Of a DNA stretch of 64,000 nucleotides, positions 1 to 64,000 are shown in pieces (positions within the stretch are counted from its first letter, which is position 1; each line of letters starts with the position of its first letter). Origin of the DNA: Devosia aurantiaca. GTDB taxonomy: Bacteria > Pseudomonadota > Alphaproteobacteria > Rhizobiales > Devosiaceae. Location of the stretch: contig NZ_JAALFG010000004.1 of NCBI RefSeq assembly GCF_011058215.1, positions 124,001 to 188,000 of the forward strand. Reading direction: 5' to 3'. The position numbers were made by a program, and so were the translations under genes. The notes under the pieces were generated by a model, which saw only the letters and a program-made list of their open reading frames with translations, was not told the origin of the DNA and ran no database searches.

Positions 1-877
1 CGCTCGGCCTCGGTGAGCTCCAGCAGCGGCGGGCGGACTCGGGTCCAGCCGGAATGATTGCGGCGCTTGGCCAGCATGGCCTTGATGGTCGGCAGCTGCA
101 CATAGGCATTGGAAAGATCGCGCCAGGCATTGATGCGCGCCTGGGCAGCCTCGACTTTTTCGCTCTGCGCCGGATCAAACCAGTTGTCGAAGACGACACG
201 CAGGTGCTTGCCGATGAGATTGGAGCTCGAAGTGATACAGCCTGCGCCACCCGAGCGTAGCAAGGGCAGCATGAAGGGATCGGCACCGGCCAGCACCGAG
301 AAATTCTCGAAAGCCTTGGCGAAGGCTTCCATGCTTTCGATCTTGCCCGAGGAATCCTTGACGCCGACGATGACGCCGGGGAATGCCTCGCGCAGCCTCG
401 CGGTCAGCTCGATGGAGATGCCGATCTGCGCGATGGGCGGAATGTGGTAGAGCACGATGCGCAGGGCGTTGCTTTTCACGCCTTCGATCAGCTCGCATAG
501 AAGCGGAAGAGGCCCTCGTCGCTGACACCCTTATAGTAGAACGGGGGCAGCACCACGCAGGCTTTGACCCCTGCCTCGACCGCATGCTTCACCAGCGTAA
601 CGCTGTCGGGGACGTTGGTCTGCGAGGTGCCCGGCAGCAGCCGCTGCGGATCGACCCCGGCGGCGATGACGTTTTCGAGGAGCTCCTGGCGCTGGCGCAG
701 CGAAAAGGAATTGGCTTCCCCGGTTGTGCCGAGCAAAGCAACGCCGTCGCAGCCCTCCTCGATCAGCGCCTTGCAATGGACGGCGAAGGCTGCGTGATCG
801 GGCGAGCCGTCCCCGAGCACGGGCGTGGCGGAAGCGCAAAAGACGCCGGAAACCGGCAATTGGCGGGCGGGATTCAT
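1..877 (-). CDS. DapA/NanA-family aldolase (frameshifted, 3' end outside window)
   Basis: Class I aldolase of the dihydrodipicolinate synthase/N-acetylneuraminate lyase family. Such enzymes cleave or form pyruvate adducts through a lysine Schiff base. The N-terminal GTTGEANSFS motif, a LYH tyrosine and the GVKDSSG lysine region are all visible. The ATG at 877 overlaps the stop of the upstream pdxA-like gene (TGATG) and has a GGGGAAG ribosome site. The frame breaks near 491: adding one C on the coding strand joins FRFYAS to LIEGVKSNAL and restores the rest of the family. The gene runs off the window at position 1. With the PdxA-like and DUF1537 neighbours it probably cleaves a 2-keto sugar acid. 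The substrate is not readable, and sialate lyase activity cannot be excluded. Confidence 0.85.
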
Positions 878-1824
878 CACTTCTTCCCCGAAACGAGCCG
901 CCGCGCATAGGCGATGGCCGACTTCATATTGGTGTGGTTGGCCTTGCCCGTGCCGGCAATGTCGAAGGCGGTGCCGTGATCGACCGAGGTGCGGTCGATG
1001 GGCAGGCCCAGCGAAACGTTGACGGCGGTGTCGAAGGCGACGAGCTTGATCGGGATGTGGCCCTGGTCGTGATACTGGGCGACCACCAGGTCGAAGGCGC
1101 CGTTATAGGCGCGATGGTAGACCGTATCGGCCGAGATCGGGCCGGTGACATTGATGCCTTCCGCCTTAGCCATGGCGACGGCAGGGGCGATCTGTTCGTC
1201 ATCCTCGGTGCCGAACAGACCGTTTTCGCCGCAATGGGGGTTGATGCCCGCCACCGCGATGCGCGGATTGTCGTAGCCGATGCGCTTGAGATGCTCGTTG
1301 CCGGTGCGAATGGTGGCAAGGATGCGCTCAGGCGTCGCGCGATCAATGGCGTTTTTAAGCGATACGTGGGTCGAGACGTGGATGACCTTGAGGCGATCCG
1401 AGCCGAGAAGCATCCAGGCCGTCTTCTGGCCCGTGAGATGCGCCAGCATGCCGGTGTGGCCATCGTAATGGTGGCCGGCAAGGTTGAGTGCTTCCTTGTT
1501 GATCGGCGCGGTAACGATGCATCCGATTTCGCCGGCTTCGGAATCGCGCACGGCCTTTTCGATGAAGCGGAATGCGGCATCGCCGCCGCGGGGGTCGAGC
1601 TTGCCCCAGGGCAGGGGACCACCTTCGATCGGCAGATCGACGACAACACCTTCGAGGTCGAGATCGACGCCAAGTGCCGCGCGCGCCTTTTCCAGCGTCT
1701 CGCGATTGCCGTAGATGCGGGTGCGGCCGCGCTCGTCAGCGCCCATTTCCGCCACGGCCTTGACCGAGATTTCAGGCCCGACACCAGCCGGGTCGCCCAT
1801 GGTAATGCCGATGATATCGCTCAC
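877..1824 (-). CDS. pdxA2: PdxA-family 4-phospho-sugar-acid dehydrogenase (PdxA2-like)
   Basis: NAD-dependent oxidative decarboxylase of the 4-hydroxythreonine-4-phosphate dehydrogenase family, 315 residues, complete. The start motif [14 protein letters not shown], the [11 protein letters not shown] segment and the metal-ligand histidines in GHTGML and QYHDQGHIP are present. GTG at 1824 is chosen because GGAGAAAG lies just upstream and the codon overlaps the sialidase stop (GTGA). An ATG at 1845 lacks such a site. Known PdxA2 proteins paired with DUF1537 kinases oxidise D-threonate- or D-erythronate-4-phosphate to dihydroxyacetone phosphate. A DUF1537 kinase lies at 8323, so this role is favoured over vitamin B6 synthesis. 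Confidence 0.88.
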
Positions 1825-2992
1825 GAACTTTCTCCGTCGATCCATCCCGCGGGGAGACGGACATATTTGATGGCACGCCGGAAATAGGTATAGGCGACGT
1901 GTAGCGCGCCATCCTTGCCTTCCAGCAGATAGGGGTAGGACAGCTCCTTGTTCCGTCCGTCGACGGAATTGTTGGAGAGGCAGGTGCCCGGGCTGTCATC
2001 GACGATGCGGCGAATGGGCCAGGTCAGCCCGCCGTCGGTCGAAATGCAAAGCGTCAGCGGCGCGCGGGGCACGCCCCAGATCGGCTCACACCCCCGGAAG
2101 CGTCGGGCCGATCGTCGCCTTCTTCGATTTCGTCATAGAGCGAGACGCGACGGTCGCTCGATGTCGCTGCCGAAACGGGATTGCAGACCATGGCGAGGCG
2201 CCCGTCTGCGAGACGAATGACGTTGATCGAGGAATTGTTGTTGGGCACGTCGGTCATGGCCGGAGCCGACCAGGTGTGGCCGCCATCGAGGCTTTCCGAG
2301 CGCGCGACAAAATCGGACTGGCGGCGGCGGTAGAAGGCGACCATGTGGTCGCCGTCGAGTGGCACGATCGTCATATGCACCGAGCCGATCGAGCCCGGCA
2401 CTTCAGTCAAGCTCCAGGTCTCGCCTTCGTCGGTGCTGACCGCGACGGCGGCCGTGTCGTGGCTGCCATTCCAACGTTGGCCGGGGCGGGAGATGCAGCG
2501 AAACACCGGCATCATCCAGGCACCGTCCTTGCGGCGCACGAAGCGGCCGCGAATGAAACTGCCAAGCGGCAGCCCGATATCGCGCGGAGCCTCGCCTGTG
2601 AGCGCATGGTTATCGACAGTGATGACGCGCGCCCGCAACAGGCACTCGTCCTGGTTGCCAGAGGGCTGGGCGGTGTGAAACAGCTGCAAGACACCATCGC
2701 CATTGCGCCATAGCACCGGGTTCTGCTCCGAGCGATCAGGATCATGGCTCAGGCGCATGTCGGCGCTCCAGCGCTCCGCCCCAGGTGCCAGGGTCGACGC
2801 ATAGATGGAGATGTCGGACTTGCCCTCGAGCGTGCCGCCAAACCACAGGCAGGCGATCGAACCATCATCGAGTTGTTCGAGAAAGGCGGCATGATTCTGC
2901 ACCATGGGCGAGGGCAGGAAGGCCTCGATCCGCCCGTCCGGTGCAGTGGCAAGCTGGCCATTCATGCGGGCCGCAATGTCCTCCGGCGTCAT
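1821..2992 (-). CDS. Sialidase/BNR-repeat family protein (frameshifted)
   Basis: About 390 residues after repair, resembling the exo-sialidase-like beta-propeller family. Asp-box-like segments such as [20 protein letters not shown] and STDGGLTWP are visible. There is no signal peptide, so the protein looks cytosolic. ATG at 2992 is preferred, with AGGGAGAGG directly upstream; an in-frame ATG at 3019 has no site. The frame breaks in a run of five C (plus strand 2091-2095). A sixth base joins PDASGG to [12 protein letters not shown] and brings in the C-terminal part, which ends overlapping the next gene. First gene of the minus-strand operon sialidase-pdxA2-aldolase. True sialidase activity is unproven; it may act on another glycoside or acid sugar. 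Confidence 0.75.
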
Positions 2993-3029
2993 GTCCTCTC
3001 CCTTCAATTCGTGCCCCAAAATTCACAGC

Positions 3030-3043
3030 ACAACACATGTTGT
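3030..3043. promoter_or_regulatory. Candidate operator of the acid-sugar locus (inverted repeat)
   Basis: ACAACA-CA-TGTTGT lies 38 bases upstream of the sialidase start in the divergent 2993-3286 spacer. It is a plausible binding site for the FCD-type GntR regulator at 9358, but the link is inferred from position only. Confidence 0.3.
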
Positions 3044-3096
3044 CAAGTTCGAGTTCGGCAATCAGGGGCTCAGACGAAAGTGTGATGCTCTATAAA

Positions 3097-3106
3097 ATGT
3101 CGACAT
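3097..3106. promoter_or_regulatory. Palindrome in divergent promoter region
   Basis: A perfect ten-base palindrome, ATGTCGACAT, sits in the AT-rich middle of the spacer between the minus-strand sialidase operon and the plus-strand importer operon. It could be a second regulator site. No independent support was found. Confidence 0.25.
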
Positions 3107-3286
3107 TACAATATGATAGCGTATGGTCCGGGCTGCACAAATCCGTTTCAAAACTTTTAATTTGACAACTGTCGGGCGTCTGCGATTAGTTTGGCATCAG
3201 GAAGGGCAAGTCCGTTCCGGAGGAATTTGCATGAGCGCAACCGCAGCGCCGCTCATGGCATCGTTAAGCTGCGACGGGAGGTTATA

Positions 3287-4793
3287 GTGTTGCTCAAGCC
3301 GATCCTTGTCGGCGCCCTTTTGGCGTCGACCGCTGTTGCCCCTGCCTTTGCGCAGGCGGCAGATACCGACATCACCGTGGTGCTGAGCGAAGAGCTCGAC
3401 CTGGTTGAGCCCTGCATGGCCACGCGCTCCAATATCGGTCGCGTCATCCTGCAGAATATCAGCGAAACCTTGACCGAGCTCGACGTGCGCGGTGATGAGG
3501 GCCTCAAGCCACGCCTTGCGACATCGTGGGAAGACAAGGGTGACGGCACCTGGCAGTTCAAGCTGCGCGACGGTGTCAAGTTCTCGGACGGCAGCGATTT
3601 CGATGCCGAAGACGTCAAGCATTCCTTTGATCGCGTCTTTTCCGACCAGATCACCTGCGAAAGCCAGCGCTACTTCGCCGATACGACCCTGACCTTCACC
3701 GTGGTCGATGACCTGACCCTCGACGTCAAGGCCGAGCCGGCCCAGCCCGTTCTGCCGCTGCTGATGAGCCTTGTGACCATCGTTCCGTCCGAAACCCCGA
3801 TGGAATTCGTGCGCGATCCGATCGGCACCGGTCCCTATGTCATGTCCGAATGGACCGCCGGCCAGCAGATCGTGCTCGATCGCCGCGACGATTATTGGGG
3901 CGAGCAGCCCGAAGTGACCAAGGCTACCTATGTCTTCCGCTCCGAGCCCGCCGTTCGCGCCGGCATGGTCGCCGCCGGCGAAGCCGACATCGCGCCGCAG
4001 ATCACGGCCGAAGTCGCCGACAATACCGCAACCGACTTCAGCTATCTCAACTCGGAAACCGTCTATCTGCGTATCGACAGCCAGGACGAGCCGACCACCG
4101 ACCTCCGCGTGCGCCAGGCATTGAACGCCGCCATCGACCGCGAAGCCTTTATCGGCACGGTCCTGCCCGAAGGCACCGAACTGGCCGTGGCCATGGTCCC
4201 GCCGACCACGCTGGGCTGGAACCCGGACCTTTCGCCGCCGGCCTATGATCCGGAACTCGCCAAGCAACTGCTGGCGGATGCCGCTGCCGATGGCGTCGAC
4301 ACCAGCCTCCCCATCGAGATCATCGCCCGTACCGAGAACTTCCCCAATGTGACGGAAGTGGCCGAAGCGCTGACCCAGATGCTGGTCGATGTCGGCTTCA
4401 ATGCAACCCTGCGCATGGTGGAAGTGGCCGAGCACGAGCAGTATTACTCCAAGCCCTTCCCCGAAAGCGAAGGCACGCGCCTGGTTCTCGCCCAGCGACA
4501 ACAGCCGCGGCGACCCGGTGTTCTCGATGTTCTTCAAGTATGACAGCCAGGGCACCCAGTCGGGCGTCAACGACCCTAAGGTCGACGACCTGATCGCCCG
4601 CGCTTCGGCTGCCACTGGCGAAGAACGTGCAGGCCTCTGGTCCGAGCTCTTCAAGTACGTCCACGATGACATTGCCGCCGACGTTCTGCTCTTCCACATG
4701 GTTGGCCTCAGCCGTGTCAGCGAACGTCTCGACTTCACGCCGACCATCGCCACCAATCAGCAGCTGCAGCTGAGCGAAATCGGCTTCAAGTAA
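3287..4793 (+). CDS. Peptide-type ABC importer substrate-binding protein, SBP family 5 (frameshifted)
   Basis: Periplasmic binding protein of the Opp/Dpp type, about 501 residues after repair. GTG at 3287 follows GGGAGG by five bases and opens a signal peptide ending near AFAQA. The body shows family-5 features such as LATSWEDKGDGTWQFKLRDGVKFSDGS and GTGPYVMSEW (quoted in part). The frame breaks at a CCC run (4491-4493). Removing one C joins RLVLA to SDNSRGDPVFSMFFKY, the usual C-terminal motif. Followed by a stem-loop and two permeases. Family 5 proteins bind peptides, nickel or oligosaccharides. The neighbouring sugar-acid enzymes suggest a glycoside or sugar-acid conjugate. Confidence 0.85.
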
Positions 4794-4817
4794 GGCCTGT
4801 TCCCTCGGGTCGAATGC

Positions 4818-4843
4818 GAGGTGCCGGATCATCTCCGGCACCT
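4818..4843 (+). promoter_or_regulatory. Intra-operon stem-loop after binding-protein gene
   Basis: Arms GAGGTGCCGG and CCGGCACCTC flank a short loop between the binding-protein stop and the first permease. There is no U tract, so it is more likely an mRNA-stability element or attenuator that keeps binding-protein transcript in excess than a full terminator. Confidence 0.6.
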
Positions 4844-4875
4844 CCGCCAATTTATAAGCAGATCGGGTGACCGCC

Positions 4876-5789
4876 ATGACCAAGATGATCGGACAGCGCG
4901 CCATCGCCAGCCTTCTATCCCTCTTGGGACTGATGATCCTGGTGTTTTTCTTTCGCGCCTGACGGGTGACCCTGCTGTTCTGTTCTTGCCGATTGATGCC
5001 ACCGAGCAGATGAAGACCGATTTCCGCGCGCTGCATGGCCTCGACCTGCCTTTGCTGGAGCAATTCGGCCGCTATGTCTGGGACCTGTTGCATCTCGATT
5101 TCGGCGAAAGCCTGCGCAAGGCGCGGCCCGCCATCGACATCGTGCTCGAAGCCTATGCCTGGACCCTGCCGCTGGCCTTGATCACCATGGGCCTCGTCGT
5201 GGTGAGCGCCATCGTCCTGGGTTCGCTAGCCGCCTTCCGCGTCGGCGGGTTCTTCGATCGGCTGGTGTCGATCGTGTCGCTGGTCGGCGCCTCCGCACCG
5301 GACTTCTGGATTGCCATCGTTGCCATCGTCGTCTTTGCGCTCGGCCTGGGCTGGGTGCCCACCTCTGGCGTCGGAACGCCGCTACACTGGGTGCTGCCGA
5401 TCGCCGTGCTCTTTATTCGTCCCTTCGGCCTCGTCGTGCAGGTGGTGCGCGGCTCGATGCTGACGGCGCTGGGCTCGCTCTACGTCAAGACCGCCCGCGC
5501 CAAAGGCGTCAAGAACATGCCGCTGGTCTTCGTCCACACCCTGCGCAACGGCATGCTGCCGGTCATTACCGTCATCGGCGACCAGGCCGCGGCGCTCCTC
5601 AACGGCGCCGTCATCGTCGAAACCATTTTCGGTTTCCCCGGCATCGGCAAGCTGATGATCGACTCGATCCTGCAGCGCGACTTCAACGTGGTGCTGGCCG
5701 CCATCATGGTCACGGCGCTCGCCATCTTCATCATGAACATCCTGATCGACATCGCCTATGGCCTGCTCGATCCGCGGATTCGACACTAG
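4876..5789 (+). CDS. Peptide-type ABC importer permease, DppB-like (frameshifted)
   Basis: Inner-membrane subunit of the BPD_transp_1 family, about 304 residues after repair. ATG at 4876 gives the typical N-terminus MTKMIGQRAIASLLSLLG. The frame breaks in a run of five T (4945-4949), and one more T yields MILVFFLSRLTGDPAVLF, the expected family sequence. The cytoplasmic coupling region is seen around YVKTARAKGVKNMP, followed by the hydrophobic C-terminus and the LLDPRIRH end. Second gene of the importer operon, followed after a short spacer by the DppC-like partner. Confidence 0.87.
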
Positions 5790-5800
5790 GAGGCATGAAG

Positions 5801-6724
5801 ATGGCTGATCTTACGCTCGCCAAGCCTGCCAAAGAACTCAATGGGCGCGGGCCTTCGATCCTCTCCATGCTGTGGCGGGACAAGCTGGCCTTTATCTCCG
5901 CCGTGGTGCTGATCCTGATCGTCCTGTTCGCGATTTTCGGGCCGATGTTCTTGGGCGACCTCGCCACCAAGCAGAACCTGCGCGGCCGCAACTTTGCGCC
6001 TTTTTCGATGGAGCGCGGCTGGGCCCTGTTCCTCGGTGGTGACTCGCTGGGCCGTTCGATGCTCGCGCGTCTCGTCGTCGGTGCCCATTCGACCATCCTG
6101 ATCGCCGCCGGCACTGTCCTTGCCGCGGCCATCGTCGGCGCCGTGCTGGGGTTGATTGCCGGCTATTCCGGCAAGACCACCTCGCAGGTCATCATGCGTC
6201 TCGCCGACGTCATCATGAGCTTTCCCTCGCTCCTGATCGCCGTGGTCGTGCTTTATGTGCTGGGCGCCTCGATCCCCAACATGATCCTTGTTCTGGCCAT
6301 CACCCGCATCCCGATCTACCTGCGCACCACACGTGCCGAAGTGCTCGAAGTGCGCGAGCGCATGTTCGTCCAGGCTGCGGTGGTGATGGGTGCCGGCCAT
6401 GCCCGCATCATCCTGCGCCATATCCTGCCGGTGGTGATCCCGACCCTCGTCACCATTGCAACGCTCGATTTTGCTTTCGTCATGCTGGCGGAATCGTCGC
6501 TGAGCTTCCTCGGCATCGGCGTGCAGCCGCCCGACATCACCTGGGGCCTGATGGTCGCGCAGGGCCGTCCCTATCTCAACACCGCCTGGTGGCTGGCCTT
6601 CTGGCCGGGGCTGATGATCGTCATCACCGCGCTTTCGCTCAATCTTCTGTCGAACTGGCTGCGCATTGCGCTCGACCCGGCCCAGCGCTGGCGCCTCGAA
6701 GCAAGGAAGACCAAAAATGTCTGA
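5801..6724 (+). CDS. Peptide-type ABC importer permease, DppC-like
   Basis: Second inner-membrane permease of the importer, 307 residues, with the OppC-type N-terminal extension and FLGGDSLGRSMLARLVVGAHST segment (quoted in part). ATG at 5801 lies seven bases after AGGAGG. The in-frame ATG at 5795 is too close to that site. A coupling segment is visible near FVQAAVVMGAGHARI, and the C-terminus carries LSFLGIGVQPP. The stop overlaps the start of the ATPase gene at 6717, so translation is probably coupled. Confidence 0.9.
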   Translation: MADLTLAKPAKELNGRGPSILSMLWRDKLAFISAVVLILIVLFAIFGPMFLGDLATKQNLRGRNFAPFSMERGWALFLGGDSLGRSMLARLVVGAHSTILIAAGTVLAAAIVGAVLGLIAGYSGKTTSQVIMRLADVIMSFPSLLIAVVVLYVLGASIPNMILVLAITRIPIYLRTTRAEVLEVRERMFVQAAVVMGAGHARIILRHILPVVIPTLVTIATLDFAFVMLAESSLSFLGIGVQPPDITWGLMVAQGRPYLNTAWWLAFWPGLMIVITALSLNLLSNWLRIALDPAQRWRLEARKTKNV

Positions 6725-8330
6725 AGCCCTGCTAACCGTCAAAAATCTGTCGGTCGACTTCCACACCGCTCGCGGCACTGTTCATGCCGTGAAAAATGTG
6801 AGCTGGTCGGTGGCGCGCGGCGAAACCCTGGCGATCTTGGGCGAAAGCGGCTCCGGCAAATCGGTCTCCGCCAATGCGGTGATGAACCTGCTCGACATTC
6901 CGCCCGCCGAGATCGTCTCGGGCGAGATTCTCTACGACGGCAAGGACCTGCTCAAGGTCGACTACGAAACCCACCGCGCGCTCAACGGCAAGAAGATCGC
7001 CATGATCTTCCAGGACCCGCTCGGCCACCTCAACCCGGTCTATACGGTGGGCTGGCAGATCGTCGAGATGATGACCGCCCATGGCCGCCCCGCCGACGCT
7101 GCCCGCCAGCGCGCACTCGAGCTCATCACCCGTGTCGGCCTGCCCGAACCCGAACAGGCCATGCGCAAATATCCGCACCAGTTTTCCGGCGGCCAGCGGC
7201 AGCGCCTGATGATTGCCATGGCGTTGATGCTCAAGCCTGATCTTCTGATTGCCGACGAGCCCACCACCGCGCTCGACGTGACGATACAGGCAGAAGTCTT
7301 GGCGCTGCTCAAGGAACTGCAGGCAGAAACCGGCATGGGCCTCGTGCTCATTACTCACGACCTCGGTGTCGTTGCCGAAATTGCCGACCGGGTCGTGGTG
7401 ATGAACAAGGGCGAGATTGTCGAAACCGGCACGGTGCGCGAGGTTTATCACGCTCCTAAACACCCCTATACCAGGAAGCTCATCGATGCCGCCCCGGGCA
7501 AGGGCGAGATCACGCTGCTCGACCCATCGGCGCCGTTGCTTCTCGATGCCCAGAAGCTCAACAAGACCTATGGCAGCTTCGCCGCGCTCAAGGATGTCAG
7601 CCTCACCATCGCTCGCGGCCAGAGCCTGGCCGTGGTGGGTGAAAGCGGCTCCGGCAAGTCGACGCTCGCCCGCACCCTGCTGCGGCTCGAACAGGCCGAT
7701 AGCGGGCAAGCTCTGTGGAAGGGTCGCGATCTCATCAGCATGGGTGCCAAGGAACTGCTAGGCGTCCGGCGCGAAATCCAGATGGTTTTCCAGGACCCGA
7801 CCCAGTCGCTCAATCCGCGCATGTCGGTCTATTCGCTGATTGCCGAGGGCTGGGACATCCATAAGCTTATGCCCGATCGGCGCGCGCGTCGCGCCCGCGT
7901 CATCGAGCTTCTGGAGCAGGTTGGCCTTTCCGCCGAACATGTCGATCGTTATCCGCACCAGTTCTCGGGTGGCCAGCGCCAGCGCATTGCCATCGCCCGG
8001 GCCCTTGCGCTCGAGCCGGAAATGATCATCTGCGACGAGGCGGTGTCGGCGCTCGACGTCTCCATCCAGGCGCAGGTGATCGCGCTGCTTGATGACCTGC
8101 GCCGGCGGCTCAATATTTCCTTCCTGTTCATCGCCCACGACCTCGGCGTGGTGCGCGACTTTGCCGATACGGTCATCGTCATGAAATCTGGCGAAATCGT
8201 CGAGCGTGGCCCCACGGCGCAGATCTTCGATGCGCCCCAGCATCCCTATACCCAGCGTCTGCTGGCGGCCAATCTCGACCCGGACCCCGATGTGCAGGCA
8301 CAGCGGCGGAACGCTCCGGTCCATGCCTGA
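6717..8330 (+). CDS. Fused dual ATPase of peptide-type ABC importer (DppD-DppF)
   Basis: One 537-residue chain carries both nucleotide-binding domains. Domain 1 has Walker [13 protein letters not shown], signature FSGGQRQRL and Walker [13 protein letters not shown]. Domain 2 has [21 protein letters not shown] and [12 protein letters not shown]. The oligopeptide-type C-terminal HPYT segment occurs after each domain. It energises the two permeases just upstream. The stop overlaps the next gene by eight bases, tying the kinase to the transporter operon. Confidence 0.93.
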   Translation: MSEALLTVKNLSVDFHTARGTVHAVKNVSWSVARGETLAILGESGSGKSVSANAVMNLLDIPPAEIVSGEILYDGKDLLKVDYETHRALNGKKIAMIFQDPLGHLNPVYTVGWQIVEMMTAHGRPADAARQRALELITRVGLPEPEQAMRKYPHQFSGGQRQRLMIAMALMLKPDLLIADEPTTALDVTIQAEVLALLKELQAETGMGLVLITHDLGVVAEIADRVVVMNKGEIVETGTVREVYHAPKHPYTRKLIDAAPGKGEITLLDPSAPLLLDAQKLNKTYGSFAALKDVSLTIARGQSLAVVGESGSGKSTLARTLLRLEQADSGQALWKGRDLISMGAKELLGVRREIQMVFQDPTQSLNPRMSVYSLIAEGWDIHKLMPDRRARRARVIELLEQVGLSAEHVDRYPHQFSGGQRQRIAIARALALEPEMIICDEAVSALDVSIQAQVIALLDDLRRRLNISFLFIAHDLGVVRDFADTVIVMKSGEIVERGPTAQIFDAPQHPYTQRLLAANLDPDPDVQAQRRNAPVHA

Positions 8331-9368
8331 ACGCGCGATCATCGCCGATGATCTGACCGGGGCGCTGGACGCTGCTGCACCATTTGCCATGCGCGGCATT
8401 TCCACCGCCGTGGCGCTCGACGTCGAAGCCTTGCCCGAGGCCCTGGCGACGGGTGCGCAAATCGTCGGAGTCTCGACCGACAGCCGCGAGATCGCTCCCG
8501 ACGCCGCGCGTCAGGCTGTTGCGAAGGCGCTAAGCCTGCTACCGGCCGGCACCTCTTTGTTCAAGAAGGTGGACTCGCGGCTCAAGGGCAATCTCGAAGC
8601 CGAGCTCGAGGCCCTGCCACATCGGCAAAGCCTCGTCGTACCGGCCATTCCGGCCTTTGGCCGCTGGATGCGAGAGGGCAGGCTCGGAGGTTTTGGGGTG
8701 TCTGAGCCAATCGATATTGCGGGACGGCTCGGGAAACATGGCGAAAGGGCCACCATCCCCGATATCGAAAGCCAAGCCGACATCGAACGCGTTCTCGGCG
8801 TCGATTTTGACCTGCCGATCGGCGCGCGCAGCTTGCCGAAGCCATGGCCCTGACCATGGCGCCCGTGGCAGCGCTGCCTAATCTGTCTCTGCCTAATGGC
8901 CCAGCCTATTGCGTGATCGGCTCGACCGATCCGATCACGCTAGCGCAACTCGAAACCCTGCGCGCCCGAGACCCCGATCTGGCCTATATTGCCGCGCCCA
9001 ATGGCCAGGCGCCCGACCAATTGCCGCCTCCCACGCGTCTTACCGTCCTCCACGCCGTGCCAGGGCAGATTACGGAAAGCCCGGCCGCAGTCGCAGAGGC
9101 TCTCGGCAAGTCGCTCGCGCGCCTGGCGCCAGGGCCGGGTTCGCTGCTGATCCTTTCGGGTGGTGCCACGGCGCAGGTCATCTTGCGCCAGCTGGGTATA
9201 AGCGTGCTCCACCTTCTTGGCGAAGCCGAACCGGGCCTGCCGCTCTCGCTTGGAGGCGGCTTGACTGTGATCACCAAATCGGGCGGTTTTGGCGATGGGG
9301 AAACCTTGGCCCGGGTGACCGCCTCCTACCGCAGCATCGGGAGCCCAGCGCAGCATCATGTCGGATAG
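8323..9368 (+). CDS. DUF1537-family four-carbon acid sugar kinase (frameshifted)
   Basis: About 348 residues after repair. The N-terminus RAIIADDLTGALDAAAPFA and the GVSTDSREI and KKVDSRLKGN motifs are diagnostic of the four-carbon acid sugar kinase family. The C-terminal nucleotide-binding half contains LILSGGATAQVIL and the GGGL...TKSGGFGD stretch. The frame breaks at 8835; one extra G converts GARSLPKP to GARSLAEAMALTMA and joins both halves. Characterised members phosphorylate D-threonate, L-threonate or D-erythronate. The pdxA2 gene at 877-1824 would then oxidise the product. Overlaps the ATPase upstream and the GntR gene downstream. Confidence 0.87.
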
Positions 9369-10056
9369 TCTCACGGGGCGGCGCAGCCTTTCCGAAACCG
9401 TTTTCGAACGCATCCAGCGCGCCATCAAATCCGGCGCCTATGCCGTGGATGAGCGACTACCGACCGAACACGCGCTCGCCGCGGAATTCCAGGTGTCGCG
9501 CCCCATCGTCCGCGACGCGCTGCAGCGCCTGCGGGACCAGGGCATGATCTATTCGCGCCGCGGCGCCGGCAGTTTCGTGCGCGAACAAGGCATTCGCGAG
9601 CCGCTCGGCTTCGGGCAGATGGAAAATCTCTCCGACCTGCAACATTGCTATGACTTCCGCCTCACCATCGAACCGGAAGCCGCTGCCATGGCCGCGCAAC
9701 GCCGCACTTCCGAAGCGCTCGACAAGATCCAGACCGCGTTAAACCTCTTGCGTGACGCGACCAACCGGCAGGCGCACCGCGCCGATGCCGATTTCATGTT
9801 TCACCTCTCGATCGCCCGCGCGTCTCTCAATCCTTATTTCAGCACCGCCATGCAGGCGCTCGAGGAACATATCGCGGTCGGCATGCGCCTTCACGGCTTG
9901 TCGCTGAAGAGCACGCAGGGCGGGCTGGCCCATGTCTTTGTCGAGCACACGGCAATCTACGAAGCCATCCGAGATCGGGAGCCTGAAAAGGCCTGCCATC
10001 TGATGCGCGAGCACCTCACCGGTTCCCGCAATCGCCTGTTTTCAGGAACGATGTAG
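9358..10056 (+). CDS. FadR/FCD-type GntR transcriptional regulator
   Basis: Complete 232-residue regulator. The N-terminal winged helix-turn-helix shows LPTEHALAAEFQVSRPIVRDAL and the wing RRGAGSFV (quoted in part). The C-terminal FCD domain carries the metal-ligand pattern with FRLTIEPEAA, the DFMFHLSIA helix and HTAIYEAI. It overlaps the end of the kinase gene and is the last gene of the operon. Such proteins usually repress neighbouring sugar-acid genes until a pathway acid binds. Candidate operators lie in the divergent spacer at 2993-3286. Confidence 0.9.
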   Translation: MSDSLTGRRSLSETVFERIQRAIKSGAYAVDERLPTEHALAAEFQVSRPIVRDALQRLRDQGMIYSRRGAGSFVREQGIREPLGFGQMENLSDLQHCYDFRLTIEPEAAAMAAQRRTSEALDKIQTALNLLRDATNRQAHRADADFMFHLSIARASLNPYFSTAMQALEEHIAVGMRLHGLSLKSTQGGLAHVFVEHTAIYEAIRDREPEKACHLMREHLTGSRNRLFSGTM

Positions 10057-10288
10057 TCCGCTTGGGGTCGAACACCCTGCGGAGAACGATATTTCCTCTT
10101 CTCCCGCCAAAAAAGGACGCCCTCCTTCGCTAATCACGACTGTTCAGCTAGAGTTACGAGAGGTGTTCGCGTTCAATCGCTCGTTAGGCTCCGGCAGAAG
10201 GAAACGCCTTATACAGCAGCGGTCTAAAATTTAAGTACGGCAGATCGACTGTTTCGTCAGGCTTCGCTGCTGGAAAGCTTCCTGCGTC
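10057..10288. other. Intergenic region upstream of Rrf2 gene
   Basis: A 232-base spacer, less GC-rich than its surroundings. It should contain the promoter of the Rrf2 gene. No clear terminator for the GntR gene or convincing palindrome was found. Confidence 0.4.
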
Positions 10289-10737
10289 ATGCTCACGAAA
10301 AAAGCAAATACGGCCTCAAGGCACTTTCGGCACTTGCGGAAGTCCCGCCCGGCCAGCTTGCCTTTGTGGGTGACATCGCCCGGCGCAACAATATCCCCAA
10401 GAAGTTCCTCGACGCTATCCTCTCAGAACTGCGCAATGCCGGTTTCGTCTATAGCCGGAAGGGCAAGGCGGGCGGCTACAGCCTTGCCCGGCCTGCAGAC
10501 GAGATCAAGATCGGGCACGTGGACCGCGTGCTCGACGGGCCGCTTGCGCCGATCCCTTGCGCCAGCAAGACACGCTATCAGCCCTGCGGCGACTGTGATG
10601 AGGCCACATGCCAAATCCGTCGACTAATGCTGGACGTGCGCAACGCCATTGCCGATGTGCTGGACAATACCAGCCTGACGCAGATGTGCGACATGGGTGG
10701 TCCCGAAGTGCTGATCGCCGAGACCATGACCGCCTGA
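10289..10737 (+). CDS. Rrf2-family transcriptional regulator (frameshifted after codon 5)
   Basis: Small winged-helix regulator, about 149 residues after repair, giving MLTKKSKYGLKALSAL, the canonical Rrf2 start. The recognition region is NNIPKKFLDAILSELRNAGF, with the wing KGKAGGYSLARP. Four cysteines at PCASKTRYQPCGDCDEATC could hold a cofactor as in Fe-S Rrf2 proteins, but this is not proven. The frame is broken in a run of six A (10298-10303), and a seventh restores it. Ribosomal or RNA-polymerase slippage on this run is a possible alternative to sequence error. Sixteen bases upstream of the FAD protein gene, probably co-transcribed. Confidence 0.8.
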
Positions 10738-10753
10738 TCGAGGGGAGGTGCGA

Positions 10754-12103
10754 ATGAGCACCTCCAGCGGCCGGCTTTCCGTCACCATCATCGGCGGTGG
10801 AGCGAGTGGCGTACTGCTCGCCGCCCATCTCCTTCGCAACCGCGATACCGACATTCGCGTGACGCTTATCGAGCGCCGCGGCGAATTCGGCCAGGGCCTT
10901 GCCTATTCGGCCAGCCAACGCGACCACAAGGTTAACGTGCCTGCCCGCGGCATGAGCGCCTTTGCCGATGACCCCGAGCATTTCTGGCGCTGGCTGCAGC
11001 AGCGCGGTTATCCATCGTCGCACGGGTCCTGGGTCTTCGTGCCGCGCCGGCTCTATGGCGCCTACCTCGAACATGTGCTGCGGGAAGCCGGAAAGTCGAA
11101 CCCGGGACGCCTGCTGGTCATGTCAGAAGAGGTCATGGCCGTGCGCGAAAGCAAGAACGGTATCGAGACACTTCTGGCCAATGGCACAAGCGTCGTCAGC
11201 CATAGCGCGGTCCTCGCTGTCGGCCACGAAACGCAGCCGGCCCGCAGCCGCGGCATTGCCGTGCGCGTCGGGTCGGAGAGAGACACGCCGCTTCCCGCCG
11301 ACGCCGAAGTGATGATCCTGGGGTCCGGCCTCAGCATGGTCGACGCCTGGTTGTCGCTGGCCGATGCCAACCATCGCGGACCGATCACCGTCGTGTCGCG
11401 CAACGGACTGCTTCCCAAGGGACATCGCGATGTGCCTCCCCTGAGCATCGATTCCGCCGATGTTCCCTTCGGAACCAGCCTGCCATATTTCATGCGCTGG
11501 TTTCGCGATCTCGTCGACGAAACGAAAAAGCGCGGCGGCGATTGGCGCAGCGTGGTGGACGGACTGCGGCCCTACAACCAGCGGATCTGGCAGAGCTGGT
11601 CCGGCCACACCAAGCGACAGTTCCTGCGTCATCTCAGGCCATGGTGGAATATTCATCGTCACCGCCTGCCGCCGGAATTGCACGAGCGCCTGGTGGCGGC
11701 CGTGGCAAGTGGACAGGTCAAGCTGGTTGCCGCCGAATTCGTGGGCGTCGAGCGTGCCGAAGGGCAGGTGCGGGCCGAAATCCGTCGCCGTGGTTCGAGC
11801 ACGCGGGAGAAGCTCGGTGTGGCGCGGGTCTACGATTGCGGCGGTGTCAGCGTCGACGTGCTGTCGAGCTCAAACCCGGTCATCCGCGATCTCGTCGCCC
11901 ATGGAAGAGCACGCGCCGATGCCCTCAGGATCGGGCTCGACGTCAACGAGCACTGCGCGGTCATCGACCATGCCGGCAAGGTGACCGAAAAGCTGCTGGT
12001 GATCGGCCCGCTGACCCGCGGACGCTTCTTCGAGATCGAGGCTATCCCCGACATCCGGGTCCAGGCGGCAACGCTGGCGGCCCGGATCCTGTCGCACGCT
12101 TAG
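10754..12103 (+). CDS. FAD/NAD(P)-binding oxidoreductase (NAD_binding_9 type)
   Basis: 449-residue flavoprotein-like protein. The dinucleotide-binding motif TIIGGGASGVLLAAHLL is near the N-terminus, followed by GEFGQGLAYS and NVPARGMSAF, typical of the YdhS-like FAD-NAD(P)-binding family. A second dinucleotide-binding motif, MILGSGLSMVDAWLSL, follows near residue 190. ATG at 10754 lies five bases after GGGGAGG. The partner redox reaction is unknown. Co-transcription with an Rrf2 regulator suggests a stress or sulfur/iron-linked role, which is only an inference. Confidence 0.8.
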   Translation: MSTSSGRLSVTIIGGGASGVLLAAHLLRNRDTDIRVTLIERRGEFGQGLAYSASQRDHKVNVPARGMSAFADDPEHFWRWLQQRGYPSSHGSWVFVPRRLYGAYLEHVLREAGKSNPGRLLVMSEEVMAVRESKNGIETLLANGTSVVSHSAVLAVGHETQPARSRGIAVRVGSERDTPLPADAEVMILGSGLSMVDAWLSLADANHRGPITVVSRNGLLPKGHRDVPPLSIDSADVPFGTSLPYFMRWFRDLVDETKKRGGDWRSVVDGLRPYNQRIWQSWSGHTKRQFLRHLRPWWNIHRHRLPPELHERLVAAVASGQVKLVAAEFVGVERAEGQVRAEIRRRGSSTREKLGVARVYDCGGVSVDVLSSSNPVIRDLVAHGRARADALRIGLDVNEHCAVIDHAGKVTEKLLVIGPLTRGRFFEIEAIPDIRVQAATLAARILSHA

Positions 12104-12120
12104 GCGGGGTAGGGCAGGCG

Positions 12121-12911
12121 CTAGCGATCGCGGATCGTCTTGCCTTCATTCTGGCGCGGATAAACGCCGCGGTCTTGAAGGATCGGCACGACCTTTTCGA
12201 CGGACTCTTGGATATCGTCGGGCGCACGAGGGGGCTGCAGCGTATAGCCATCCACCGTGCCATCGGCCCAGTAATCGATCATCGCGTCCGCAACCTCTTC
12301 GGGCGTGCCGAGCAGCAGGCGATGAAAGCCTTCGGAGCGACGCACCGCTTGCCGCGCAGTGAGTTTTTCGTGGGTCAACAATTCCGAGAGGCCATGCCAA
12401 CCGCCATCTGGCGGTTCTGGTCCGGCACGAAGTCGGCGCCATCGAGCACCGCGTCCGGGTCAAAGCTTGCGAGGTCGATCCCGTGATCCTTGGCGAAGCG
12501 GGCCAGCAGGGCGTCTTCAGAGCCGGCGCCACTGAACAATTCATGCTTGCGCAGCGCCTCTTCGCGCGTCTTGCCCAAGATGGCCACGAGGCCCGGCACG
12601 ATCCGGATCGTGGACGGGTCACGCCCAAAGGATACCGCGCGATCCTTGACCTTCTTGCCGAAAGCCTGGCCCGCTTCGCGTGAGAGGATGTTGCAGTAGA
12701 TGATCTCGCCGTGACGAGCCGCAAGGTCGATCCCGCCCTCCGAAGCTCCGGTTTGCGCGATCACCGGATGTCCCTGCGGTCCGCGAGGCACGTTTAGTGG
12801 CCCCTTGATCGCGAAATAATCGCCATTGTGATCGATGGCACGAGCACTAGCGGCGTCCCAGAATTTGTCGGCCGGCACCTCGCCCTCGCGGGCCGGGTCC
12901 AGCTGTCGGCA
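12121..12911 (-). pseudogene. Truncated luciferase-like FMN monooxygenase remnant (NtaA/SoxA family)
   Basis: Only the C-terminal half of a bacterial-luciferase-fold monooxygenase is present. It shows the family block HNGDYFAIKGPLNVPRGPQG with VIAQTGASEGG, and later RLLLGTPEEVADAMIDYW. Upstream of about 12911 a stop codon interrupts the frame, and the roughly 200 N-terminal residues that carry much of the flavin site are absent. A second break at 12384-12385 needs one G on the coding strand to join VGMASR to ELLTHEKL. Unlike other broken genes in the window, the missing N-terminus cannot be repaired by one base, so this is a genuine remnant. Convergent with the flavoprotein gene. Confidence 0.8.
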
Positions 12912-13053
12912 TTAGCATGCATGAGTTGAGTTATGCACTTCCAAAACCGGACGGATTGATGATCTTTCGTTCGGTCAGAAGTCGCCGGTGGCAAGCCATT
13001 TCCGGGGTTTCCGTCAGCGGATTCAGCCTCGCCGGATCAAGATGTCATCGGTC

Positions 13054-13989
13054 TCAACCAAACTGCGACAGGATTGCGCGCCAGCGCTGCCCATCTTTAC
13101 CGGCCTGCAAACGCGCTGCGGCGAGTGCGGTATCGCTGGTGGGGTACGATATGGCGATGCTGGAAAGCTCCTTTGCGATCTCCGCGCCGATGGTTGGATG
13201 GAGCTTCAGCACGCCGCCGATAAAGGCCACCTGTCGTTCACCGGCACGCGTCTCGAGCGCCCGAGCCAGTCGGGCCAGTTCCACACCGGCGTTGCGAAGA
13301 ATTTCGAGGGCGGTGGCGTCGCCCGCCGCGGCCGCTTGCGCGACGCCGACCGCCAGGGCGCCGATCCGTCCGCGGTCGCCGCCATAAACATATTGGCGAA
13401 CATGGTGCCATTCGTTGCCGCCGATCAGGGCCAACAGCGCCTCTGCCAGCTGGTGCACCTCGGCGAACGAGCCGGTGCGGTCCAGCACGCGGTAGATCGC
13501 GTCGAGGGCGCGAAGTGCGATCCAGCTGCCGGATCCCGCATCGTCGATGAGGATGCCGCGGCCACCCACCCGGGTCATGGTCCCGTCCGACGCGATATGA
13601 ACGCCGATGGAGCCGGTGCCGGCCGAAACCAGATGGCCTTCGCCCGGCTGAAACTGCGCTGCAAAGGCAAGAACGATATCGTCGGTGAGCAGCAGCTGCG
13701 CCGGCGCCAGCCCCAGCACTTCCTTGGCAAGTGCGCCGATTTCCGTCGCGGCGGCGCTACCAAAGCCCGTCAATCCGCCCACCATCCCGACCGCCACAAG
13801 GTCATTCGCCGCGAGCGCCGCTGCGACTTGCGCCAGAGCCGTGCCCAGCCGCTGCCGTTCGGCTGGATTGAACACATGCGCCGTCGCGCCATCGACGCTG
13901 CCACGCGCCACCACCTGTCCATTCGGGTCGCAGGCGACCCAGCGACTGGCCGTGCCGCCGACGTCGAAGCCAAGATGCACCTCTTTCAT
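13054..13989 (-). CDS. BadF/BadG/BcrA/BcrD-type sugar kinase (probable N-acetylglucosamine kinase)
   Basis: 311-residue ASKHA-fold kinase. The phosphate-1 loop GFDVGGTASRWVA opens the protein, phosphate-2 is SAGTGSIGVHI, and GGRGILIDDAGSGSWI is the hallmark of the GlcNAc-kinase-like subgroup. Its ATG overlaps the nanE stop (ATGA). Being with nanE and a sugar importer, it most likely phosphorylates imported GlcNAc, ManNAc or a related amino sugar to the 6-phosphate. Last gene of the minus-strand operon that starts at 18865. Confidence 0.85.
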   Translation of the reverse strand: MKEVHLGFDVGGTASRWVACDPNGQVVARGSVDGATAHVFNPAERQRLGTALAQVAAALAANDLVAVGMVGGLTGFGSAAATEIGALAKEVLGLAPAQLLLTDDIVLAFAAQFQPGEGHLVSAGTGSIGVHIASDGTMTRVGGRGILIDDAGSGSWIALRALDAIYRVLDRTGSFAEVHQLAEALLALIGGNEWHHVRQYVYGGDRGRIGALAVGVAQAAAAGDATALEILRNAGVELARLARALETRAGERQVAFIGGVLKLHPTIGAEIAKELSSIAISYPTSDTALAAARLQAGKDGQRWRAILSQFG

Positions 13990-14651
13990 TTGGGCACGCC
14001 CTGCTGGACAAAGCTTCGCGTGATCTCCCGCGGATTGGTGATCATGGTGCCCACGACCACCGCATGCGCGCCGGCTGTGAAAGCCTGGCGCACCAGATCA
14101 GGCGTGTTGAAGCGGCCTTCGGCCACAACCGGCACCGCGAGCCGTCCAGCTAAGGTTTCCAGCAATCGCAGATCAGGCTCGTCCGGCTTGGGCAAGGTGG
14201 CTTCGGTATAGCCCGAAAGCGTGGTGGCGACATAGTCGGCGCCCCAGCCGGCGGCCTTGATACCTTCTTCAAATGTCGAGATATCGGCAAAAACCTCGGC
14301 GCCTATTTCATCCTTGATGCGGCGGATCAACACGCTCGGATGCTCGCCGTCGCGCGCACGTTCCGTGCAGTCGAGCGCGACGATGGCCGCGCCGGCCTCG
14401 ACAATGGCCGCGGCCGAGACAAAATCGGGCGTAATGTAGACTGGATAGCGGTCCGAAAAGACCTTGTTTATGCCGATCACCTTTAGCCCCGCCTCGGCAA
14501 CCGCAGCGACATCCGCCGGCCCATTGGCGCGGATGGCCACCGCGCCGCCGTCGCGCGCGGCCAGCGCCATGGCGCCCATGAACTGCGGGCCATGCAGCGG
14601 ATTGTCCGCCCGCGCCTGGCAGGACACGATGAGTCCTCTGGGCAACGTCAC
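13986..14651 (-). CDS. nanE: N-acetylmannosamine-6-phosphate 2-epimerase
   Basis: Converts ManNAc-6-P to GlcNAc-6-P. 221-residue TIM-barrel protein with GLIVSCQARADNPLHGP at the N-terminus, GINKVFSDRYPVYITP, ALDCTERARDGEHP, and the phosphate-binding end VVAEGRFNTP plus HAVVVGTMITNP (quoted in part). GTG at 14651 overlaps the permease stop (GTGA). No upstream sialate lyase is in this operon, so ManNAc is presumably imported directly by the adjacent ABC system or made elsewhere. Confidence 0.92.
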   Translation of the reverse strand: MTLPRGLIVSCQARADNPLHGPQFMGAMALAARDGGAVAIRANGPADVAAVAEAGLKVIGINKVFSDRYPVYITPDFVSAAAIVEAGAAIVALDCTERARDGEHPSVLIRRIKDEIGAEVFADISTFEEGIKAAGWGADYVATTLSGYTEATLPKPDEPDLRLLETLAGRLAVPVVAEGRFNTPDLVRQAFTAGAHAVVVGTMITNPREITRSFVQQGVPK

Positions 14652-15511
14652 TTGATGGCGCCCGAGGTCATGCCGGCAATGAACTGCCGCGACAGCACGA
14701 TATAGATGATGATGATCGGCGCAGCCGAAAGCGTCAGGCCCGAGAACAGCACGCCCCAGTCGGTCGTGTATTCGCCCATGAAGGTGGTGAGGCCCTGGGG
14801 CAGGGTCTTCAAACTGTCGTTCTGGATAAAGACCAGCGGGAAAAAGAAGTCGTTCCAGATCGGCACGACATTCTGGATGCCGGCAATGACCATGGCGGGC
14901 CGCACCAGCGGCAGCATGATCGACCACATGATGCGGGCTTCCGAAGCGCCATCCATGCGGGCGGCATCCTCGAGCTCGTTGGGCAGGGTGCGGATGAAGC
15001 CGGTCATGATGAAGACCGTCGAGGGCAGGCCCATGGCGGTATAAACGAAGATGAGGCTGAGCTGATTGTTGAGGATCGAAAGGTCCCGCATCAGCATGAA
15101 GAGCGGGATGATGGCGAGCTTGAGCGGCAGCGTCAGGCCGGCCAAAAAGAACATCAGGATGAAACTGGCGCCGGTAAAGGCATAGCGGCCGATGGCATAG
15201 GCGGCCATGGTGCCCAGCGTCAGGATCAGAACCATCGAGGCGCCGGTGACCAGGAACGAATTAAGCAGGTAACGCAGGAAGTTGGTTTCGGACCAGATTT
15301 TGATGAAGTTCTGGACCTGGCTGAAGTCCGGAATGCCGAAGGGCGACTGGAAGATTTGCGGCGTGGTCTTGAATGCCGAAAACACCATGATGACGATCGG
15401 CGCCAGCATCAGGATGGTGTTGGCGATGAGGATGATCTGCAGCAAGCCATCGCGGCCCAGCGTGCCGAGAATGCCCCGGCGATCATAATAATTGGTGGTG
15501 GCCACGCTCAT
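14648..15511 (-). CDS. Sugar ABC importer permease, MalG-like
   Basis: 287-residue inner-membrane subunit of a CUT1-type sugar importer. Six hydrophobic segments are expected. The EAA coupling motif is seen around LEDAARMDGASEARIMWSIMLP (quoted in part), and the C-terminus is RQFIAGMTSGAIK, typical for MalG/UgpE-like proteins. The ATG at 15511 overlaps the stop of the MalF-like gene (ATGA), and its own stop overlaps nanE. Confidence 0.92.
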   Translation of the reverse strand: MSVATTNYYDRRGILGTLGRDGLLQIILIANTILMLAPIVIMVFSAFKTTPQIFQSPFGIPDFSQVQNFIKIWSETNFLRYLLNSFLVTGASMVLILTLGTMAAYAIGRYAFTGASFILMFFLAGLTLPLKLAIIPLFMLMRDLSILNNQLSLIFVYTAMGLPSTVFIMTGFIRTLPNELEDAARMDGASEARIMWSIMLPLVRPAMVIAGIQNVVPIWNDFFFPLVFIQNDSLKTLPQGLTTFMGEYTTDWGVLFSGLTLSAAPIIIIYIVLSRQFIAGMTSGAIK

Positions 15512-16428
15512 AGCTGGATTTCCCGGGCGCGCAGGCGCGTGGTGATGACGGCAGCAATCGCGGCGATGAAGATGAAGATCAGGACCGCGAGAGCCGACCC
15601 AAGGCCGAAATCCTGCTGGCCGGCTGAGACATTGCCGAAGGCTGTGCGGTAGAAATAAAGGCCCAGCACATCCGTGGAGCCGAAGGGCGAGCCGTCGAGC
15701 CCGCCCATGATATAGGGCAGCTCGAACCAGTTGAACGCGCCCACGAACAGCAGCGTGAAGACGATGGTGGCGCTGGGGGCGACCAGCGGCCAGACGATCT
15801 TGGTGATCTTGACCCATTCGCTTTCCGTTTCCATGCGCACGGCGTCGAGGATTTCGCCGGGAATGCGCTGCATACCGGCAAGAAAGACGAGGGTCGGAAA
15901 GCCCACCATATGCCAGGCTTGCGCCGCGATGATGCTCCAGAGCGCGGTGCCCGATTGTCCGAGCCAGGGCTGCGCCCACTCGCCAAGGCCAATGCTCTTG
16001 AGGCTGATATTAACGACACCAAAAAGCGGGTGATAAAAGAGCTTGAACAGGTAAGCGACAATGATGGTCGAGAGCACCACGGGCAGGAACACCGCGATAC
16101 GGTGGAACCGGGCACCGGGCAGTTCGCGCCAGAGCGCATAGGCCAGGATAAAACCCAAGCCGTTCTGCAGGACCATCAGCGCGAAGAAGACGATGATGTT
16201 GTTCTTGAAGGCATTGAGCGTCCAGCTGCGATAGGGCTCGACAAACAAGACCGTATGAAAGTTTTCGAGGCCGACGAAGTCGAGGCGACGCAATCCCTGC
16301 CAGTCGAAGAAGGCGTAAGCGAAAGCCGAGATGATCGGATAAACGATGAACAGCGCCACAAAGCACAGCGGCGGCACGATCAGAACCGTGATCCAAAGGC
16401 CGCGGCCGGTCATCCGAAATTGGGGCAT
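15508..16428 (-). CDS. Sugar ABC importer permease, MalF-like
   Basis: 306-residue partner permease starting MPQFRMTGRGLW at ATG 16428. In-frame sequence further upstream covers a hairpin and non-coding bases, so this start is chosen although its ribosome site is weak. Coupling motif near ILDAVRMETESEWVKITKIVWP (quoted in part). Lies between the binding-protein gene and the MalG-like gene. Confidence 0.9.
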   Translation of the reverse strand: MPQFRMTGRGLWITVLIVPPLCFVALFIVYPIISAFAYAFFDWQGLRRLDFVGLENFHTVLFVEPYRSWTLNAFKNNIIVFFALMVLQNGLGFILAYALWRELPGARFHRIAVFLPVVLSTIIVAYLFKLFYHPLFGVVNISLKSIGLGEWAQPWLGQSGTALWSIIAAQAWHMVGFPTLVFLAGMQRIPGEILDAVRMETESEWVKITKIVWPLVAPSATIVFTLLFVGAFNWFELPYIMGGLDGSPFGSTDVLGLYFYRTAFGNVSAGQQDFGLGSALAVLIFIFIAAIAAVITTRLRAREIQL

Positions 16429-16451
16429 CGAGGGCTCGCTGAGGTGAGGGT

Positions 16452-16491
16452 GGGGTGGAGCTGCGAGCCGGAGGACCCGATGCTCCACCCC
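16452..16491 (-). promoter_or_regulatory. Intra-operon stem-loop after binding-protein gene
   Basis: A perfect ten-base inverted repeat, GGGGTGGAGC / GCTCCACCCC with a 20-base loop, sits between the binding-protein stop and the MalF-like start. It lacks a U tract and probably stabilises the upstream mRNA or limits read-through into the permeases. Confidence 0.65.
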
Positions 16492-16513
16492 GCAAGGCGG
16501 AGGGAGTGGCCGC

Positions 16514-17752
16514 CTAGTTCTGGAAGGGCTCGTACCAAGCGGCAAGGCCGGTGGTCAGCGCTTCGCCGATCGCTTCGGGCGTGGTTTCACCCGAGAACAG
16601 CTTTTGCATTTCAGCCTGGATCAGGACCGAGCCCGAGGGTTCGCCATAGCGGAAGTGGGCGAGCATCAGATAAGGAATCGAGGACTGGTTGAGCTCGTTG
16701 ACCTCGGCCAACAAGGGGTTGTCGAAGGTGACGTTCGGAATGGTCGAGATGTTGTTGAGCGTGTTGGCAAAGGCCTGGCCGAATTCCTGGCTCGCCAGGT
16801 AGTTGACGAAGGTGATCGCCGCTTCCTTGTTGGGCGTCGCCGCATTCACCGCATAGCCGCCGTCGAAGTATAGGCCGACAAGCTTTGCGTCTTCCGCGGT
16901 TTCGCCTGGCGCTGCAAAGACACCCAGTTCGATATCGGGATTTTGCGCTTTGAAGGTCGCGAGCTCATAGGAACCGCCGACAAACATCGCGGCCATACCC
17001 GAAGAGAATAGCTGCTGGGCCGATGGGTAGTCGAGGCCGATAAAGCCATCGGGGAAGTATTCCTGGGCCAGTTCGTTGACCGATGTCAGGGCCGAGGTGA
17101 AGCGCGCATCGGTGAAGTCGGCAGTGCCGGCCATCAGTTCGTCATAGAATTCCTTGCCCATCAGCGAAGACCCGAGGCCGAAGGTTACGGTCTCGTTCTG
17201 CCAGGCGGTGGCGGTGCCGTTGGCGAAGGGGATGATGCCGGCGTCCTTAAGCTTTTGGCTTGCCGCCATCAACTCGTCCCAAGTCTGCGGCTCCTCGATG
17301 CCGTTATCGGCGAAGATCGTGGCGTTGTAGATCACGAGCTGGGTCTGGCTTGCGAACGGGACCGCGTAGATCTTGCTATCGGCGCGAACGCTTTCAGCAG
17401 CGATTGCGGGAGCGGCAAATTCGGCCAGGGCAGGGACGCTCTCAGTCGTCAGCTCTTCGAGATAGCCGGCCACCGCAACGTTCTCGAGCCCGCCATAGGC
17501 GCGCACCATCATCACGTCCGGACCGGTGCCGCCGGCCAGCGCGGTCGAGAGGATGGTGTTGTAGTTGGTTGCTTCAAAGGTTTCGAAGGTGACGGTGATG
17601 CCGGGATTGGCCGCTTCGAACGTGTCGATGAACTGCTCGTAGGCAGCGCGGTCTTCCTGGCGCCAGCTCCAGAACGTCAGGTCCTGGGCGAAGGCTGGGG
17701 CAGCGACAAGCACGGCGCTCAAGATAGCCCCGGTGCGAAGTATGGTTTTCAT
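16514..17752 (-). CDS. Sugar ABC importer substrate-binding protein, SBP family 1
   Basis: 412-residue periplasmic binding protein. ATG at 17752 follows AAGGGAATCC and opens a signal peptide ending APAFAQ. The mature part begins DLTFWSWRQEDRAAYEQF, with AGGTGPDVMMVRAYGG and the hinge region AMFVGGSYELATF, all typical of CUT1 sugar binders. Co-operonic with nanE and a BadF-type kinase, and controlled next to an RpiR regulator, so an amino sugar such as GlcNAc, ManNAc or a chito/muro-saccharide is the likely ligand. Confidence 0.9.
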   Translation of the reverse strand: MKTILRTGAILSAVLVAAPAFAQDLTFWSWRQEDRAAYEQFIDTFEAANPGITVTFETFEATNYNTILSTALAGGTGPDVMMVRAYGGLENVAVAGYLEELTTESVPALAEFAAPAIAAESVRADSKIYAVPFASQTQLVIYNATIFADNGIEEPQTWDELMAASQKLKDAGIIPFANGTATAWQNETVTFGLGSSLMGKEFYDELMAGTADFTDARFTSALTSVNELAQEYFPDGFIGLDYPSAQQLFSSGMAAMFVGGSYELATFKAQNPDIELGVFAAPGETAEDAKLVGLYFDGGYAVNAATPNKEAAITFVNYLASQEFGQAFANTLNNISTIPNVTFDNPLLAEVNELNQSSIPYLMLAHFRYGEPSGSVLIQAEMQKLFSGETTPEAIGEALTTGLAAWYEPFQN

Positions 17753-17803
17753 CTGGATTCCCTTCCCTTGAAAACGTCTCGAAATGGTCCCTTGCAACCC
17801 CGG

Positions 17804-18865
17804 TCAGGGGTCGAGCCGCCGTCCATCCTCGGCGGAAAAGTAGTGCGCTGCGCCGGGCGTGACCGAAACGGTCACAGCCTCGTCTGGCGTATAGAGGTCG
17901 TTGGGCGTGGTGCGGGCCGAGAGCAGCGTGCCATTGGCAAGGCGAACATAGACGTAGGCGTTATCGCCCAGATACTCGGTATATTCGACGCGACCGGCAA
18001 AGCCCTCGCTGGCGCTGCGGTGGAGCTGCACACCGTCGGGCCGCAAGCCGAGCTTTAGTGCGCCAGGGCCGGGCAGGGTACCTGCGGCAACCGATCCTCC
18101 GTTCGCCATCGCCAAGCGGTCACCCTCGTGCGTGACGTCGACCAGCGTCATGCGCGGCGAGCCGATAAAGGTCGCGACGAACGTGTTGGCCGGTGTCTCG
18201 TAGAGTTCTCGCGGCGAGCCGACCTGCTCGATCCTGCCATTGTTCATGACGACGATCTTGTCGGCCAGGGTCATGGCTTCGACCTGGTCATGCGTCACAT
18301 AGATCATGGTGCCGCCGATCTCGCGGTGGAGCTTGGCGATTTCGAGCCGCACCTCGGAGCGCAAGGCTGCGTCGAGGTTGGAAAGCGGCTCATCCAGCAG
18401 AAACACGTCGGGCTTGCGCACCAGCGCGCGGCCGATGGCAACGCGTTGGCGCTGGCCGCCGGAAAGCTCGCGCGGCTTGCGCTTCAACAGGGCTTCGAGC
18501 CGAAGCATTTGCGCCGCTTCGGCGATGCGCCGCTCCACCTCTGCCTTGTCGAGTCCCATGAGGCGGGCGCCAAAGGCCATGTTCTCGTAGACGTCCATAT
18601 GCGGATAAAGCGCATAGGACTGGAACACCATCGCAATGCCACGCCGCGATGGGGCGACATCGTTCATGCGGTGGCCATTAAGGACGAACTCGCCATCGCT
18701 GATCGGATCAAGTCCGGCAATCAGGCGCAGTAGAGTAGACTTGCCGCAACCCGAAGGACCCACAAAGACCACGAACTCGCGGTCGCCGATCTCAAGATCA
18801 ATGCCGTGAAGAACCTCGGTGTCGCGAAACCGCTTCTTGATACCGCGAAGCGAAAGTTGGGCCAC
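17804..18865 (-). CDS. Sugar ABC importer ATPase, UgpC/MalK-like
   Basis: 353-residue ATPase with Walker A GPSGCGKSTLLRL, signature LSGGQRQRVAIGRA, Walker B VFLLDEPLSNLD and a C-terminal TOBE domain containing LGLRPDGVQL. GTG at 18865 has GGAGGAAC six bases upstream. The longer in-frame start at 18946 would cover the operator at 18930-18944, so it is rejected. First gene of the operon ATPase-SBP-permease-permease-nanE-kinase. Confidence 0.92.
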   Translation of the reverse strand: MAQLSLRGIKKRFRDTEVLHGIDLEIGDREFVVFVGPSGCGKSTLLRLIAGLDPISDGEFVLNGHRMNDVAPSRRGIAMVFQSYALYPHMDVYENMAFGARLMGLDKAEVERRIAEAAQMLRLEALLKRKPRELSGGQRQRVAIGRALVRKPDVFLLDEPLSNLDAALRSEVRLEIAKLHREIGGTMIYVTHDQVEAMTLADKIVVMNNGRIEQVGSPRELYETPANTFVATFIGSPRMTLVDVTHEGDRLAMANGGSVAAGTLPGPGALKLGLRPDGVQLHRSASEGFAGRVEYTEYLGDNAYVYVRLANGTLLSARTTPNDLYTPDEAVTVSVTPGAAHYFSAEDGRRLDP

Positions 18866-18929
18866 GAAAAGTTCCTCCACCAGACCCGCCCCACGCAGGT
18901 CCTGAAGGCATTCATGCAAATGCCATGAT

Positions 18930-18944
18930 GGAATACTAAATTCC
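18930..18944. promoter_or_regulatory. Candidate RpiR operator upstream of sugar importer operon
   Basis: GGAATACTAAATTCC fits the palindrome GGAATA-N3-TATTCC with one mismatch and is flanked by a T/A pair that extends the symmetry. It is about 65 bases upstream of the ATPase start. The same motif occurs, perfectly, at 20016-20030 on the other side of the RpiR gene. Confidence 0.65.
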
Positions 18945-19049
18945 AATTTTTCATTGTGTCAAGAATATCCGATCACGATGCAGATCGCAGGTTTCTGACA
19001 CATCGCCCAGGCAGCATCCATTCATCGAACGGGTCTAGGACCCCGCCCG

Positions 19050-19901
19050 TCAGCGGACCTTGAGAACGGTAACGGCGGTTTCGGAATTGTGGATGAAGTC
19101 ATGCGCATCCGCCTGTTGCCGCACCATCAGGATAAACAGCATGTCCATCAGCATGAGCTGGGCGTCGCGCGAGGTAATGGCCGACGATCGCACCCGCTCT
19201 TCGTCAGCAACCGTAAACAGGTGAATATCTGCCAGATCGAGAAGCGGATTGGGCTGTAGACCGGTCATCGATATCACCGTCGCACCCCGTTGCTTTGCAA
19301 TCTCGGCAATCCGCAGCGTCTCGACGCTTCGGCCCGAATAGGAGAGCGCCAGCAGCACATCGGCATCGTTGAGCGCCGAGGCATTGGAAATCTGGATATG
19401 GCTGTCGGTGTCGATCAGCGCGACCCGCCCCAGTTTCAACAGCTTGTAGGAAAAGTCCTTGGCTACCAGGGAGGATGCGCCGACACCCGCAAGCTGAATT
19501 TTGCGAGCGCCGACTAGCGCCTCCAGTGCCAGATCAATGGTTTGCTCGTTATTGGCCGCCAGTGTCTCCCTCATCGACAGCAGCTTCGAGCCGATCAACT
19601 TTTGCAGGATAGTGACATAGCTATCCGCCGCATCGATGGTGCCATGGATCACGCCACCAGGCGTATGCCACTCCATTGCCTTGGCCTTGTTTACCGCAAG
19701 CTTGAGCTGCTGATACCCGCCATAGCCAAGCTTCTGGCTGAACTTGACGACGCTCGACTGACTGCGCCCTGTCACTTCCGCCAGGGCCGCCGACGAGAGC
19801 GTCAGCATCTTTTCGGGATGATCGATGATGAATTGCGCGATCTGCCGATCAGCCTGGGTCATGCTGTCGAGTTGAGCGCTCAGGACTTTGAGAACCGACA
19901 T
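19050..19901 (-). CDS. RpiR/MurR-family transcriptional regulator
   Basis: 283 residues. The N-terminal helix-turn-helix includes LAEVTGRSQSSVVKFSQKLGYGGYQQLK (quoted in part). The C-terminal SIS sugar-phosphate domain carries IQLAGVGASSLVAKDF and LALSYSGRSVETL. ATG at 19901 follows GGAAG. Family members sense sugar phosphates such as MurNAc-6-P or GlcNAc-6-P. Located between the importer/nanE operon and the murQ operon, with a shared palindrome on each side, it most likely controls both. Confidence 0.92.
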   Translation of the reverse strand: MSVLKVLSAQLDSMTQADRQIAQFIIDHPEKMLTLSSAALAEVTGRSQSSVVKFSQKLGYGGYQQLKLAVNKAKAMEWHTPGGVIHGTIDAADSYVTILQKLIGSKLLSMRETLAANNEQTIDLALEALVGARKIQLAGVGASSLVAKDFSYKLLKLGRVALIDTDSHIQISNASALNDADVLLALSYSGRSVETLRIAEIAKQRGATVISMTGLQPNPLLDLADIHLFTVADEERVRSSAITSRDAQLMLMDMLFILMVRQQADAHDFIHNSETAVTVLKVR

Positions 19902-20015
19902 GGCAACTTCCACCCAATCCGCGCCGACCGGCGAGGTCTAAAGCCGACACAGCCCAAAATGCAACTGGCACCACATGGGTTTAACACCCGCTAGCCCAGG
20001 TGCTAATTCAACATA

Positions 20016-20030
20016 GGAATACAATATTCC
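20016..20030. promoter_or_regulatory. Candidate RpiR operator upstream of murQ
   Basis: GGAATACAATATTCC is a perfect GGAATA-N3-TATTCC palindrome in the divergent spacer between the RpiR gene and murQ, about 65 bases from the murQ start. It matches the site at 18930-18944. Further GGAAT half-sites follow within the next 50 bases. Confidence 0.7.
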
Positions 20031-20094
20031 GCACTTCGTTGACAGTCGGAATAATCGCTTCTAGCATCGACTATGGAATTTGAGCATAGGCACG

Positions 20095-21031
20095 ATGACA
20101 AAAACCAACCTCATGGCTGAGCTCGAACAGCTCGTTTCCGAAGCCCGCAATCCCAAGACCATGCAGATCGACCTTATGTCGTCTGCTGAAATCGTCGCGG
20201 CGATGAATCGTGAAGATACGCGGGTCTCGGAGGCCGTGAACAAGGTTCTTCCGCAGGTAGCAGCGACCGTGGACAAGATTGTCGAGGCCTTCCGGGCTGG
20301 CGGGCGGTTGATCTATATGGGTGCCGGCACCAGCGGGCGGCTCGGCGTGCTCGATGCTTCGGAGTGCCCACCCACTTTCGGCGTGCCGGAAGGCATGGTT
20401 GTCGGCCTCATCGCTGGCGGCGATCGTGCCTTGCGTCACCCGATCGAAGGCGCCGAGGACTCGCGTGATGAGGGCTGGCGCGACCTTGAAAGAGATCGGT
20501 CTTACCGACAAAGACGTCGTTGTCGGCATCGCCGTTAGTGGCCGCACCCCATATGTCATCGGTGGGCTCGACTATGCCAAGAAAGTCGGAGCGGTCACCG
20601 CAGCGCTTTCATGCAATCCGGATTCGGCTATCGCCCGCATGGCCGATATTGCGATTTCGCCTGTCGTCGGTCCCGAGGCGCTGACCGGTTCGACCCGGCT
20701 CAAGTCGGGCACGGCGCAAAAGCTTGTGCTCAATATGCTGACCACGGCCAGCATGATCCGCATCGGCAAGTCCTACGAAAACCTGATGGTCGACCTGTCG
20801 GTGAGCAATGAGAAGCTTGTCGCCCGTGCGCACCGCATCCTTGTCGATGCCACCGGGTGCTCTGCCGATTCTGCCGAGCAATTTCTCAAGGCCGCAAACA
20901 ACAACGTCAAGCTCGCCATCCTTATGGCGCTGACAGGCATGACTGCAGCTGACGGCCAGACTGCGCTCAACAATGCGGACGGGTTCTTGCGCCGCGCGGC
21001 CGCGCAGCACCAGCCGCGCGTCGCAAGCTGA
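20095..21031 (+). CDS. murQ: N-acetylmuramic acid 6-phosphate etherase (frameshifted)
   Basis: Cleaves the lactyl ether of MurNAc-6-P to give GlcNAc-6-P and D-lactate in the cytoplasm. About 311 residues after repair. The SIS motif [21 protein letters not shown] (first 20 residues and the ECPP glutamate) and the second acidic site GAED are present, followed by [19 protein letters not shown] at 20095 is preceded by AGG. The frame breaks at 20484-20487; removing one base of CCTT joins WRDL to [12 protein letters not shown]. First gene of the peptidoglycan-recycling operon. Confidence 0.92.
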
Positions 21032-21040
21032 GGCACAAGG

Positions 21041-22100
21041 ATGGCGACACCCCTCTCGCGCTCTTCGTCGGCATGCCTGGGCTGGAACTGTCCACATCGG
21101 AAGTGGCCTTCTTCCGTGAAGCCAACCCGTTCGGGCTTTTTCTCTTCAAGCGCAATCTCGACAATCCTGAGCAGATCCGGCGCTTGGTCGGCCAGTTCAA
21201 GGATGCGGTTGGGCGCGCGGATGCACCCGTCTATATCGATCAGGAAGGCGGCCGCGTGCAGCGGCTCGACAATGGCAACTGGCCGCTGTTTCGCCCGATC
21301 GGTCACTTCGGCGCCTTGGCCAAAAAGACCGTGACCTCGCCAAGCACGCGCTGCGCCAGTCCACCCTCGCCATGGGCTCGATGATGAGCGAACTCGGCAT
21401 CGGTAGTGGCACGACGCCAGTCGTCGATCTGGCGCGCGCCGGCACGCACGACATCATTTCTTCGCGTTCGTTCGGCTCGGACCCCCAACTGGTCGCCGAA
21501 CTTGGCCGTGTGGCCGTCGACGCTCTGCTGGAAGTCGGCTCTATGCCGATAATCAAGCACATCCCAGGCTATGGTCGAGTGGACGTCGATCCGCACCATG
21601 ATCTGCCCGTCGTGCGCGCCACTACCGACGAGATGATGGACACCGATTTCCTGCCCTTCATCCGGCTCAAGGACAGCCCCTGGGCCATGGTCGCGCATCT
21701 GATCTTCACGCAGATCGATCCCGACCTGCCAGCCTCGATATCACCGCGCGTCTGCGCGTTCATTCGAACCGTCCTGGACTACGACGGCGTGCTGATCACC
21801 GACTGCCTGACCATGGACGCCCTCTCCGCCCCCTGGCCCACTCGCGTTCGGGCAGCGCTGGACGCAGGATACGATATCGCGCTCCATAGCCAAGGCGATC
21901 TCGATGCCAGCTTCGCCGCCGCAAGGGCCGCCGGCCCCGTGTCCGACGCGACGCTTGAACGCGTTGCTCGCGCACAGCGACGGCTGGGCGACCGGCGCGT
22001 CGATGTCAAAACGCTTCACGCCGAAGTGGAGCAGATTTTCGAGGAGAATGGCTTCGCCCCTGGCGGCGCCGGATATCAAGGAGAGAAACCCAATGCGTAG
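21041..22100 (+). CDS. nagZ: NagZ-like beta-N-acetylhexosaminidase, GH3 (two frameshifts)
   Basis: Removes GlcNAc from anhydro-muropeptides. The family motif IDQEGGRVQRL is intact. The KHIPGYGRVDVDPHHD loop keeps the Asp-x-His acid/base dyad, although the usual HGR is YGR. The nucleophile region reads LITDCLTM. Two breaks are inferred. One base is missing at about 21045, which would give MADTPLALFVGMPGL from the ATG at 21041. One A is missing from the run 21322-21326, joining FGALAKK to DRDLAKHALRQ. About 353 residues after repair. The first repair is less certain than the second. Its stop overlaps the next gene. Confidence 0.85.
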
Positions 22101-23758
22101 GCTTACTTTTCTCGCGGCGACTTCGCTGGCTGCGCTTGCCCTTGCGGCGCCCGCCCATGCCCAGGACACCGGCAATGTATTGACCCTTGCGTCGGAGCAG
22201 GTGACGACTTTTGTGCGCAATTTCAATCCGTTCAGCCAGACTTCGGCGCGCTATACGACCCAGGACTTCCTTTATGAACCGCTCGTGGTGTTCAACCGGC
22301 TGCAGGGCAATGAGCCGAACTATCGCCTTGCCGAGAGCTACGAGCTGGCCGACGACCTGATGTCGATTACCTTTACGCTGCGAGAAGGGCTGAAGTGGTC
22401 TGATGGCGAGAACTTTACGGCTGACGACGTCCTCTTCACCTATGATTACATCAAGCAGTTCCCGGCGCTCGACTTCATCTCCATCACGCCGCAGATCGCC
22501 TCGGTGGAAAAGGTCGATGAGCGCACCGTGCGCTTCAATCTCAACGAAGCCAATTCGCTAATCGCCAACACCATCGTCGGCATGCCGATCGTGCCCGAGC
22601 ACATCTGGTCCGAAGTGACCGATCCGGTGACCTTCGCCAACGAGAACCCGGTCGGTTCGGGTCCGATGACCGAGATCACCCGCTTCACGCCGCAGGTCTA
22701 CGAGCAGTGCCGCAACCCGCATTACTGGGATGCTGAAAATCTCTCCGTCGACTGCCTGCGCATGCCGCAGCTGGCCGACAATCCGCAGGTGCTCGCCGCC
22801 TTGGCAGAAGGCAGCCTCGATTGGGGCACGAGCTTTATCCCCGACATCGACAATACCTTCGTGGCGCAGGACCCCGAGCACCACAAATACTGGTTTACCC
22901 CATCAAGCCTCGTCTCGATGCAGATGTCGCAGATTTCGCCGGACGAAAATGCGCGCAAGGCCTTCAACGACGTCAACTTCCGCCCGCGCTAGCATGCTGG
23001 TTGATCGCCAGGCGATCGTCGACATCGCCGGTTATGGCTATCCGTTGCTCAACGAGGATCCGTCCGGCCTGGGCGAGCTTTATGCGTCCTTCGCCAACCC
23101 CGCGGTCGCGGAGCAGTTCGGCCAATATGGCGTATTCGATCTCGAAGCAGGCATAGCCCTGCTCGATGAGGCCGGTTACGTCGACGCCGATGGCGATGGC
23201 TTCCGCGACAATCCAGATGGCACGCCAATCGAGCTCGATTTCAAGGTTCCCAATGGCTGGACCGACTGGATCGATGCCGTGCAGATCGCCATGGAAACGC
23301 TTCAGGAAGCCGGCATCAATGTTTCGCTGTCGACCCCGGAAGCAGCTGTCTGGACGTCGGACCTCATCGCCGGCAATTTCGAGCTGACCCTCAATTCTTT
23401 GGCTGCGGCGGCAAACCCCTATCTGCCCTATATCCGCTCGTTCAATCCGGCCGATTTCGGCAAGAGCCGTTTCACCGCTCCGCATTGGGAAAATGCCGAG
23501 GTGGTCGAACTGCTCAAGCAATACACCACGATTAAGGATCCGGCCGAGCAGAAGGCGATCATGGATCAAATTCAGCTTTTCGTCGCAGAGGCGCTGCCGA
23601 TCATCCCGCTCTACAACAGCCCATCCTTCTTCCAGTACAACACCACGCGGTGGACTGGCTGGGCCAGCGCCGAAGATCCGAAATACGCACCGGCTGTTTC
23701 GGTTACCAACCCGGCGCGCCTGCTGCAGCTGCTCGATCTTGAACCGGTTGCCCAGTAA
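22093..23758 (+). CDS. Oligopeptide-type substrate-binding protein, SBP family 5, system 1 (frameshifted)
   Basis: About 554 residues after repair. ATG at 22093 follows AAGGAGAG and overlaps the nagZ stop. A signal peptide ends PAHAQ, then the family-5 body with ITFTLREGLKWSDGENFTADDV (quoted in part) and PVGSGPMTEI. The C-run 22983-22985 has one base too many; removal joins NDVNFRRA to SMLVDRQAI. Acidic Asp/Gly repeats DADGDGFRDNPDGT follow. Directly behind murQ-nagZ, so muropeptides or peptidoglycan-derived peptides are the likely ligands. Confidence 0.87.
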
Positions 23759-23777
23759 CGCTGCGCTTTACCAGACC

Positions 23778-23806
23778 TGTCATCCCGGCTCACGGCCGGG
23801 GTGACA
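23778..23806 (+). promoter_or_regulatory. Intra-operon stem-loop after binding-protein gene
   Basis: Arms TGTCATCCCGGC and GCCGGGGTGACA pair over 12 positions with one G-U, around a TCACG-like loop, between the binding-protein stop and the first permease. No U tract. It resembles dispersed TCATCCCGGC repeats of alphaproteobacteria and may act as an mRNA stabiliser. Confidence 0.65.
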
Positions 23807-23840
23807 AAACCGAGCCTTTCGCGAAGGACACCCAAGCATC

Positions 23841-24818
23841 ATGACCTTCCTGTTGCGGCGACTGGCCTTCTATCTCGCGGCATTTCTTGTCGCCGCGACC
23901 ATCAATTTCTTTCTTCCGCGCATGCTGCCGGGCGATCCGATCGCCATCATGTTCTCCAGTGCCGGCGCCGACCTGTCGCTCGAGAACCTCAATGCGCTCA
24001 AGCTGACCTTCGGCTTCATCGATGCGCCTCTGCACGAGCAATATCTGGCCTATCTGCAAAGCGTCTTCACCGGTGATCTTGGCCGTTCCATCAAGTACTT
24101 CCCACTGCCTGTCACTGAACTTCTGGGGCGCGCGCTGATCTGGACGCTAGGTCTTATGGGCATCGCCACAGTGATCAGCTTCACCCTGGGAAGCTTCCTC
24201 GGCGTCTTTGCCGCATGGCGTCGCGGCAGGCTGGTCGATTCCGTCATTTCGCTCGGGGCCATCTTTTCGAGCTCCGTACCAGCCGTGGTCGTCTCGCTGA
24301 TCATGCTCTTCGTTTTCGGCTACACGCTGCGCTGGTTCCCGAATGGCTATGCCGCCAACCCGCTGCTCGATCCGGCCTGGAACTGGCAGTACATTTCAAG
24401 CGTGCTCTACCATGGCACGCTGCCGATGCTGACCCTGGTCTTCGTGCTCACCGGCGGCTTTGCGGTGACTATGCGCAACAACATGATCAACCTCCTAGGC
24501 GAAGACTACATCGTCATGGCTCGGGCCAAGGGCTTGTCCGACAACAATGTCATGCTCTGGTACGCGGCGCGCAACGCGCTCCTGCCCACCGTTTCGAGCC
24601 TTGCCATCGCCATCGGCACTATCCTCGGCGGGTCGCTCGTGACCGAAGTGGTGTTCAACTATCCTGGCCTCGGCAACACGCTCTACCAGGCGATCATCGC
24701 GCGCGATTACCCGGTGATCCAGGGCCAGCTTCTGATCATGACCGCCGCCATGCTCATTTCCAATTTTGTGGTCGATCTCAGCTACGTGCTGCTCGATCCG
24801 CGTCTCAAGAAAGCCTGA
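23841..24818 (+). CDS. Oligopeptide-type ABC permease, OppB-like, system 1
   Basis: 325-residue BPD_transp_1 permease. The N-terminus MTFLLRRLAFYLAAFLVAA and FFLPRMLPGDPI are typical of OppB/DppB proteins. A coupling segment lies near YIVMARAKGLSDNNVM, and the end is YVLLDPRLKKA. Intact. Followed four bases later by the OppC-like gene. Confidence 0.92.
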   Translation: MTFLLRRLAFYLAAFLVAATINFFLPRMLPGDPIAIMFSSAGADLSLENLNALKLTFGFIDAPLHEQYLAYLQSVFTGDLGRSIKYFPLPVTELLGRALIWTLGLMGIATVISFTLGSFLGVFAAWRRGRLVDSVISLGAIFSSSVPAVVVSLIMLFVFGYTLRWFPNGYAANPLLDPAWNWQYISSVLYHGTLPMLTLVFVLTGGFAVTMRNNMINLLGEDYIVMARAKGLSDNNVMLWYAARNALLPTVSSLAIAIGTILGGSLVTEVVFNYPGLGNTLYQAIIARDYPVIQGQLLIMTAAMLISNFVVDLSYVLLDPRLKKA

Positions 24819-24822
24819 CGCG

Positions 24823-25710
24823 ATGAAGCTCTTGAGCCAGCTGCTGCACAACAAGAAGGCCCTGGTTGGCCTCATTATCCTCACCATCATCGTGCTCGTC
24901 GCTATCTTTGCGCCGCTCCTGACCGAGTATAGCCCAACCCGCCGCGTCGGCCGGCCGCATCAGGCGCCAAGCTGGGATCACTGGCTGGGCACCACAAGGC
25001 TTGGTCACGACGTATTTGCTCGTCTCGTGCACGGCGCTCGTGTGTCGCTCGCTGTCGGCTTCGGGGCAGGGCTCCTGATTACCGTGATCGGCACCGTTCT
25101 CGGCATCATCGCCGGCTACAAGGGCGGGGTGGTCGACGAGATCATCAACTTCTTCACCAACATGGTTCTCGTCATCCCAAACCTGCCGCTGCTGCTGGTT
25201 CTTGCCGCCTTTATCGGCCAGGCCAGCCCGCTGGTGATCGCCATCATCCTCGGCTTCACCTCCTGGGCGTGGGGCGTTCGCGTGACGCGGTCGGAGACGC
25301 TCTCGATCCGCCAGCGCGACTTCGTCAAATCGGCGGAGATGCTGGGAGAGCCGAGTTGGCGCATCATGCTGTTCGAGATCTTTCCGAACCTCATTTCCAT
25401 TGTCGGCATCAACTTCATCGGTTCGGTGATTTTCGCCGTCATCACCGAAGCAACGCTCGAGTTCCTGGGTCTGGGCGACCCCAACACCGTGTCCTGGGGC
25501 ATCATGCTCTATAACGCGCAGAACTCTGCAGCGCTTTCCGTCGGCGCATGGTGGGACTTGCTGTCCCCATGCTTTGCTCTGGCTTTCCTCGGGCTTGGCC
25601 TCGCGCTCCTCAACTTCGCCATCGACGAGATCGCCAACCCACGATTGCGGACCGGCGGCATGCTCAACCGCTGGACCCGCATGGTCCGCATCGGCGAGGG
25701 CAAGCTATGA
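24823..25710 (+). CDS. Oligopeptide-type ABC permease, OppC-like, system 1
   Basis: 295-residue permease starting MKLLSQLLHNKKALVGL at 24823. It has the OppC-type N-terminal arm, HWLGTTRLGHDVFARLVHG, a coupling region at DFVKSAEMLGEPSWRIM and LEFLGLGDPNTVSWG. The stop overlaps the start of the ATPase gene (ATGA). Confidence 0.92.
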   Translation: MKLLSQLLHNKKALVGLIILTIIVLVAIFAPLLTEYSPTRRVGRPHQAPSWDHWLGTTRLGHDVFARLVHGARVSLAVGFGAGLLITVIGTVLGIIAGYKGGVVDEIINFFTNMVLVIPNLPLLLVLAAFIGQASPLVIAIILGFTSWAWGVRVTRSETLSIRQRDFVKSAEMLGEPSWRIMLFEIFPNLISIVGINFIGSVIFAVITEATLEFLGLGDPNTVSWGIMLYNAQNSAALSVGAWWDLLSPCFALAFLGLGLALLNFAIDEIANPRLRTGGMLNRWTRMVRIGEGKL

Positions 25711-26524
25711 CCACGCCCGTTCTTTCCGTCCGCAATCTCAACATCGACTATGTCGGTACCGAAACCAACTTTCACGCCGTCAAGAATGTCAGCTTCGACA
25801 TCGCGCCAGGCGAATTCTTCGGCCTTGCCGGGAGTCGGGGTGCGGCAAGTCAACCATCGCTTTTGCCGTCAGTCGTCTCCATCGGCCACCAGCGCTGATC
25901 CGCAAAGGCAGCGAAATTCTCGTTTCTGGTCGCGATGTCCTGGAGCTCAGCGACGAAGACCTGCGCAAATTCCGCTGGCGAGAAGTGGCGATGGTGTTCC
26001 AGAGCGCGATGAACTCGCTCAACCCCGTCCTGACCATCGAAACGCAATTCTACGACGTGTTGCGCGCTCATGGCCCGATCAGCCGCGCGCAAGCCCGCAC
26101 CCGGGCAACCGAACTGCTGAAGCTTGTCGACATCGCGCCTGAGCGGCTCGACAGCTACCCGCATCAGTGTTCGGGCGGCATGCGCCAGCGCATCGTCATT
26201 GCCATCTGCCTGGCGCTCGATCCTAAGCTCCTGATCATGGACGAGCCCACGACGGCGCTCGACGTCGTGGTGCAGCGCGAAATCCTGCAGCGCATCGACG
26301 TGCTGCGCAAAAGGCTGGGTTTCTCGGTCCTGTTCATCACCCACGATCTGGGACTGATGGTGCAGGTCAGCGACCGCATCGGCATCATGCTCGAAGGCGA
26401 ACTGGTCGAGGTCAACGACGCGCAGACCATCTATCGCCAGCCGCAGCATCCCTACACCAAGCGCCTTTGGGCCTCGATGCCCAAGCTTCATGGCGAACAG
26501 ACGCGTCTGGAGGCAAGGCCATGA
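25707..26524 (+). CDS. Oligopeptide-type ABC ATPase, OppD-like, system 1 (frameshifted)
   Basis: About 272 residues after repair. The break falls exactly inside Walker A: a missing G in the run 25830-25832 turns [10 protein letters not shown] into AGSRGAASQ. Downstream the frame reads through [17 protein letters not shown], Walker [13 protein letters not shown] and the HPYTKRLW end. ATG at 25707 overlaps the permease stop. The overlap with the next ATPase gene (ATGA) supports a functional pair of ATPases. Confidence 0.9.
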
Positions 26525-27429
26525 GCGACGCCATCCTCGCCCTCGACAGTGTTTCGAAAATCTTCGGCCGCGCCGACAAGCCGATCTATGCTGTACGCAA
26601 TGTCAGCTTTGCGCTCCAACCCGGTCGCACGCTTGCACTTGTGGGGGAGTCAGGATCGGGCAAGACCACGGCTGCCCGCCTCATCATGCGCGAATACACC
26701 CCAGATGAAGGTCGTGTCCTGTTCCGTGGCGAGCCGCTCGGCAAAGGTGATGCAAAGGCGCTTAAGGCCTATCGCTCTTCGGTTCAGATGGTGTTCCAGG
26801 ATCCGTTTGCGTCCCTAAATCCGACGCACACGATCCGCTATCATCTCGAACGACCGCTGAAGCTCCATCAGAAAGGGCTTGGCGCGGCCCAGCGGCAGGC
26901 CGCTGTGGTCGAGTTGCTGGAGCGGGTGAAGCTTAATGCAAAACTGATCATGCCGAAGTTTCCGCACGAGCTTTCAGGCGGCCAGCGCCAGCGCATTTCA
27001 ATTGCCCGGGCGCTTGCAGTGAACCCCCAGGTCATCGTTGCCGACGAGCCCACATCGATGCTCGACGTTTCGGTGCGACAGGGGATCCTCAATCTTCTCA
27101 ACGACATGAAGGCCGAGCTTAAACTCGCCTTGCTCTACATCACGCATGACATTGCCACGGCGCGCTATGTCGCCGACGACATAATGGTCATGTATGCCGG
27201 CCAGATCGTCGAATGGGGCGCGGTAGATCGGGTGCTCGATGATCCCCAGCACCCCTATACGCGCCTGTTGCTCTCCGCTGTGCCCGATCCCGACCGCCGC
27301 TTCGACGATGTCCGTTTCGCCGACGAGCTTGGGCGGATCGAGGAAATCCGCACGCTTTCATCACGCCCGCAAGCAGCCATCGCTACCGCAGGCGACAACC
27401 ACTTCTATCGTCCAGTCCCAGCGTCCTAG
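26521..27429 (+). CDS. Oligopeptide-type ABC ATPase, OppF-like, system 1
   Basis: 302 residues, intact: Walker A GESGSGKTTAARL, signature LSGGQRQRISIARAL, Walker B VIVADEPTSMLD and the DPQHPYTRLLL segment. Partner of the OppD-like protein. Ends the first Opp system; a second one begins 70 bases later. Confidence 0.93.
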   Translation: MSDAILALDSVSKIFGRADKPIYAVRNVSFALQPGRTLALVGESGSGKTTAARLIMREYTPDEGRVLFRGEPLGKGDAKALKAYRSSVQMVFQDPFASLNPTHTIRYHLERPLKLHQKGLGAAQRQAAVVELLERVKLNAKLIMPKFPHELSGGQRQRISIARALAVNPQVIVADEPTSMLDVSVRQGILNLLNDMKAELKLALLYITHDIATARYVADDIMVMYAGQIVEWGAVDRVLDDPQHPYTRLLLSAVPDPDRRFDDVRFADELGRIEEIRTLSSRPQAAIATAGDNHFYRPVPAS

Positions 27430-27499
27430 AATAGGCCGATGGAAACAAGAACAGGTCGAGGGACCTGGTTCAAACATAACAAGGGTGTGGGCTTCCAAC

Positions 27500-29010
27500 A
27501 TGAACTTTTCCAGAAAACTTTTGACGGGCTTGGCGCTGGCCACGGCGCTGACATCTGCCGGTGTTGCCATGCCGGCACAGGCTGCAGACCTGCGGATGGC
27601 ATGGTCGCAGGACGCGACGGGGCTTGATCCGCACACGCAGACCGCATTTTCCTCGCTGCGCCTGCTCGAACTGATCTACGAGCCGCTGGTGCGCCTCGAC
27701 GCCGAGCTCAATGTCGTTCCGGCGATCGCCTCGAGCTGGGAGTTCGCCGAGGACGCCAAGACGCTGACCTTCACGCTTGATCCCAATGCCAAATTCTCGA
27801 ATGGCGAGCAGGTGACTTCGGCCGACGTCAAGGCATCCTTCGAGCGCCTGCTCGATGAGGCGACAGCCGCTGCCGCGCGCTCCAACTTCCTCTCCATCGC
27901 AAGCATCGACACGCCCGACGACACAACCGTCGTCTTCAACCTCTCGACCGCCGACGTGCCGATCCTCGTCGCCATGGCGACCATCAATGCGCCATTGTCC
28001 CGGCGTCCACCATTGAGGCTGGCACTGTCGGCACCGAGACGCTCGGCTCCGGTCCTTTCGTGCTAGACAGCTGGGAACCCAACTCCCGCGAAGTCCTCTC
28101 GGCCAATGAGAATTGGGCAGGCGGCGATCTTGCGATCGACGGCATCACCATTTCCGTTCTGCCCGACGAGACCGCGATCCTCGCATCGCTGCGAGCTGGC
28201 CAGACCGACTTTGCCCTGCTCAACGATCCGCTGATCGCAACGCTCGTGCCGATGGAAGCCAATCTGACGCTCAATCGCGTCGGCGTGCTGGCCTATAACG
28301 TGCTGCAGCTTAATCCCTCGCGTCCGCCGATGGACAATCTCAAGGTCCGCCAGGCCATGAGCTGCGCCATCGATCGCCAGGCGATCATCGACGCAGCCCT
28401 CGCCGGCGAAGGCACGGTCACCGGCCCGTTGACCATGCCTGCTTTCGCGCAGGATCCGGCAAATCTGTTCTGCTACCAGCAGGACCTCGATATGGCCCGG
28501 CAACTGATGGAAGAGTCCGGTGTCGATGGCTTTACCGCAACCGTCATCGGTGCAACCGGCGAGCCGCCGGTCGCGGCTTCCGAAGCGCAGGTGCTGCAGG
28601 CGCAGCTGGCCGAAATCGGTATCACGCTCGAGATCGAGATGATGGAGCTCAACGTTTATGTCGATCGCTGGCTGGCTGGCGATTTCGACATGGCGGTAGC
28701 CCAGAACGGCGGTCGTCCCGATCCTTATCCGATGTACAACCGCTACTTCACCAAGGACGGCAATCTCATCAACGTCTCGAACTTCACCGATGACGAGCTC
28801 GATAGCCTGATGAAGCAGGGCCAGGCGGAAACCGACCCGGCCAAGCGCGTCGAGATCTTCCAGGCCTTTGAAAGCCGTCTTGCCGAGCAGGCGCCTTGGC
28901 TCTGGCTCTCGACCGGCTACAGCTATACCGCCCAGACCAATGCGGTAACCGGCTTTGAGTCTTCGCCGACCGGTACGCTGTTCGGCCTGACCAAGGTCAG
29001 CCTGCAGTAA
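27500..29010 (+). CDS. Oligopeptide-type substrate-binding protein, SBP family 5, system 2 (frameshifted)
   Basis: About 503 residues after repair. ATG at 27500 opens a signal peptide ending MPAQAAD. Family features include WSQDATGLDPHTQT and ASSWEFAEDAKTLTFTLD. One base is missing at 27990-27993; repair joins MATINA to AIVPASTIEAGTVGTETLGSG (quoted in part). The ribosome site is weak. A second binding protein next to the first suggests a different peptide or muropeptide range. Confidence 0.87.
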
Positions 29011-29021
29011 CGTCTTCTCCC

Positions 29022-29043
29022 GGGTCGGCCTCACGGCCGACCC
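29022..29043 (+). promoter_or_regulatory. Intra-operon stem-loop after binding-protein gene
   Basis: A perfect nine-base stem GGGTCGGCC / GGCCGACCC with loop TCAC lies between the binding-protein stop and the next permease. No U tract follows. Confidence 0.65.
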
Positions 29044-29061
29044 ACCTCCTGGATTGTTTTT

Positions 29062-30020
29062 ATGAACTATGTGGTCCAGCGCCTGCTGACCTTTCCGCTG
29101 ATCCTGCTCGGCGTGTCGATCCTGGTCTTCGTGTCGATCCGCCTGATACCGGGCGACGCAATCACGGCCATGCTCGGCACCGAGGCAGGCCTGCTGACTC
29201 CGGCGCAACGCGAAACCTTGGCGGCTTACTTCGGCATCGATCAGCCGATCTGGTCGCAATATCTGCGCTGGCTTGGTGGTCTGTTCAGCGGCGACCTCGG
29301 CATCTCCTCGATCTACGGCAAGCCCGTGCTCACCGTTGTGCTCGAGCGCTTCCCGCTGACGCTGCAATTGTCGCTGATGTCGATGGCGATCTCGCTTTCG
29401 GTCGGTATCCCGCTGGGCGTTCTCGCTGCGTCGCGCAACGAGCGCCCGAGCGATCTTTTGGTGCGCGTGCTCGCCATGCTCGGGCAGTCGACCCCGAGCT
29501 TTGTTATCGGCATCCTGACCATCTACGTGCTGTCGGTGTTTTTCGGCTTCGTGCCGGCCATGGGCACATTCACGCCGTTTTTCGCCGACCCGCTGGCCAG
29601 CTTCGGCCAGCTGATATTTCCGGCCATTACATTAGGCTTTGCCTTCGCCGCATCGGTGACGCGCATTACCCGCTCCGCCATGCTCGATGTGCTGAGCGAC
29701 GACTATGTCCGCACCGCGCGTTCTAAAGGCGCATCGCCCGGAAGCGTGATCTGGCGCCATGCTTTGCCCAACGCGCTGATCCCTGTTGTGACGCTGTCCG
29801 GCGTCGAGTTCGGCTATCTGCTGGGTGGCGCGGTGATCGTCGAGCAGATCTTTGCCTTGCCGGGGCTCGGCCGACTGGTGCTCGATGCCATCACCCAGCG
29901 CGACTATGCACTGGTGCAGGGAACGATCCTGTTCATTGCCTTCAACTTCCTTGTCGTGAACCTCCTTGTCGACCTCGCCTATGTGGCGCTCGACCCGCGC
30001 ATCCGGATCGGGGGCGATAA
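29062..30020 (+). CDS. Oligopeptide-type ABC permease, OppB-like, system 2 (3'-end frameshift likely)
   Basis: MNYVVQRLLTFPLILLGVSI start, RLIPGDAIT, coupling segment YVRTARSKGASPGSVIWRH (quoted in part) and YVALDPRIRIGG end. As given, the frame runs on to 30135 through the start of the next gene, adding about 40 atypical residues. One more G in the run 30010-30014 would stop it at TAA 30018-30020, overlapping the next ATG as TAATG. That matches the overlap style of this operon, so the shorter protein of about 319 residues is preferred. Confidence 0.88.
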
Positions 30021-30862
30021 TGGGCAAAATGGCTTCCGCATTAGTCCGTCATCCCTCCGGCCGCATCGGTGTCGCGATCATCGGGCTTTATCTCCTCGCG
30101 GCCATTCTGGGGTCGCTCGGCTTGACGCCACATGATCCGCTCAAGCTCTTTGCCATCGATCGCCTCAAGGGGCCGAACGGCACCTACTGGTTCGGCACCG
30201 ATCTCCTCGGCCGCGACGCTTTCAGCCGGTTGATCATCGGCATACGCCAGTCAATGATCATTGCCTTCGCTGCCGTCGGCATCGCGACCCTTGCCGGCAC
30301 CATCATCGGTCTGCTCTCGGCCTGGTGGGGTGGCATCTGGGATGGCATCTTCATGCGCATCATGGATGTGTTGCTGGCCTTCCCGGCAATCCTTCTGGCG
30401 CTGTTGATCATCGCCATTGTCGGGCCGGGCACCATGACCAGCGTTGCAGCGATCGCCATCGTTTATACGCCGATCTTTGCCCGCGTCGTGCGTGGACCGG
30501 CGCTGTCGCTGAAACAGCGCGACTTCGTCGATGCCGCGCGCACCTTCGGCAGTTCGCAGGGATTCATCCTGAGCCGCCATCTGCTGCTCAATCTCGTGGC
30601 CCCGCTGGCGGTTCAGGTGACCCTGGCGCTCGCCTGGGCGCTGCTCACCGAAGCGGGCCTTTCTTTCCTCGGCCTTGGCACGCAGCCACCGACGCCCTCC
30701 CTGGGGCTGATGCTGGCCGAAAGCCGCAACCTCATGCAGCACGCACCATGGCTGATGATCTTTCCGGCTTTGACCATCATGCTCGGGATCCTAGGCTTCA
30801 ATCTCACGGGTGACGCCTTGCGCGACATTCTCGATCCACGCACCCAGAGGAGGGAAGCATGA
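30020..30862 (+). CDS. Oligopeptide-type ABC permease, OppC-like, system 2
   Basis: 280 residues starting MGKMASALVRHPSGRIGVAI, with WFGTDLLGRDAFSRLIIG, coupling segment DFVDAARTFGSSQGFIL and LSFLGLGTQPPTPSLG. A GGGGGCG run serves as ribosome site. The stop overlaps the ATPase start (ATGA). Confidence 0.92.
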   Translation: MGKMASALVRHPSGRIGVAIIGLYLLAAILGSLGLTPHDPLKLFAIDRLKGPNGTYWFGTDLLGRDAFSRLIIGIRQSMIIAFAAVGIATLAGTIIGLLSAWWGGIWDGIFMRIMDVLLAFPAILLALLIIAIVGPGTMTSVAAIAIVYTPIFARVVRGPALSLKQRDFVDAARTFGSSQGFILSRHLLLNLVAPLAVQVTLALAWALLTEAGLSFLGLGTQPPTPSLGLMLAESRNLMQHAPWLMIFPALTIMLGILGFNLTGDALRDILDPRTQRREA

Positions 30863-32519
30863 CCAGACTGCTTTCCGTCAAAGACCTTCGGGTCGGCTTC
30901 GGGCGCGACCCGAAGGCCAATGAAGTGGTGAAAGGCGTAAGCTTCGACCTAGACGCCGGTGAAACCGTCGCCATTGTCGGGGAGTCCGGTTCGGGCAAGT
31001 CGGTCACCGCCTTGTCGATCAACCGCCTGGTCGATTTCGGTGGCGGTCGCATCACCGGCGGCAGCATCGCCCTGACGCGCAGCGACGGATCCGTTCTCGA
31101 TGTCGGCCCTGCCGAGGAGCGCGTTCTGCGGAGCGTGCGCGGCCATGACGTCGGCATGATCTTCCAGGAGCCGATGACTTCGCTCAATCCGGTGCACACA
31201 GTTGGCGCCCAGATCGAGGAAGCCTTTCGCCTGTCCAAGGGATTGACCGGCAGCCAGGCGCGCGCGGCAACTCTGGACGTGTTGCAGCGGGTGCGCATTC
31301 CCGATGCCCAGTCGCGCCTCGGCTATTATCCGCATCAGCTTTCGGGCGGCATGCGCCAGCGCATCATGATCGCCATGGCGCTTGCCGCAAGCCCGCGCCT
31401 TCTGATCGCCGACGAACCGACGACCGCCCTTGACGTGACCGTGCAGGCACAGATCATGGCGCTGCTAGCCAAGTTGCGCGCCGAGACCGCATGGCGATGA
31501 TCTTCATCACGCACGATATCGGCCTCGTGGCGGGCATTGCCGACCGCATCATGGTCATGCAGAACGGTGTCGCCGTCGAACAGGATGTGGCCGATCGCGT
31601 GCTCGACCATCCGCAGCACGACTATACCAAGCATCTCCTCCGTGCCGTGCCGCATTTTACCGCCGGTCAGTCGGTGCGGGCTGCCGAAGAAGGCAAGCCG
31701 GCGCGAGACCCGATCGTCACGGTCGACGACCTCGTTGTCCGCTTTCCTGTCGGCAAGGGCTGGCTCAAGCCGAAGGGTGCCATCCATGCCGTAGATGGCG
31801 TTAGCTTCGATCTCGTGCCCGGCGAGACGCTGGCCATCGTTGGTGAAAGCGGATGCGGCAAGTCGACGACAGCGCGCGCCTTGCTGGGTCTTAATAGCGT
31901 CACCCGCGGACGGATCGTCGCCGGAACAGGACACTCCAAGCGTCCCGTGCAAATGGTCTTCCAGGACCCGTTCGCATCGCTCAATCCCAGGCTCAATGTC
32001 GAGGCCTTGCTCGCGGAGCCCGCCATTGCCAACGGTCAACGGCTCGATGATGCCTTGCGCAAACGCATGGCATTCTTGCTCGACCGCGTCGGGCTGCCGC
32101 AGGACGCCCTGACACGCTACCCGCACCAGTTCTCCGGCGGCCAGCGGCAGCGCCTTTGCATCGCCCGGGCGCTGATGCTGAACCCGGATGTCGTCGTACT
32201 CGACGAGGCCGTATCGGCGCTGGACGTCTCGGTGCAGGCGCGCGTGCTCGATCTGCTTATCGACCTGCAAAAAGAGTTTGGCCTCGCCTACCTTTTCATC
32301 TCGCACGACATGGCTGTGGTGGAGCGCATTGCGCATCGAATTGCCGTGATGTTTGCCGGTCAGGTAGTGGAGATCGGCGACGCGCGTTTGGTGCTATCGG
32401 AGCCGCAGCACAGCTACACCAAGCGCTTGATCGCTGCCGTGCCGGCAGTCGAGCGGCGGCGTCAGCATTTCACTGTCGACATGACAGGTGCCGTCGCTGG
32501 TGCGGCCCCCTGGCTTTGA
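30859..32519 (+). CDS. Fused dual ATPase of Opp-type importer, system 2 (frameshifted)
   Basis: About 553 residues after repair, both nucleotide-binding domains in one chain. Domain 1 has [28 protein letters not shown] and [12 protein letters not shown]. One missing G at 31489 truncates it at ETAWR; repair gives [15 protein letters not shown] and continues. Domain 2 has [29 protein letters not shown] and [12 protein letters not shown]. System 1 uses two separate ATPases, so the two Opp systems are not simple tandem duplicates. Confidence 0.9.
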
Positions 32520-32582
32520 GCCGCCAGCAGCGCGATGGCGCGAAGCAGGCGAGGATCATCGCGTTCGTATCGAGGAAACAGC

Positions 32583-33575
32583 ATGACATCGGTTTCGACA
32601 AAGCTCGACCGCGCCTTCTTGCATCTGGAAAAGGCCATCGAGAGCGGCCGCATTCCCGGCGGCGTCCTGGGCGTCATCGACCGCGATGGCAATCGCGCCG
32701 TGCGCGCCATGGGTGAGGCGCAAACCGTGCCCAAGTCGCGTCCGATGACCGAGGACACCTGGTTCGATCTGGCGTCGCTGACCAAGGTACTGTTCACCAC
32801 CGAACGCATTCTGGTACTGGCCGAAGCCGGCCGCATCGATCTCGACGCGCCGTTGACCAGCGTCATTCCCGACTATAGGCACTACAATCTCGACAACTGG
32901 GAGAGGAAGATCACCTTCCGGCAGTGCCTCGGTCACCAGACGCCTTATCCTGCGGTCTTTCCGCTTTATACCTATGGCCGCGATCCCGACCTATTGCGCA
33001 CCTTCCTGCTCCAGCACGAATTTGCGGCTGGCCCGGCGGTCTACTCCGATATCAATTTCATTCTCCTGGGGCTGGCGCTGGAGCGCATCGACGGGAGGTG
33101 GGTCCGCGAGATGGATCCGGGTAGAGGCTTTGCCTGGGCCGCTGACCCGCAAAAAGCTGCCGCAACCGAGGATTGCTACTGGCGCCATCGAGTGCTGGTG
33201 GGCGAAGTGCACGATGACAATTGCTCGGCGCTCGAGGGGGCAGGGCATGCCGGGCTTTTCGGCACTGTTGCCAGTGTGCTCGACTTTGCACATGGCAAGC
33301 TGACATCCGCCGGTCCGGATGCGCTGATCCGCACGCCGCTTTCGGGTCGCCGCACGCATGGCTGGGAGCGGCCCTACGAGGGCTGGTCAGGCGGCGAACG
33401 CAACTCGCACCAGACGATCGGCCACACTGGCTTTACGGGCACCGGGCTCTGGATCGATTTCGAGCGCGGCCATGCCTGGACGCTTTTGACCAACCGGGTG
33501 CACCCGACGCGCCATTTCGACAGCGGCATCCTGCCGCTGCGCCGCGCCGTGGGCGACGCCATCAATGCCGCATAG
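32583..33575 (+). CDS. Serine hydrolase, beta-lactamase/penicillin-binding-protein family
   Basis: 330 residues. The three active-site boxes are visible: SLTK (nucleophile Ser and Lys), YSDIN (the YxN-like box) and HTGFTG (the KTG-like box), plus [22 protein letters not shown] at 32583 follows GAGGAAA. No signal peptide is evident, so it would act in the cytoplasm. Between two peptide importers and anmK it may be an esterase, amidase or peptidase acting on imported muropeptides or D-amino-acid peptides. Antibiotic resistance is not implied. Confidence 0.82.
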
Positions 33576-33585
33576 GGAGACGACA

Positions 33586-34704
33586 ATGGAACCGATCTGG
33601 GCTGTGGGGCTGATGACCGGCACCGTGTTGGACGGAAATATCGACGTCGCCCTGCTGCGCACCGATGGGGAAACGGTCGAAGAGTTTGGCGCCTATACGC
33701 TTGCGCCCTATCCGCAGTCGATCCGCGACACGCTCGAAGAAGCCCTGTCGCAAGCGCGGCAGTGGAATTTTTCCGGCGCCGAGCCTGCCATCTTTGCCGA
33801 AGCGGAGGATGCGTTGACCCGCGCGCAATCGGCTGCCGTCCTCGACCTCGTCGCCGAGGCGGGCCTGCGACCGGAAGACATTGGTGTTATCGGATTTCAC
33901 GGCCAGTCGGTGCTGCATCGCGCGCCGCAACCGGGCCGCATCGGCGCCACGCGCCAGCTCGGCAATGGCGCGCTGATGCATGAGCTGACTGGCATCAAGG
34001 TGGCCTACGATTTTCGCTCCGCCGACGTTCGTGCAGGAGGGCAGGGCGCTCCCCTGGCCGCGCTCTATCACCAGGCCCTGTTGCGCAAGATCGGGGCGAC
34101 CGACGGCAAGACTGCTGTCCTCAATCTCGGCGGCGTCGCCAACGTTACCTATTGGGACGGTGCCGATACGCTGATTGCCTTCGATACTGGCCCCGCCAAT
34201 GCGCCGATCAATGACTTTGTCAAAGGCCTTGGCATGGGGGACATGGATGTCGACGGCGCCATGGCCCTGCGGGGAACAGTGGACGAAGAGCGGCTCGCTC
34301 GGCTACTGACCCATCGCTATCTCTCCGCACCTTTCCCCAAATCGCTCGACCGCTTCGACTTTTTGTCTTCGATGGCCGACGGGCTTGGCGCCGAAGACGG
34401 CGCCGCCACGCTCACCGCCTTCACGACTGGGGCGGTCGGAAAGGCGCTCGACCTTCTGCCGCAGCGTCCTGAGCGCTTGATCGTGTCCGGTGGTGGGCGA
34501 CACAACCCGGCGATCATGGTCATGCTCGATAAGCGTGCGCGGGTCGAGGCTGTACCAGCCGAAGCGGTCGGCTGGCGCGGCGACGCCATCGAGGCGGAAT
34601 GTTTCGCTTTCCTGGCGGTGCGAGTGCTCCGCGGCCTGCCGATCAGCTTCCCGACCACGACTGGTGCGCCACATCCGCTAATTGGCGGCGTCTTGGCGGC
34701 CTGA
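33586..34704 (+). CDS. anmK: Anhydro-N-acetylmuramic acid kinase
   Basis: Opens and phosphorylates 1,6-anhydro-MurNAc to MurNAc-6-P, the MurQ substrate. 372 residues, full length. The phosphate loop reads [16 protein letters not shown], a variant of the usual [28 protein letters not shown] and [13 protein letters not shown] (catalytic Asp retained, Gly to Ala nearby) follow, then [12 protein letters not shown] at 33586 follows GGGAGACG. Same operon direction as murQ, closing the recycling route. Confidence 0.92.
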
Positions 34705-34706
34705 CC

Positions 34707-35129
34707 ATGGAGGGACTGACGATCGAGGTGACTGAGGTACCTAGTGCCGATGACCTCGAGCTGATTGGAAACTCACTCGCCGACTTCAACCACAATGACG
34801 TCGGCCCCTCCAACAAGCTGCCGCTCGCCGTATTCTTGCGCGCTCCAGGCAGCGTCATCGTCGCCGGCATTTCCGGCTACACCGCCTGGGATTGGCTTTA
34901 CGTCCAGTGGCTGTGGGTCGCCGAGCAGCACCGCGGGCAAAAGCTTGCGGCGCGGATGCTCGCGGCTGCAGAAGCCGAAGCGCGGCAACGCGGTTGCCAC
35001 GGTTCTTACATCGACACCTTCAATTCGCTTGCGCTCAAAACCTATCAGCGCTCTGGCTACAAGCCCTTTGGGTCGTTGCCGAACTTTTTACCAGGTCGTA
35101 CCCGCACGTTCCTGCAGAAGAGCTTGTAG
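34707..35129 (+). CDS. GNAT-family N-acetyltransferase
   Basis: 140 residues with the acetyl-CoA binding block WVAEQHRGQKLAARMLAAAE and the C-terminal NSLALKTYQRSGYKPFG. The start at 34707 lies directly behind the anmK stop. The acceptor is unknown. Position suggests an amine released during muropeptide or amino-sugar breakdown, but this is conjecture. Last gene of the plus-strand recycling operon, convergent with treZ. Confidence 0.85.
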   Translation: MEGLTIEVTEVPSADDLELIGNSLADFNHNDVGPSNKLPLAVFLRAPGSVIVAGISGYTAWDWLYVQWLWVAEQHRGQKLAARMLAAAEAEARQRGCHGSYIDTFNSLALKTYQRSGYKPFGSLPNFLPGRTRTFLQKSL

Positions 35130-35152
35130 CTGGCGGGCGGCACCCCGTTAAT

Positions 35153-37018
35153 CTATCGGGGCTCGCTCTTCAGCAAGACAGCGCAGTCGCTGGGCAGGAT
35201 CCAGAACTTTTCGGGCTCTACGGGACGACGACCCGCGCCATCGTAGTCCGGGTGTTCGCTCGACCAGGCGGGGACCCACTGATGCCCCCGCGGCGGGGCG
35301 ATCAGGGGCTCGGCAACCACGGACATGTGGAGGTCCCGGCCAAGATTGAGCAGAAGCACGCGGTGACCTTCTGAGTTCGGCGTCAGGTAGCGCAGCAACA
35401 GCGCGCCGTCACCGAGAACCGCGCCGTCGATGCGGCGCTCGCTGTTCTGCGAGAAAGTAGGGTCGCTTTTGCGCAGCGCCAGGAGATCTCGGTGCAGCTT
35501 CAGCAGACCACTGTGCCTCTCGGCCTCCTTCCAATCGAGCTTGCTTCCCTCGAACGTCTGACGGTCGGTTGGGTCGGCAAGGCGTTCCAGCATGACGGGA
35601 TCAGCAACGCCGGGAAAATTCTTGAGCGACTCCTTGCGTCCGTTCGAGACGAGATCGGCCGCGTCGCCGTCTATGCCGAAGAAGTAGAGAAAGGGGTTGG
35701 AGGAGCCGAACTCCTGGCCCTGAAAGAGGCAAGGGGTCTGCGGCCCGAGCAGCAGCAGTGCCGTCACGGCGCGCAGCCGGGCGGGTGACAGCAGCGACGT
35801 CAGGCGCAGGCCTTGTGGCGAGTTGGCGACCTGATCATGGTTCTCAAGGAAGTGGATGAAGTGCTCGGGCGGCGTGTCGAGATTGTCCGTGCCGTAGGCG
35901 GCATCGCGCTGATCCGAACGCTGGCCATGGTAGAGGAAGCCATATTTCAGCGACGAAACGATCTCCTGCGGCGTGCCGAGATAGTCGCGGTAGTAGAAGT
36001 CGTTGTGCCCCGTGGCCGCGACGCGGACGGCATGCTGGAAATCGTCGTTATACATGCCGTCGAGCCCGTAGCCGCCCTGGTCGGGGGCATCGATCATCTT
36101 GTGTTCCTGGGGCTGGTTCTCGACGATGATATAGGCCGATCGCGGTGCAGCTGCCTCCCGCACTGCTCGTGAGAGCTCGGCAATGATATGCTCGTCGCTG
36201 CTGTCGAACATGGCCTGTGCCGCATCGATGCGCAGCCCGTCCATGTGGAATTCGGTGATCCAGTAGACGGCGTTCGCTACCACGAAGTCGCGAACCGCAT
36301 GCGCGTGCTCGCCGTCATAGTTAAAGCTTGCGCCCCACTCGTTCTCGTAGCGGTCGGTGAAAAAGTGCTCGCTATAGGTGCGATAATGGTCGCCGAGGCC
36401 GACATGGTTGTAGACCACGTCGAGAATAACCCCGACGCCCAGCCCATGCGCGGCATCTACGAAGGCGCGGATGTCCTCTGGCGTGCCATAGGGCGCGAAA
36501 GGTGCGTAGGGCAGGGTTGTGTCATAGCCCCAACCGAAGGCGCCCTTGAAAGTGCCGATCGGCATGATCTGGATCACCGTAACCCCGAGCCCGGCGAGAA
36601 ATTCCAGCTTCTCGCGCGCCGCAGTCCAGGTGCCTTGCTGCGTGAAGGTGCCGATATGAAGCTCATAGACCACCTGGTCGCGGGTGGTGGGACCGGTCCA
36701 CGCAGCGTCCGTCCAATCGAAGTCGTTGGACACGACGACAGATGCGCCATCATTGCCATCGGGCTGCAAGCGTGAGGCCAGATCGGGGATTGCCTCGCCA
36801 GCATCGACCCTCACCTTGTAGCGCGCGCCTGCACCGATGCCAGCCGCATGGGCGCTGAAACAGCCGTCTTCCATGGCTTCGAGCGGGAATGTTCCGCCGC
36901 CCTCAACTTCGACCACGACGCGTTTCCGCCCTTCCGCCCAAACAGTGAACCGCGTTCCGTTTGCGTCCGGGATGGCGCCTAGAGGTCGTCTGGAGGTCAT
37001 GTATTTGCTCTGATGCAA
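35153..37018 (-). CDS. treZ: Malto-oligosyltrehalose trehalohydrolase
   Basis: GH13 enzyme that releases trehalose from maltooligosyl-trehalose. 621 residues from TTG 37018, or 615 from ATG 37000. An N-terminal CBM48-like domain (residues about 8-95) precedes the barrel. The barrel holds ILDVVYNHVG, nucleophile region GLRIDAAQAM, acid/base YIIVENQ and FLENHDQVAN. TTG has GGAGG eight bases upstream, but that GGAGG pairs with CCTCC in a tight hairpin. The ATG has no clear site, so the start is uncertain. treY and glgX partners are not in the window. Convergent with the GNAT gene. Confidence 0.92.
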   Translation of the reverse strand: MHQSKYMTSRRPLGAIPDANGTRFTVWAEGRKRVVVEVEGGGTFPLEAMEDGCFSAHAAGIGAGARYKVRVDAGEAIPDLASRLQPDGNDGASVVVSNDFDWTDAAWTGPTTRDQVVYELHIGTFTQQGTWTAAREKLEFLAGLGVTVIQIMPIGTFKGAFGWGYDTTLPYAPFAPYGTPEDIRAFVDAAHGLGVGVILDVVYNHVGLGDHYRTYSEHFFTDRYENEWGASFNYDGEHAHAVRDFVVANAVYWITEFHMDGLRIDAAQAMFDSSDEHIIAELSRAVREAAAPRSAYIIVENQPQEHKMIDAPDQGGYGLDGMYNDDFQHAVRVAATGHNDFYYRDYLGTPQEIVSSLKYGFLYHGQRSDQRDAAYGTDNLDTPPEHFIHFLENHDQVANSPQGLRLTSLLSPARLRAVTALLLLGPQTPCLFQGQEFGSSNPFLYFFGIDGDAADLVSNGRKESLKNFPGVADPVMLERLADPTDRQTFEGSKLDWKEAERHSGLLKLHRDLLALRKSDPTFSQNSERRIDGAVLGDGALLLRYLTPNSEGHRVLLLNLGRDLHMSVVAEPLIAPPRGHQWVPAWSSEHPDYDGAGRRPVEPEKFWILPSDCAVLLKSEPR

Positions 37019-37031
37019 GGAGGTTGCCTCC
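37019..37031 (-). promoter_or_regulatory. Hairpin covering treZ ribosome binding site
   Basis: GGAGG-TTG-CCTCC on the plus strand forms a small stem on the treZ transcript in which the GGAGG ribosome site is paired. It could lower treZ translation, or simply mean the ATG at 37000 is used. Confidence 0.35.
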
Positions 37032-37227
37032 GAACGGGCAGGGCATCGCCGGGTTCCCGTCGCAGAGCTTAAGAAGTGACCGGCTCAGCCACGGGTGTGA
37101 GGAACTGGTTGGCAAACGCGCCGTTAACGCAACCGATGGCGGTTCTGCGGCCCGAGCCTGTAGGGCGGTTCGTTCGTGTTCCCCCTCAAGCGACCTCCCA
37201 AAAGGCTCTCGGCCAAAGGATAATCAT

Positions 37228-38325
37228 ATGCGCAGCCTGCTTCTCGCCACAACCGCGCTAGCCGCCCTTTCCATGCCTGCGTTAGCGCAGGAAGAACCTC
37301 GCACCGTTGAAGACGATGTCGCCACCAGCAAGGATAGCGGCACCGTCGATCGCTCCAATCCTGAAATGGCGCAAGTCATTACCAAGCTGATGGAGCTTGG
37401 TGCCAAGCCGGTGCATACGCTCGACGTTCCCGCTGCCCGGACGCAGCCGACCCCCGCTGATGCGGTCAAGGCCGTGTATCTTGAAACCACCGGCAAGCAG
37501 CCGTTCCCCGAACCCGTCGGCAAGACCGAAGACATCAAGGTCGATGGCGCCGAGGGCGAACTCGATGCCCGCGTTTATTGGCCTGAAGGCATGGCCGATG
37601 GCGGTGAGGCGCTGCCGGTGATCGTTTATTTCCACGGCGGTGGCTGGGTTATCGCCAATCTCAACGTCTATGACGCGTCCCCGCGGGCTCTCGCCAACCA
37701 AGCCAAGGCCGTCGTTGTCTCCGTACATTACCGCCAGGGCCCGGAAGACAAGTTCCCGGCCGCACATGACGACGCGATCGCCGCCTATAGCTATATCGTC
37801 GAGAATGCCGGCGAGTGGAACGGCGACTCCTCGCGTGTTGCCGTTGCCGGTGAGAGTGCCGGTGGCAACCTTGCCGTCAATGTCGCGATCGCTGCACGCG
37901 ATCAGCAGCTGACCGAACCATCGGCCATCCTCGCCGTCTATCCGGTGGCCGGCGATGACCTCGAAACGCAATCCTACATTGCCAACCAGAATGCCGTGCC
38001 GCTCGGCAAGGCAGATATCGAATGGTTTGTTGGCCACTACCTCAATGACATGTCGGAAGCGGCCGATCCGCGTATCGACCTCGTCGGTAGCGCCGACCTC
38101 GAAGATCTTCCGCCGGTGACGATTGTCGCGGCTGAGATCGACCCGCTCAATTCCGAAGGCATGACCCTGCGCGACAAGCTCGAAGAGGCCGGTGTCGAGG
38201 TTGCCTATCAGAATTGGAACGGCGTGACCCACGAGTTCTTCGGCATGGCGGCAGTCGTGCCGGAAGCCAAGGAGGCGCAGGATTTTGCAGGCTCCGAACT
38301 GCGCGAAGCGCTTGGCAGCGAGTAA
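37228..38325 (+). CDS. Secreted alpha/beta-hydrolase, hormone-sensitive-lipase family
   Basis: 365 residues with a signal peptide, MRSLLLATTALAALSMPALAQ. HSL-type esterase motifs follow: oxyanion HGGGW, nucleophile elbow GESAGGN, acid EIDPLNSEG, and THEFFGMA histidine. Between the signal and the catalytic core is the cap-like segment AQVITKLMELGAKPVHTL. ATG at 37228 follows AAAGGA. Divergent from treZ, with its own terminator at 38332. Substrate unknown, probably a periplasmic short-chain or aryl ester. Confidence 0.87.
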   Translation: MRSLLLATTALAALSMPALAQEEPRTVEDDVATSKDSGTVDRSNPEMAQVITKLMELGAKPVHTLDVPAARTQPTPADAVKAVYLETTGKQPFPEPVGKTEDIKVDGAEGELDARVYWPEGMADGGEALPVIVYFHGGGWVIANLNVYDASPRALANQAKAVVVSVHYRQGPEDKFPAAHDDAIAAYSYIVENAGEWNGDSSRVAVAGESAGGNLAVNVAIAARDQQLTEPSAILAVYPVAGDDLETQSYIANQNAVPLGKADIEWFVGHYLNDMSEAADPRIDLVGSADLEDLPPVTIVAAEIDPLNSEGMTLRDKLEEAGVEVAYQNWNGVTHEFFGMAAVVPEAKEAQDFAGSELREALGSE

Positions 38326-38331
38326 ACATCA

Positions 38332-38361
38332 AGCCCGGCCGCAAGGCCGGGCTTTTTCTTT
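38332..38361 (+). terminator. Rho-independent terminator after esterase gene
   Basis: Perfect stem AGCCCGGCC / GGCCGGGCT with loop GCAA followed by a T-rich tract, seven bases after the stop. It separates the esterase gene from the next gene. Confidence 0.9.
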
Positions 38362-38382
38362 GTCCATTTTCTTGAGGTCTCA

Positions 38383-40188
38383 ATGAAAAAGCAGATCATC
38401 GCAGCGACGGTATCCGCCACCGCGCTGCTTGCCGCAGCTCCCGTCCTGGCCCAGCCACAAGGCACGATCGGGCAGTATTCCGATGCCACTGTGCAAGGTT
38501 CGATCCTTGAGCCCGAGCCGATCACGGTGAGCGACGATGCCGAACTCGCCGATCTTATCCGGGTGCCGGAAGGCTTTGAGGTCGAGGTTGTTGCGCGCGA
38601 CATGGGCAATACCCGCATGCTCGCCATCCATGGCGACCATGTCTATGCAAGCCGCCGCACCGAGGCCGATATCATCCGCCTCGACGATGCCGATGGCGAT
38701 GGGAAGTACGAAGACTTCACCGTCGTCGCGGGACGGCCCGGCATGCACGGCATCGCTTTCCATGAGGACACGGTTTACCTCGCGACCGTCAACGAGGTCT
38801 TCACCGCCCCGGTCAACGAGGACGGCAGCTTCGGTGAACTCAAGATGATCATTGATGACCTGCCCGATGGCGGCCAGCATGCCAATCGCACCCTGGCGAT
38901 TGGCCCCGACAACATGCTTTACATAACCGTTGGCTCAACCTGCAACGAGTGCATCGAGACCAGCCCGGAAAGCGCCACCATCGTTCGCGCCAATCTTGAC
39001 GGCACGGGACGCGCCATTTTCGCCAGCGGACTCCGCAACACAATTGGTTTCGGCTGGGAACCGGAAACGGGCACGCTCTATGGCGCCGATCACGGTACCG
39101 ATTGGCTTGGCGACGAAGAGCAGCAGGAAGAGTTCAACCTCATCGAACAGGGCAAAAAATACGGCTGGCCCTACGTCTTCGACTTCGGCAATCTTAATCC
39201 ACACATGAACCCGCCCGAAGGCATCACGCTCGAACAGTGGGCAGAGACCAGCGAAGAACCCGAGGTCGGCTACACCGCCCACGCCGCGCCGATGCAGATG
39301 ACCTTCTACAATGGCACCGCTTTCCCCGAGGAATATCGCGGCGATGCCTTTATCGCCATGCGCGGCTCCTGGAACCGCCGGCCACCAAGCGGCTATGAGG
39401 TGACGCGTGTCGACTTCGAAGACGGCAAGCCGGTCAACTGGGATCATTTCGCCGAGGGCTTCCTCGTCGAAAGTGAAACCGGCTCCTATGGCTTCTTGGC
39501 ACGTCTTGCAGGCATCACCGAAACCGCGGATGGCGCACTGCTTCTCGCTGATGATGCCAACGGCATCGTCTACCGCATCAGCTATGGCGAAAGCGCCAAT
39601 GCCGCCGCGACCGAGGCACCGATGCCACCCGACGTAACGGTCAAGCCCGCAGAATCGGACATTGCGATCAACCTCGTGGATGCTGAAGATACGATCGATG
39701 TGTTGTCGCCATCTTTCGGCGATGGCGAGGCGATCCCGCTCAAGCACGCCGCGGAAGGTGACAATGCGTCACCGGCGCTCGAGTGGGGCACGGCTCCCGA
39801 AGGCACGCAATCCATCGTCGTGATCGTCGACGATCCGGATGCTGCCGAACCCAAGCCCTTCGTCCACTGGGTCCTGTTCGATGTTCCGGCCGATGCAACC
39901 GGCATCGAAGAAGGCCTCAGCACCGAGTCAGCGTTGCAAAAGCCGGAAGGCGCTAAGCAGGGCACGAACAGCCGCGGGCAGATTGGCTATTTCGGTCCGC
40001 GTCCGCCGCTCGGCGAGCCGGCACACAATTACCACTTCCAGGTCTTTGCGCTCGATCTTGCCGAACTGCCAGTTGATCCCGGTGCCAAGCGTGAAGATGT
40101 TCTTGCGGCGATGGAAGGCCATGTACTAGCCGAAGGCGAGGTCGTCGGAACCTACGAGCGGCCTGGTCCGGAAGCGCCGCTGAACTAA
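38383..40188 (+). CDS. Secreted PQQ-type sugar dehydrogenase fused to a PEBP (YbhB/YbcL) domain
   Basis: 601 residues. The signal peptide ends APVLAQ. Residues about 50-400 form a beta-propeller of the glucose/sorbosone dehydrogenase family (IRVPEGFEVEVVARDM, SGLRNTIGFGW, GADHGTDWLGDE, RGSWNRRPPSGYEV). Residues about 425-595 form a phosphatidylethanolamine-binding-protein domain with IVVIVDDPDAAEPKPFVHWVLFD (quoted in part) and GYFGPRPPLGEPAHNY. There is no stop or frame change between them. The propeller likely oxidises a sugar or alcohol in the periplasm with PQQ. The PEBP domain's job is unknown. Confidence 0.88.
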   Translation: MKKQIIAATVSATALLAAAPVLAQPQGTIGQYSDATVQGSILEPEPITVSDDAELADLIRVPEGFEVEVVARDMGNTRMLAIHGDHVYASRRTEADIIRLDDADGDGKYEDFTVVAGRPGMHGIAFHEDTVYLATVNEVFTAPVNEDGSFGELKMIIDDLPDGGQHANRTLAIGPDNMLYITVGSTCNECIETSPESATIVRANLDGTGRAIFASGLRNTIGFGWEPETGTLYGADHGTDWLGDEEQQEEFNLIEQGKKYGWPYVFDFGNLNPHMNPPEGITLEQWAETSEEPEVGYTAHAAPMQMTFYNGTAFPEEYRGDAFIAMRGSWNRRPPSGYEVTRVDFEDGKPVNWDHFAEGFLVESETGSYGFLARLAGITETADGALLLADDANGIVYRISYGESANAAATEAPMPPDVTVKPAESDIAINLVDAEDTIDVLSPSFGDGEAIPLKHAAEGDNASPALEWGTAPEGTQSIVVIVDDPDAAEPKPFVHWVLFDVPADATGIEEGLSTESALQKPEGAKQGTNSRGQIGYFGPRPPLGEPAHNYHFQVFALDLAELPVDPGAKREDVLAAMEGHVLAEGEVVGTYERPGPEAPLN

Positions 40189-40278
40189 CCACACGGCGGC
40201 TGGCCTATTCATTGGCCGCCCGTTATTCTCCGCCATTCCATAGGTAAGCACTCGCAGGCATTAGCAATTTGCTTAGCT

Positions 40279-40294
40279 TTGCATACGAATGCAA
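40279..40294. promoter_or_regulatory. LacI-family operator, distal copy
   Basis: TTGCATACGAATGCAA, a near-perfect 16-base palindrome. It is the mirror of the neighbouring site at 40301 with centres 22 bases apart, which would place two repressor dimers on the same DNA face. Confidence 0.8.
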
Positions 40295-40300
40295 AAGCTC

Positions 40301-40316
40301 TTGCATTCGTATGCAA
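40301..40316. promoter_or_regulatory. LacI-family operator, proximal copy
   Basis: TTGCATTCGTATGCAA, the reverse complement of the site at 40279. It lies about 140 bases upstream of the binding-protein start. Confidence 0.8.
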
Positions 40317-40453
40317 GGCACCCTACCAATTGTGACGTGCCAAAGACACGACTGGTTTCGGTGAGGTAAGGCCGAGGCCGGTTGCGGGAGAATGACAACA
40401 GGGGATGGGCGGTGCGTGGCCCGAAGTGCACCGGTCACCGTCAGGAGAATTAA

Positions 40454-41692
40454 ATGAAGCTTTTGCTGAAGACGACTGTATCGCTCGGCGTTCTGTGCCT
40501 CACCGCCGGTGCTGCATTCGCTGACTGCGGGATCGAGGGTACCGGTTCTGTCCGCATCCTCTCCAACGACTTCGAGGCGCTGCGCCTCATCAACAGCACC
40601 GCCGAAGAATGCGCTGCCGACGGCATCACGGTCACGGCCAATGCCACTGCCGAGCACAAGAACCTCCAGGTTCCCGCGCTCTCGATCAACCCGGCCGAGT
40701 ATTCGGTTGCCGTGGTCGCCAACAATTCCATTGTCCCGCTGATGAACGCCGACCTAATCCGTCCGCTCGACGATCTGGTTGCCGAATATGGCGCTGACCT
40801 GCAGCCGAACCAGCTGATCAAGATCGATGGCAAGACCATGGCTATCGCATTCATGGGCAATGCCCAGCACCTGTTCTACCGCAAGGACATCCTCGACCAG
40901 GCCGGCATTGCCGAGCCCAAGTCCTACGAGGACATCCTTGCCGCTGCCGAAAAGATCAAGGCCGACGGCCTGATGGAATACCCGCTGGCCGCTTCGGACA
41001 AGCCCGGTTGGGATCTGGCTGCCGAATTCGTCAACACCTACCTCGGGACCGGCGGCGAGTTCTTCGCTCCGGGCTCGGCTGAACTTGCCATCGACAACGA
41101 AAATGGCATGAAGGTCCTCGAGACCATGCGCGCCCTGACCCAGTACATGGATCCGGACTACCTGACCTTCGATGCCAACGGCATCCAGGCCGAATACAAG
41201 GCCGGCAACGTCGCCATGATGGTCCAGTGGGGTTCGCTTGCCGGCGACATGCTCGATGGTGAAGGCGCTGCCGAAGGCGTCGTCGAAAACACCGTTCTGG
41301 CCGCTGCGCCTGTCATCGACGGCGGCACCACGCCGGCCGTGGCGCTCTGGTGGGATGGTTTCACCATTGCCAAGAACATCTCGGACGATGACGCTGCCGC
41401 CTCCTTCCAGGCCATGGTCCACGGCATCAGCCCCGAAATGGTTGCCGCCAACCCGACCGTTGCCACCTGGCTCGTCAAGGGCTACGAGCCCGGTCCGAAC
41501 GCCGTTGGCGTGATCGCCACCGCAAATGCTGGTGCGCGTGCCTACCCGATGCAGCCCTATATGGGTCTGCTCCACACCGCGCTTTCCGCTGAGTTGGCCG
41601 AATACATGGCCGGTTCGGAAGATGCGGCTCAGGCCCTGGCCGACGTCAAGGCTGCCTACGACACCGCTGCCAAAGAAGGCGGCTACCTCTAA
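40454..41692 (+). CDS. ABC importer substrate-binding protein, SBP family 1 (LacI regulon)
   Basis: 412-residue periplasmic binding protein. ATG at 40454 follows AGGAGA. The signal peptide ends AAFADC, and a cysteine follows directly (ADCGIEGTG), though no clear lipobox is seen. Family traits include AFMGNAQHLFYRKDILDQAGI and MVQWGSLAGDML (quoted in part). CUT1-type binders take sugars, polyols or their conjugates. The downstream amidase and dehydrogenases argue for a nitrogen-containing or methylated compound, which remains unknown. Confidence 0.9.
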   Translation: MKLLLKTTVSLGVLCLTAGAAFADCGIEGTGSVRILSNDFEALRLINSTAEECAADGITVTANATAEHKNLQVPALSINPAEYSVAVVANNSIVPLMNADLIRPLDDLVAEYGADLQPNQLIKIDGKTMAIAFMGNAQHLFYRKDILDQAGIAEPKSYEDILAAAEKIKADGLMEYPLAASDKPGWDLAAEFVNTYLGTGGEFFAPGSAELAIDNENGMKVLETMRALTQYMDPDYLTFDANGIQAEYKAGNVAMMVQWGSLAGDMLDGEGAAEGVVENTVLAAAPVIDGGTTPAVALWWDGFTIAKNISDDDAAASFQAMVHGISPEMVAANPTVATWLVKGYEPGPNAVGVIATANAGARAYPMQPYMGLLHTALSAELAEYMAGSEDAAQALADVKAAYDTAAKEGGYL

Positions 41693-41727
41693 GTCGGGCG
41701 CCTCTTTCCGAGGCTTGACTTGACTTC

Positions 41728-41763
41728 GAAGGGGCCTGCTCCTCCCTCGTGGTGGGCCCCTTC
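41728..41763 (+). promoter_or_regulatory. Intra-operon stem-loop after binding-protein gene
   Basis: Perfect nine-base arms GAAGGGGCC / GGCCCCTTC with an 18-base loop in the spacer between binding protein and permease. No U tract follows, so partial attenuation or mRNA protection is likely. Confidence 0.65.
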
Positions 41764-41846
41764 AACCCCGCGCCGCGGCCACGCCGTGGTGTTGGCGGCT
41801 GCTTGTCGCCGCGCTCCATTCATTTGCCGCGTATGGGAGGCATCAG

Positions 41847-42878
41847 ATGCCGCATAAGACATTTTTTGCCTTCATCCTGCCCTCGCTGATCGCGATGGTC
41901 CTCTTCATCGCCCTGCCGATCGTTTCAGTCGTGGTTCAGAGCTTCCACGTCGAACACGGTCGCATCCTGGTTCAGGTCGAGAGCTGCCAGCCCTTCGGCG
42001 GCTGCACCACCGAAACCCGTGTCGATACGGCTGCTATGGCCGAGCTTCGTGAAGAACAGCCCATGGGGCGCTTCAACGGCTTCGGCACTTATCTCAATCG
42101 CGGCCACCTCGCGGTCGACGAGATCGGCGCCATCCTTGCCAACAACAATGGCATCGGCGACATCGTCACCCGCATCTACAACCTGCCGCTCTATAAGGCG
42201 CTCGCCTTCACCCTCGTCTTCTGTTTCGTCGTCACGCCGATCGCCATGGCGCTCGGTTTCGTTATCGCGCTCGCGGTCAACACCGTGCCGAAGATGGTCA
42301 AGGGTCCAGTGATCTTCTTCTCGCTTCTGCCGATGATCATCACGCCGTTGATCGGCTCTCTGATCCTTTATTGGATGATCCAGCCAAACGGCATCATCGG
42401 CGCCAACCTGCGCGTGCTGTTCGACGATCCGACGCTGTCGCTGCGCCAGTCGCCGCTGCTGACCTGGCTGTCCCTGCTGTTCTACGGCGTCTGGACCAAC
42501 GCGCCGTTCAGCTTCGTCGTCTTCTATGCCGGCCTCCAGACCGTGCCCGCCGACACGCTCGAGTCGGCCATGATCGATGGCGCCAGCCGCTGGGAGCGCA
42601 TCCGCTACGTCGTCATCCCTCATCTTGCGCCACTTGCGACCTTCGTGGCGCTGGTGCAGCTCATGGACAACTTCCGCGTCTTCGAGCCTATCGTCGGCTT
42701 CTCGGCCGAAGCCAATGCCACCTCGCTCAGCTGGCTGATATTCAACGATCTTTCCGGCGACGCGCAGCTCTTCGGCTCGGCTGGTGCAACTTCGGTGATC
42801 ACCATTATCGGCGTCATCATTCTGCTTTCCCCGGTGCTGGTCCGCACCTGGCGCGAATTCAACCACAAGGTGGTCTGA
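41847..42878 (+). CDS. ABC importer permease, MalF-like (LacI regulon)
   Basis: 343 residues. After the first membrane segment an unusually long periplasmic insert of about 90 residues contains two cysteines (SCQPFGGC). The EAA-type coupling motif reads ESAMIDGASRWERIRYVVIP. ATG at 41847 follows GGGAGG. The stop lies one base before the next start. Confidence 0.9.
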   Translation: MPHKTFFAFILPSLIAMVLFIALPIVSVVVQSFHVEHGRILVQVESCQPFGGCTTETRVDTAAMAELREEQPMGRFNGFGTYLNRGHLAVDEIGAILANNNGIGDIVTRIYNLPLYKALAFTLVFCFVVTPIAMALGFVIALAVNTVPKMVKGPVIFFSLLPMIITPLIGSLILYWMIQPNGIIGANLRVLFDDPTLSLRQSPLLTWLSLLFYGVWTNAPFSFVVFYAGLQTVPADTLESAMIDGASRWERIRYVVIPHLAPLATFVALVQLMDNFRVFEPIVGFSAEANATSLSWLIFNDLSGDAQLFGSAGATSVITIIGVIILLSPVLVRTWREFNHKVV

Positions 42879-42879
42879 C

Positions 42880-43767
42880 ATGTCCGACACCGCCGTCTCT
42901 CAGCGTCGGCCGCTTGGCCTCAACATCATCATCATCGGCTTCCTCGTGGTCTGGGTCGTGCTCGCTGCCTTCCCCTTCCTCTGGACGGTGTGGGGTTCAT
43001 TCAAGGTCGAGCCGGACTTCTTTTCCCGGCAGAACTGGATCAATGCCATTACCGGCCCCTTCACTCAGCGCCAGACGGGCAGCGCCTTCACCGGTGACGG
43101 TTATTATGGCGCCTGGGTGACCCGCGAGTTCTGGCGCGCAGTCGCCAATACTGCGATCGTTACGGTTTCGGTAACAGTGATCTCGCTAACGCTTGGCACT
43201 CTTGGGGGCTACGCGCTTGCCCGCTCAGGCCAGCGCTACGCCTTTTGGATCCTGATCGCTGCACTGGTGTTCCGGGCCATGCCGCACATTACGCTCGTGT
43301 CGGGCTATCTGCTGCCCTTCTTCGAGCTCAACATCTGGGGCGTGCTGCCGACCTCAATCATCGTGCTCGTCGCGATCAACCAGCCCTTCACGCTCTGGAT
43401 GCTGCATTCCTTCTTCCTCTCGATCCCCAAGGATCTCGATGAATCGGCAATGGTCGACGGCTGTTCGCGCTTCGAAGCCTTTCGTCGAGTCATCATCCCG
43501 GTCATGTGGCCCGGCGTCGTGACCACGGGCCTCTTTAGCTTCCTTCTGGCTTATAACGACTTTGCCGTGACCTCGATGCTGCTCAGCAGCGACAACCAGA
43601 CCATGGTGCCCAAAATCTCGAGCTTCCTCGGATCGGTTCAGGAGCAGGGCAATGTCATGTTCGCCGTCGCCGCCGTGGTCTCGGCCACAGTGCCGCTCTT
43701 CATCCTCGTCCTCTTCTTCCAACGCCAGATCGTCAGCGGCCTGACCGCCGGCGCAGTGAAAGGCTAA
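42880..43767 (+). CDS. ABC importer permease, MalG-like (LacI regulon)
   Basis: 295-residue partner permease with coupling motif DESAMVDGCSRFEAFRRVIIP (quoted in part) and the C-terminus RQIVSGLTAGAVKG. A GDGYYGAWVTREFWRAVANT segment precedes the conserved core. Intact and tightly packed with its neighbours. Confidence 0.92.
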   Translation: MSDTAVSQRRPLGLNIIIIGFLVVWVVLAAFPFLWTVWGSFKVEPDFFSRQNWINAITGPFTQRQTGSAFTGDGYYGAWVTREFWRAVANTAIVTVSVTVISLTLGTLGGYALARSGQRYAFWILIAALVFRAMPHITLVSGYLLPFFELNIWGVLPTSIIVLVAINQPFTLWMLHSFFLSIPKDLDESAMVDGCSRFEAFRRVIIPVMWPGVVTTGLFSFLLAYNDFAVTSMLLSSDNQTMVPKISSFLGSVQEQGNVMFAVAAVVSATVPLFILVLFFQRQIVSGLTAGAVKG

Positions 43768-43772
43768 CTCCG

Positions 43773-44831
43773 ATGGCCCAGATCCGTCTCAAGAACGTCT
43801 CCAAGCGCTGGAACAATTTCATCGGCGTGGACAATTTCAATCTCGATATCGCCGACCAGGAATTCCTTGTTTTGCTGGGGCCCTCGGGCTGCGGCAAGAC
43901 CACGACGATGCGCATGATTGCCGGCCTCGAGGACATTACCGAAGGCGAAATCTGGATCGGCGACCGTTTGGTCAACAAGCTCGAGCCCAAGGACCGGGAC
44001 ATTTCCATGGTGTTCCAGAGCTATGGCCTCTATCCGAACATGACCGTCTACGAGAACATTCGCTTCCCGCTCAAGGTCCGCAAGGTTCCGGCTGGGCAGC
44101 ATCATGAGCGCGTCATGGCAGCGAGCAAAATGGTCGAGCTCGATGACTTCCTGCAGCGCCGCCCGGCAGCCCTGTCCGGTGGCCAGCGCCAGCGCGTCGC
44201 GCTTGCCCGCGCTATCGTTCGCGAGCCCAATGCTTTCCTGATGGACGAGCCGCTGTCGAACCTCGACGCAAAGCTGCGGGTCTCCACTCGCGCGCAGATC
44301 AAGAACCTTCATCATACGCTCAAGCGCACGACGATCTACGTGACGCATGACCAGATCGAAGCCATGACCCTGGCCGACCGCGTTGTGGTCATGAGCAAGG
44401 GCCTGATCCAGCAGGTGGGCACGCCGATGGAGATCTATGATCGCCCGGCGAACACTTTCGTCGCGAGCTTCATCGGGTCGCCGGCCATGAACCTCGTGCA
44501 TGGCGAAATTCACAATGGCGTCTTCACGGGCGACCATATCCGCGTCGATGGCCTGTCAACGCAGGTCAACGGCCCGGTGACCCTCGGCTTCCGCGCCGAA
44601 GATGCCGTGCTTGCCGACAGCAATGCGCATATCGAGGCGCCGATCTATAGCGTCGAGCTTTTGGGTGAAGCGACCATGATTTCGATGCGCGTTGCCGGTG
44701 AACTGGTGTCGATCAAGGTCGGCAAGGACTACCGCGCCGAAATCGGCGACGTGGTGCGCGTCAACATCGCCCCAAGCGCCTGCCACCTCTTTGACCGGTC
44801 CACCGGTCAGCGTATCGCTACGGCTGGATAA
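43773..44831 (+). CDS. ABC importer ATPase, UgpC/MalK-like (LacI regulon)
   Basis: 352 residues: Walker A GPSGCGKTTTMRM, signature LSGGQRQRVALARAI, Walker B AFLMDEPLSNLD and a TOBE domain beginning near residue 240 with VTLGFRAEDAVL. Completes the importer with the two permeases upstream. The next gene begins directly after the stop. Confidence 0.93.
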   Translation: MAQIRLKNVSKRWNNFIGVDNFNLDIADQEFLVLLGPSGCGKTTTMRMIAGLEDITEGEIWIGDRLVNKLEPKDRDISMVFQSYGLYPNMTVYENIRFPLKVRKVPAGQHHERVMAASKMVELDDFLQRRPAALSGGQRQRVALARAIVREPNAFLMDEPLSNLDAKLRVSTRAQIKNLHHTLKRTTIYVTHDQIEAMTLADRVVVMSKGLIQQVGTPMEIYDRPANTFVASFIGSPAMNLVHGEIHNGVFTGDHIRVDGLSTQVNGPVTLGFRAEDAVLADSNAHIEAPIYSVELLGEATMISMRVAGELVSIKVGKDYRAEIGDVVRVNIAPSACHLFDRSTGQRIATAG

Positions 44832-44852
44832 ATGCCTGCCGGAGAAGCCAGG

Positions 44853-46385
44853 ATGGCTGAGACCATCGACGAAAAGCGCGCTGTCTTCGACGAGGCGGTA
44901 CAGCGCCACGGATTGCGCTTTTCGGCTGACGAGGCCGAAAGCTTGCGCAAGCTGGCCGACTGGATGAGCGATGGCCTGGTGCGCGTAGAGACCAACGCCA
45001 AGCCTGCGATCGATTCCACGGCAGACAAGGCGCTCGATCTTTCGCTCTTCGAGCAAGGCAGTATGCTGCGCGATGGCCGGCTGACCTCGGTCGCACTGGT
45101 GGATGCCTATCTGCGCCGCATCGAGGCGCGCGATGGCGCGTATCGTGCGTTCTACGTGGTCGATCGCGAAGGCGCGCTTGCTGCTGCAGAAGAGGCTGAT
45201 GCGGCCTTTGCAGAAGGCGTCGACATCAGCCACCTTCATGGCATTCCAGTCGGCATCAAGGACCTGATCGACGTTTCGGGCCTTGCGACGACGGCAAATG
45301 CCCCGGGACGCAAGGGCGCTGTTGCCGAAAAAGATGCCGAGGTCGTCAGGCGTTTGCGGGATGCTGGCGCCATCGTCATCGGCAAGCTTGCGACCTATGA
45401 GTGGGGCACCGTCGGCCCGGACAATCGCGGCGCCTTTCCGCCGGCGCGCAATCCCTGGAGTATCGAGCATATCACCGGCGGTTCGTCGTCGGGCAGTGCG
45501 GTGGCGGTCGCCGGCGGATTGCTGCGCACCACGCTGGGCACCGATACCGGCGGCTCCCTCCGCGGGCCTGCCTTCTATTGCGGCGTTGTGGGGTTGAAGC
45601 CGACATTCGACCTCGTGCCGCGCAGCGGTGTGCTGCCGATGTCGGACAGCATGGATCATGTTGGCCCCATGAGCGCGAGTGTTGCCGAGGCCGCCGCCAC
45701 GCTCGACATTATCGCCGATTTCCCGCCGGGGGTATCGGCATCGGAAAAGCTTGGCCGGCCGATCTCGGGGATGCGCATCGGCTATGCCCGCAATTGGTTC
45801 GCTCGGGACAGCCAGACCTCGCCAGCGGTTCTGAGCGCCATGGACACGGCCATTTCGACGCTGTCGCAGCTCGGCGCGATCATCGAGGAAGTCGAGCTTC
45901 CCGACTATTACAGCATCGAAGTGGCCGCCGCCGCGATCCTTCACAAGGAAAGCTTCGACTATCATGCGCAGAGCCTTCGCGATCGTCCCGACGACTTCGG
46001 TCGTCGTGCTTTCCTGAGCCTGGCTGCCGGCCTTACCGTCACTGAGGATGAACTCGCCAAAGCGCGCGGGGCAGGGGAACTGTTTCGGGCCGAGGTCGAC
46101 AAGCTCCTGCTTAGCCACGATGCCCTGATCACGGCGGGTGCGCTGACCACGGCGCTGCTTGCGGCGCCCTTCGAAAAAGAAGCCGTGTGGACGCCGATGC
46201 GGACCATTGGCTTCAATGTCAGCGGTCATCCCGTTCTGGCAATGCCGATCGGGTTCGACAACGGCTTGCCGATGGGCATGCAGATCGTTGGCAAGCACTG
46301 GGACGAGGCAACCATTGTCCAGATCGGCGACGCTTTTGAGCGCGCTACCGATCATGCCCTGCAGCGGCCACCAGCGCTCACCTAA
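44853..46385 (+). CDS. Amidase-signature-family hydrolase
   Basis: 510 residues from ATG 44853, which has GGAGAAG upstream; an in-frame ATG at 44832 adds seven residues. The Ser-cisSer-Lys triad is visible: Lys in [11 protein letters not shown], the [15 protein letters not shown] serine, and [12 protein letters not shown]. It hydrolyses a carboxamide to acid and ammonia or amine. Co-transcribed with the importer, it probably acts early on the imported compound or on an amide intermediate. Confidence 0.9.
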
Positions 46386-46423
46386 GAAAATCACGACGAC
46401 CAGCAGGTCGCCGTTTACAAACC

Positions 46424-46439
46424 TTGCATACGTATGCAA
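46424..46439. promoter_or_regulatory. LacI-family operator upstream of hisD-like gene 1
   Basis: TTGCATACGTATGCAA, a perfect 16-base palindrome, 33 bases before the start codon at 46472. Matches the sites at 40279, 40301, 49660 and 54250. Confidence 0.85.
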
Positions 46440-46471
46440 ACTGTCTGCAACAGAATTCGGGAGGGCGTAAA

Positions 46472-47799
46472 ATGCCGATCTGGCTCAAGCGCGGTAAGGA
46501 TGTCGATGAACGGGCAGAGGCCGACCGCCAGGTTCGCGCCACCGTGGAAGGCATTCTCGCCGATATCGAAAAGCGCGGCAACGCGGCGATCCAGGAACTG
46601 TCGGCCAAGTTCGACAAGTGGGAGCGGAAAGACTTTCGCCTGAGCCAGGCCGAGATCGATGAGTGTATGGCCCAGCTCACCGATCAGGACCTGAGCGATA
46701 TCGAATTTGCCCAGACGCAGGTGCGCAACTTCGCCCAGGCGCAGCGCAACACCATGCAGGACCTCGAGGTCGAGACGCTGCCTGGCGTTACCCTCGGCCA
46801 CAAGCATGTGCCGATCAACGCCGTGGGCTGCTATGTTCCTGGCGGCAAATATCCGCTGCTTGCATCCGCCCACATGTCGGTGATCACCGCCAAGGTCGCC
46901 GGTTGCGAACGCGTCATCACCTGCGCTCCCCCTTCGGCGGCAAGCCCGCTCCAGCCGTGGTCGCCGCGCAGGCCATGGCGGGCGCTGACGAAATCTATGT
47001 TCTCGGCGGCATCCAGGCCATCGGCGCCATGGCGATCGGCACCGAAACCATCGCGCCGGTCGATATGCTTGTCGGTCCCGGCAATGCCTTCGTTGCCGAA
47101 GCCAAGCGGCAGCTTTTCGGTCGCGTCGGCATCGACTTGTTTGCCGGCCCGACCGAGACCCTGGTCATTGCCGACGAAACCGTCGACGGCGAAATGTGCG
47201 CCACCGATCTTCTCGGTCAGGCCGAGCACGGCCCGACATCTCCCGCGATCCTCCTGACGAACTCGGAAAAGCTCGCCCGCGAGACCATGGCCGAGATCGA
47301 GCGCATTCTCGAAATCCTGCCGACCGGCGAAATCGCCCGCAAATCCTGGAATGATTTCGGTGAAGTCATCGTCTGCGACAGCTACGAGGAAATGCTGGCC
47401 GAAGCCGACCGCATCGCGTCCGAACATGTGCAGGTGATGACCGATCGCGACATGTGGTTCCGCGATAACATCACCAATTATGGCGCGCTGTTCCTCGGGC
47501 CGCGCACCAATGTCGCCTATGGCGACAAGGTCATCGGCACCAATCACACGCTGCCCACCATGAAGGCTGCGCGCTATACCGGCGGCCTCTGGGTCGGCAA
47601 GTTCATGAAGACCTGCACCTGGCAGACCGTCACCACCGACGAGGCCTCGGCCATGATCGGCGAATACGGCTCGCGACTTTCGATACTGGAAGGCTTTGTC
47701 GGCCACGCCGAACAAGCCAATGTCCGCGTCCGCCGCTATGGCGGCCGCAACGTGCCCTATGGCACGGGCGCTGCACCGCGCACGCAGGCCGCCGAGTAA
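46472..47799 (+). CDS. Histidinol-dehydrogenase-like NAD enzyme 1 (frameshifted)
   Basis: About 442 residues after repair. ATG at 46472 follows GGGAGGG. HisD-family marks: [31 protein letters not shown], zinc-ligand region [26 protein letters not shown] and [14 protein letters not shown] is missing in the run 46928-46932; repair gives [16 protein letters not shown]. Location in a catabolic regulon, not a his operon, suggests oxidation of an alcohol to a carboxylate, as known for HpsN-type sulfopropanediol dehydrogenases of this family. The actual substrate is unknown. Confidence 0.88.
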
Positions 47800-47802
47800 G
47801 CC

Positions 47803-48567
47803 ATGACACTGCCCCGCACACCCAGCTTCCGCCTCGACGGCAAGCGTGCCCTCGTCACCGGGGGCACGCGGGGCATAGGCCTGGGTGCAGCGGTGGCATT
47901 GGCCGAGGCTGGCGCGGCGGTGACGATCGCCGCTCGCACCGCTTCGAATGTCGAAGCAGTCGTCAACGAGATGGCTGCTGCCGGTTTTGCGGTCGAGGGC
48001 GTGGCGCTCGACATCACTGACAGCGACGCTGTCAGGACTTTTGTCGACGACGTTGAGCCGTTCCAGATCCTCGTCAACTCGGCAGGCACCGCGCGGCATT
48101 CCAGTTTCACCCAGATTACACCGGCCAACTACCAGGCGGTGATGGACGTTAATCTGGGTGCGACGATCTTTGTTTCGCAGGCGGTCGTTGCGCGGTTGCT
48201 GGCTGCGGGACTGCCCGGGTCGATTATCCACATCTCGTCGCAGATGGGGCATGTCGGCGGGCCGGCGCGGGCGGTTTACTCCGCCAGCAAACATGCTGTG
48301 GAGGGCCTCACAAAGGCCATGGCAATCGAGCTCGGGCCGAACAATATTCGGGTGAACACGGTATGCCCGACTTTTGTGGAAACCGAGTTGACGGCCAAGA
48401 ACCTGAGCGACCCGGACTTCAGAAGCTGGGTGCTCTCAAAAATCAAGCTTGGCCGGCTGGGAAGAGTGGAAGACCTGATGGGCCCGATTGTGTTTCTGGC
48501 GAGTGACGCCGCAGCACTGATCACCGGCACATCGCTTCTGGTGGATGGCGGATGGACAGCGGAGTAA
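47803..48567 (+). CDS. Short-chain dehydrogenase/reductase
   Basis: 254-residue classical SDR with cofactor motif TGGTRGIGLGAA, the NSAG structural motif, catalytic Ser in IHISSQMG and YSASK (Tyr/Lys), and the LLVDGGWTAE end. Starts three bases after the hisD-like gene and overlaps the LacI gene. Probably oxidises or reduces a hydroxyl/keto group in the same pathway. Confidence 0.92.
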   Translation: MTLPRTPSFRLDGKRALVTGGTRGIGLGAAVALAEAGAAVTIAARTASNVEAVVNEMAAAGFAVEGVALDITDSDAVRTFVDDVEPFQILVNSAGTARHSSFTQITPANYQAVMDVNLGATIFVSQAVVARLLAAGLPGSIIHISSQMGHVGGPARAVYSASKHAVEGLTKAMAIELGPNNIRVNTVCPTFVETELTAKNLSDPDFRSWVLSKIKLGRLGRVEDLMGPIVFLASDAAALITGTSLLVDGGWTAE

Positions 48568-49620
48568 AAAGGCGGGCGTGACCTCCTCGCAAGTCGCCGA
48601 ACATGCCGGCGTCTCGCAGTCGGCTGTCTCGCGCACCTTTACGCCGGGCGCGTCCATCTCCTCCAAGACCCGCCAGAAGGTTTTGGCCTCGGCCAAGGTG
48701 CTCGGCTACCGGCCCAATGCTATCGCCCGGTCGCTCATCACCAACCGCTCGCGCATAATCGCTGTGGTGATGGCCTATCTCGAAAACCTCTTTTATCCCG
48801 ACGTTCTTGAAGAACTCGGCCGGGCACTGGCCGCGGAAAACTACCATTTGCTGCTGTTTACCGGCTTCATGGACCGCGACAGCGACCCGGTCTTCGATCA
48901 GCTGATGCAGTATCGCGTCGACGGTATCATTCTTGCGTCAACCTCGCTCTCCTCCGAGCTTTCGGAAGAATGCGCCAGCGCCGGCATTCCGGTCGTGCTC
49001 TTCAACCGAACCACGGAGCGTGATGCCGTTTCCAGCGTCACCACGCGGAACAGGGAAGGGGGCAAGCGCATCGCCGAGTTCCTCGTTGCCGGTGGGCACA
49101 AGAGCTTTGGCTATATCGCTGGCCTCGAAAATTCCTCGACCAATCGAGACCGCCATCAAGGCTATGTGGAAGGTCTTGCCGGCCACGGTATTACCGAGAT
49201 CGCCTATGAAATCGGCAATTACTCGCGCCCGAAGCGGAAGCTGCGGCGCGCATGATGTTCTCGCGTGCCGACCGACCGGAGGCGCTTTTCGTCGCCAACG
49301 ACCACATGGCCGTCGCCGTCATGGACGTTGCGCGCTACGAGTTCGGGCTCAAGATCCCCGAAGACATTTCCATCGTCGGCTATGACGATGTTGGTCCGGC
49401 CATCTGGCGCAGCTATGGCATCACGTCGATGAGCCAGCCGGTCAAGCGCATGGTGGAGTCCACCGTCGATATCTTGATGGACCAGATTACCTCGGGCGAG
49501 ATCGAAGCCGAGCATCGCATCCACAATGGTGAGCTGGTGGTCCGCACCTCTGCGCGCCTGCCCAAAAGCGGCATCGTCGAGACCGACGGCCGCAAAATCT
49601 TCCGCCCCAAGGACGCTTGA
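48545..49620 (+). CDS. LacI-family transcriptional regulator (frameshifted)
   Basis: About 358 residues after repair. The DNA-binding domain includes SSQVAEHAGVSQSAVSRTF and the hinge PNAIARSLITNRS, followed by a periplasmic-binding-protein-like ligand domain (VDGIILASTSL, VVLFNRTTERD, ALFVANDHMAVAVMD, ISIVGYDDVGPAIW). One G is missing at 49231; repair joins YSRPEAEAAARM to MFSRADRPEAL. Start either ATG 48545, overlapping the SDR gene, or GTG 48578 behind AAAAGG. It is the only LacI protein in the window and the natural reader of the five TTGCATACGWATGCAA sites. Confidence 0.9.
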
Positions 49621-49659
49621 TCATGTCGCGACATGCTCATGCCGTCTTTGCAACTATGC

Positions 49660-49675
49660 TTGCATACGAATGCAA
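49660..49675. promoter_or_regulatory. LacI-family operator upstream of bicupin gene
   Basis: TTGCATACGAATGCAA, identical to the site at 40279, in the 103-base spacer between the LacI gene and the bicupin gene, 49 bases before the start. Confidence 0.85.
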
Positions 49676-49723
49676 ATCTATCCATCTTATCCCCGCTTCT
49701 GCGTCTCATGAAAGGATTGAACC

Positions 49724-50760
49724 ATGAGCAAGTGGACACAAGCCGAAATGGAAAAGCGCCTGGTGCGCTATGCCGACCTCAAGGGCCTGCGCAATGCGTT
49801 TATCGACGCGCGCACCCCGGTTCGGACCGCAAGGAAAACTTCACGATCATCGGGCCGGGCGTTTCCGAAAACCCGGCGCAGGTGGTGCATATTCCCGAAG
49901 CGCACGGTTTTAATTTCGGTGCCGCCCGCCAGCCCTTCGGCTGCACCAATTCGCAGCACTCGCATCTCACCGCCGAGACCTTCCTGGTCCATACCGGCAA
50001 GTGGCGCTTCGTCTTCGGCGCCAACAAGGACGAGGGCTACCTCGATGTCGAGCCCGGTGACGTGGCGACCGTCCCGACCCATATGTTCCGTGGCTTCGAA
50101 AAGCGCGACGAAGGCACCGGCTTCCTCGCCGTGGTGCTTGGCCATGACGATCCGGGCAAGGTCGTCTGGGCGCCATCCGTCTTCAAGATGGCCGAGGATT
50201 TCGGCCTCAAGCTCCTCAAGGGCGGCAAGCTGATCGACACCACGCTGGGCGAAAAGGTGCCGGAAGGCGCCGAACTCGAGCAGCCGCCGACGGCCGAAAA
50301 GATGGCCGAACTCGCCACCCCGCCGCAGGAAGAGCTCGCCAAATACGCGCTCAAGCCCGAGCAGATGAAGGCCAACCCCCATTCGCCGCTGGCTGGCGAA
50401 GGCGTCGAGGAAGCAGCGCTGATCGGCGATGTCGATGCTGCTGACGGCTTCAAGGCCGGTCCGATCGTCGGCCACTGGCAGCATGGCTTTACGCTTCGCC
50501 GTCTCAAGCTTGAGACCGGCGCCGTGGTGCCAGCGCATAGCCGCAGCGAACAGGAAGTGCTGTTTGTCCAGTCCGGCACGCTGGAAGTGACCTGGGAAGA
50601 TGGTTCGCTTATTCTGGGCGCCGGCGACACGCTGACCATCCCGGTTGGTCTCGCGCACGGTTTCCGTAACCCGGCTTCGGCCGAAGCGATCACCTTCATC
50701 ATCCGCGGTGCGGCCTCTCCCGCTGCCCCGCAGTTCCAGACCGCACAAGCTGCAGAGTAA
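49724..50760 (+). CDS. Bicupin protein, gentisate-dioxygenase-like fold (frameshifted)
   Basis: About 345 residues after repair, starting MSKWTQAEMEKRLVRYADLKG at 49724 after GAAAGGA (quoted in part). A C is missing in the run 49815-49818, repair giving DARTPGSDRKENFTIIGPG. Two cupin barrels are visible: the first with HSHLTAETFLVHTGKWRF, the second with PAHSRSEQEVLFVQSGTLEV and VGLAHGFRN. Candidate metal ligands (HSH, E; HSRSEQE, H) are present. It could be an iron or manganese dioxygenase, isomerase or sugar-binding cupin. The substrate is unknown. Confidence 0.82.
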
Positions 50761-50763
50761 GCT

Positions 50764-51891
50764 ATGGCCCACAAGATCCTCACCACCCATGTCGGCTCGT
50801 TGCCGCGTTCCAAGCAGGTGACGGACCTTGTGTTCGCGCGCGAAGCCGGCGTCCCCATCGATGAGGCCGGCTTCAACACCATTATCGGGGCGGCGGTCGA
50901 CGACATCGTCGCCAAGCAGAAGGCGGCAGGCATCGACCTGCCGTCCGATGGCGAAATGAGCAAGATTTCCTACGCCACCTATATCAAGGACCGGCTTACC
51001 GGCTTTGATGGCGACAGCTCGCGCCAGCCGCCGGCCGACCTCGAAATGTTCCCCAATTTCCTCAAGCGCCAGGCCAGTACCGGTGGCACGCCGACCTATC
51101 GCCGGCCCAAATGCGTCGGCGAAATTACGGTCAAAAGCCTCGAGCCGCTGCGTGAGGATGTCGAGGCCTTCGGCGGTGCACTTAAGCGCAACGGCTATGC
51201 CAAGGGCTTCATGAACTCGGCGACGCCCGGCGTTATCGCGCTGTTCCAGCCCAACGAATTCTATTCGACGCAGGACGAATATCTTGAAGCCGTCGCCGAA
51301 GGCATGCGGGTTGAATACGAGGGCATCGTCGAAGCCGGCTTCATTCTGCAGCTCGATGCACCCGATCTCGGCCTCGGCCGGCACATGATGTACAAGGATC
51401 TCGATGACGACGGTTTCCTCCAGGCGGCAGGCCGCCACATCGAGGTGATGAATCACGCGCTGCGCAATATCGACGGCAAAGACGTGCGCATGCATGTGTG
51501 CTGGGGCAATTACGAAGGCCCCCACGTCTGCGACATCGCGCTCAAGAAGATCCTGCCGGGCCTGCTCAAAGCCAAGCCGCGGGCGTTGCTGTTCGAAGGC
51601 GCCAATCCGCGGCACGCGCATGAGTGGATCGACTGGAAGAATGTCGATTTGCCCGATGATTATGTGCTGATCCCGGGCGTCATCGACTCGACCTCCAACT
51701 TTGTCGAGCATCCCGAACTGATCGCCCAGCGCCTCAAGAATTTCGTCGACATCGTCGGCGCCGAACGCGTAATTGCCGGCACCGATTGCGGTTTCTCCAC
51801 CTTTGCCGGCTTCGGCGCCGTGGACCCGGACATCGTCTGGGCCAAGTTCAAGGCGCTGAGCGAAGGCGCTGAGATAGCGTCCAGGCACTGA
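50764..51891 (+). CDS. MetE C-terminal-domain-like zinc methyltransferase
   Basis: 375 residues, only the catalytic half of cobalamin-independent methionine synthase. TTHVGSLPR opens the protein and GIDLPSDGEMSK follows. The zinc ligands are all recognisable: His and Cys in MHVCWGNY, Glu in LFEGAN and Cys in GTDCGFSTF. Without the MetE N-terminal domain it cannot be assumed to make methionine. In this catabolic operon it may transfer a methyl or alkyl group from the substrate to a thiol, as in the related epoxyalkane:CoM transferases. Four bases behind the bicupin gene. Confidence 0.85.
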   Translation: MAHKILTTHVGSLPRSKQVTDLVFAREAGVPIDEAGFNTIIGAAVDDIVAKQKAAGIDLPSDGEMSKISYATYIKDRLTGFDGDSSRQPPADLEMFPNFLKRQASTGGTPTYRRPKCVGEITVKSLEPLREDVEAFGGALKRNGYAKGFMNSATPGVIALFQPNEFYSTQDEYLEAVAEGMRVEYEGIVEAGFILQLDAPDLGLGRHMMYKDLDDDGFLQAAGRHIEVMNHALRNIDGKDVRMHVCWGNYEGPHVCDIALKKILPGLLKAKPRALLFEGANPRHAHEWIDWKNVDLPDDYVLIPGVIDSTSNFVEHPELIAQRLKNFVDIVGAERVIAGTDCGFSTFAGFGAVDPDIVWAKFKALSEGAEIASRH

Positions 51892-51908
51892 ACCATCGGC
51901 TCCTGTGT

Positions 51909-52010
51909 ACCCTCGCCCCTATGGGGAGAGGGAAGGGTGAGGGGCCTTCATAACAATCAAGAACCCCTCACCCGGCGCTTCGCGCCGACCTCTCCCCGGA
52001 GGGGCGAGGT
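51909..52010. repeat. Intergenic inverted-repeat element
   Basis: A 102-base palindromic unit between the MetE-like and RraA-like genes. CCTCGCCCC...GGGGAGAGG and GTGAGGGG on the left face CCCCTCAC, CCTCTCCCC and GGGGCGAGG on the right. It resembles dispersed intergenic repeats of Hyphomicrobiales. It may form a transcript hairpin that separates expression of the two genes. Confidence 0.7.
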
Positions 52011-52029
52011 AGAAATCCGAGGAGCAACC

Positions 52030-52731
52030 ATGCCAACCATTTCTCCCGACGTCCTTGCCGCTCTCCGAGCTGCCGACACCCCGACCGTCTGCAACGCGCT
52101 CGAACATGTCATGGGCGGCCGCACGGCCGAGGGGTTCACCAAGACGCCGGTCGTCTGCGCCGATCCCAGCCTGCCGCCGGTTGTCGGTTTTGCCCGCACC
52201 GCCAAGATCCGCGCATCGTCGCCGGCACAAAAGCCCGCGGCGGAAGTGCGGGCTCTGCGCATGAAATATTACGAGTATGTCGCGGAGGGCGAAGGGCCAA
52301 ACGTCGTCGTCATCGAGGACACCGATTTTCCCCACGCTATCGGCGGTTTCTGGGGCGAAATGCAGGTGGCGCAGCACAAGGGTCTGGGCATTGCCGGCAC
52401 GCTGACCAATGGCGTGCTGCGGGATCTCGGCATGCTCGACGAGGGCTATCAGGTGATCGCCGGCTCCGTCGGCCCGAGCCACGCCTTCGTGCATGTGACC
52501 GAACTCGACGTGCCGGTCACGGTCTTCGGCATGAATGTCCGGCCTGGCGATCTGGTCCATGCGGATCGGCATGGTGGCGTCGTCATTCCTGCCGAGCATA
52601 TCGAACGCATGGCCTGGGCCATCGACGTCGTCATGCGCAAGGAAGTGCCCATTCTGACGGCGGCCCGGGCGCCGGGCTTCAATGTTGAGAAGCTGAGGCA
52701 GGCTTGGCTGGATGCGGACAAGATCAGCTGA
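52030..52731 (+). CDS. RraA/HMG-aldolase-like protein
   Basis: 233 residues of the RraA-like fold shared by 4-hydroxy-4-methyl-2-oxoglutarate/4-carboxy-4-hydroxy-2-oxoadipate aldolases, oxaloacetate decarboxylases and the RNase E regulator RraA. The metal-site region GTLTNGVLRDLGML and the VHADRHGGVVIP block are present. In a catabolic regulon an aldolase or decarboxylase producing pyruvate or oxaloacetate is more likely than RNase control. Its ribosome site, GAGGAGC, follows the palindromic repeat. Confidence 0.85.
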   Translation: MPTISPDVLAALRAADTPTVCNALEHVMGGRTAEGFTKTPVVCADPSLPPVVGFARTAKIRASSPAQKPAAEVRALRMKYYEYVAEGEGPNVVVIEDTDFPHAIGGFWGEMQVAQHKGLGIAGTLTNGVLRDLGMLDEGYQVIAGSVGPSHAFVHVTELDVPVTVFGMNVRPGDLVHADRHGGVVIPAEHIERMAWAIDVVMRKEVPILTAARAPGFNVEKLRQAWLDADKIS

Positions 52732-52740
52732 CTAAGTAGA

Positions 52741-52822
52741 CCTCATCCTGAGCTTGTCGAAGGACGAGGTCGTGGCAAGGTTTGTGAAACCGAGCTCGTG
52801 GTTCGACAGGCTCACTATGAGG
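52741..52822. repeat. Intergenic inverted-repeat element (CCTCATCCTGAGC type)
   Basis: CCTCAT and GAGCTTGTCGAA on the left pair with TTCGACAGGCTC and ATGAGG on the right, forming a long imperfect hairpin. The CTTGTCGAAGGACGAG core is a dispersed intergenic repeat seen in several alphaproteobacteria. No gene is inside. Confidence 0.75.
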
Positions 52823-52833
52823 TCTCAATCAAC

Positions 52834-52862
52834 AAAAAGGCCCGCTTTCGCGGGCCTTTTCT
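52834..52862. terminator. Bidirectional terminator between convergent genes
   Basis: AAAAGGCCCGC-TTTC-GCGGGCCTTTT: a strong GC stem with A/T tails on both sides, serving the RraA-like gene on the plus strand and the hisD-like gene 2 on the minus strand. Confidence 0.9.
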
Positions 52863-54161
52863 TTAGTTCGCCTTGGACTGCATGCGGTCCAATCGCAGCT
52901 GGGCTGCCCGGCGGTGGCCCTCGAGCCCTTCGCTGGCCGACTGGCGGGCAGCGGGCGGAGCGACCTGCTCGACACCGCGCTCGTCAAGCCACTGATGCGT
53001 TGCGATCTTGACGTATGCGCCGACCCAGAGGCCGCCGGTATAGGCGCCGGCGCCCATGGTCGGGAGCGTGTGGTTGGTGCCCGAGCATTTGTCGGAATAA
53101 ACGACGCTGGCGAGTTCGCCAATGAATAGCGAGCCGTAGTTGCGCAGCTTCAGCGCAAAGGCTTTGCTGTCGGTGGTGTGGACCTGGAGGTGCTCGGCGG
53201 CGATCAGGTCGGAATAGCCGATCATCGCATCCTCGCTCTCGCAGACGGTGATCTCGCCGTAGTTGATCCAGGCTTCGCGGGCGGTGTTGGCGGTCGAGAG
53301 CGTTTCAAGCTGCTTTTCGACTTCCTTGAGCGTCGCTTCTGCCAGGGCGCGGTCGGTGGTGATGAGACCGACGCGGGTGCGGATATCGTGTTCGGCCTGG
53401 GCGAGGAGGTCGGTCGCGATCATCTCGGCATCGCCCGAAGAGTCGGCAACGACGAAGATTTCGGAAGGACCGGCGAGTTGGTCGATGCCGACCGGACCGA
53501 ACACCTGGCGCTTGGCTTCGTTGACGAAGGCATTGCCGGGGCCGACGATCTTGTTGACGGCCGGAACGCTTTCGGTGCCATAGGCCATGGCGGCGATGGC
53601 CTGAGCCCCGCCGATGCGGAAGATGCGGTCGGCGCCGGAAAGGGCGCAGCCGGCGATCATTGCCTTGTGGGCATTGGGCGGCAGGCAGGCGATGACTTCA
53701 TCGACGCCGGCAACCTTGGCGGGGACGATCGTCATGATCGGCGCAGATAGGAGCGGATAGCGGCCACCGGGAACATAGCAGCCGACGCGCTGGATCGGGA
53801 TCACGCGGTGACCCATATGGACGCCGGGCAGGGTCTCGACCTCGAGCGGCAGGATAGTGGCCAGCTGTGCCTCGGCAAACTTGCGCACGTTAGCGATGGC
53901 GAACTCGGTGTCCTTGCGGGTCTGCGGATCAAGCTCGTCCAGCGCCGCCTGACGTTCTTCGGCGGTGACTTCGAAAACCTCGATATCCGACTTGTCGAAC
54001 TTGGCCGAGTATTCCCGAACGGCCGCATCGCCATTGGCGCGCACGTTCTTGATGATCTCGCTGACCAGCGTTTCCACCGGAGCGTTGTCGCCGACGGAAG
54101 AACGCTCCGGCGCCTTCACATATTCGACGCCTGGGAACGGTGAAACGGCACTCTGTGTCAT
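52863..54161 (-). CDS. Histidinol-dehydrogenase-like NAD enzyme 2
   Basis: 432 residues, intact, from ATG 54161 with GGAGCAG upstream. HisD-family marks include [59 protein letters not shown] and [11 protein letters not shown], so the zinc ligands and catalytic Glu/His pair are kept. It differs widely from paralogue 1 (for example [11 protein letters not shown] versus [11 protein letters not shown]), so the two are not a recent duplication. A LacI operator lies 89 bases upstream. Which, if either, contributes to histidine synthesis cannot be told, but context favours a catabolic alcohol dehydrogenase. Confidence 0.88.
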
Positions 54162-54249
54162 CAAAATCTGCTCCGAAAATAGCGTTTGGAAGCGCCTCGG
54201 CTAACTGAGGGTCAGCCTTTCGCCCATCCAAACCGGTGTCGAATTGATC

Positions 54250-54265
54250 TTGCATACGTATTCAA
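54250..54265. promoter_or_regulatory. LacI-family operator in divergent spacer
   Basis: TTGCATACGTATTCAA, one change from the perfect palindrome at 46424. It lies between the minus-strand hisD-like gene 2 and the plus-strand hydrolase gene, so it may control both. Confidence 0.75.
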
Positions 54266-54375
54266 TATTTGCCAGAGTTTTTTCCAGTTGAGGACGGTTC
54301 GATGGTGGTCGGGCCGGCCGGAGGAACCATGCTTTATCCCGATCCCGGTCTGTTGATCGGCACCGAGTTCGCCGC

Positions 54376-56298
54376 GTGAACCAGTCCGCTCCCATCAAGG
54401 CTCATGGTGCGGCCGACGAGCAGCTGCCGCTGCTCTTGCTGCCCGGCACCGCCTGTGACGGCCGGCTGTTTGAGCCGATGCTGGAGCATCTCAATGTGCC
54501 GGTGACGATCGTTGGCGACCTCAACGGCGCATCCACCGCCAAGGAGATGGCCGCCAAGCTGCTCGAGCGGGCGCCCGAGCGGTTTTCGCTGCTAGGCTTT
54601 TCGCTGGGCGGCATCGTGGCGCTCGAGATGGCGGCGCAGGCAACGCAGCGCGTTGCGCGGCTGGCACTGGTCGACACGACGGCCCGGCCAGTTCCCGCAA
54701 ACGACATCGACCGGCGGCGCGTGGAAGTTGTCAATGCGGCCGAAACCGGCATGGCCGATTATGTGCGCGGCGGGTGGGACCGTTCGGTTGCGCCCGACAA
54801 TGTCGGCAACACCCAATTGCTGCAAACCGTCATCGCCATGGCCGAAGACCTCGGCGCCGAGCGTCTCGGGCCGCAGGTCGAGATCGGCATCAGCCGCGCC
54901 GACAGCCGGAAGCGGCTGCGCAAGATCGCCGTGCCGACGCTGGTTCTGGCGGGCGAGCACGAGCAGGTCTGCACGCTCGAGGCGCATCGCGAGATTGCCG
55001 ACGCCATCACCGGCGCACAATTTTACACCATTCCGCAAGCAGGACATTTCGCCCCGCTTGAAAATCCGGCCGCGGTGGCGCGTCATGTGCGCGACTGGCT
55101 GGATTGGACCACGATCAACGACATGCCGGCCAAGGCGGCCCAAGGAGCAGTGATGAGCGACGTTACCAGCAACCCCAAGATCAAGGGCAGTTCGGAGGTG
55201 GCGCTGGAAGAAAGCGTGCTGCAGGTCGAGCGCCGCGATTATCGCGATATCGCCCCGGACGATCGCCCGCGTTCCCAGTCGCTGGATGGGTTCGACGACA
55301 TCTATACCGACATCGTCGACTACATCATCCGCTGCACCCACAAAATCTGGGACGAGCGCGACATTGGGCTGATCTACACCCACTACACGCATAACTGCGT
55401 GCTTTATGGCACCACCGGCACGATCTACAATCGCGAAGACGTCGTCCGCGACACCATCCAGCGCCTGGTCTCCTTCCCGGAACGCCGTGGCATGGGCACG
55501 CAGGTGATCTGGAACGGCAACGACAAGGACGGCTTCTATACCAGCCACCTCGTTACCGGTTCGGGCCGCCACACCCAGTATGGCCACCTCGGCCAGCCGA
55601 CCTTCAAGCCCTTCGTCTCGCGCACGATCGCGGACTGCATGATCCACCGCAACATGATCTACCGCGAATGGGTCGTGGCCGATCAGATGGCGATCATCAA
55701 GCAGTTGGGTCTCGACCCCAACCACTTCGCGGCGCGCACGGCCAAGTCCAAGTTCGACGCTGGCCTCACCTCGCTCGACATCGGTGAAAACCGCCGCTTC
55801 CTAGGCCAGACCCGCCCCAATGAAAAGGCCGACACGTCGCTGGCGCACAATGACATCGAAGCCCAGACCATCGAAATGCTGCACGAGGTCTTCACCAAGC
55901 GCATGTTCGGCCGCATCGCCCAGGATTACGCGCCCAATGCGCAGTATCATGGTCCGCTGATGAAGGAGCTCTACGGCCAGGCCGCCATCATTCACCAGCA
56001 TCTGGGCCTGATCGGCTCGCTGCCGGACGCGTCCTATGAAGTCCAGCATGTCGCCTCCAACCCCTGCGAAGAAGGCGGCACCAAGGTCGCCGTGCGCTGG
56101 CTGATGGAGGGCCACCACCTCGGCTACGGCATCCTCAACGAATTGGGCGACCCCACCGGCAAGCGCGTCCAGGTCATGGGCATGAGCCACTACCACTGGA
56201 AGGACGGCAAGATCGTCGACGAATGGAACGTCTACGACGAGCTTTCCATGCTGGTCCAGGTCAAGCTCGGCCAGCTGGCAGAAGCTGGCCAGGCTTAA
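54376..56298 (+). CDS. Alpha/beta-hydrolase joined in frame to a double SnoaL/NTF2-like protein
   Basis: One continuous 640-codon frame. Residues about 10-250 are an alpha/beta-hydrolase: LLLLPGTACDGRLFEPM, nucleophile elbow GFSLGG, acid region VLAGEHEQVCTLE and the QAGHFAPLEN histidine. Residues 260-640 hold two SnoaL-like cone domains (DIGLIYTHYTHNCVLYGTTG; RIAQDYAPNAQYHGP; HYHWKDGKIVDEWNVYDE). A ribosome site CAAGGAG and ATG at 55153 sit at the join, and an alternative frame ends there as TGATG. The fusion may therefore be produced by a one-base error. The GTG start at 54376 has only a weak ribosome site. The roles are probably hydrolysis and cyclisation/isomerisation in the LacI regulon. 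Confidence 0.8.
   Translation: MNQSAPIKAHGAADEQLPLLLLPGTACDGRLFEPMLEHLNVPVTIVGDLNGASTAKEMAAKLLERAPERFSLLGFSLGGIVALEMAAQATQRVARLALVDTTARPVPANDIDRRRVEVVNAAETGMADYVRGGWDRSVAPDNVGNTQLLQTVIAMAEDLGAERLGPQVEIGISRADSRKRLRKIAVPTLVLAGEHEQVCTLEAHREIADAITGAQFYTIPQAGHFAPLENPAAVARHVRDWLDWTTINDMPAKAAQGAVMSDVTSNPKIKGSSEVALEESVLQVERRDYRDIAPDDRPRSQSLDGFDDIYTDIVDYIIRCTHKIWDERDIGLIYTHYTHNCVLYGTTGTIYNREDVVRDTIQRLVSFPERRGMGTQVIWNGNDKDGFYTSHLVTGSGRHTQYGHLGQPTFKPFVSRTIADCMIHRNMIYREWVVADQMAIIKQLGLDPNHFAARTAKSKFDAGLTSLDIGENRRFLGQTRPNEKADTSLAHNDIEAQTIEMLHEVFTKRMFGRIAQDYAPNAQYHGPLMKELYGQAAIIHQHLGLIGSLPDASYEVQHVASNPCEEGGTKVAVRWLMEGHHLGYGILNELGDPTGKRVQVMGMSHYHWKDGKIVDEWNVYDELSMLVQVKLGQLAEAGQA
55143..55155 (+). promoter_or_regulatory. 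Internal ribosome site and start of the SnoaL-like part
   Basis: AGGAGCAGTGATG: GGAG lies about six bases before the ATG at 55153, which starts MSDVTSNPKIKG. This suggests that the 381-residue SnoaL-like protein is normally translated separately, overlapping the hydrolase stop as TGATG. Confidence 0.6.
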
Positions 56299-56302
56299 CT
56301 AG

Positions 56303-56329
56303 AAAGGCGGGCTTCGGCCCGCTTTTTTG
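56303..56329 (+). terminator. Rho-independent terminator after hydrolase/SnoaL gene
   Basis: Stem GCGGGC / GCCCGC with a TTCG tetraloop and a run of T, directly after the stop. Ends the LacI-controlled region. Confidence 0.9.
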
Positions 56330-56545
56330 TTTCGGGAGAGGGCGACGAACGTGACACTTTTCCGCTCACCACGCTTGAAAAGCGGCAGGTATTCGCCGGG
56401 CTAGCCTAGTAATTCGGCCAACATTTTTAAGCATGTCTGCAAGCAGTCTCTGCGGAGCGTCGCTCGCTGTCGATCCGTAACGATCCTGTAAGGTAGTCTC
56501 CCTACCACTGCCGTGGTCCGATGGCCGAAGTGGCAAGGTGCTTAC

Positions 56546-58971
56546 GTGATCGACTTTTTCCTGCATGGCCATGATCTGCCGCTGGTGATGCTGGCGGCGG
56601 TCGTTTGCCTGGTCTCGTCCTATGCCTGCATCAGCCTGATGCGCCATGCGAAGCGCGCGACGGGCAAGATGCAGCTCGTCTGGGACCTCATCTCCGCCCT
56701 CTCCGTAGGCGTGGGCATCTGGGCCACGCACTTTGTTGCCGTGCTCGCTTTCCAGCCTGGTTTTCACTTCGGCTTCGATATGGGGCTGACGACGCTGTCG
56801 CTGGCGATTTCCGTTCTGGTTTGCGGCGGCGGTATCGCCATTGCCGTCCATGGCACCAATCGCTTCGATCGGGTCCTTGGCGGCGCCACCATCGGCGTCG
56901 GCATTTCGGTAATGCATTATACCGGCATGGCCGCCCTGATGATGCAGGGCGAAATCGTCTGGCAGTCGGGCGTCGTGACCCTTTCGATCATTGCCGGCAT
57001 CGTCCTTGCGAGCGCGGCTGTTGCCGTCGGTTTTGATGGCAATCGCCGGTGCAGCCTTGCCGGCGCCGGTCTTTTGACAGCAGCCATTTGCGCCATGCAT
57101 TTCACCGCCATGGCCGCGGCGGATTTTTCGGCGTGCATGGCCCTGGCCGGTGCTGGCGAGATGAATGCTGGGCTCCTGTCCCTGGTGATCGCCCTCACCT
57201 CGCTGATGGTTCTGGCCGCAGCTTTCGGCAGTCTGCTGCTGGATGAAGTCGATCGGCGCCACACCATGCGCGAGGCGGTGCGCCAGGCCGCCGACGCGCA
57301 ACGGCTGGCAGAGGTCAACGATCGGCTCAACCTTGCGCTGACTCATATGGGGCAGGGGCTTGCCCTGTTCGATGGCAATGGCACCCTGTTGCTGCACAAC
57401 ACGCGGCTGCTCGAGCTGCTGGACCTGCCCAAGTCCATCAATGCTGTCGGCGAGACGCTTCCCGCGCTTTTGCGCCGCTCGCTCGAAACGCGCGCGGCAT
57501 GGATGCTGAGACCGCTTGGACCAAGGCGCAAGAGATCAGCGCGAGCTATGCCGCCATGTCGGAGCAGGGCGGTGGTGACATCGTCCAGCAATTGTCCGAT
57601 GGCCGCGCCTATCGGGTGCGCAACAACAAGGCCGGTCGCGGCGCCTTCATCGCAACGGTCGAAGATATTTCGGAAAGCCGCCGGGATGCCGCGGCCATCG
57701 CCCACATGGCCCACCATGATGCGCTGACCGGCCTGCCCAATCGTGCCCGTTTCGATCTTGCGCTCGACAATGCGCTCGAGGCGGCGCTTGCCAGCGGCGA
57801 AAAGCTCGCGGTCGTCGCCATCGACCTCGATCGCTTCAAGGACATCAATGACAGTTTCGGCCACGCGGCTGGCGACCAGGTGCTTCGCGGCCTGGCCGAC
57901 CGCATCAATGGCACGCTCAAGGATGGCGAACTGGTCGCGCGCCTGGGTGGCGACGAATTTGCAGCGGTCAAGCCGTTCACCACCATGGCGTCTCTGCGCG
58001 ACTTCCTCGACCGTCTTGAACAGGCAGTGAATGGCCGTATTACGTTCGGCGACAGCATGCTGCTTGTTGGCGGCAGCGTCGGCGTGGCCATCTTCCCCGA
58101 GGATGGACGCGACCGTTCCAAGCTCCTCAACAATGCAGACCTGGCGCTCTATCGAGCCAAGGCCGAGATCGACCAGCGCATCTGCTACTATGAGCAGGGC
58201 ATGGATGAAGCGGCGCGCGAACGCCGTGCCGTGGCCAAGGATCTTTGGACGGCATTGGAGACGGGTGGCTTTCACCTTGCCTACCAGGTGCAGAAATCCG
58301 TCACCACCGGCGAAACAACGGGCTACGAGGTGCTCCTGCGCTGGAACCGGCCGGGCCACGGCGCCATGTCGCCCGCTGACTTCATCCCCATTGCCGAAGA
58401 ATGCGGCGCCATCAGCGCGATCGGCGCCTGGGTGCTGTCGACCGCCTGCCACGAGGCGGCCTCCTGGCCCGAGCCCCACAAGATCGCCGTCAACGTCTCC
58501 GGCCTGCAACTCGCCCAGCTCGAACTCGTCGACATGGTCAAGCACGTGCTCGACCAGACCGGGCTTGCGCCGGAAAGATTGGAACTGGAAGTCACCGAGA
58601 CCGCCATAATCGCCGACCGCAAGCGGGCACTGGTCGTGTTGAACGACATCAAGGCGCTTGGCGTCTCCATCGCCATCGACGATTTTGGCACCGGCTATTC
58701 GTCGCTCGACACGCTGCGCTCGTTCCCCTTCGACAAGATCAAGCTCGATCGCTCCTTCATGCCAGAGGTCGAGCACGACGAGCAGGCCAAGGCCATCATT
58801 CGAGCGATCCTCGCCTTGGGCAAAAGCCTCTCGGTTCCCGTCCTGGCCGAAGGGGTCGAGACCCCGGCGCAGCTCGACGTGCTTCGGGCAGAAGGCTGCA
58901 CGGAGGCGCAGGGCTTCCTGCTTGGCCGCCCCGGATCGATCGACTGGAGCGCGCTTAAGCTTTCAGCCTAG
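56546..58971 (+). CDS. MHYT-GGDEF-EAL membrane signalling protein (frameshifted)
   Basis: About 808 residues after repair. An N-terminal MHYT sensor of several membrane segments has the three motifs THFVAV, MHYTGM and MHFTAM, which in this family bind metal and may sense gas. A PAS-like linker follows (MGQGLALFDGNGTLLLHN), then GGDEF with intact ARLGGDEFAAV but no RxxD inhibitory site, then EAL with EVLLR, NVSGLQL, EVTET, DDFGTGYSSL and EGVET. Both cyclase and phosphodiesterase sites look functional. One G is missing at 57496-57497; repair joins LETRAG to MDAETAWTKAQ. GTG 56546 after AAGGTG is preferred to GTG 56513. Role: c-di-GMP turnover. Confidence 0.9.
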
Positions 58972-59853
58972 TTCGGCCAGCGCCGGTCGCAGCATGCCAT
59001 TATGCGTCGTCAGCAGTGTTTCCGCCTGCTGCGGCGAAGCGCCGGCGGCAATGAGGATTGCGGGCTTGACCGCACCGTGACTGGCTTCGAGAGCCTGGAT
59101 GGCTCTTGTCTCGTCCACTCCGGCAGCGGCCATGACGATCCCGCGGGCGCGGCCGCGAAGCTTTTCGTTGTCGGCGATGACGTTGACCATCATGCCGTCA
59201 TGCACATGGCCCAGCTCCATCGCCATCAGCGTCGAGAGCATGTTGAGAGCGATCTTTTGCGCAGTGCCCGCGCCCATGCGTGTCGAGCCAGCGATGACTT
59301 CCGGTGGCGTCGGCAGGCAGATCGAGACATCGACATGATCGAAAAGGGCGGCGCCGGCATTGTTGGCCAGCCCGACTGTCCTTGCTCCGGCTGATCGCGC
59401 AGTCTGTGCGGCTGCGATCGGGTAGGGCGTGTGGCCGCTCGCGGTCAGCGAGATGAGGCAATCCTTCGAACTGGGCTGGATTGTCGTGACAGCAGCGATC
59501 GCCGCGTCCGCATCGTCCTCCGGGCCACCGCGAATATCCTGCAGCGCATCCATGCCGCCAGCGAGCAAGACGACGACCTGCTGGCGATCGATGCCATACG
59601 TGCCGGGAAGTTCGAGGGCGTCCGCAAGCGCCATCAATCCGGAACTACCGGCAGCGGCGTAGATCAGCCGGCCGCCGTCCCGAATGGTCTGGGCGGCAGC
59701 CTTTGCGCCGCGTGCTATGTCGGGGATCGCCGATTGCACGGCTTCCGCCGCGGCACTTTGGCCGGCTGCAAGCAGTTGCAAGACCTCTTCGCCGGGGCGC
59801 AAGTCGAGCCCACGGGCATCGGTGTGCAACTGTTCGGTCTGCCTGCTGGTCAT
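58963..59853 (-). CDS. MurQ-like SIS-domain etherase paralogue
   Basis: 296 residues. The MurQ-type SIS core reads YAAAGSSGLMALADALELPGTYG (quoted in part). Both glutamates used by MurQ appear conserved (ALELPGTYG and GGPEDD), and SLTASGHTPYPIAA and GSTRMGAGTAQKIALN follow. ATG at 59853 has GGAGG five bases upstream. It differs strongly from the murQ at 20095. Divergent from a GntR-SIS-nagA operon. Probably cleaves MurNAc-6-P or a related sugar-phosphate ether. The gene overlaps the convergent MHYT gene by nine bases. Confidence 0.87.
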   Translation of the reverse strand: MTSRQTEQLHTDARGLDLRPGEEVLQLLAAGQSAAAEAVQSAIPDIARGAKAAAQTIRDGGRLIYAAAGSSGLMALADALELPGTYGIDRQQVVVLLAGGMDALQDIRGGPEDDADAAIAAVTTIQPSSKDCLISLTASGHTPYPIAAAQTARSAGARTVGLANNAGAALFDHVDVSICLPTPPEVIAGSTRMGAGTAQKIALNMLSTLMAMELGHVHDGMMVNVIADNEKLRGRARGIVMAAAGVDETRAIQALEASHGAVKPAILIAAGASPQQAETLLTTHNGMLRPALAELG

Positions 59854-59876
59854 GGTGCCTCCGTGACCAGCGATAA

Positions 59877-59892
59877 TGCCAAAAAAATACCA
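59877..59892. promoter_or_regulatory. Candidate GntR/UTRA operator upstream of murQ-like gene
   Basis: TGCCAAAAAAATACCA; on the minus strand it reads TGGTATTTTTTTGGCA towards the murQ-like gene. It matches TGGTATTTTATTGGTA at 59999 in 14 of 16 positions and the same orientation relative to the downstream gene. Confidence 0.55.
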
Positions 59893-59998
59893 CTTGTCTA
59901 CGGCGTCAGCGCTACGCAGCTTTGGCGTCCAAGAATTTACCCATGTGCACAGCAATGTTCAGCCCACTTGGAGAAAACGCTTAACAGGGCTTGGTGAA

Positions 59999-60014
59999 TG
60001 GTATTTTATTGGTA
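59999..60014. promoter_or_regulatory. Candidate GntR/UTRA operator upstream of GntR gene
   Basis: TGGTATTTTATTGGTA lies 45 bases before the GntR start, suggesting autoregulation. The pair of sites flanks the divergent promoter region. Confidence 0.55.
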
Positions 60015-60058
60015 TCATAGACTAAGCAGTGCCGCATTGGGTCCGGCGGGGAGGGCAA

Positions 60059-60840
60059 GTGGAACAGATCGGCGGTATTTTCGGCGATGGTCCCGTTGTC
60101 CTGCCAGTTGGCGGACCGCTTTATCTGCAGCTGAAGCGCTGGATCGAGGATGCCATAAACCGTGGCACGATCAACCCCGGCGATGCGCTCCCCTCCGAAC
60201 GCGACCTTGCGATGCGGGCCGATGTGTCCCGCGTGACCGTGCGCAAGGCTGTACAGCATCTGGTGCAGGACGGCATTCTGGTGCAGCGCCATGGGTCGGG
60301 CACCTTCGTCGCGCCGCAGACACAGCGTGTCGAGCAGTCCCTGTCGCAGCTGACCTCGTTCACCGAAGATATGGCGCGGCGTGGCATGGCCGTGCGGGCG
60401 GAGTGGCTCGATCGCGGGCTCTATCTGCCGTCGCCGGAAGAAACCATGATCCTGGGACTAAGCGGAGGGGAACAGGTGGCGCGAGTCTCCGCCTGCGCCT
60501 CACTGGCGACATGCCGCTGGCTATCGAACGCGCCAGCCTTGCGGCCACCATATTGCCGCAGCCGACCAGCATCGGCGACTCGCTTTATAAGCACCTCGAA
60601 CGCTTCGGCTCGCGCCCTGTGCGCGCCATCCAGCGCATTCGCGCCGCCAATATCGGCGAAGCCGACGCGCATCTTTTGCAGGTCGCGACAGGCTCGGCCG
60701 GCCTTCACATCGAGCGGGTTTCCTATCTCTCGACCGGCCGCGTCATCGAATTCACCCGCTCCATCTACCGGGGCGATACCTATGATTTCGTCGCCGAGCT
60801 CAGGCTTGGCGACGGCACGACCGGAGCTCAACAGCCATGA
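60059..60840 (+). CDS. GntR-family regulator with UTRA domain (NagR/DasR-like, frameshifted)
   Basis: About 260 residues after repair. The N-terminal winged helix includes LPSERDLAMRADVSRVTVRKAVQ and RHGSGTFVAP (the first quoted in part). The UTRA ligand domain shows GDMPLAIERASL and YLSTGRVIEFTRSIYRGDTYDF. GTG at 60059 follows GGGGAGGG. A C is missing at 60489-60490; repair joins VARVSR to LRLTGDMP. UTRA regulators of this type commonly respond to GlcNAc-6-P or GlcN-6-P, in keeping with the SIS deaminase and nagA genes that follow with overlapping codons. Confidence 0.9.
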
Positions 60841-61865
60841 CCGACACCACCTTCATGCGTCAGGAAGTGGACCAGATCCCGGGCGTGGTCAGGACTTTTC
60901 TCGATGCCTCCGGATCGGTGCTCGAGAATGCGGCGGCCCGACTGCGCCATGAAGATCCGGCCATGGTCATCACCGTCGCCCGTGGCTCCTCGGATCACGC
61001 GTCGGCTTACCTGAAATACGCCATCGAGCTGACCTTGGGTCTGCCCGTCGCGTCGGTCGGCCCCTCGATCGCTTCGATCTACGGGCGTGATCTCAAGCTC
61101 GACCGCGCGGTGGCCATTGCCGTGTCGCAGTCCGGCAAGAGCCCCGATATCGTCGGCATGGCGCAGTCAGCCAAGCGCTCCGGCGCCACCACCATCGCCA
61201 TCACCAATACCCCCGCTTCACCCTTGGCAGAAGCGAGCGACTTCACCATCGACCTCCATGCCGGCGTCGAAAAAAGCGTTGCCGCCACCAAAACCTTCGT
61301 CACCTCGGTCGTCGCGGGCCTGGCGCTCCTGGCGCGCTGGAGCGGCGACGGGGAGCTCAAGGCCGCTGTCGATGCACTGCCGGAAAGCCTCGCCAAGGCT
61401 GTCGCCTGTGACTGGTCCGAGATGATCGACGCACTGGACGGTCACTCGGCGCTTTATGTTTTGGGCCGTGGCCCGGGCTTTGCCATTGCCAACGAAGCGG
61501 CGCTTAAATTCAAGGAAACCTGCGGCATCCAGGGCGAGTCTTATAGCGCGGCCGAAGTGATGCATGGCCCGGTGTCCATCGTCACAAAGGGTTACCCGGT
61601 GCTTGGGCTCGCGGCGCGCGATGCGGCCGAAGCCTCGGTTGCCGACATGGCGCATAAGCTGGCTGGGCAGGGTGCTCGTGCCTTCCTCACCAGCGAACGG
61701 CCTGGGGCCGCAACGCGCCTCCCATTCGCCGCAACCGGTCATCCGATCACTGATCCCCTGTCGCTGATCGTGTCCTTTTACGGTTTCGTCGAGGCGCTGG
61801 CCCGTCATCGCGGCCTCAATCCCGACCAACCACCGATGCTGCGCAAGGTGACGGAAACGGTATGA
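60837..61865 (+). CDS. SIS-domain glucosamine-6-phosphate deaminase (NagB-II/AgaS-like)
   Basis: 342 residues with two SIS domains (ITVARGSSDHASAYLKYAIE; LYVLGRGPGFAIANEAALKFKE; quoted in part) and AVSQSGKSPDIV, KSVAATKTF and AEVMHGPVSI. This is the isomerase half of GlmS without a glutaminase domain, the arrangement of NagB-II, which turns GlcN-6-P into fructose-6-P and ammonia. ATG at 60837 overlaps the GntR stop, and its own stop overlaps nagA. Confidence 0.9.
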   Translation: MTDTTFMRQEVDQIPGVVRTFLDASGSVLENAAARLRHEDPAMVITVARGSSDHASAYLKYAIELTLGLPVASVGPSIASIYGRDLKLDRAVAIAVSQSGKSPDIVGMAQSAKRSGATTIAITNTPASPLAEASDFTIDLHAGVEKSVAATKTFVTSVVAGLALLARWSGDGELKAAVDALPESLAKAVACDWSEMIDALDGHSALYVLGRGPGFAIANEAALKFKETCGIQGESYSAAEVMHGPVSIVTKGYPVLGLAARDAAEASVADMAHKLAGQGARAFLTSERPGAATRLPFAATGHPITDPLSLIVSFYGFVEALARHRGLNPDQPPMLRKVTETV

Positions 61866-63019
61866 GCGATCTCCGCGCCATCACTGGAGCCCGAATCTTT
61901 GACGGCTGGGACTGGCACGAAGATGCCGCCTTGCTGATTGAAATGGGCCACGTGGCGGCGATCGTTGCGCGTGACGCTATTCCAGCCAATGCCGAAATCT
62001 TGGTGCTCGATGGCGGCATGGTCGTGCCCGGCTTCATCGATCTTCAGGTCAATGGCGGCGGCGGTGTCCTGTTCAACAATGCGCCGACGCTCGAAAGCAT
62101 CCGCACCATCTGCGCTGCGCACGCCCAGTTCGGTACCACGGCGCTTCTGCCAACGCTGATCACCGATACTGTAGAAATCAACCAAGCCGCTATCGCTGCC
62201 GGCATCGCAGCAGCCGAGGCGAAGGTTCCCGGCTTCATCGGACTCCATCTTGAAGGGCCGCACCTGTCGCTTGCGCGCAAGGGAACCCACGATCCGGCAC
62301 TGATCCGGCCGATGGACAACGCAGACCTTGAGCGCTTAATTTCGGCGGCGTCTTCGTTGCCGAACCTGCTCTGCACCGTGGCCGCCGAAACCGTCAGACC
62401 GGAGCAGATCAAGGCCCTGGTGAATGCGGGCATCGTCGTCAGCATCGGCCATTCCGATGCCGGCTTCGACACGGCCAACGCCGCTTTTGATAACGGTGCC
62501 ACAATGGCAACCCATTTGTTCAACGCCATGAGCCAGCTCGGCAATCGCGAACCCGGCGTTGTTGGTGCCGTGATAGAACGTCCCGAGGCCTTTGCAGGGC
62601 TCATTGCCGACGGCATTCATGTTCACGCCGCCGCAATCAAAGCGGCTTTGCGCGCAAAAAATGGCCCTGGCCGCATCTTTCTCGTTACCGACGCCATGTC
62701 GCAGACGGGTACCGATCTCGCCAGCTTCGAACTGAACGGTCGCACCATTACCCGTGCTGACGGCGCCTTGCGCCTAGCCGACGGCACTCTGGCCGGCGCC
62801 GACCTCGACATGATCGATGCCGTCAATTTCATGATCACCGAAGTCGGGCTGATCCCAGACGAGGCTTTCCGAATGGCGGCGCTTTATCCTGCGCACGCCA
62901 TGGGCCTGGACGACACCTACGGGCATCTCCGCAGTTCGGCTGTAGCCAGCTTCGTGCATCTTGATGACCGATATCAGGTCAACGCCACTTGGGTTTGCGG
63001 CGAAAAAGTCTGGCCGTAA
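61862..63019 (+). CDS. nagA: N-acetylglucosamine-6-phosphate deacetylase
   Basis: 385 residues, complete amidohydrolase. VVPGFIDLQVNGGGG, metal ligand Glu in GLHLEGPHL, His in SIGHSDAGFD and THLFNAMSQLGNREPG (quoted in part), and the catalytic Asp in LVTDAMSQTG. Converts GlcNAc-6-P to GlcN-6-P, the substrate of the preceding deaminase. Start overlaps the SIS gene stop (ATGA). Confidence 0.95.
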   Translation: MSDLRAITGARIFDGWDWHEDAALLIEMGHVAAIVARDAIPANAEILVLDGGMVVPGFIDLQVNGGGGVLFNNAPTLESIRTICAAHAQFGTTALLPTLITDTVEINQAAIAAGIAAAEAKVPGFIGLHLEGPHLSLARKGTHDPALIRPMDNADLERLISAASSLPNLLCTVAAETVRPEQIKALVNAGIVVSIGHSDAGFDTANAAFDNGATMATHLFNAMSQLGNREPGVVGAVIERPEAFAGLIADGIHVHAAAIKAALRAKNGPGRIFLVTDAMSQTGTDLASFELNGRTITRADGALRLADGTLAGADLDMIDAVNFMITEVGLIPDEAFRMAALYPAHAMGLDDTYGHLRSSAVASFVHLDDRYQVNATWVCGEKVWP

Positions 63020-63399
63020 CCGCCAGCAACGGGTCCTCCGCTCGCATTTGCACCACATCTCTGCCACGAAGTTACATGGCTTCGAACTGGCCGCGAGCTG
63101 TTCATCCGCCCGTTATACTGCGTATCTTAGCAGTTTCTTTAAACTTCTTAACAGGACGTTACGATCTGTGTGCTGAATCTGCAACAAGCGCTCTGCAAGC
63201 AGATTGTGACCGGGCCAAAACAGCATTGCCGCGATTGCGTCCAAGTTTTCCATGCGTAGAGTGGGTCTTGCGAATCCATGCATGGGATCGTTTGTCGGTC
63301 GCAACGCGACGGCAACACACTGCACCACGATAGTGTGGTCGCGTTTCGACAAACTGCTGGGCAACCAGCGCAAAAATGACTGACTTTGGAGGTCACCTA
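63020..63399. other. Long intergenic region upstream of porin gene
   Basis: 380 bases without a convincing gene. The short open frames inside lack ribosome sites and family features. It should hold the porin promoter and leader. A ten-base palindrome, CCATGCATGG, lies at 63276-63285. No clear terminator for nagA was found. Confidence 0.5.
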
Positions 63400-64000
63400 A
63401 TGAAACTCAAGAGCCTTATGCTTGGTTCTATCGCCGCTGCTGGTCTCTCGACCGCCGGTTATGCTGCCGATCTCGGCGTTCTGACTTCGCTCGACGTTTG
63501 CGACTCGCTCGGCATCTCGGGCCTGACCATTTCGTCTTCCGACAACTGCCTCGTCATCACCGGCGGCGTCAGCTACGAATTCGGCTACGGCGAATTCCGT
63601 GACGAATCTCCGGTTGCTGCAACCATCGACCCCCGCCAGGTTGCCATCGGTGGCGTCGGCGAAGACTGGGATAGCCGCGTCATTTCCTGGCTGAAGGCTG
63701 TTGGTTCCTCCTCCAGCGACTTCGGTCGTGCTTCAGCCACCATCACCCTCAAGAGCGACTACCGCTTCCGCACCCGCGGTGGTGTTGACCTCGATGGCGA
63801 CGGCCCGGGCACTGCTATCGGCACCACCCAGACGCTTGCTGAAGACGGCCAGTTCTTTGCCGACGAAGCCTTTGTCCAGGTCGGCGACACCACCACCATT
63901 ATGGCTGGTAAGAAGGGCTCGATTGCCAACCTCGGCGACGACGCTCCGTTCAGCTACCTCGGCCTCTTCAACTCCTCGTCGCTCGACGGCGGTGGTGTTG
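63400..64000 (+). CDS. Outer-membrane porin, Porin_2-like (3' end outside window)
   Basis: ATG at 63400 follows GGAGG by eight bases and opens a signal peptide, MKLKSLMLGSIAAAGLSTAGYAAD. The mature start ADLGVLTSLDVCDSLGISG with a second cysteine at DNCLVITGGVSYEFGYGEF is typical of alphaproteobacterial porins (long stretches quoted in part). Alternating aromatic and polar beta strands follow. At least 200 residues are present before the window ends. General diffusion porin for small hydrophilic solutes. Confidence 0.88.
   Translation, partial: MKLKSLMLGSIAAAGLSTAGYAADLGVLTSLDVCDSLGISGLTISSSDNCLVITGGVSYEFGYGEFRDESPVAATIDPRQVAIGGVGEDWDSRVISWLKAVGSSSSDFGRASATITLKSDYRFRTRGGVDLDGDGPGTAIGTTQTLAEDGQFFADEAFVQVGDTTTIMAGKKGSIANLGDDAPFSYLGLFNSSSLDGGGV

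Follow-up and report, generated by a model that had tools for sequence, protein, structure and literature searches.

Dehydrogenases of dihydroxypropanesulfonate (DHPS) carry a GRY[A/S]H motif, the His of which recognises the sulfonate, and in Cupriavidus pinatubonensis the genes next to hpsN encode an MFS uptake system together with two oxidoreductases (PMC11382572). The locus described here lies in a window of DNA of the soil bacterium Devosia aurantiaca (the whole stretch analysed, 64,000 nucleotides; NZ_JAALFG010000004.1, positions 124,001 to 188,000). It encodes two HisD-like dehydrogenases together with a LacI-family regulator, an importer and further enzymes, and looks like a pathway consuming some alcohol-rich small molecule, so far undescribed. 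A literature text search turned up no description of this gene set or of its operator, and a term search of the main text of the LacI regulon paper PMC4052901 gave no match.

Gene content of the cluster

The features of the cluster are listed in Table 1. Pfam bore out the gene calls of the preliminary description, except that its hydrolase and SnoaL genes are actually one fused frame. Of the 30 genus genomes that have the protein, 28 show this frame open over at least 640 aa; in Sinorhizobium medicae, hydrolase and SnoaL are separate genes. In this assembly, hisD1 (near 46930-46948), lacI (near 49231-49249) and the bicupin gene (near 49815-49820) are each split over two frames; all are unbroken in both relatives read.

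Table 1. Operators and genes of the Devosia aurantiaca cluster (window positions)
Feature	Position	Strand	Basis or remark
Operator 1	40279..40294		exact motif
Operator 2	40301..40316		exact on - strand; pairs with operator 1 (centres 22 bp apart)
CUT1-type extracellular solute-binding protein	40454..41692	+	PF01547
ABC permease A	41847..42878	+	PF00528
ABC permease B	42880..43767	+	PF00528
ABC ATPase, MalK/UgpC type	43773..44831	+	PF00005, OB_MalK, TOBE_2
Amidase-signature amidase	44832..46385	+	PF01425; Lys/cis-Ser/Ser signature by reading
Operator 3	46424..46439		exact, perfect palindrome
hisD1, HisD-like 4-electron alcohol dehydrogenase, GKYPL class	46472..47799	+	PF00815 on both pieces
Short-chain dehydrogenase/reductase (SDR)	47803..48567	+	adh_short_C2
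LacI-family regulator	48545..49620	+	PF00356, PF00532, PF13377 over two pieces; recognition helix SQSAVSR
Operator 4	49660..49675		exact motif
Bicupin	49724..50760	+	PF07883
MetE-like zinc protein, catalytic domain only	50764..51891	+	PF01717; accessory gene
RraA-like probable aldolase	52027..52731	+	PF03737; E-x20-R-D
hisD2, HisD-like 4-electron alcohol dehydrogenase, GRYPL class	52863..54161	-	PF00815
Operator 5	54250..54265		one mismatch; between divergent hisD2 and hydrolase-SnoaL genes
Fused PcaD-like alpha/beta hydrolase and double SnoaL (NTF2-like) protein	54376..56298	+	Pfam, NCBIfam

Both the HTH and the periplasmic-binding-protein-like domain of the LacI family were matched in the regulator by Pfam. 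Comparison of the binding protein with solved sugar and polyol binding proteins yielded weak matches only, and its sequence gives no specificity beyond that. The NCBIfam models nearest to the SDR include polyol and sugar-acid dehydrogenases, all those displayed lying below cut-off. The Lys/cis-Ser/Ser signature was found by pattern in 32 of the 38 members of the amidase ORF family.

Operator sites and their conservation

Five sites matching a common motif had been reported at this locus. All five positions were found, but operator 5 is inexact, with one mismatch, the other four being exact. These palindromic 16-bp sites precede five transcription units at 32-159 bp from the start codon (159 and 137 bp for the two sites before the binding-protein gene, 32 bp for hisD1, 48 bp for the cupin gene, 88 bp for hisD2 and 110 bp for the hydrolase-SnoaL gene), and an operator pair like that of operators 1 and 2 is present in many relatives too. 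The motif search at up to three mismatches gave 10 strand-matches at 5 positions, against 0.55 expected from shuffles (n = 100; sd 0.97, largest 5). At up to one mismatch, the 3.69-Mb genome has no sites beyond these five, and two sites with two mismatches were found elsewhere (C2:436082 and C4:209928).

The comparison covered 85 stretches, 24 of the Devosia group and 61 others, the latter including 36 'other' and 23 enterobacterial stretches. L035, L039 and L043 were grouped with Devosia on 90-93% identity, L101, labelled Chryseobacterium, was grouped with the Enterobacterales, and many of the 85 stop before the cluster end. A site at up to two mismatches was present in all 24 Devosia-group stretches and, near the start of a core gene, in 54 of the 61 non-Devosia stretches, the upstream windows in the latter count resting on crude ORF starts. 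With 150 shuffled palindromes, the same count averaged 0.08 of the 61 stretches and never exceeded 6. The remaining 'other' upstream windows also hold such sites in 30 of 61 stretches, because these are supplied by divergent neighbours, and this count is therefore not a clean control. Seven stretches fell outside the core-gene count (L069, L070, L074, L087, L089, L103 and L118); all except L103 hold a site at up to two mismatches somewhere (by a looser W pattern; L118 separately).

Among the 37 genus genomes covered by both the site and the SnoaL searches, the SnoaL marker (E<=1e-100) occurred in 21 of 22 site-bearing and 0 of 15 site-less genomes (Fisher 1.7e-9, for genomes that are related to each other). 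Largely the same gene set, with its sites, is also found in distantly related bacteria: Rhizobiaceae, Rhodobacteraceae, Halomonas, Enterobacterales, Novosphingobium and Deinococcus. A DNA search of 20,395 E. coli records for the Leclercia SnoaL gene gave no match. Site-cluster co-occurrence and conservation strongly support the single LacI-controlled catabolic regulon proposed at the outset, and support the placing of importer, amidase, two 4-electron-type dehydrogenases, SDR, cupin, aldolase and SnoaL within it. Scattering of the orthologous genes under unrelated regulation, which had been named as counter-evidence, was looked for and the opposite was found: the core genes are neighbours and the sites are kept.

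The regulator and the unity of the regulon

From a sample of 23 stretches, 21 LacI recognition helices were obtained from 20 (L033, L106 and L118 were missed by the pattern). SQSAVSR accounted for 17 of the 21, all from stretches with a site at up to three mismatches. The stretches of the two most divergent helices (L128 and L136) contained no site, and the helix SQSTVSR accompanied the variant operators TTGAATACGTATTCAA (L120) and AGGAATACGTATTCCT (L121); the operator motif thus varied with the recognition helix across species. That the palindromes are sites of another regulator, merely carried by the cluster, is highly improbable. One congener has, at another locus, a paralogous LacI with an identical recognition helix beside a one-mismatch site, and therefore the motif alone does not name its regulator; genome G030 also has two stray sites outside the cluster. 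However, the motif co-occurs with the cluster within the genus, tracks the recognition helix of this LacI across phyla and often lies inside the LacI-hisD gap itself.

We regard as possible, but unlikely, an arrangement in which one regulator governs two partly separate pathways, with LacI, hisD1, SDR, hydrolase, aldolase, bicupin and transporter as the core module and the SnoaL proteins, hisD2 and amidase as an add-on module, the latter feeding a second compound into the core. A stretch of a Klebsiella michiganensis plasmid (L134) holds LacI, hisD1, SDR, MFS, hydrolase, HpcH and cupin genes without SnoaL, hisD2 or amidase, and such a core alone means that two pathways may share the regulator. 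Five Hyphomicrobiales plasmids (L129-L133) have hisD2 orthologues (69-77% identity) by a small cupin-domain gene, the rest being absent in the stretches shown, and stretches of a Salmonella plasmid and a Geobacillus plasmid hold LacI-hisD1 units without other cluster genes. Nevertheless, most Devosia, rhizobial and enterobacterial stretches combine both modules and share the operator between them, and in Devosia the hydrolase of the core is fused to the SnoaL of the add-on. We retain the reading as a single pathway.

HisD-like dehydrogenases

Both HisD-like enzymes keep the zinc and catalytic residues. Q250, H253, E318, H319, D352, K353 and H412 (first-row numbering) were invariant in 6/6 aligned HisD-like proteins, and the zinc ligands and catalytic Glu-His also aligned with CpHpsN. 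Since the catalytic residues are intact, the pair would be expected to perform a 4-electron oxidation. Among 139 HisD-like matches, some of them from near-duplicate stretches, none had the GRY[A/S]H motif or the GSAPL motif of HisD proper; the window's split hisD1 stands outside these matches and was assigned to GKYPL by reading. Judged by the signature G-[KR]-[YF]-P-[LMI], the HisD-like pair is a third class, neither of the histidinol nor of the sulfopropanediol type.

A DHPS substrate was considered because the nearest solved structures to both proteins are HpsN, and was rejected because the sulfonate-binding His is absent. An HpsN-type pathway for the sulfonate DHPS is accordingly hardly credible, even with DHPS dehydrogenases as the best solved relatives of both proteins: the third-class signature without GRY[A/S]H argues against a DHPS-like sulfonate, the place of the sulfonate-recognising His (motif after PMC11382572) is Leu, Met or Ile in 139/139 matches, and no sulfonate lyase was noticed among the cluster genes on reading.

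HisD-like genes met on annotated records bear the label 'histidinol dehydrogenase'. The signature G-[KR]-[YF]-P-[LMI] offers a rule for re-annotating the HisD-like family, and the operator, LacI and a near-fixed enzyme set delimit one coherent HisD-like family with a testable role.

Aldolase, amidase, MetE-like protein and bicupin

A carboxylate-x20-Arg-Asp motif marks RraA-like class II pyruvate aldolases. E-x20-R-D was present in 15/15 members of the RraA-like ORF family, at the expected place in the nine printed, and the R-D pair of the RraA-like protein aligned with 3NOJ. An RraA-like gene was found in 29 of the 85 stretches, an HpcH/HpaI aldolase in 26, both in none and neither in 30. With an HpcH/HpaI aldolase replacing it elsewhere, the RraA-like protein probably is a genuine aldolase; the distribution of the two largely follows lineage, which weakens the independence of their mutual exclusion.

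The substrate had been guessed to be methylated or amidated. An amidated substrate is uncertain: the amidase is usual, but it is present in just 9 of 23 enterobacterial stretches and missing in 14. The Deinococcus stretch, which gave no amidase match, has a nitrilase-family hydrolase, in line with an optional amide-hydrolysis step. A methylated substrate finds little support and was rejected, since the MetE-like gene is accessory (10/24 Devosia-group stretches and 1/61 others, including 1/36 'other' and 0/23 enterobacterial). The H-x-C, E and C residues of the MetE-like protein, which by MetE we take to be zinc ligands, were invariant in 5/5 aligned sequences and found by pattern in 6/6.

The usual cupin metal site consists of HxH, Glu and a fourth His in motif 2. 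For the orthologue in Devosia sp. YR412, structure prediction gave a two-barrel bicupin fold, with fold matches tied between oxalate decarboxylase, quercetinase and salicylate dioxygenase. H79, H81 and E85 were invariant in 25/25, but the place of the motif-2 His is taken by an invariant Arg (R123), and the full 3-His/1-Glu site is absent. Of the earlier designation as a cupin oxygenase candidate, the cupin part is borne out by the fold, and oxygenation is one of several candidate chemistries.

Proposed pathway

We consider it fairly probable that the cluster is one LacI-repressed catabolic regulon with a scheme of import, oxidation, lactone opening and aldol cleavage. LacI would bind the 16-bp palindrome TTGCATnCGnATGCAA before all operons (importer-amidase, hisD1-SDR-lacI, bicupin-(MetE-like)-RraA-like and the divergent hisD2 / hydrolase-SnoaL pair) and would be released once the substrate or an early intermediate builds up. 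The CUT1 ABC importer would take up a polyhydroxylated small molecule, and the two zinc/NAD HisD-like dehydrogenases would each convert an HO-CH2-CH(X)- end to a carboxylate without release of the aldehyde. The SDR may oxidise a secondary alcohol. The PcaD-like hydrolase may open a lactone and so feed the SnoaL isomerase/dehydratase fused to it, whose reaction is our guess from the fold family. The bicupin may act as a metal-dependent isomerase, decarboxylase or oxygenase. The RraA-like class II aldolase would split the resulting 2-oxo-4-hydroxy acid, yielding pyruvate or a similar keto acid, and the amidase would release amide nitrogen in lineages with an amide-bearing substrate. The most likely steps are CH2OH oxidation, lactone opening, rearrangement, aldol cleavage and optional amide hydrolysis.

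A biosynthetic or detoxification cluster, with SnoaL as a polyketide cyclase, would agree with the Pfam name (SnoaL-like polyketide cyclase) and with weak matches of SnoaL to IdmH-type cyclases. It is very unlikely in view of the importer, an ABC system whose binding protein is likewise encoded in the window (importer ATPase in 32/36 'other' stretches), the two NAD 4-electron dehydrogenases and the aldolase; moreover, no polyketide synthase was among the annotated neighbours of the annotated relatives' clusters read.

On a wider proposal our judgement is evenly balanced: that third-class HisD-like 4-electron dehydrogenases are the basis of a catabolic pathway that is widespread and so far undescribed, in which the LacI/operator pair is kept with hisD across Pseudomonadota, Deinococcota and Bacillota (in the last as a LacI-hisD unit alone, its site a variant) and transporter, aldolase and amide hydrolase are swapped for unrelated proteins. 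Its substrate would then be a polyhydroxylated compound common in plants or algae, with two HO-CH2-CH(X)- ends, perhaps amino-polyol or iminosugar-like. The regulon offers a ready assay (ligand screen of the binding protein and LacI release) for a substrate of plant- and sea-associated bacteria.

Comparison with known systems

The cluster shares with LacI-family sugar-catabolism regulons one LacI-family gene, palindromic operators, a CUT1 ABC importer and a local regulon, but its downstream enzymes fit no pathway found in literature searches and, in combination, no pathway known to us. Like HMG/CHA aldolase (LigK/GalC), the RraA-like protein belongs to the RraA-like fold family and has the R-D pair and E-x20-R-D, whereas it scores far under the ligK cut-off (28.5 vs 304.5 bits). 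Epoxyalkane:coenzyme M transferase is a zinc alkyltransferase of the MetE-like type; with MetE and this enzyme the MetE-like protein shares the catalytic domain with the H-x-C, E, C pattern, but its gene is accessory and it scores under cut-off in all six NCBIfam models that it matched. Histidinol dehydrogenase HisD and the HisD-like pair have PF00815 in common, with TIGR00069 above cut-off; here, however, two paralogues without GSAPL lie in a catabolic cluster, and HisD2 is far under the PRK13770 model cut-off (268 vs 647 bits). With HpsN ((R)-dihydroxypropanesulfonate 3-dehydrogenase), the pair shares the HisD fold family, the zinc and catalytic residues and an expected NAD 4-electron oxidation, but has G-[KR]-[YF]-P-[LMI] in place of GRY[A/S]H. 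In contrast to the hps cluster with its sulfolactate lyase, the present cluster combines two HisD-like enzymes under LacI control with a hydrolase, SnoaL, bicupin and aldolase.

Palindromic sites of the cluster

The preliminary description placed five matches to a 16-bp palindrome, TTGCATACGWATGCAA, the putative LacI target, before the operons of the cluster; their positions and transcription units held, with one site proving inexact. The five sites occupy four intergenic regions. Measured to the start codon, they precede five transcription units by 32–159 bp. The window contained 10 strand-matches at ≤3 mismatches versus 0.55 expected, and the genome (3.69 Mb, 6 contigs) contained no other place at ≤1 mismatch and two others at 2 mismatches. 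The domain content first described for the cluster genes agreed with domain searches, and the relatives of the genome are Devosia, the best named matches of one cluster protein being mostly from that genus (87–93% identity).

Sites, frame breaks and neighbouring features. Positions refer to the window unless a stretch (L) is named.
Feature	Position	Remark
TTGCATACGWATGCAA	40279, 40301, 46424, 49660	exact on at least one strand each
TTGCATACGWATGCAA	54250	one mismatch
hisD1 frame break	near 46930-46948	two frames in assembly
lacI frame break	near 49231-49249	two frames in assembly
Cupin gene frame break	near 49815-49820	two frames in assembly
MHYT-PAS / GGDEF-EAL protein	56513-58971	apparently likewise in two frames (by reading)
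Short intergenic repeat	51964-52012	between MetE-like and RraA-like genes; 21 further partial copies in genome
Glucose/sorbosone dehydrogenase-like (PF07995) and phosphatidylethanolamine-binding protein (PF01161) domain fusion	38383-40188	directly upstream of regulon
Exact palindrome outside cluster, genome G030	L030 4867	near aldehyde-dehydrogenase-like and zinc alcohol-dehydrogenase-like genes (by reading); possibly an extra regulon member or the site of a paralogous LacI
One-mismatch palindrome, other locus of a congener	L033 5156	beside paralogous lacI
Paralogous lacI	L033 5237-6322	adjoins CoA-transferase-like and aldehyde/alcohol dehydrogenase-like genes (by reading)

Because two of the three frame breaks within the cluster fall at C runs and the orthologues of hisD1, lacI and the cupin gene are uninterrupted in two relatives, sequencing error appears likelier than gene decay. 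The assembly probably contains indel errors.

Conservation within the genus

Among 61 genomes (the source genome and 60 relatives), the site was found at ≤1 mismatch in 22, all within the source genus. The cluster SnoaL protein was present in 30/75 genus genomes (E ≤ 1e-100). Across the 37 genus genomes covered by both searches, it occurred in 21 of 22 site-bearing genomes versus none of 15 site-less ones (Fisher 1.7e-9, not a true probability given the relatedness of the genomes); the single exception, G017, is a genome 62% complete. Within the phylum the protein was rare (7 of 299 genomes drawn, E ≤ 1e-40), and only three of these seven, including the source genome, gave matches near 1e-220.

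Gene order and sites were largely kept in the 16 Devosia cluster stretches among 20 retrieved; 7 of the 16 carry the MetE-like gene. The cluster is cut at the stretch end in L022, L024 and L025, the hydrolase gene lies ~2.6 kb further away in L028, and L027 is rearranged with no hydrolase match.

Gene content across lineages

We scored gene presence in 85 stretches (80 of 112 confirmed places and five plasmid records), which frequently end short of the cluster end.

Stretches carrying each gene. The Devosia group includes three stretches assigned by identity only.
Gene	Devosia group (24)	Enterobacterales (23)	Others (36)
LacI	21	23	30
HisD1	19	19	24
HisD2	22	22	27
SDR	20	21	14
Cupin	21	21	14
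Hydrolase	22	21	13
RraA	19	0	10
HpcH	0	21	3
Amidase	15	9	25
MetE-like	10	0	1
ABC	11	0	32
MFS		23	

Novosphingobium and Deinococcus (one stretch each) both carried cupin, hydrolase, LacI and HpcH. In Deinococcus, both hisD genes scored as HisD2, and no amidase match was found in the stretch, which encodes a nitrilase-family hydrolase with formamidase and aliphatic amidase as nearest models. The ABC and MFS counts differ by group; the transporter is thus exchanged, and Roseibium has a TRAP system in addition to ABC. The aldolase is likewise exchanged, since RraA (29 stretches) and HpcH/HpaI (26) never shared a stretch, versus ~8.9 expected if independent (Fisher 2.3e-6, lineage accounting for part); 30 stretches had neither. 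The contig labelled Chryseobacterium sp. 18061 (L101), nearly identical in cluster and neighbours to Citrobacter sp. 18056 (L108), is probably mislabelled or contaminated.

A Klebsiella michiganensis plasmid stretch carried only LacI, hisD1, SDR, MFS, hydrolase, HpcH and cupin. With the core module alone here, as against the full set elsewhere, the cluster genes may serve two substrates. In L122, L123 and L126, stretches with no operator at ≤3 mismatches, hisD1-SDR pairs lie within clusters that also encode fumarylacetoacetate hydrolases together with VOC or dioxygenase-like proteins; the pair may be a module for oxidation that can be reused. In plasmids of Rhizobium, Sinorhizobium, Phyllobacterium and Nitratireductor (L129-L133), hisD2 orthologues (69–77%) adjoin a small cupin-domain gene, divergent from hisD in 4/5, and the remaining cluster genes are absent from the stretch.

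Sites and LacI recognition helices beyond Devosia

Outside the Devosia group, 54/61 stretches had a site close to a core-gene start (≤2 mismatches), compared with a mean of 0.08 and a maximum of 6 stretches for 150 palindromes from shuffled half-sites. We read 21 LacI recognition helices from 20 of 23 stretches; the Deinococcus helix fell outside the pattern, and a one-mismatch site lies within that cluster. The helix SQSAVSR occurred in 17/21, each in a stretch with a site at ≤3 mismatches, and SQSTVSR, in Geobacillus and Priestia, accompanies the palindromes TTGAATACGTATTCAA and AGGAATACGTATTCCT. LacI proteins of Sulfitobacter (L128) and Rhizobium (L136) have differing helices, and neither stretch contained a site at ≤3 mismatches. 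The paralogous LacI of the congener (L033) shares the recognition helix and has a one-mismatch site; the motif is therefore common to at least one relative of the cluster LacI, and this locus is possibly a sister regulon.

The HisD-like dehydrogenases

The nearest solved structures to both HisD-like proteins (hisD1 via the intact orthologue in L025) were (R)-dihydroxypropanesulfonate dehydrogenases (HpsN). PMC11382572 gives the signature G-R-Y-A/S-H for HpsN, its His binding the sulfonate, and G-S-A-P-L for HisD. Of the HisD-like sequences matched in the window and in stretches L034-L136 (139, near-duplicates included), every one had [KR][YF]P[LMI] in the corresponding position, as KYPL (43), RYPL (41), KFPM (25), RYPI (21), RYPM (5), RFPL (3) or KYPM (1); neither known signature occurred among them, using a pattern that would admit both. 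The zinc ligands and catalytic Glu-His were invariant in 6/6 aligned proteins. The cluster proteins thus keep the zinc and catalytic residues of HpsN but lack its sulfonate-binding His signature, and differ from HisD in lacking G-S-A-P-L. We infer that they form a third class, whose members would be NAD-dependent four-electron dehydrogenases of a primary alcohol that is neither a sulfonate nor histidinol.

Proposed pathway

Conserved operators, a conserved gene set, residue patterns and gene exchange were shown at the sequence level. In the pathway that we propose, LacI would repress the cluster operons and be released by a pathway compound. Two CH2OH ends would be oxidised, a lactone opened, and a rearrangement and an aldol cleavage would take place; an amide would also be hydrolysed. 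Full-text literature with few subscription journals and no bioRxiv preprints yielded no description of the gene set or operator, and both the enzyme set and the class of dehydrogenase seem to be undescribed. The cluster would work like other LacI catabolic regulons.
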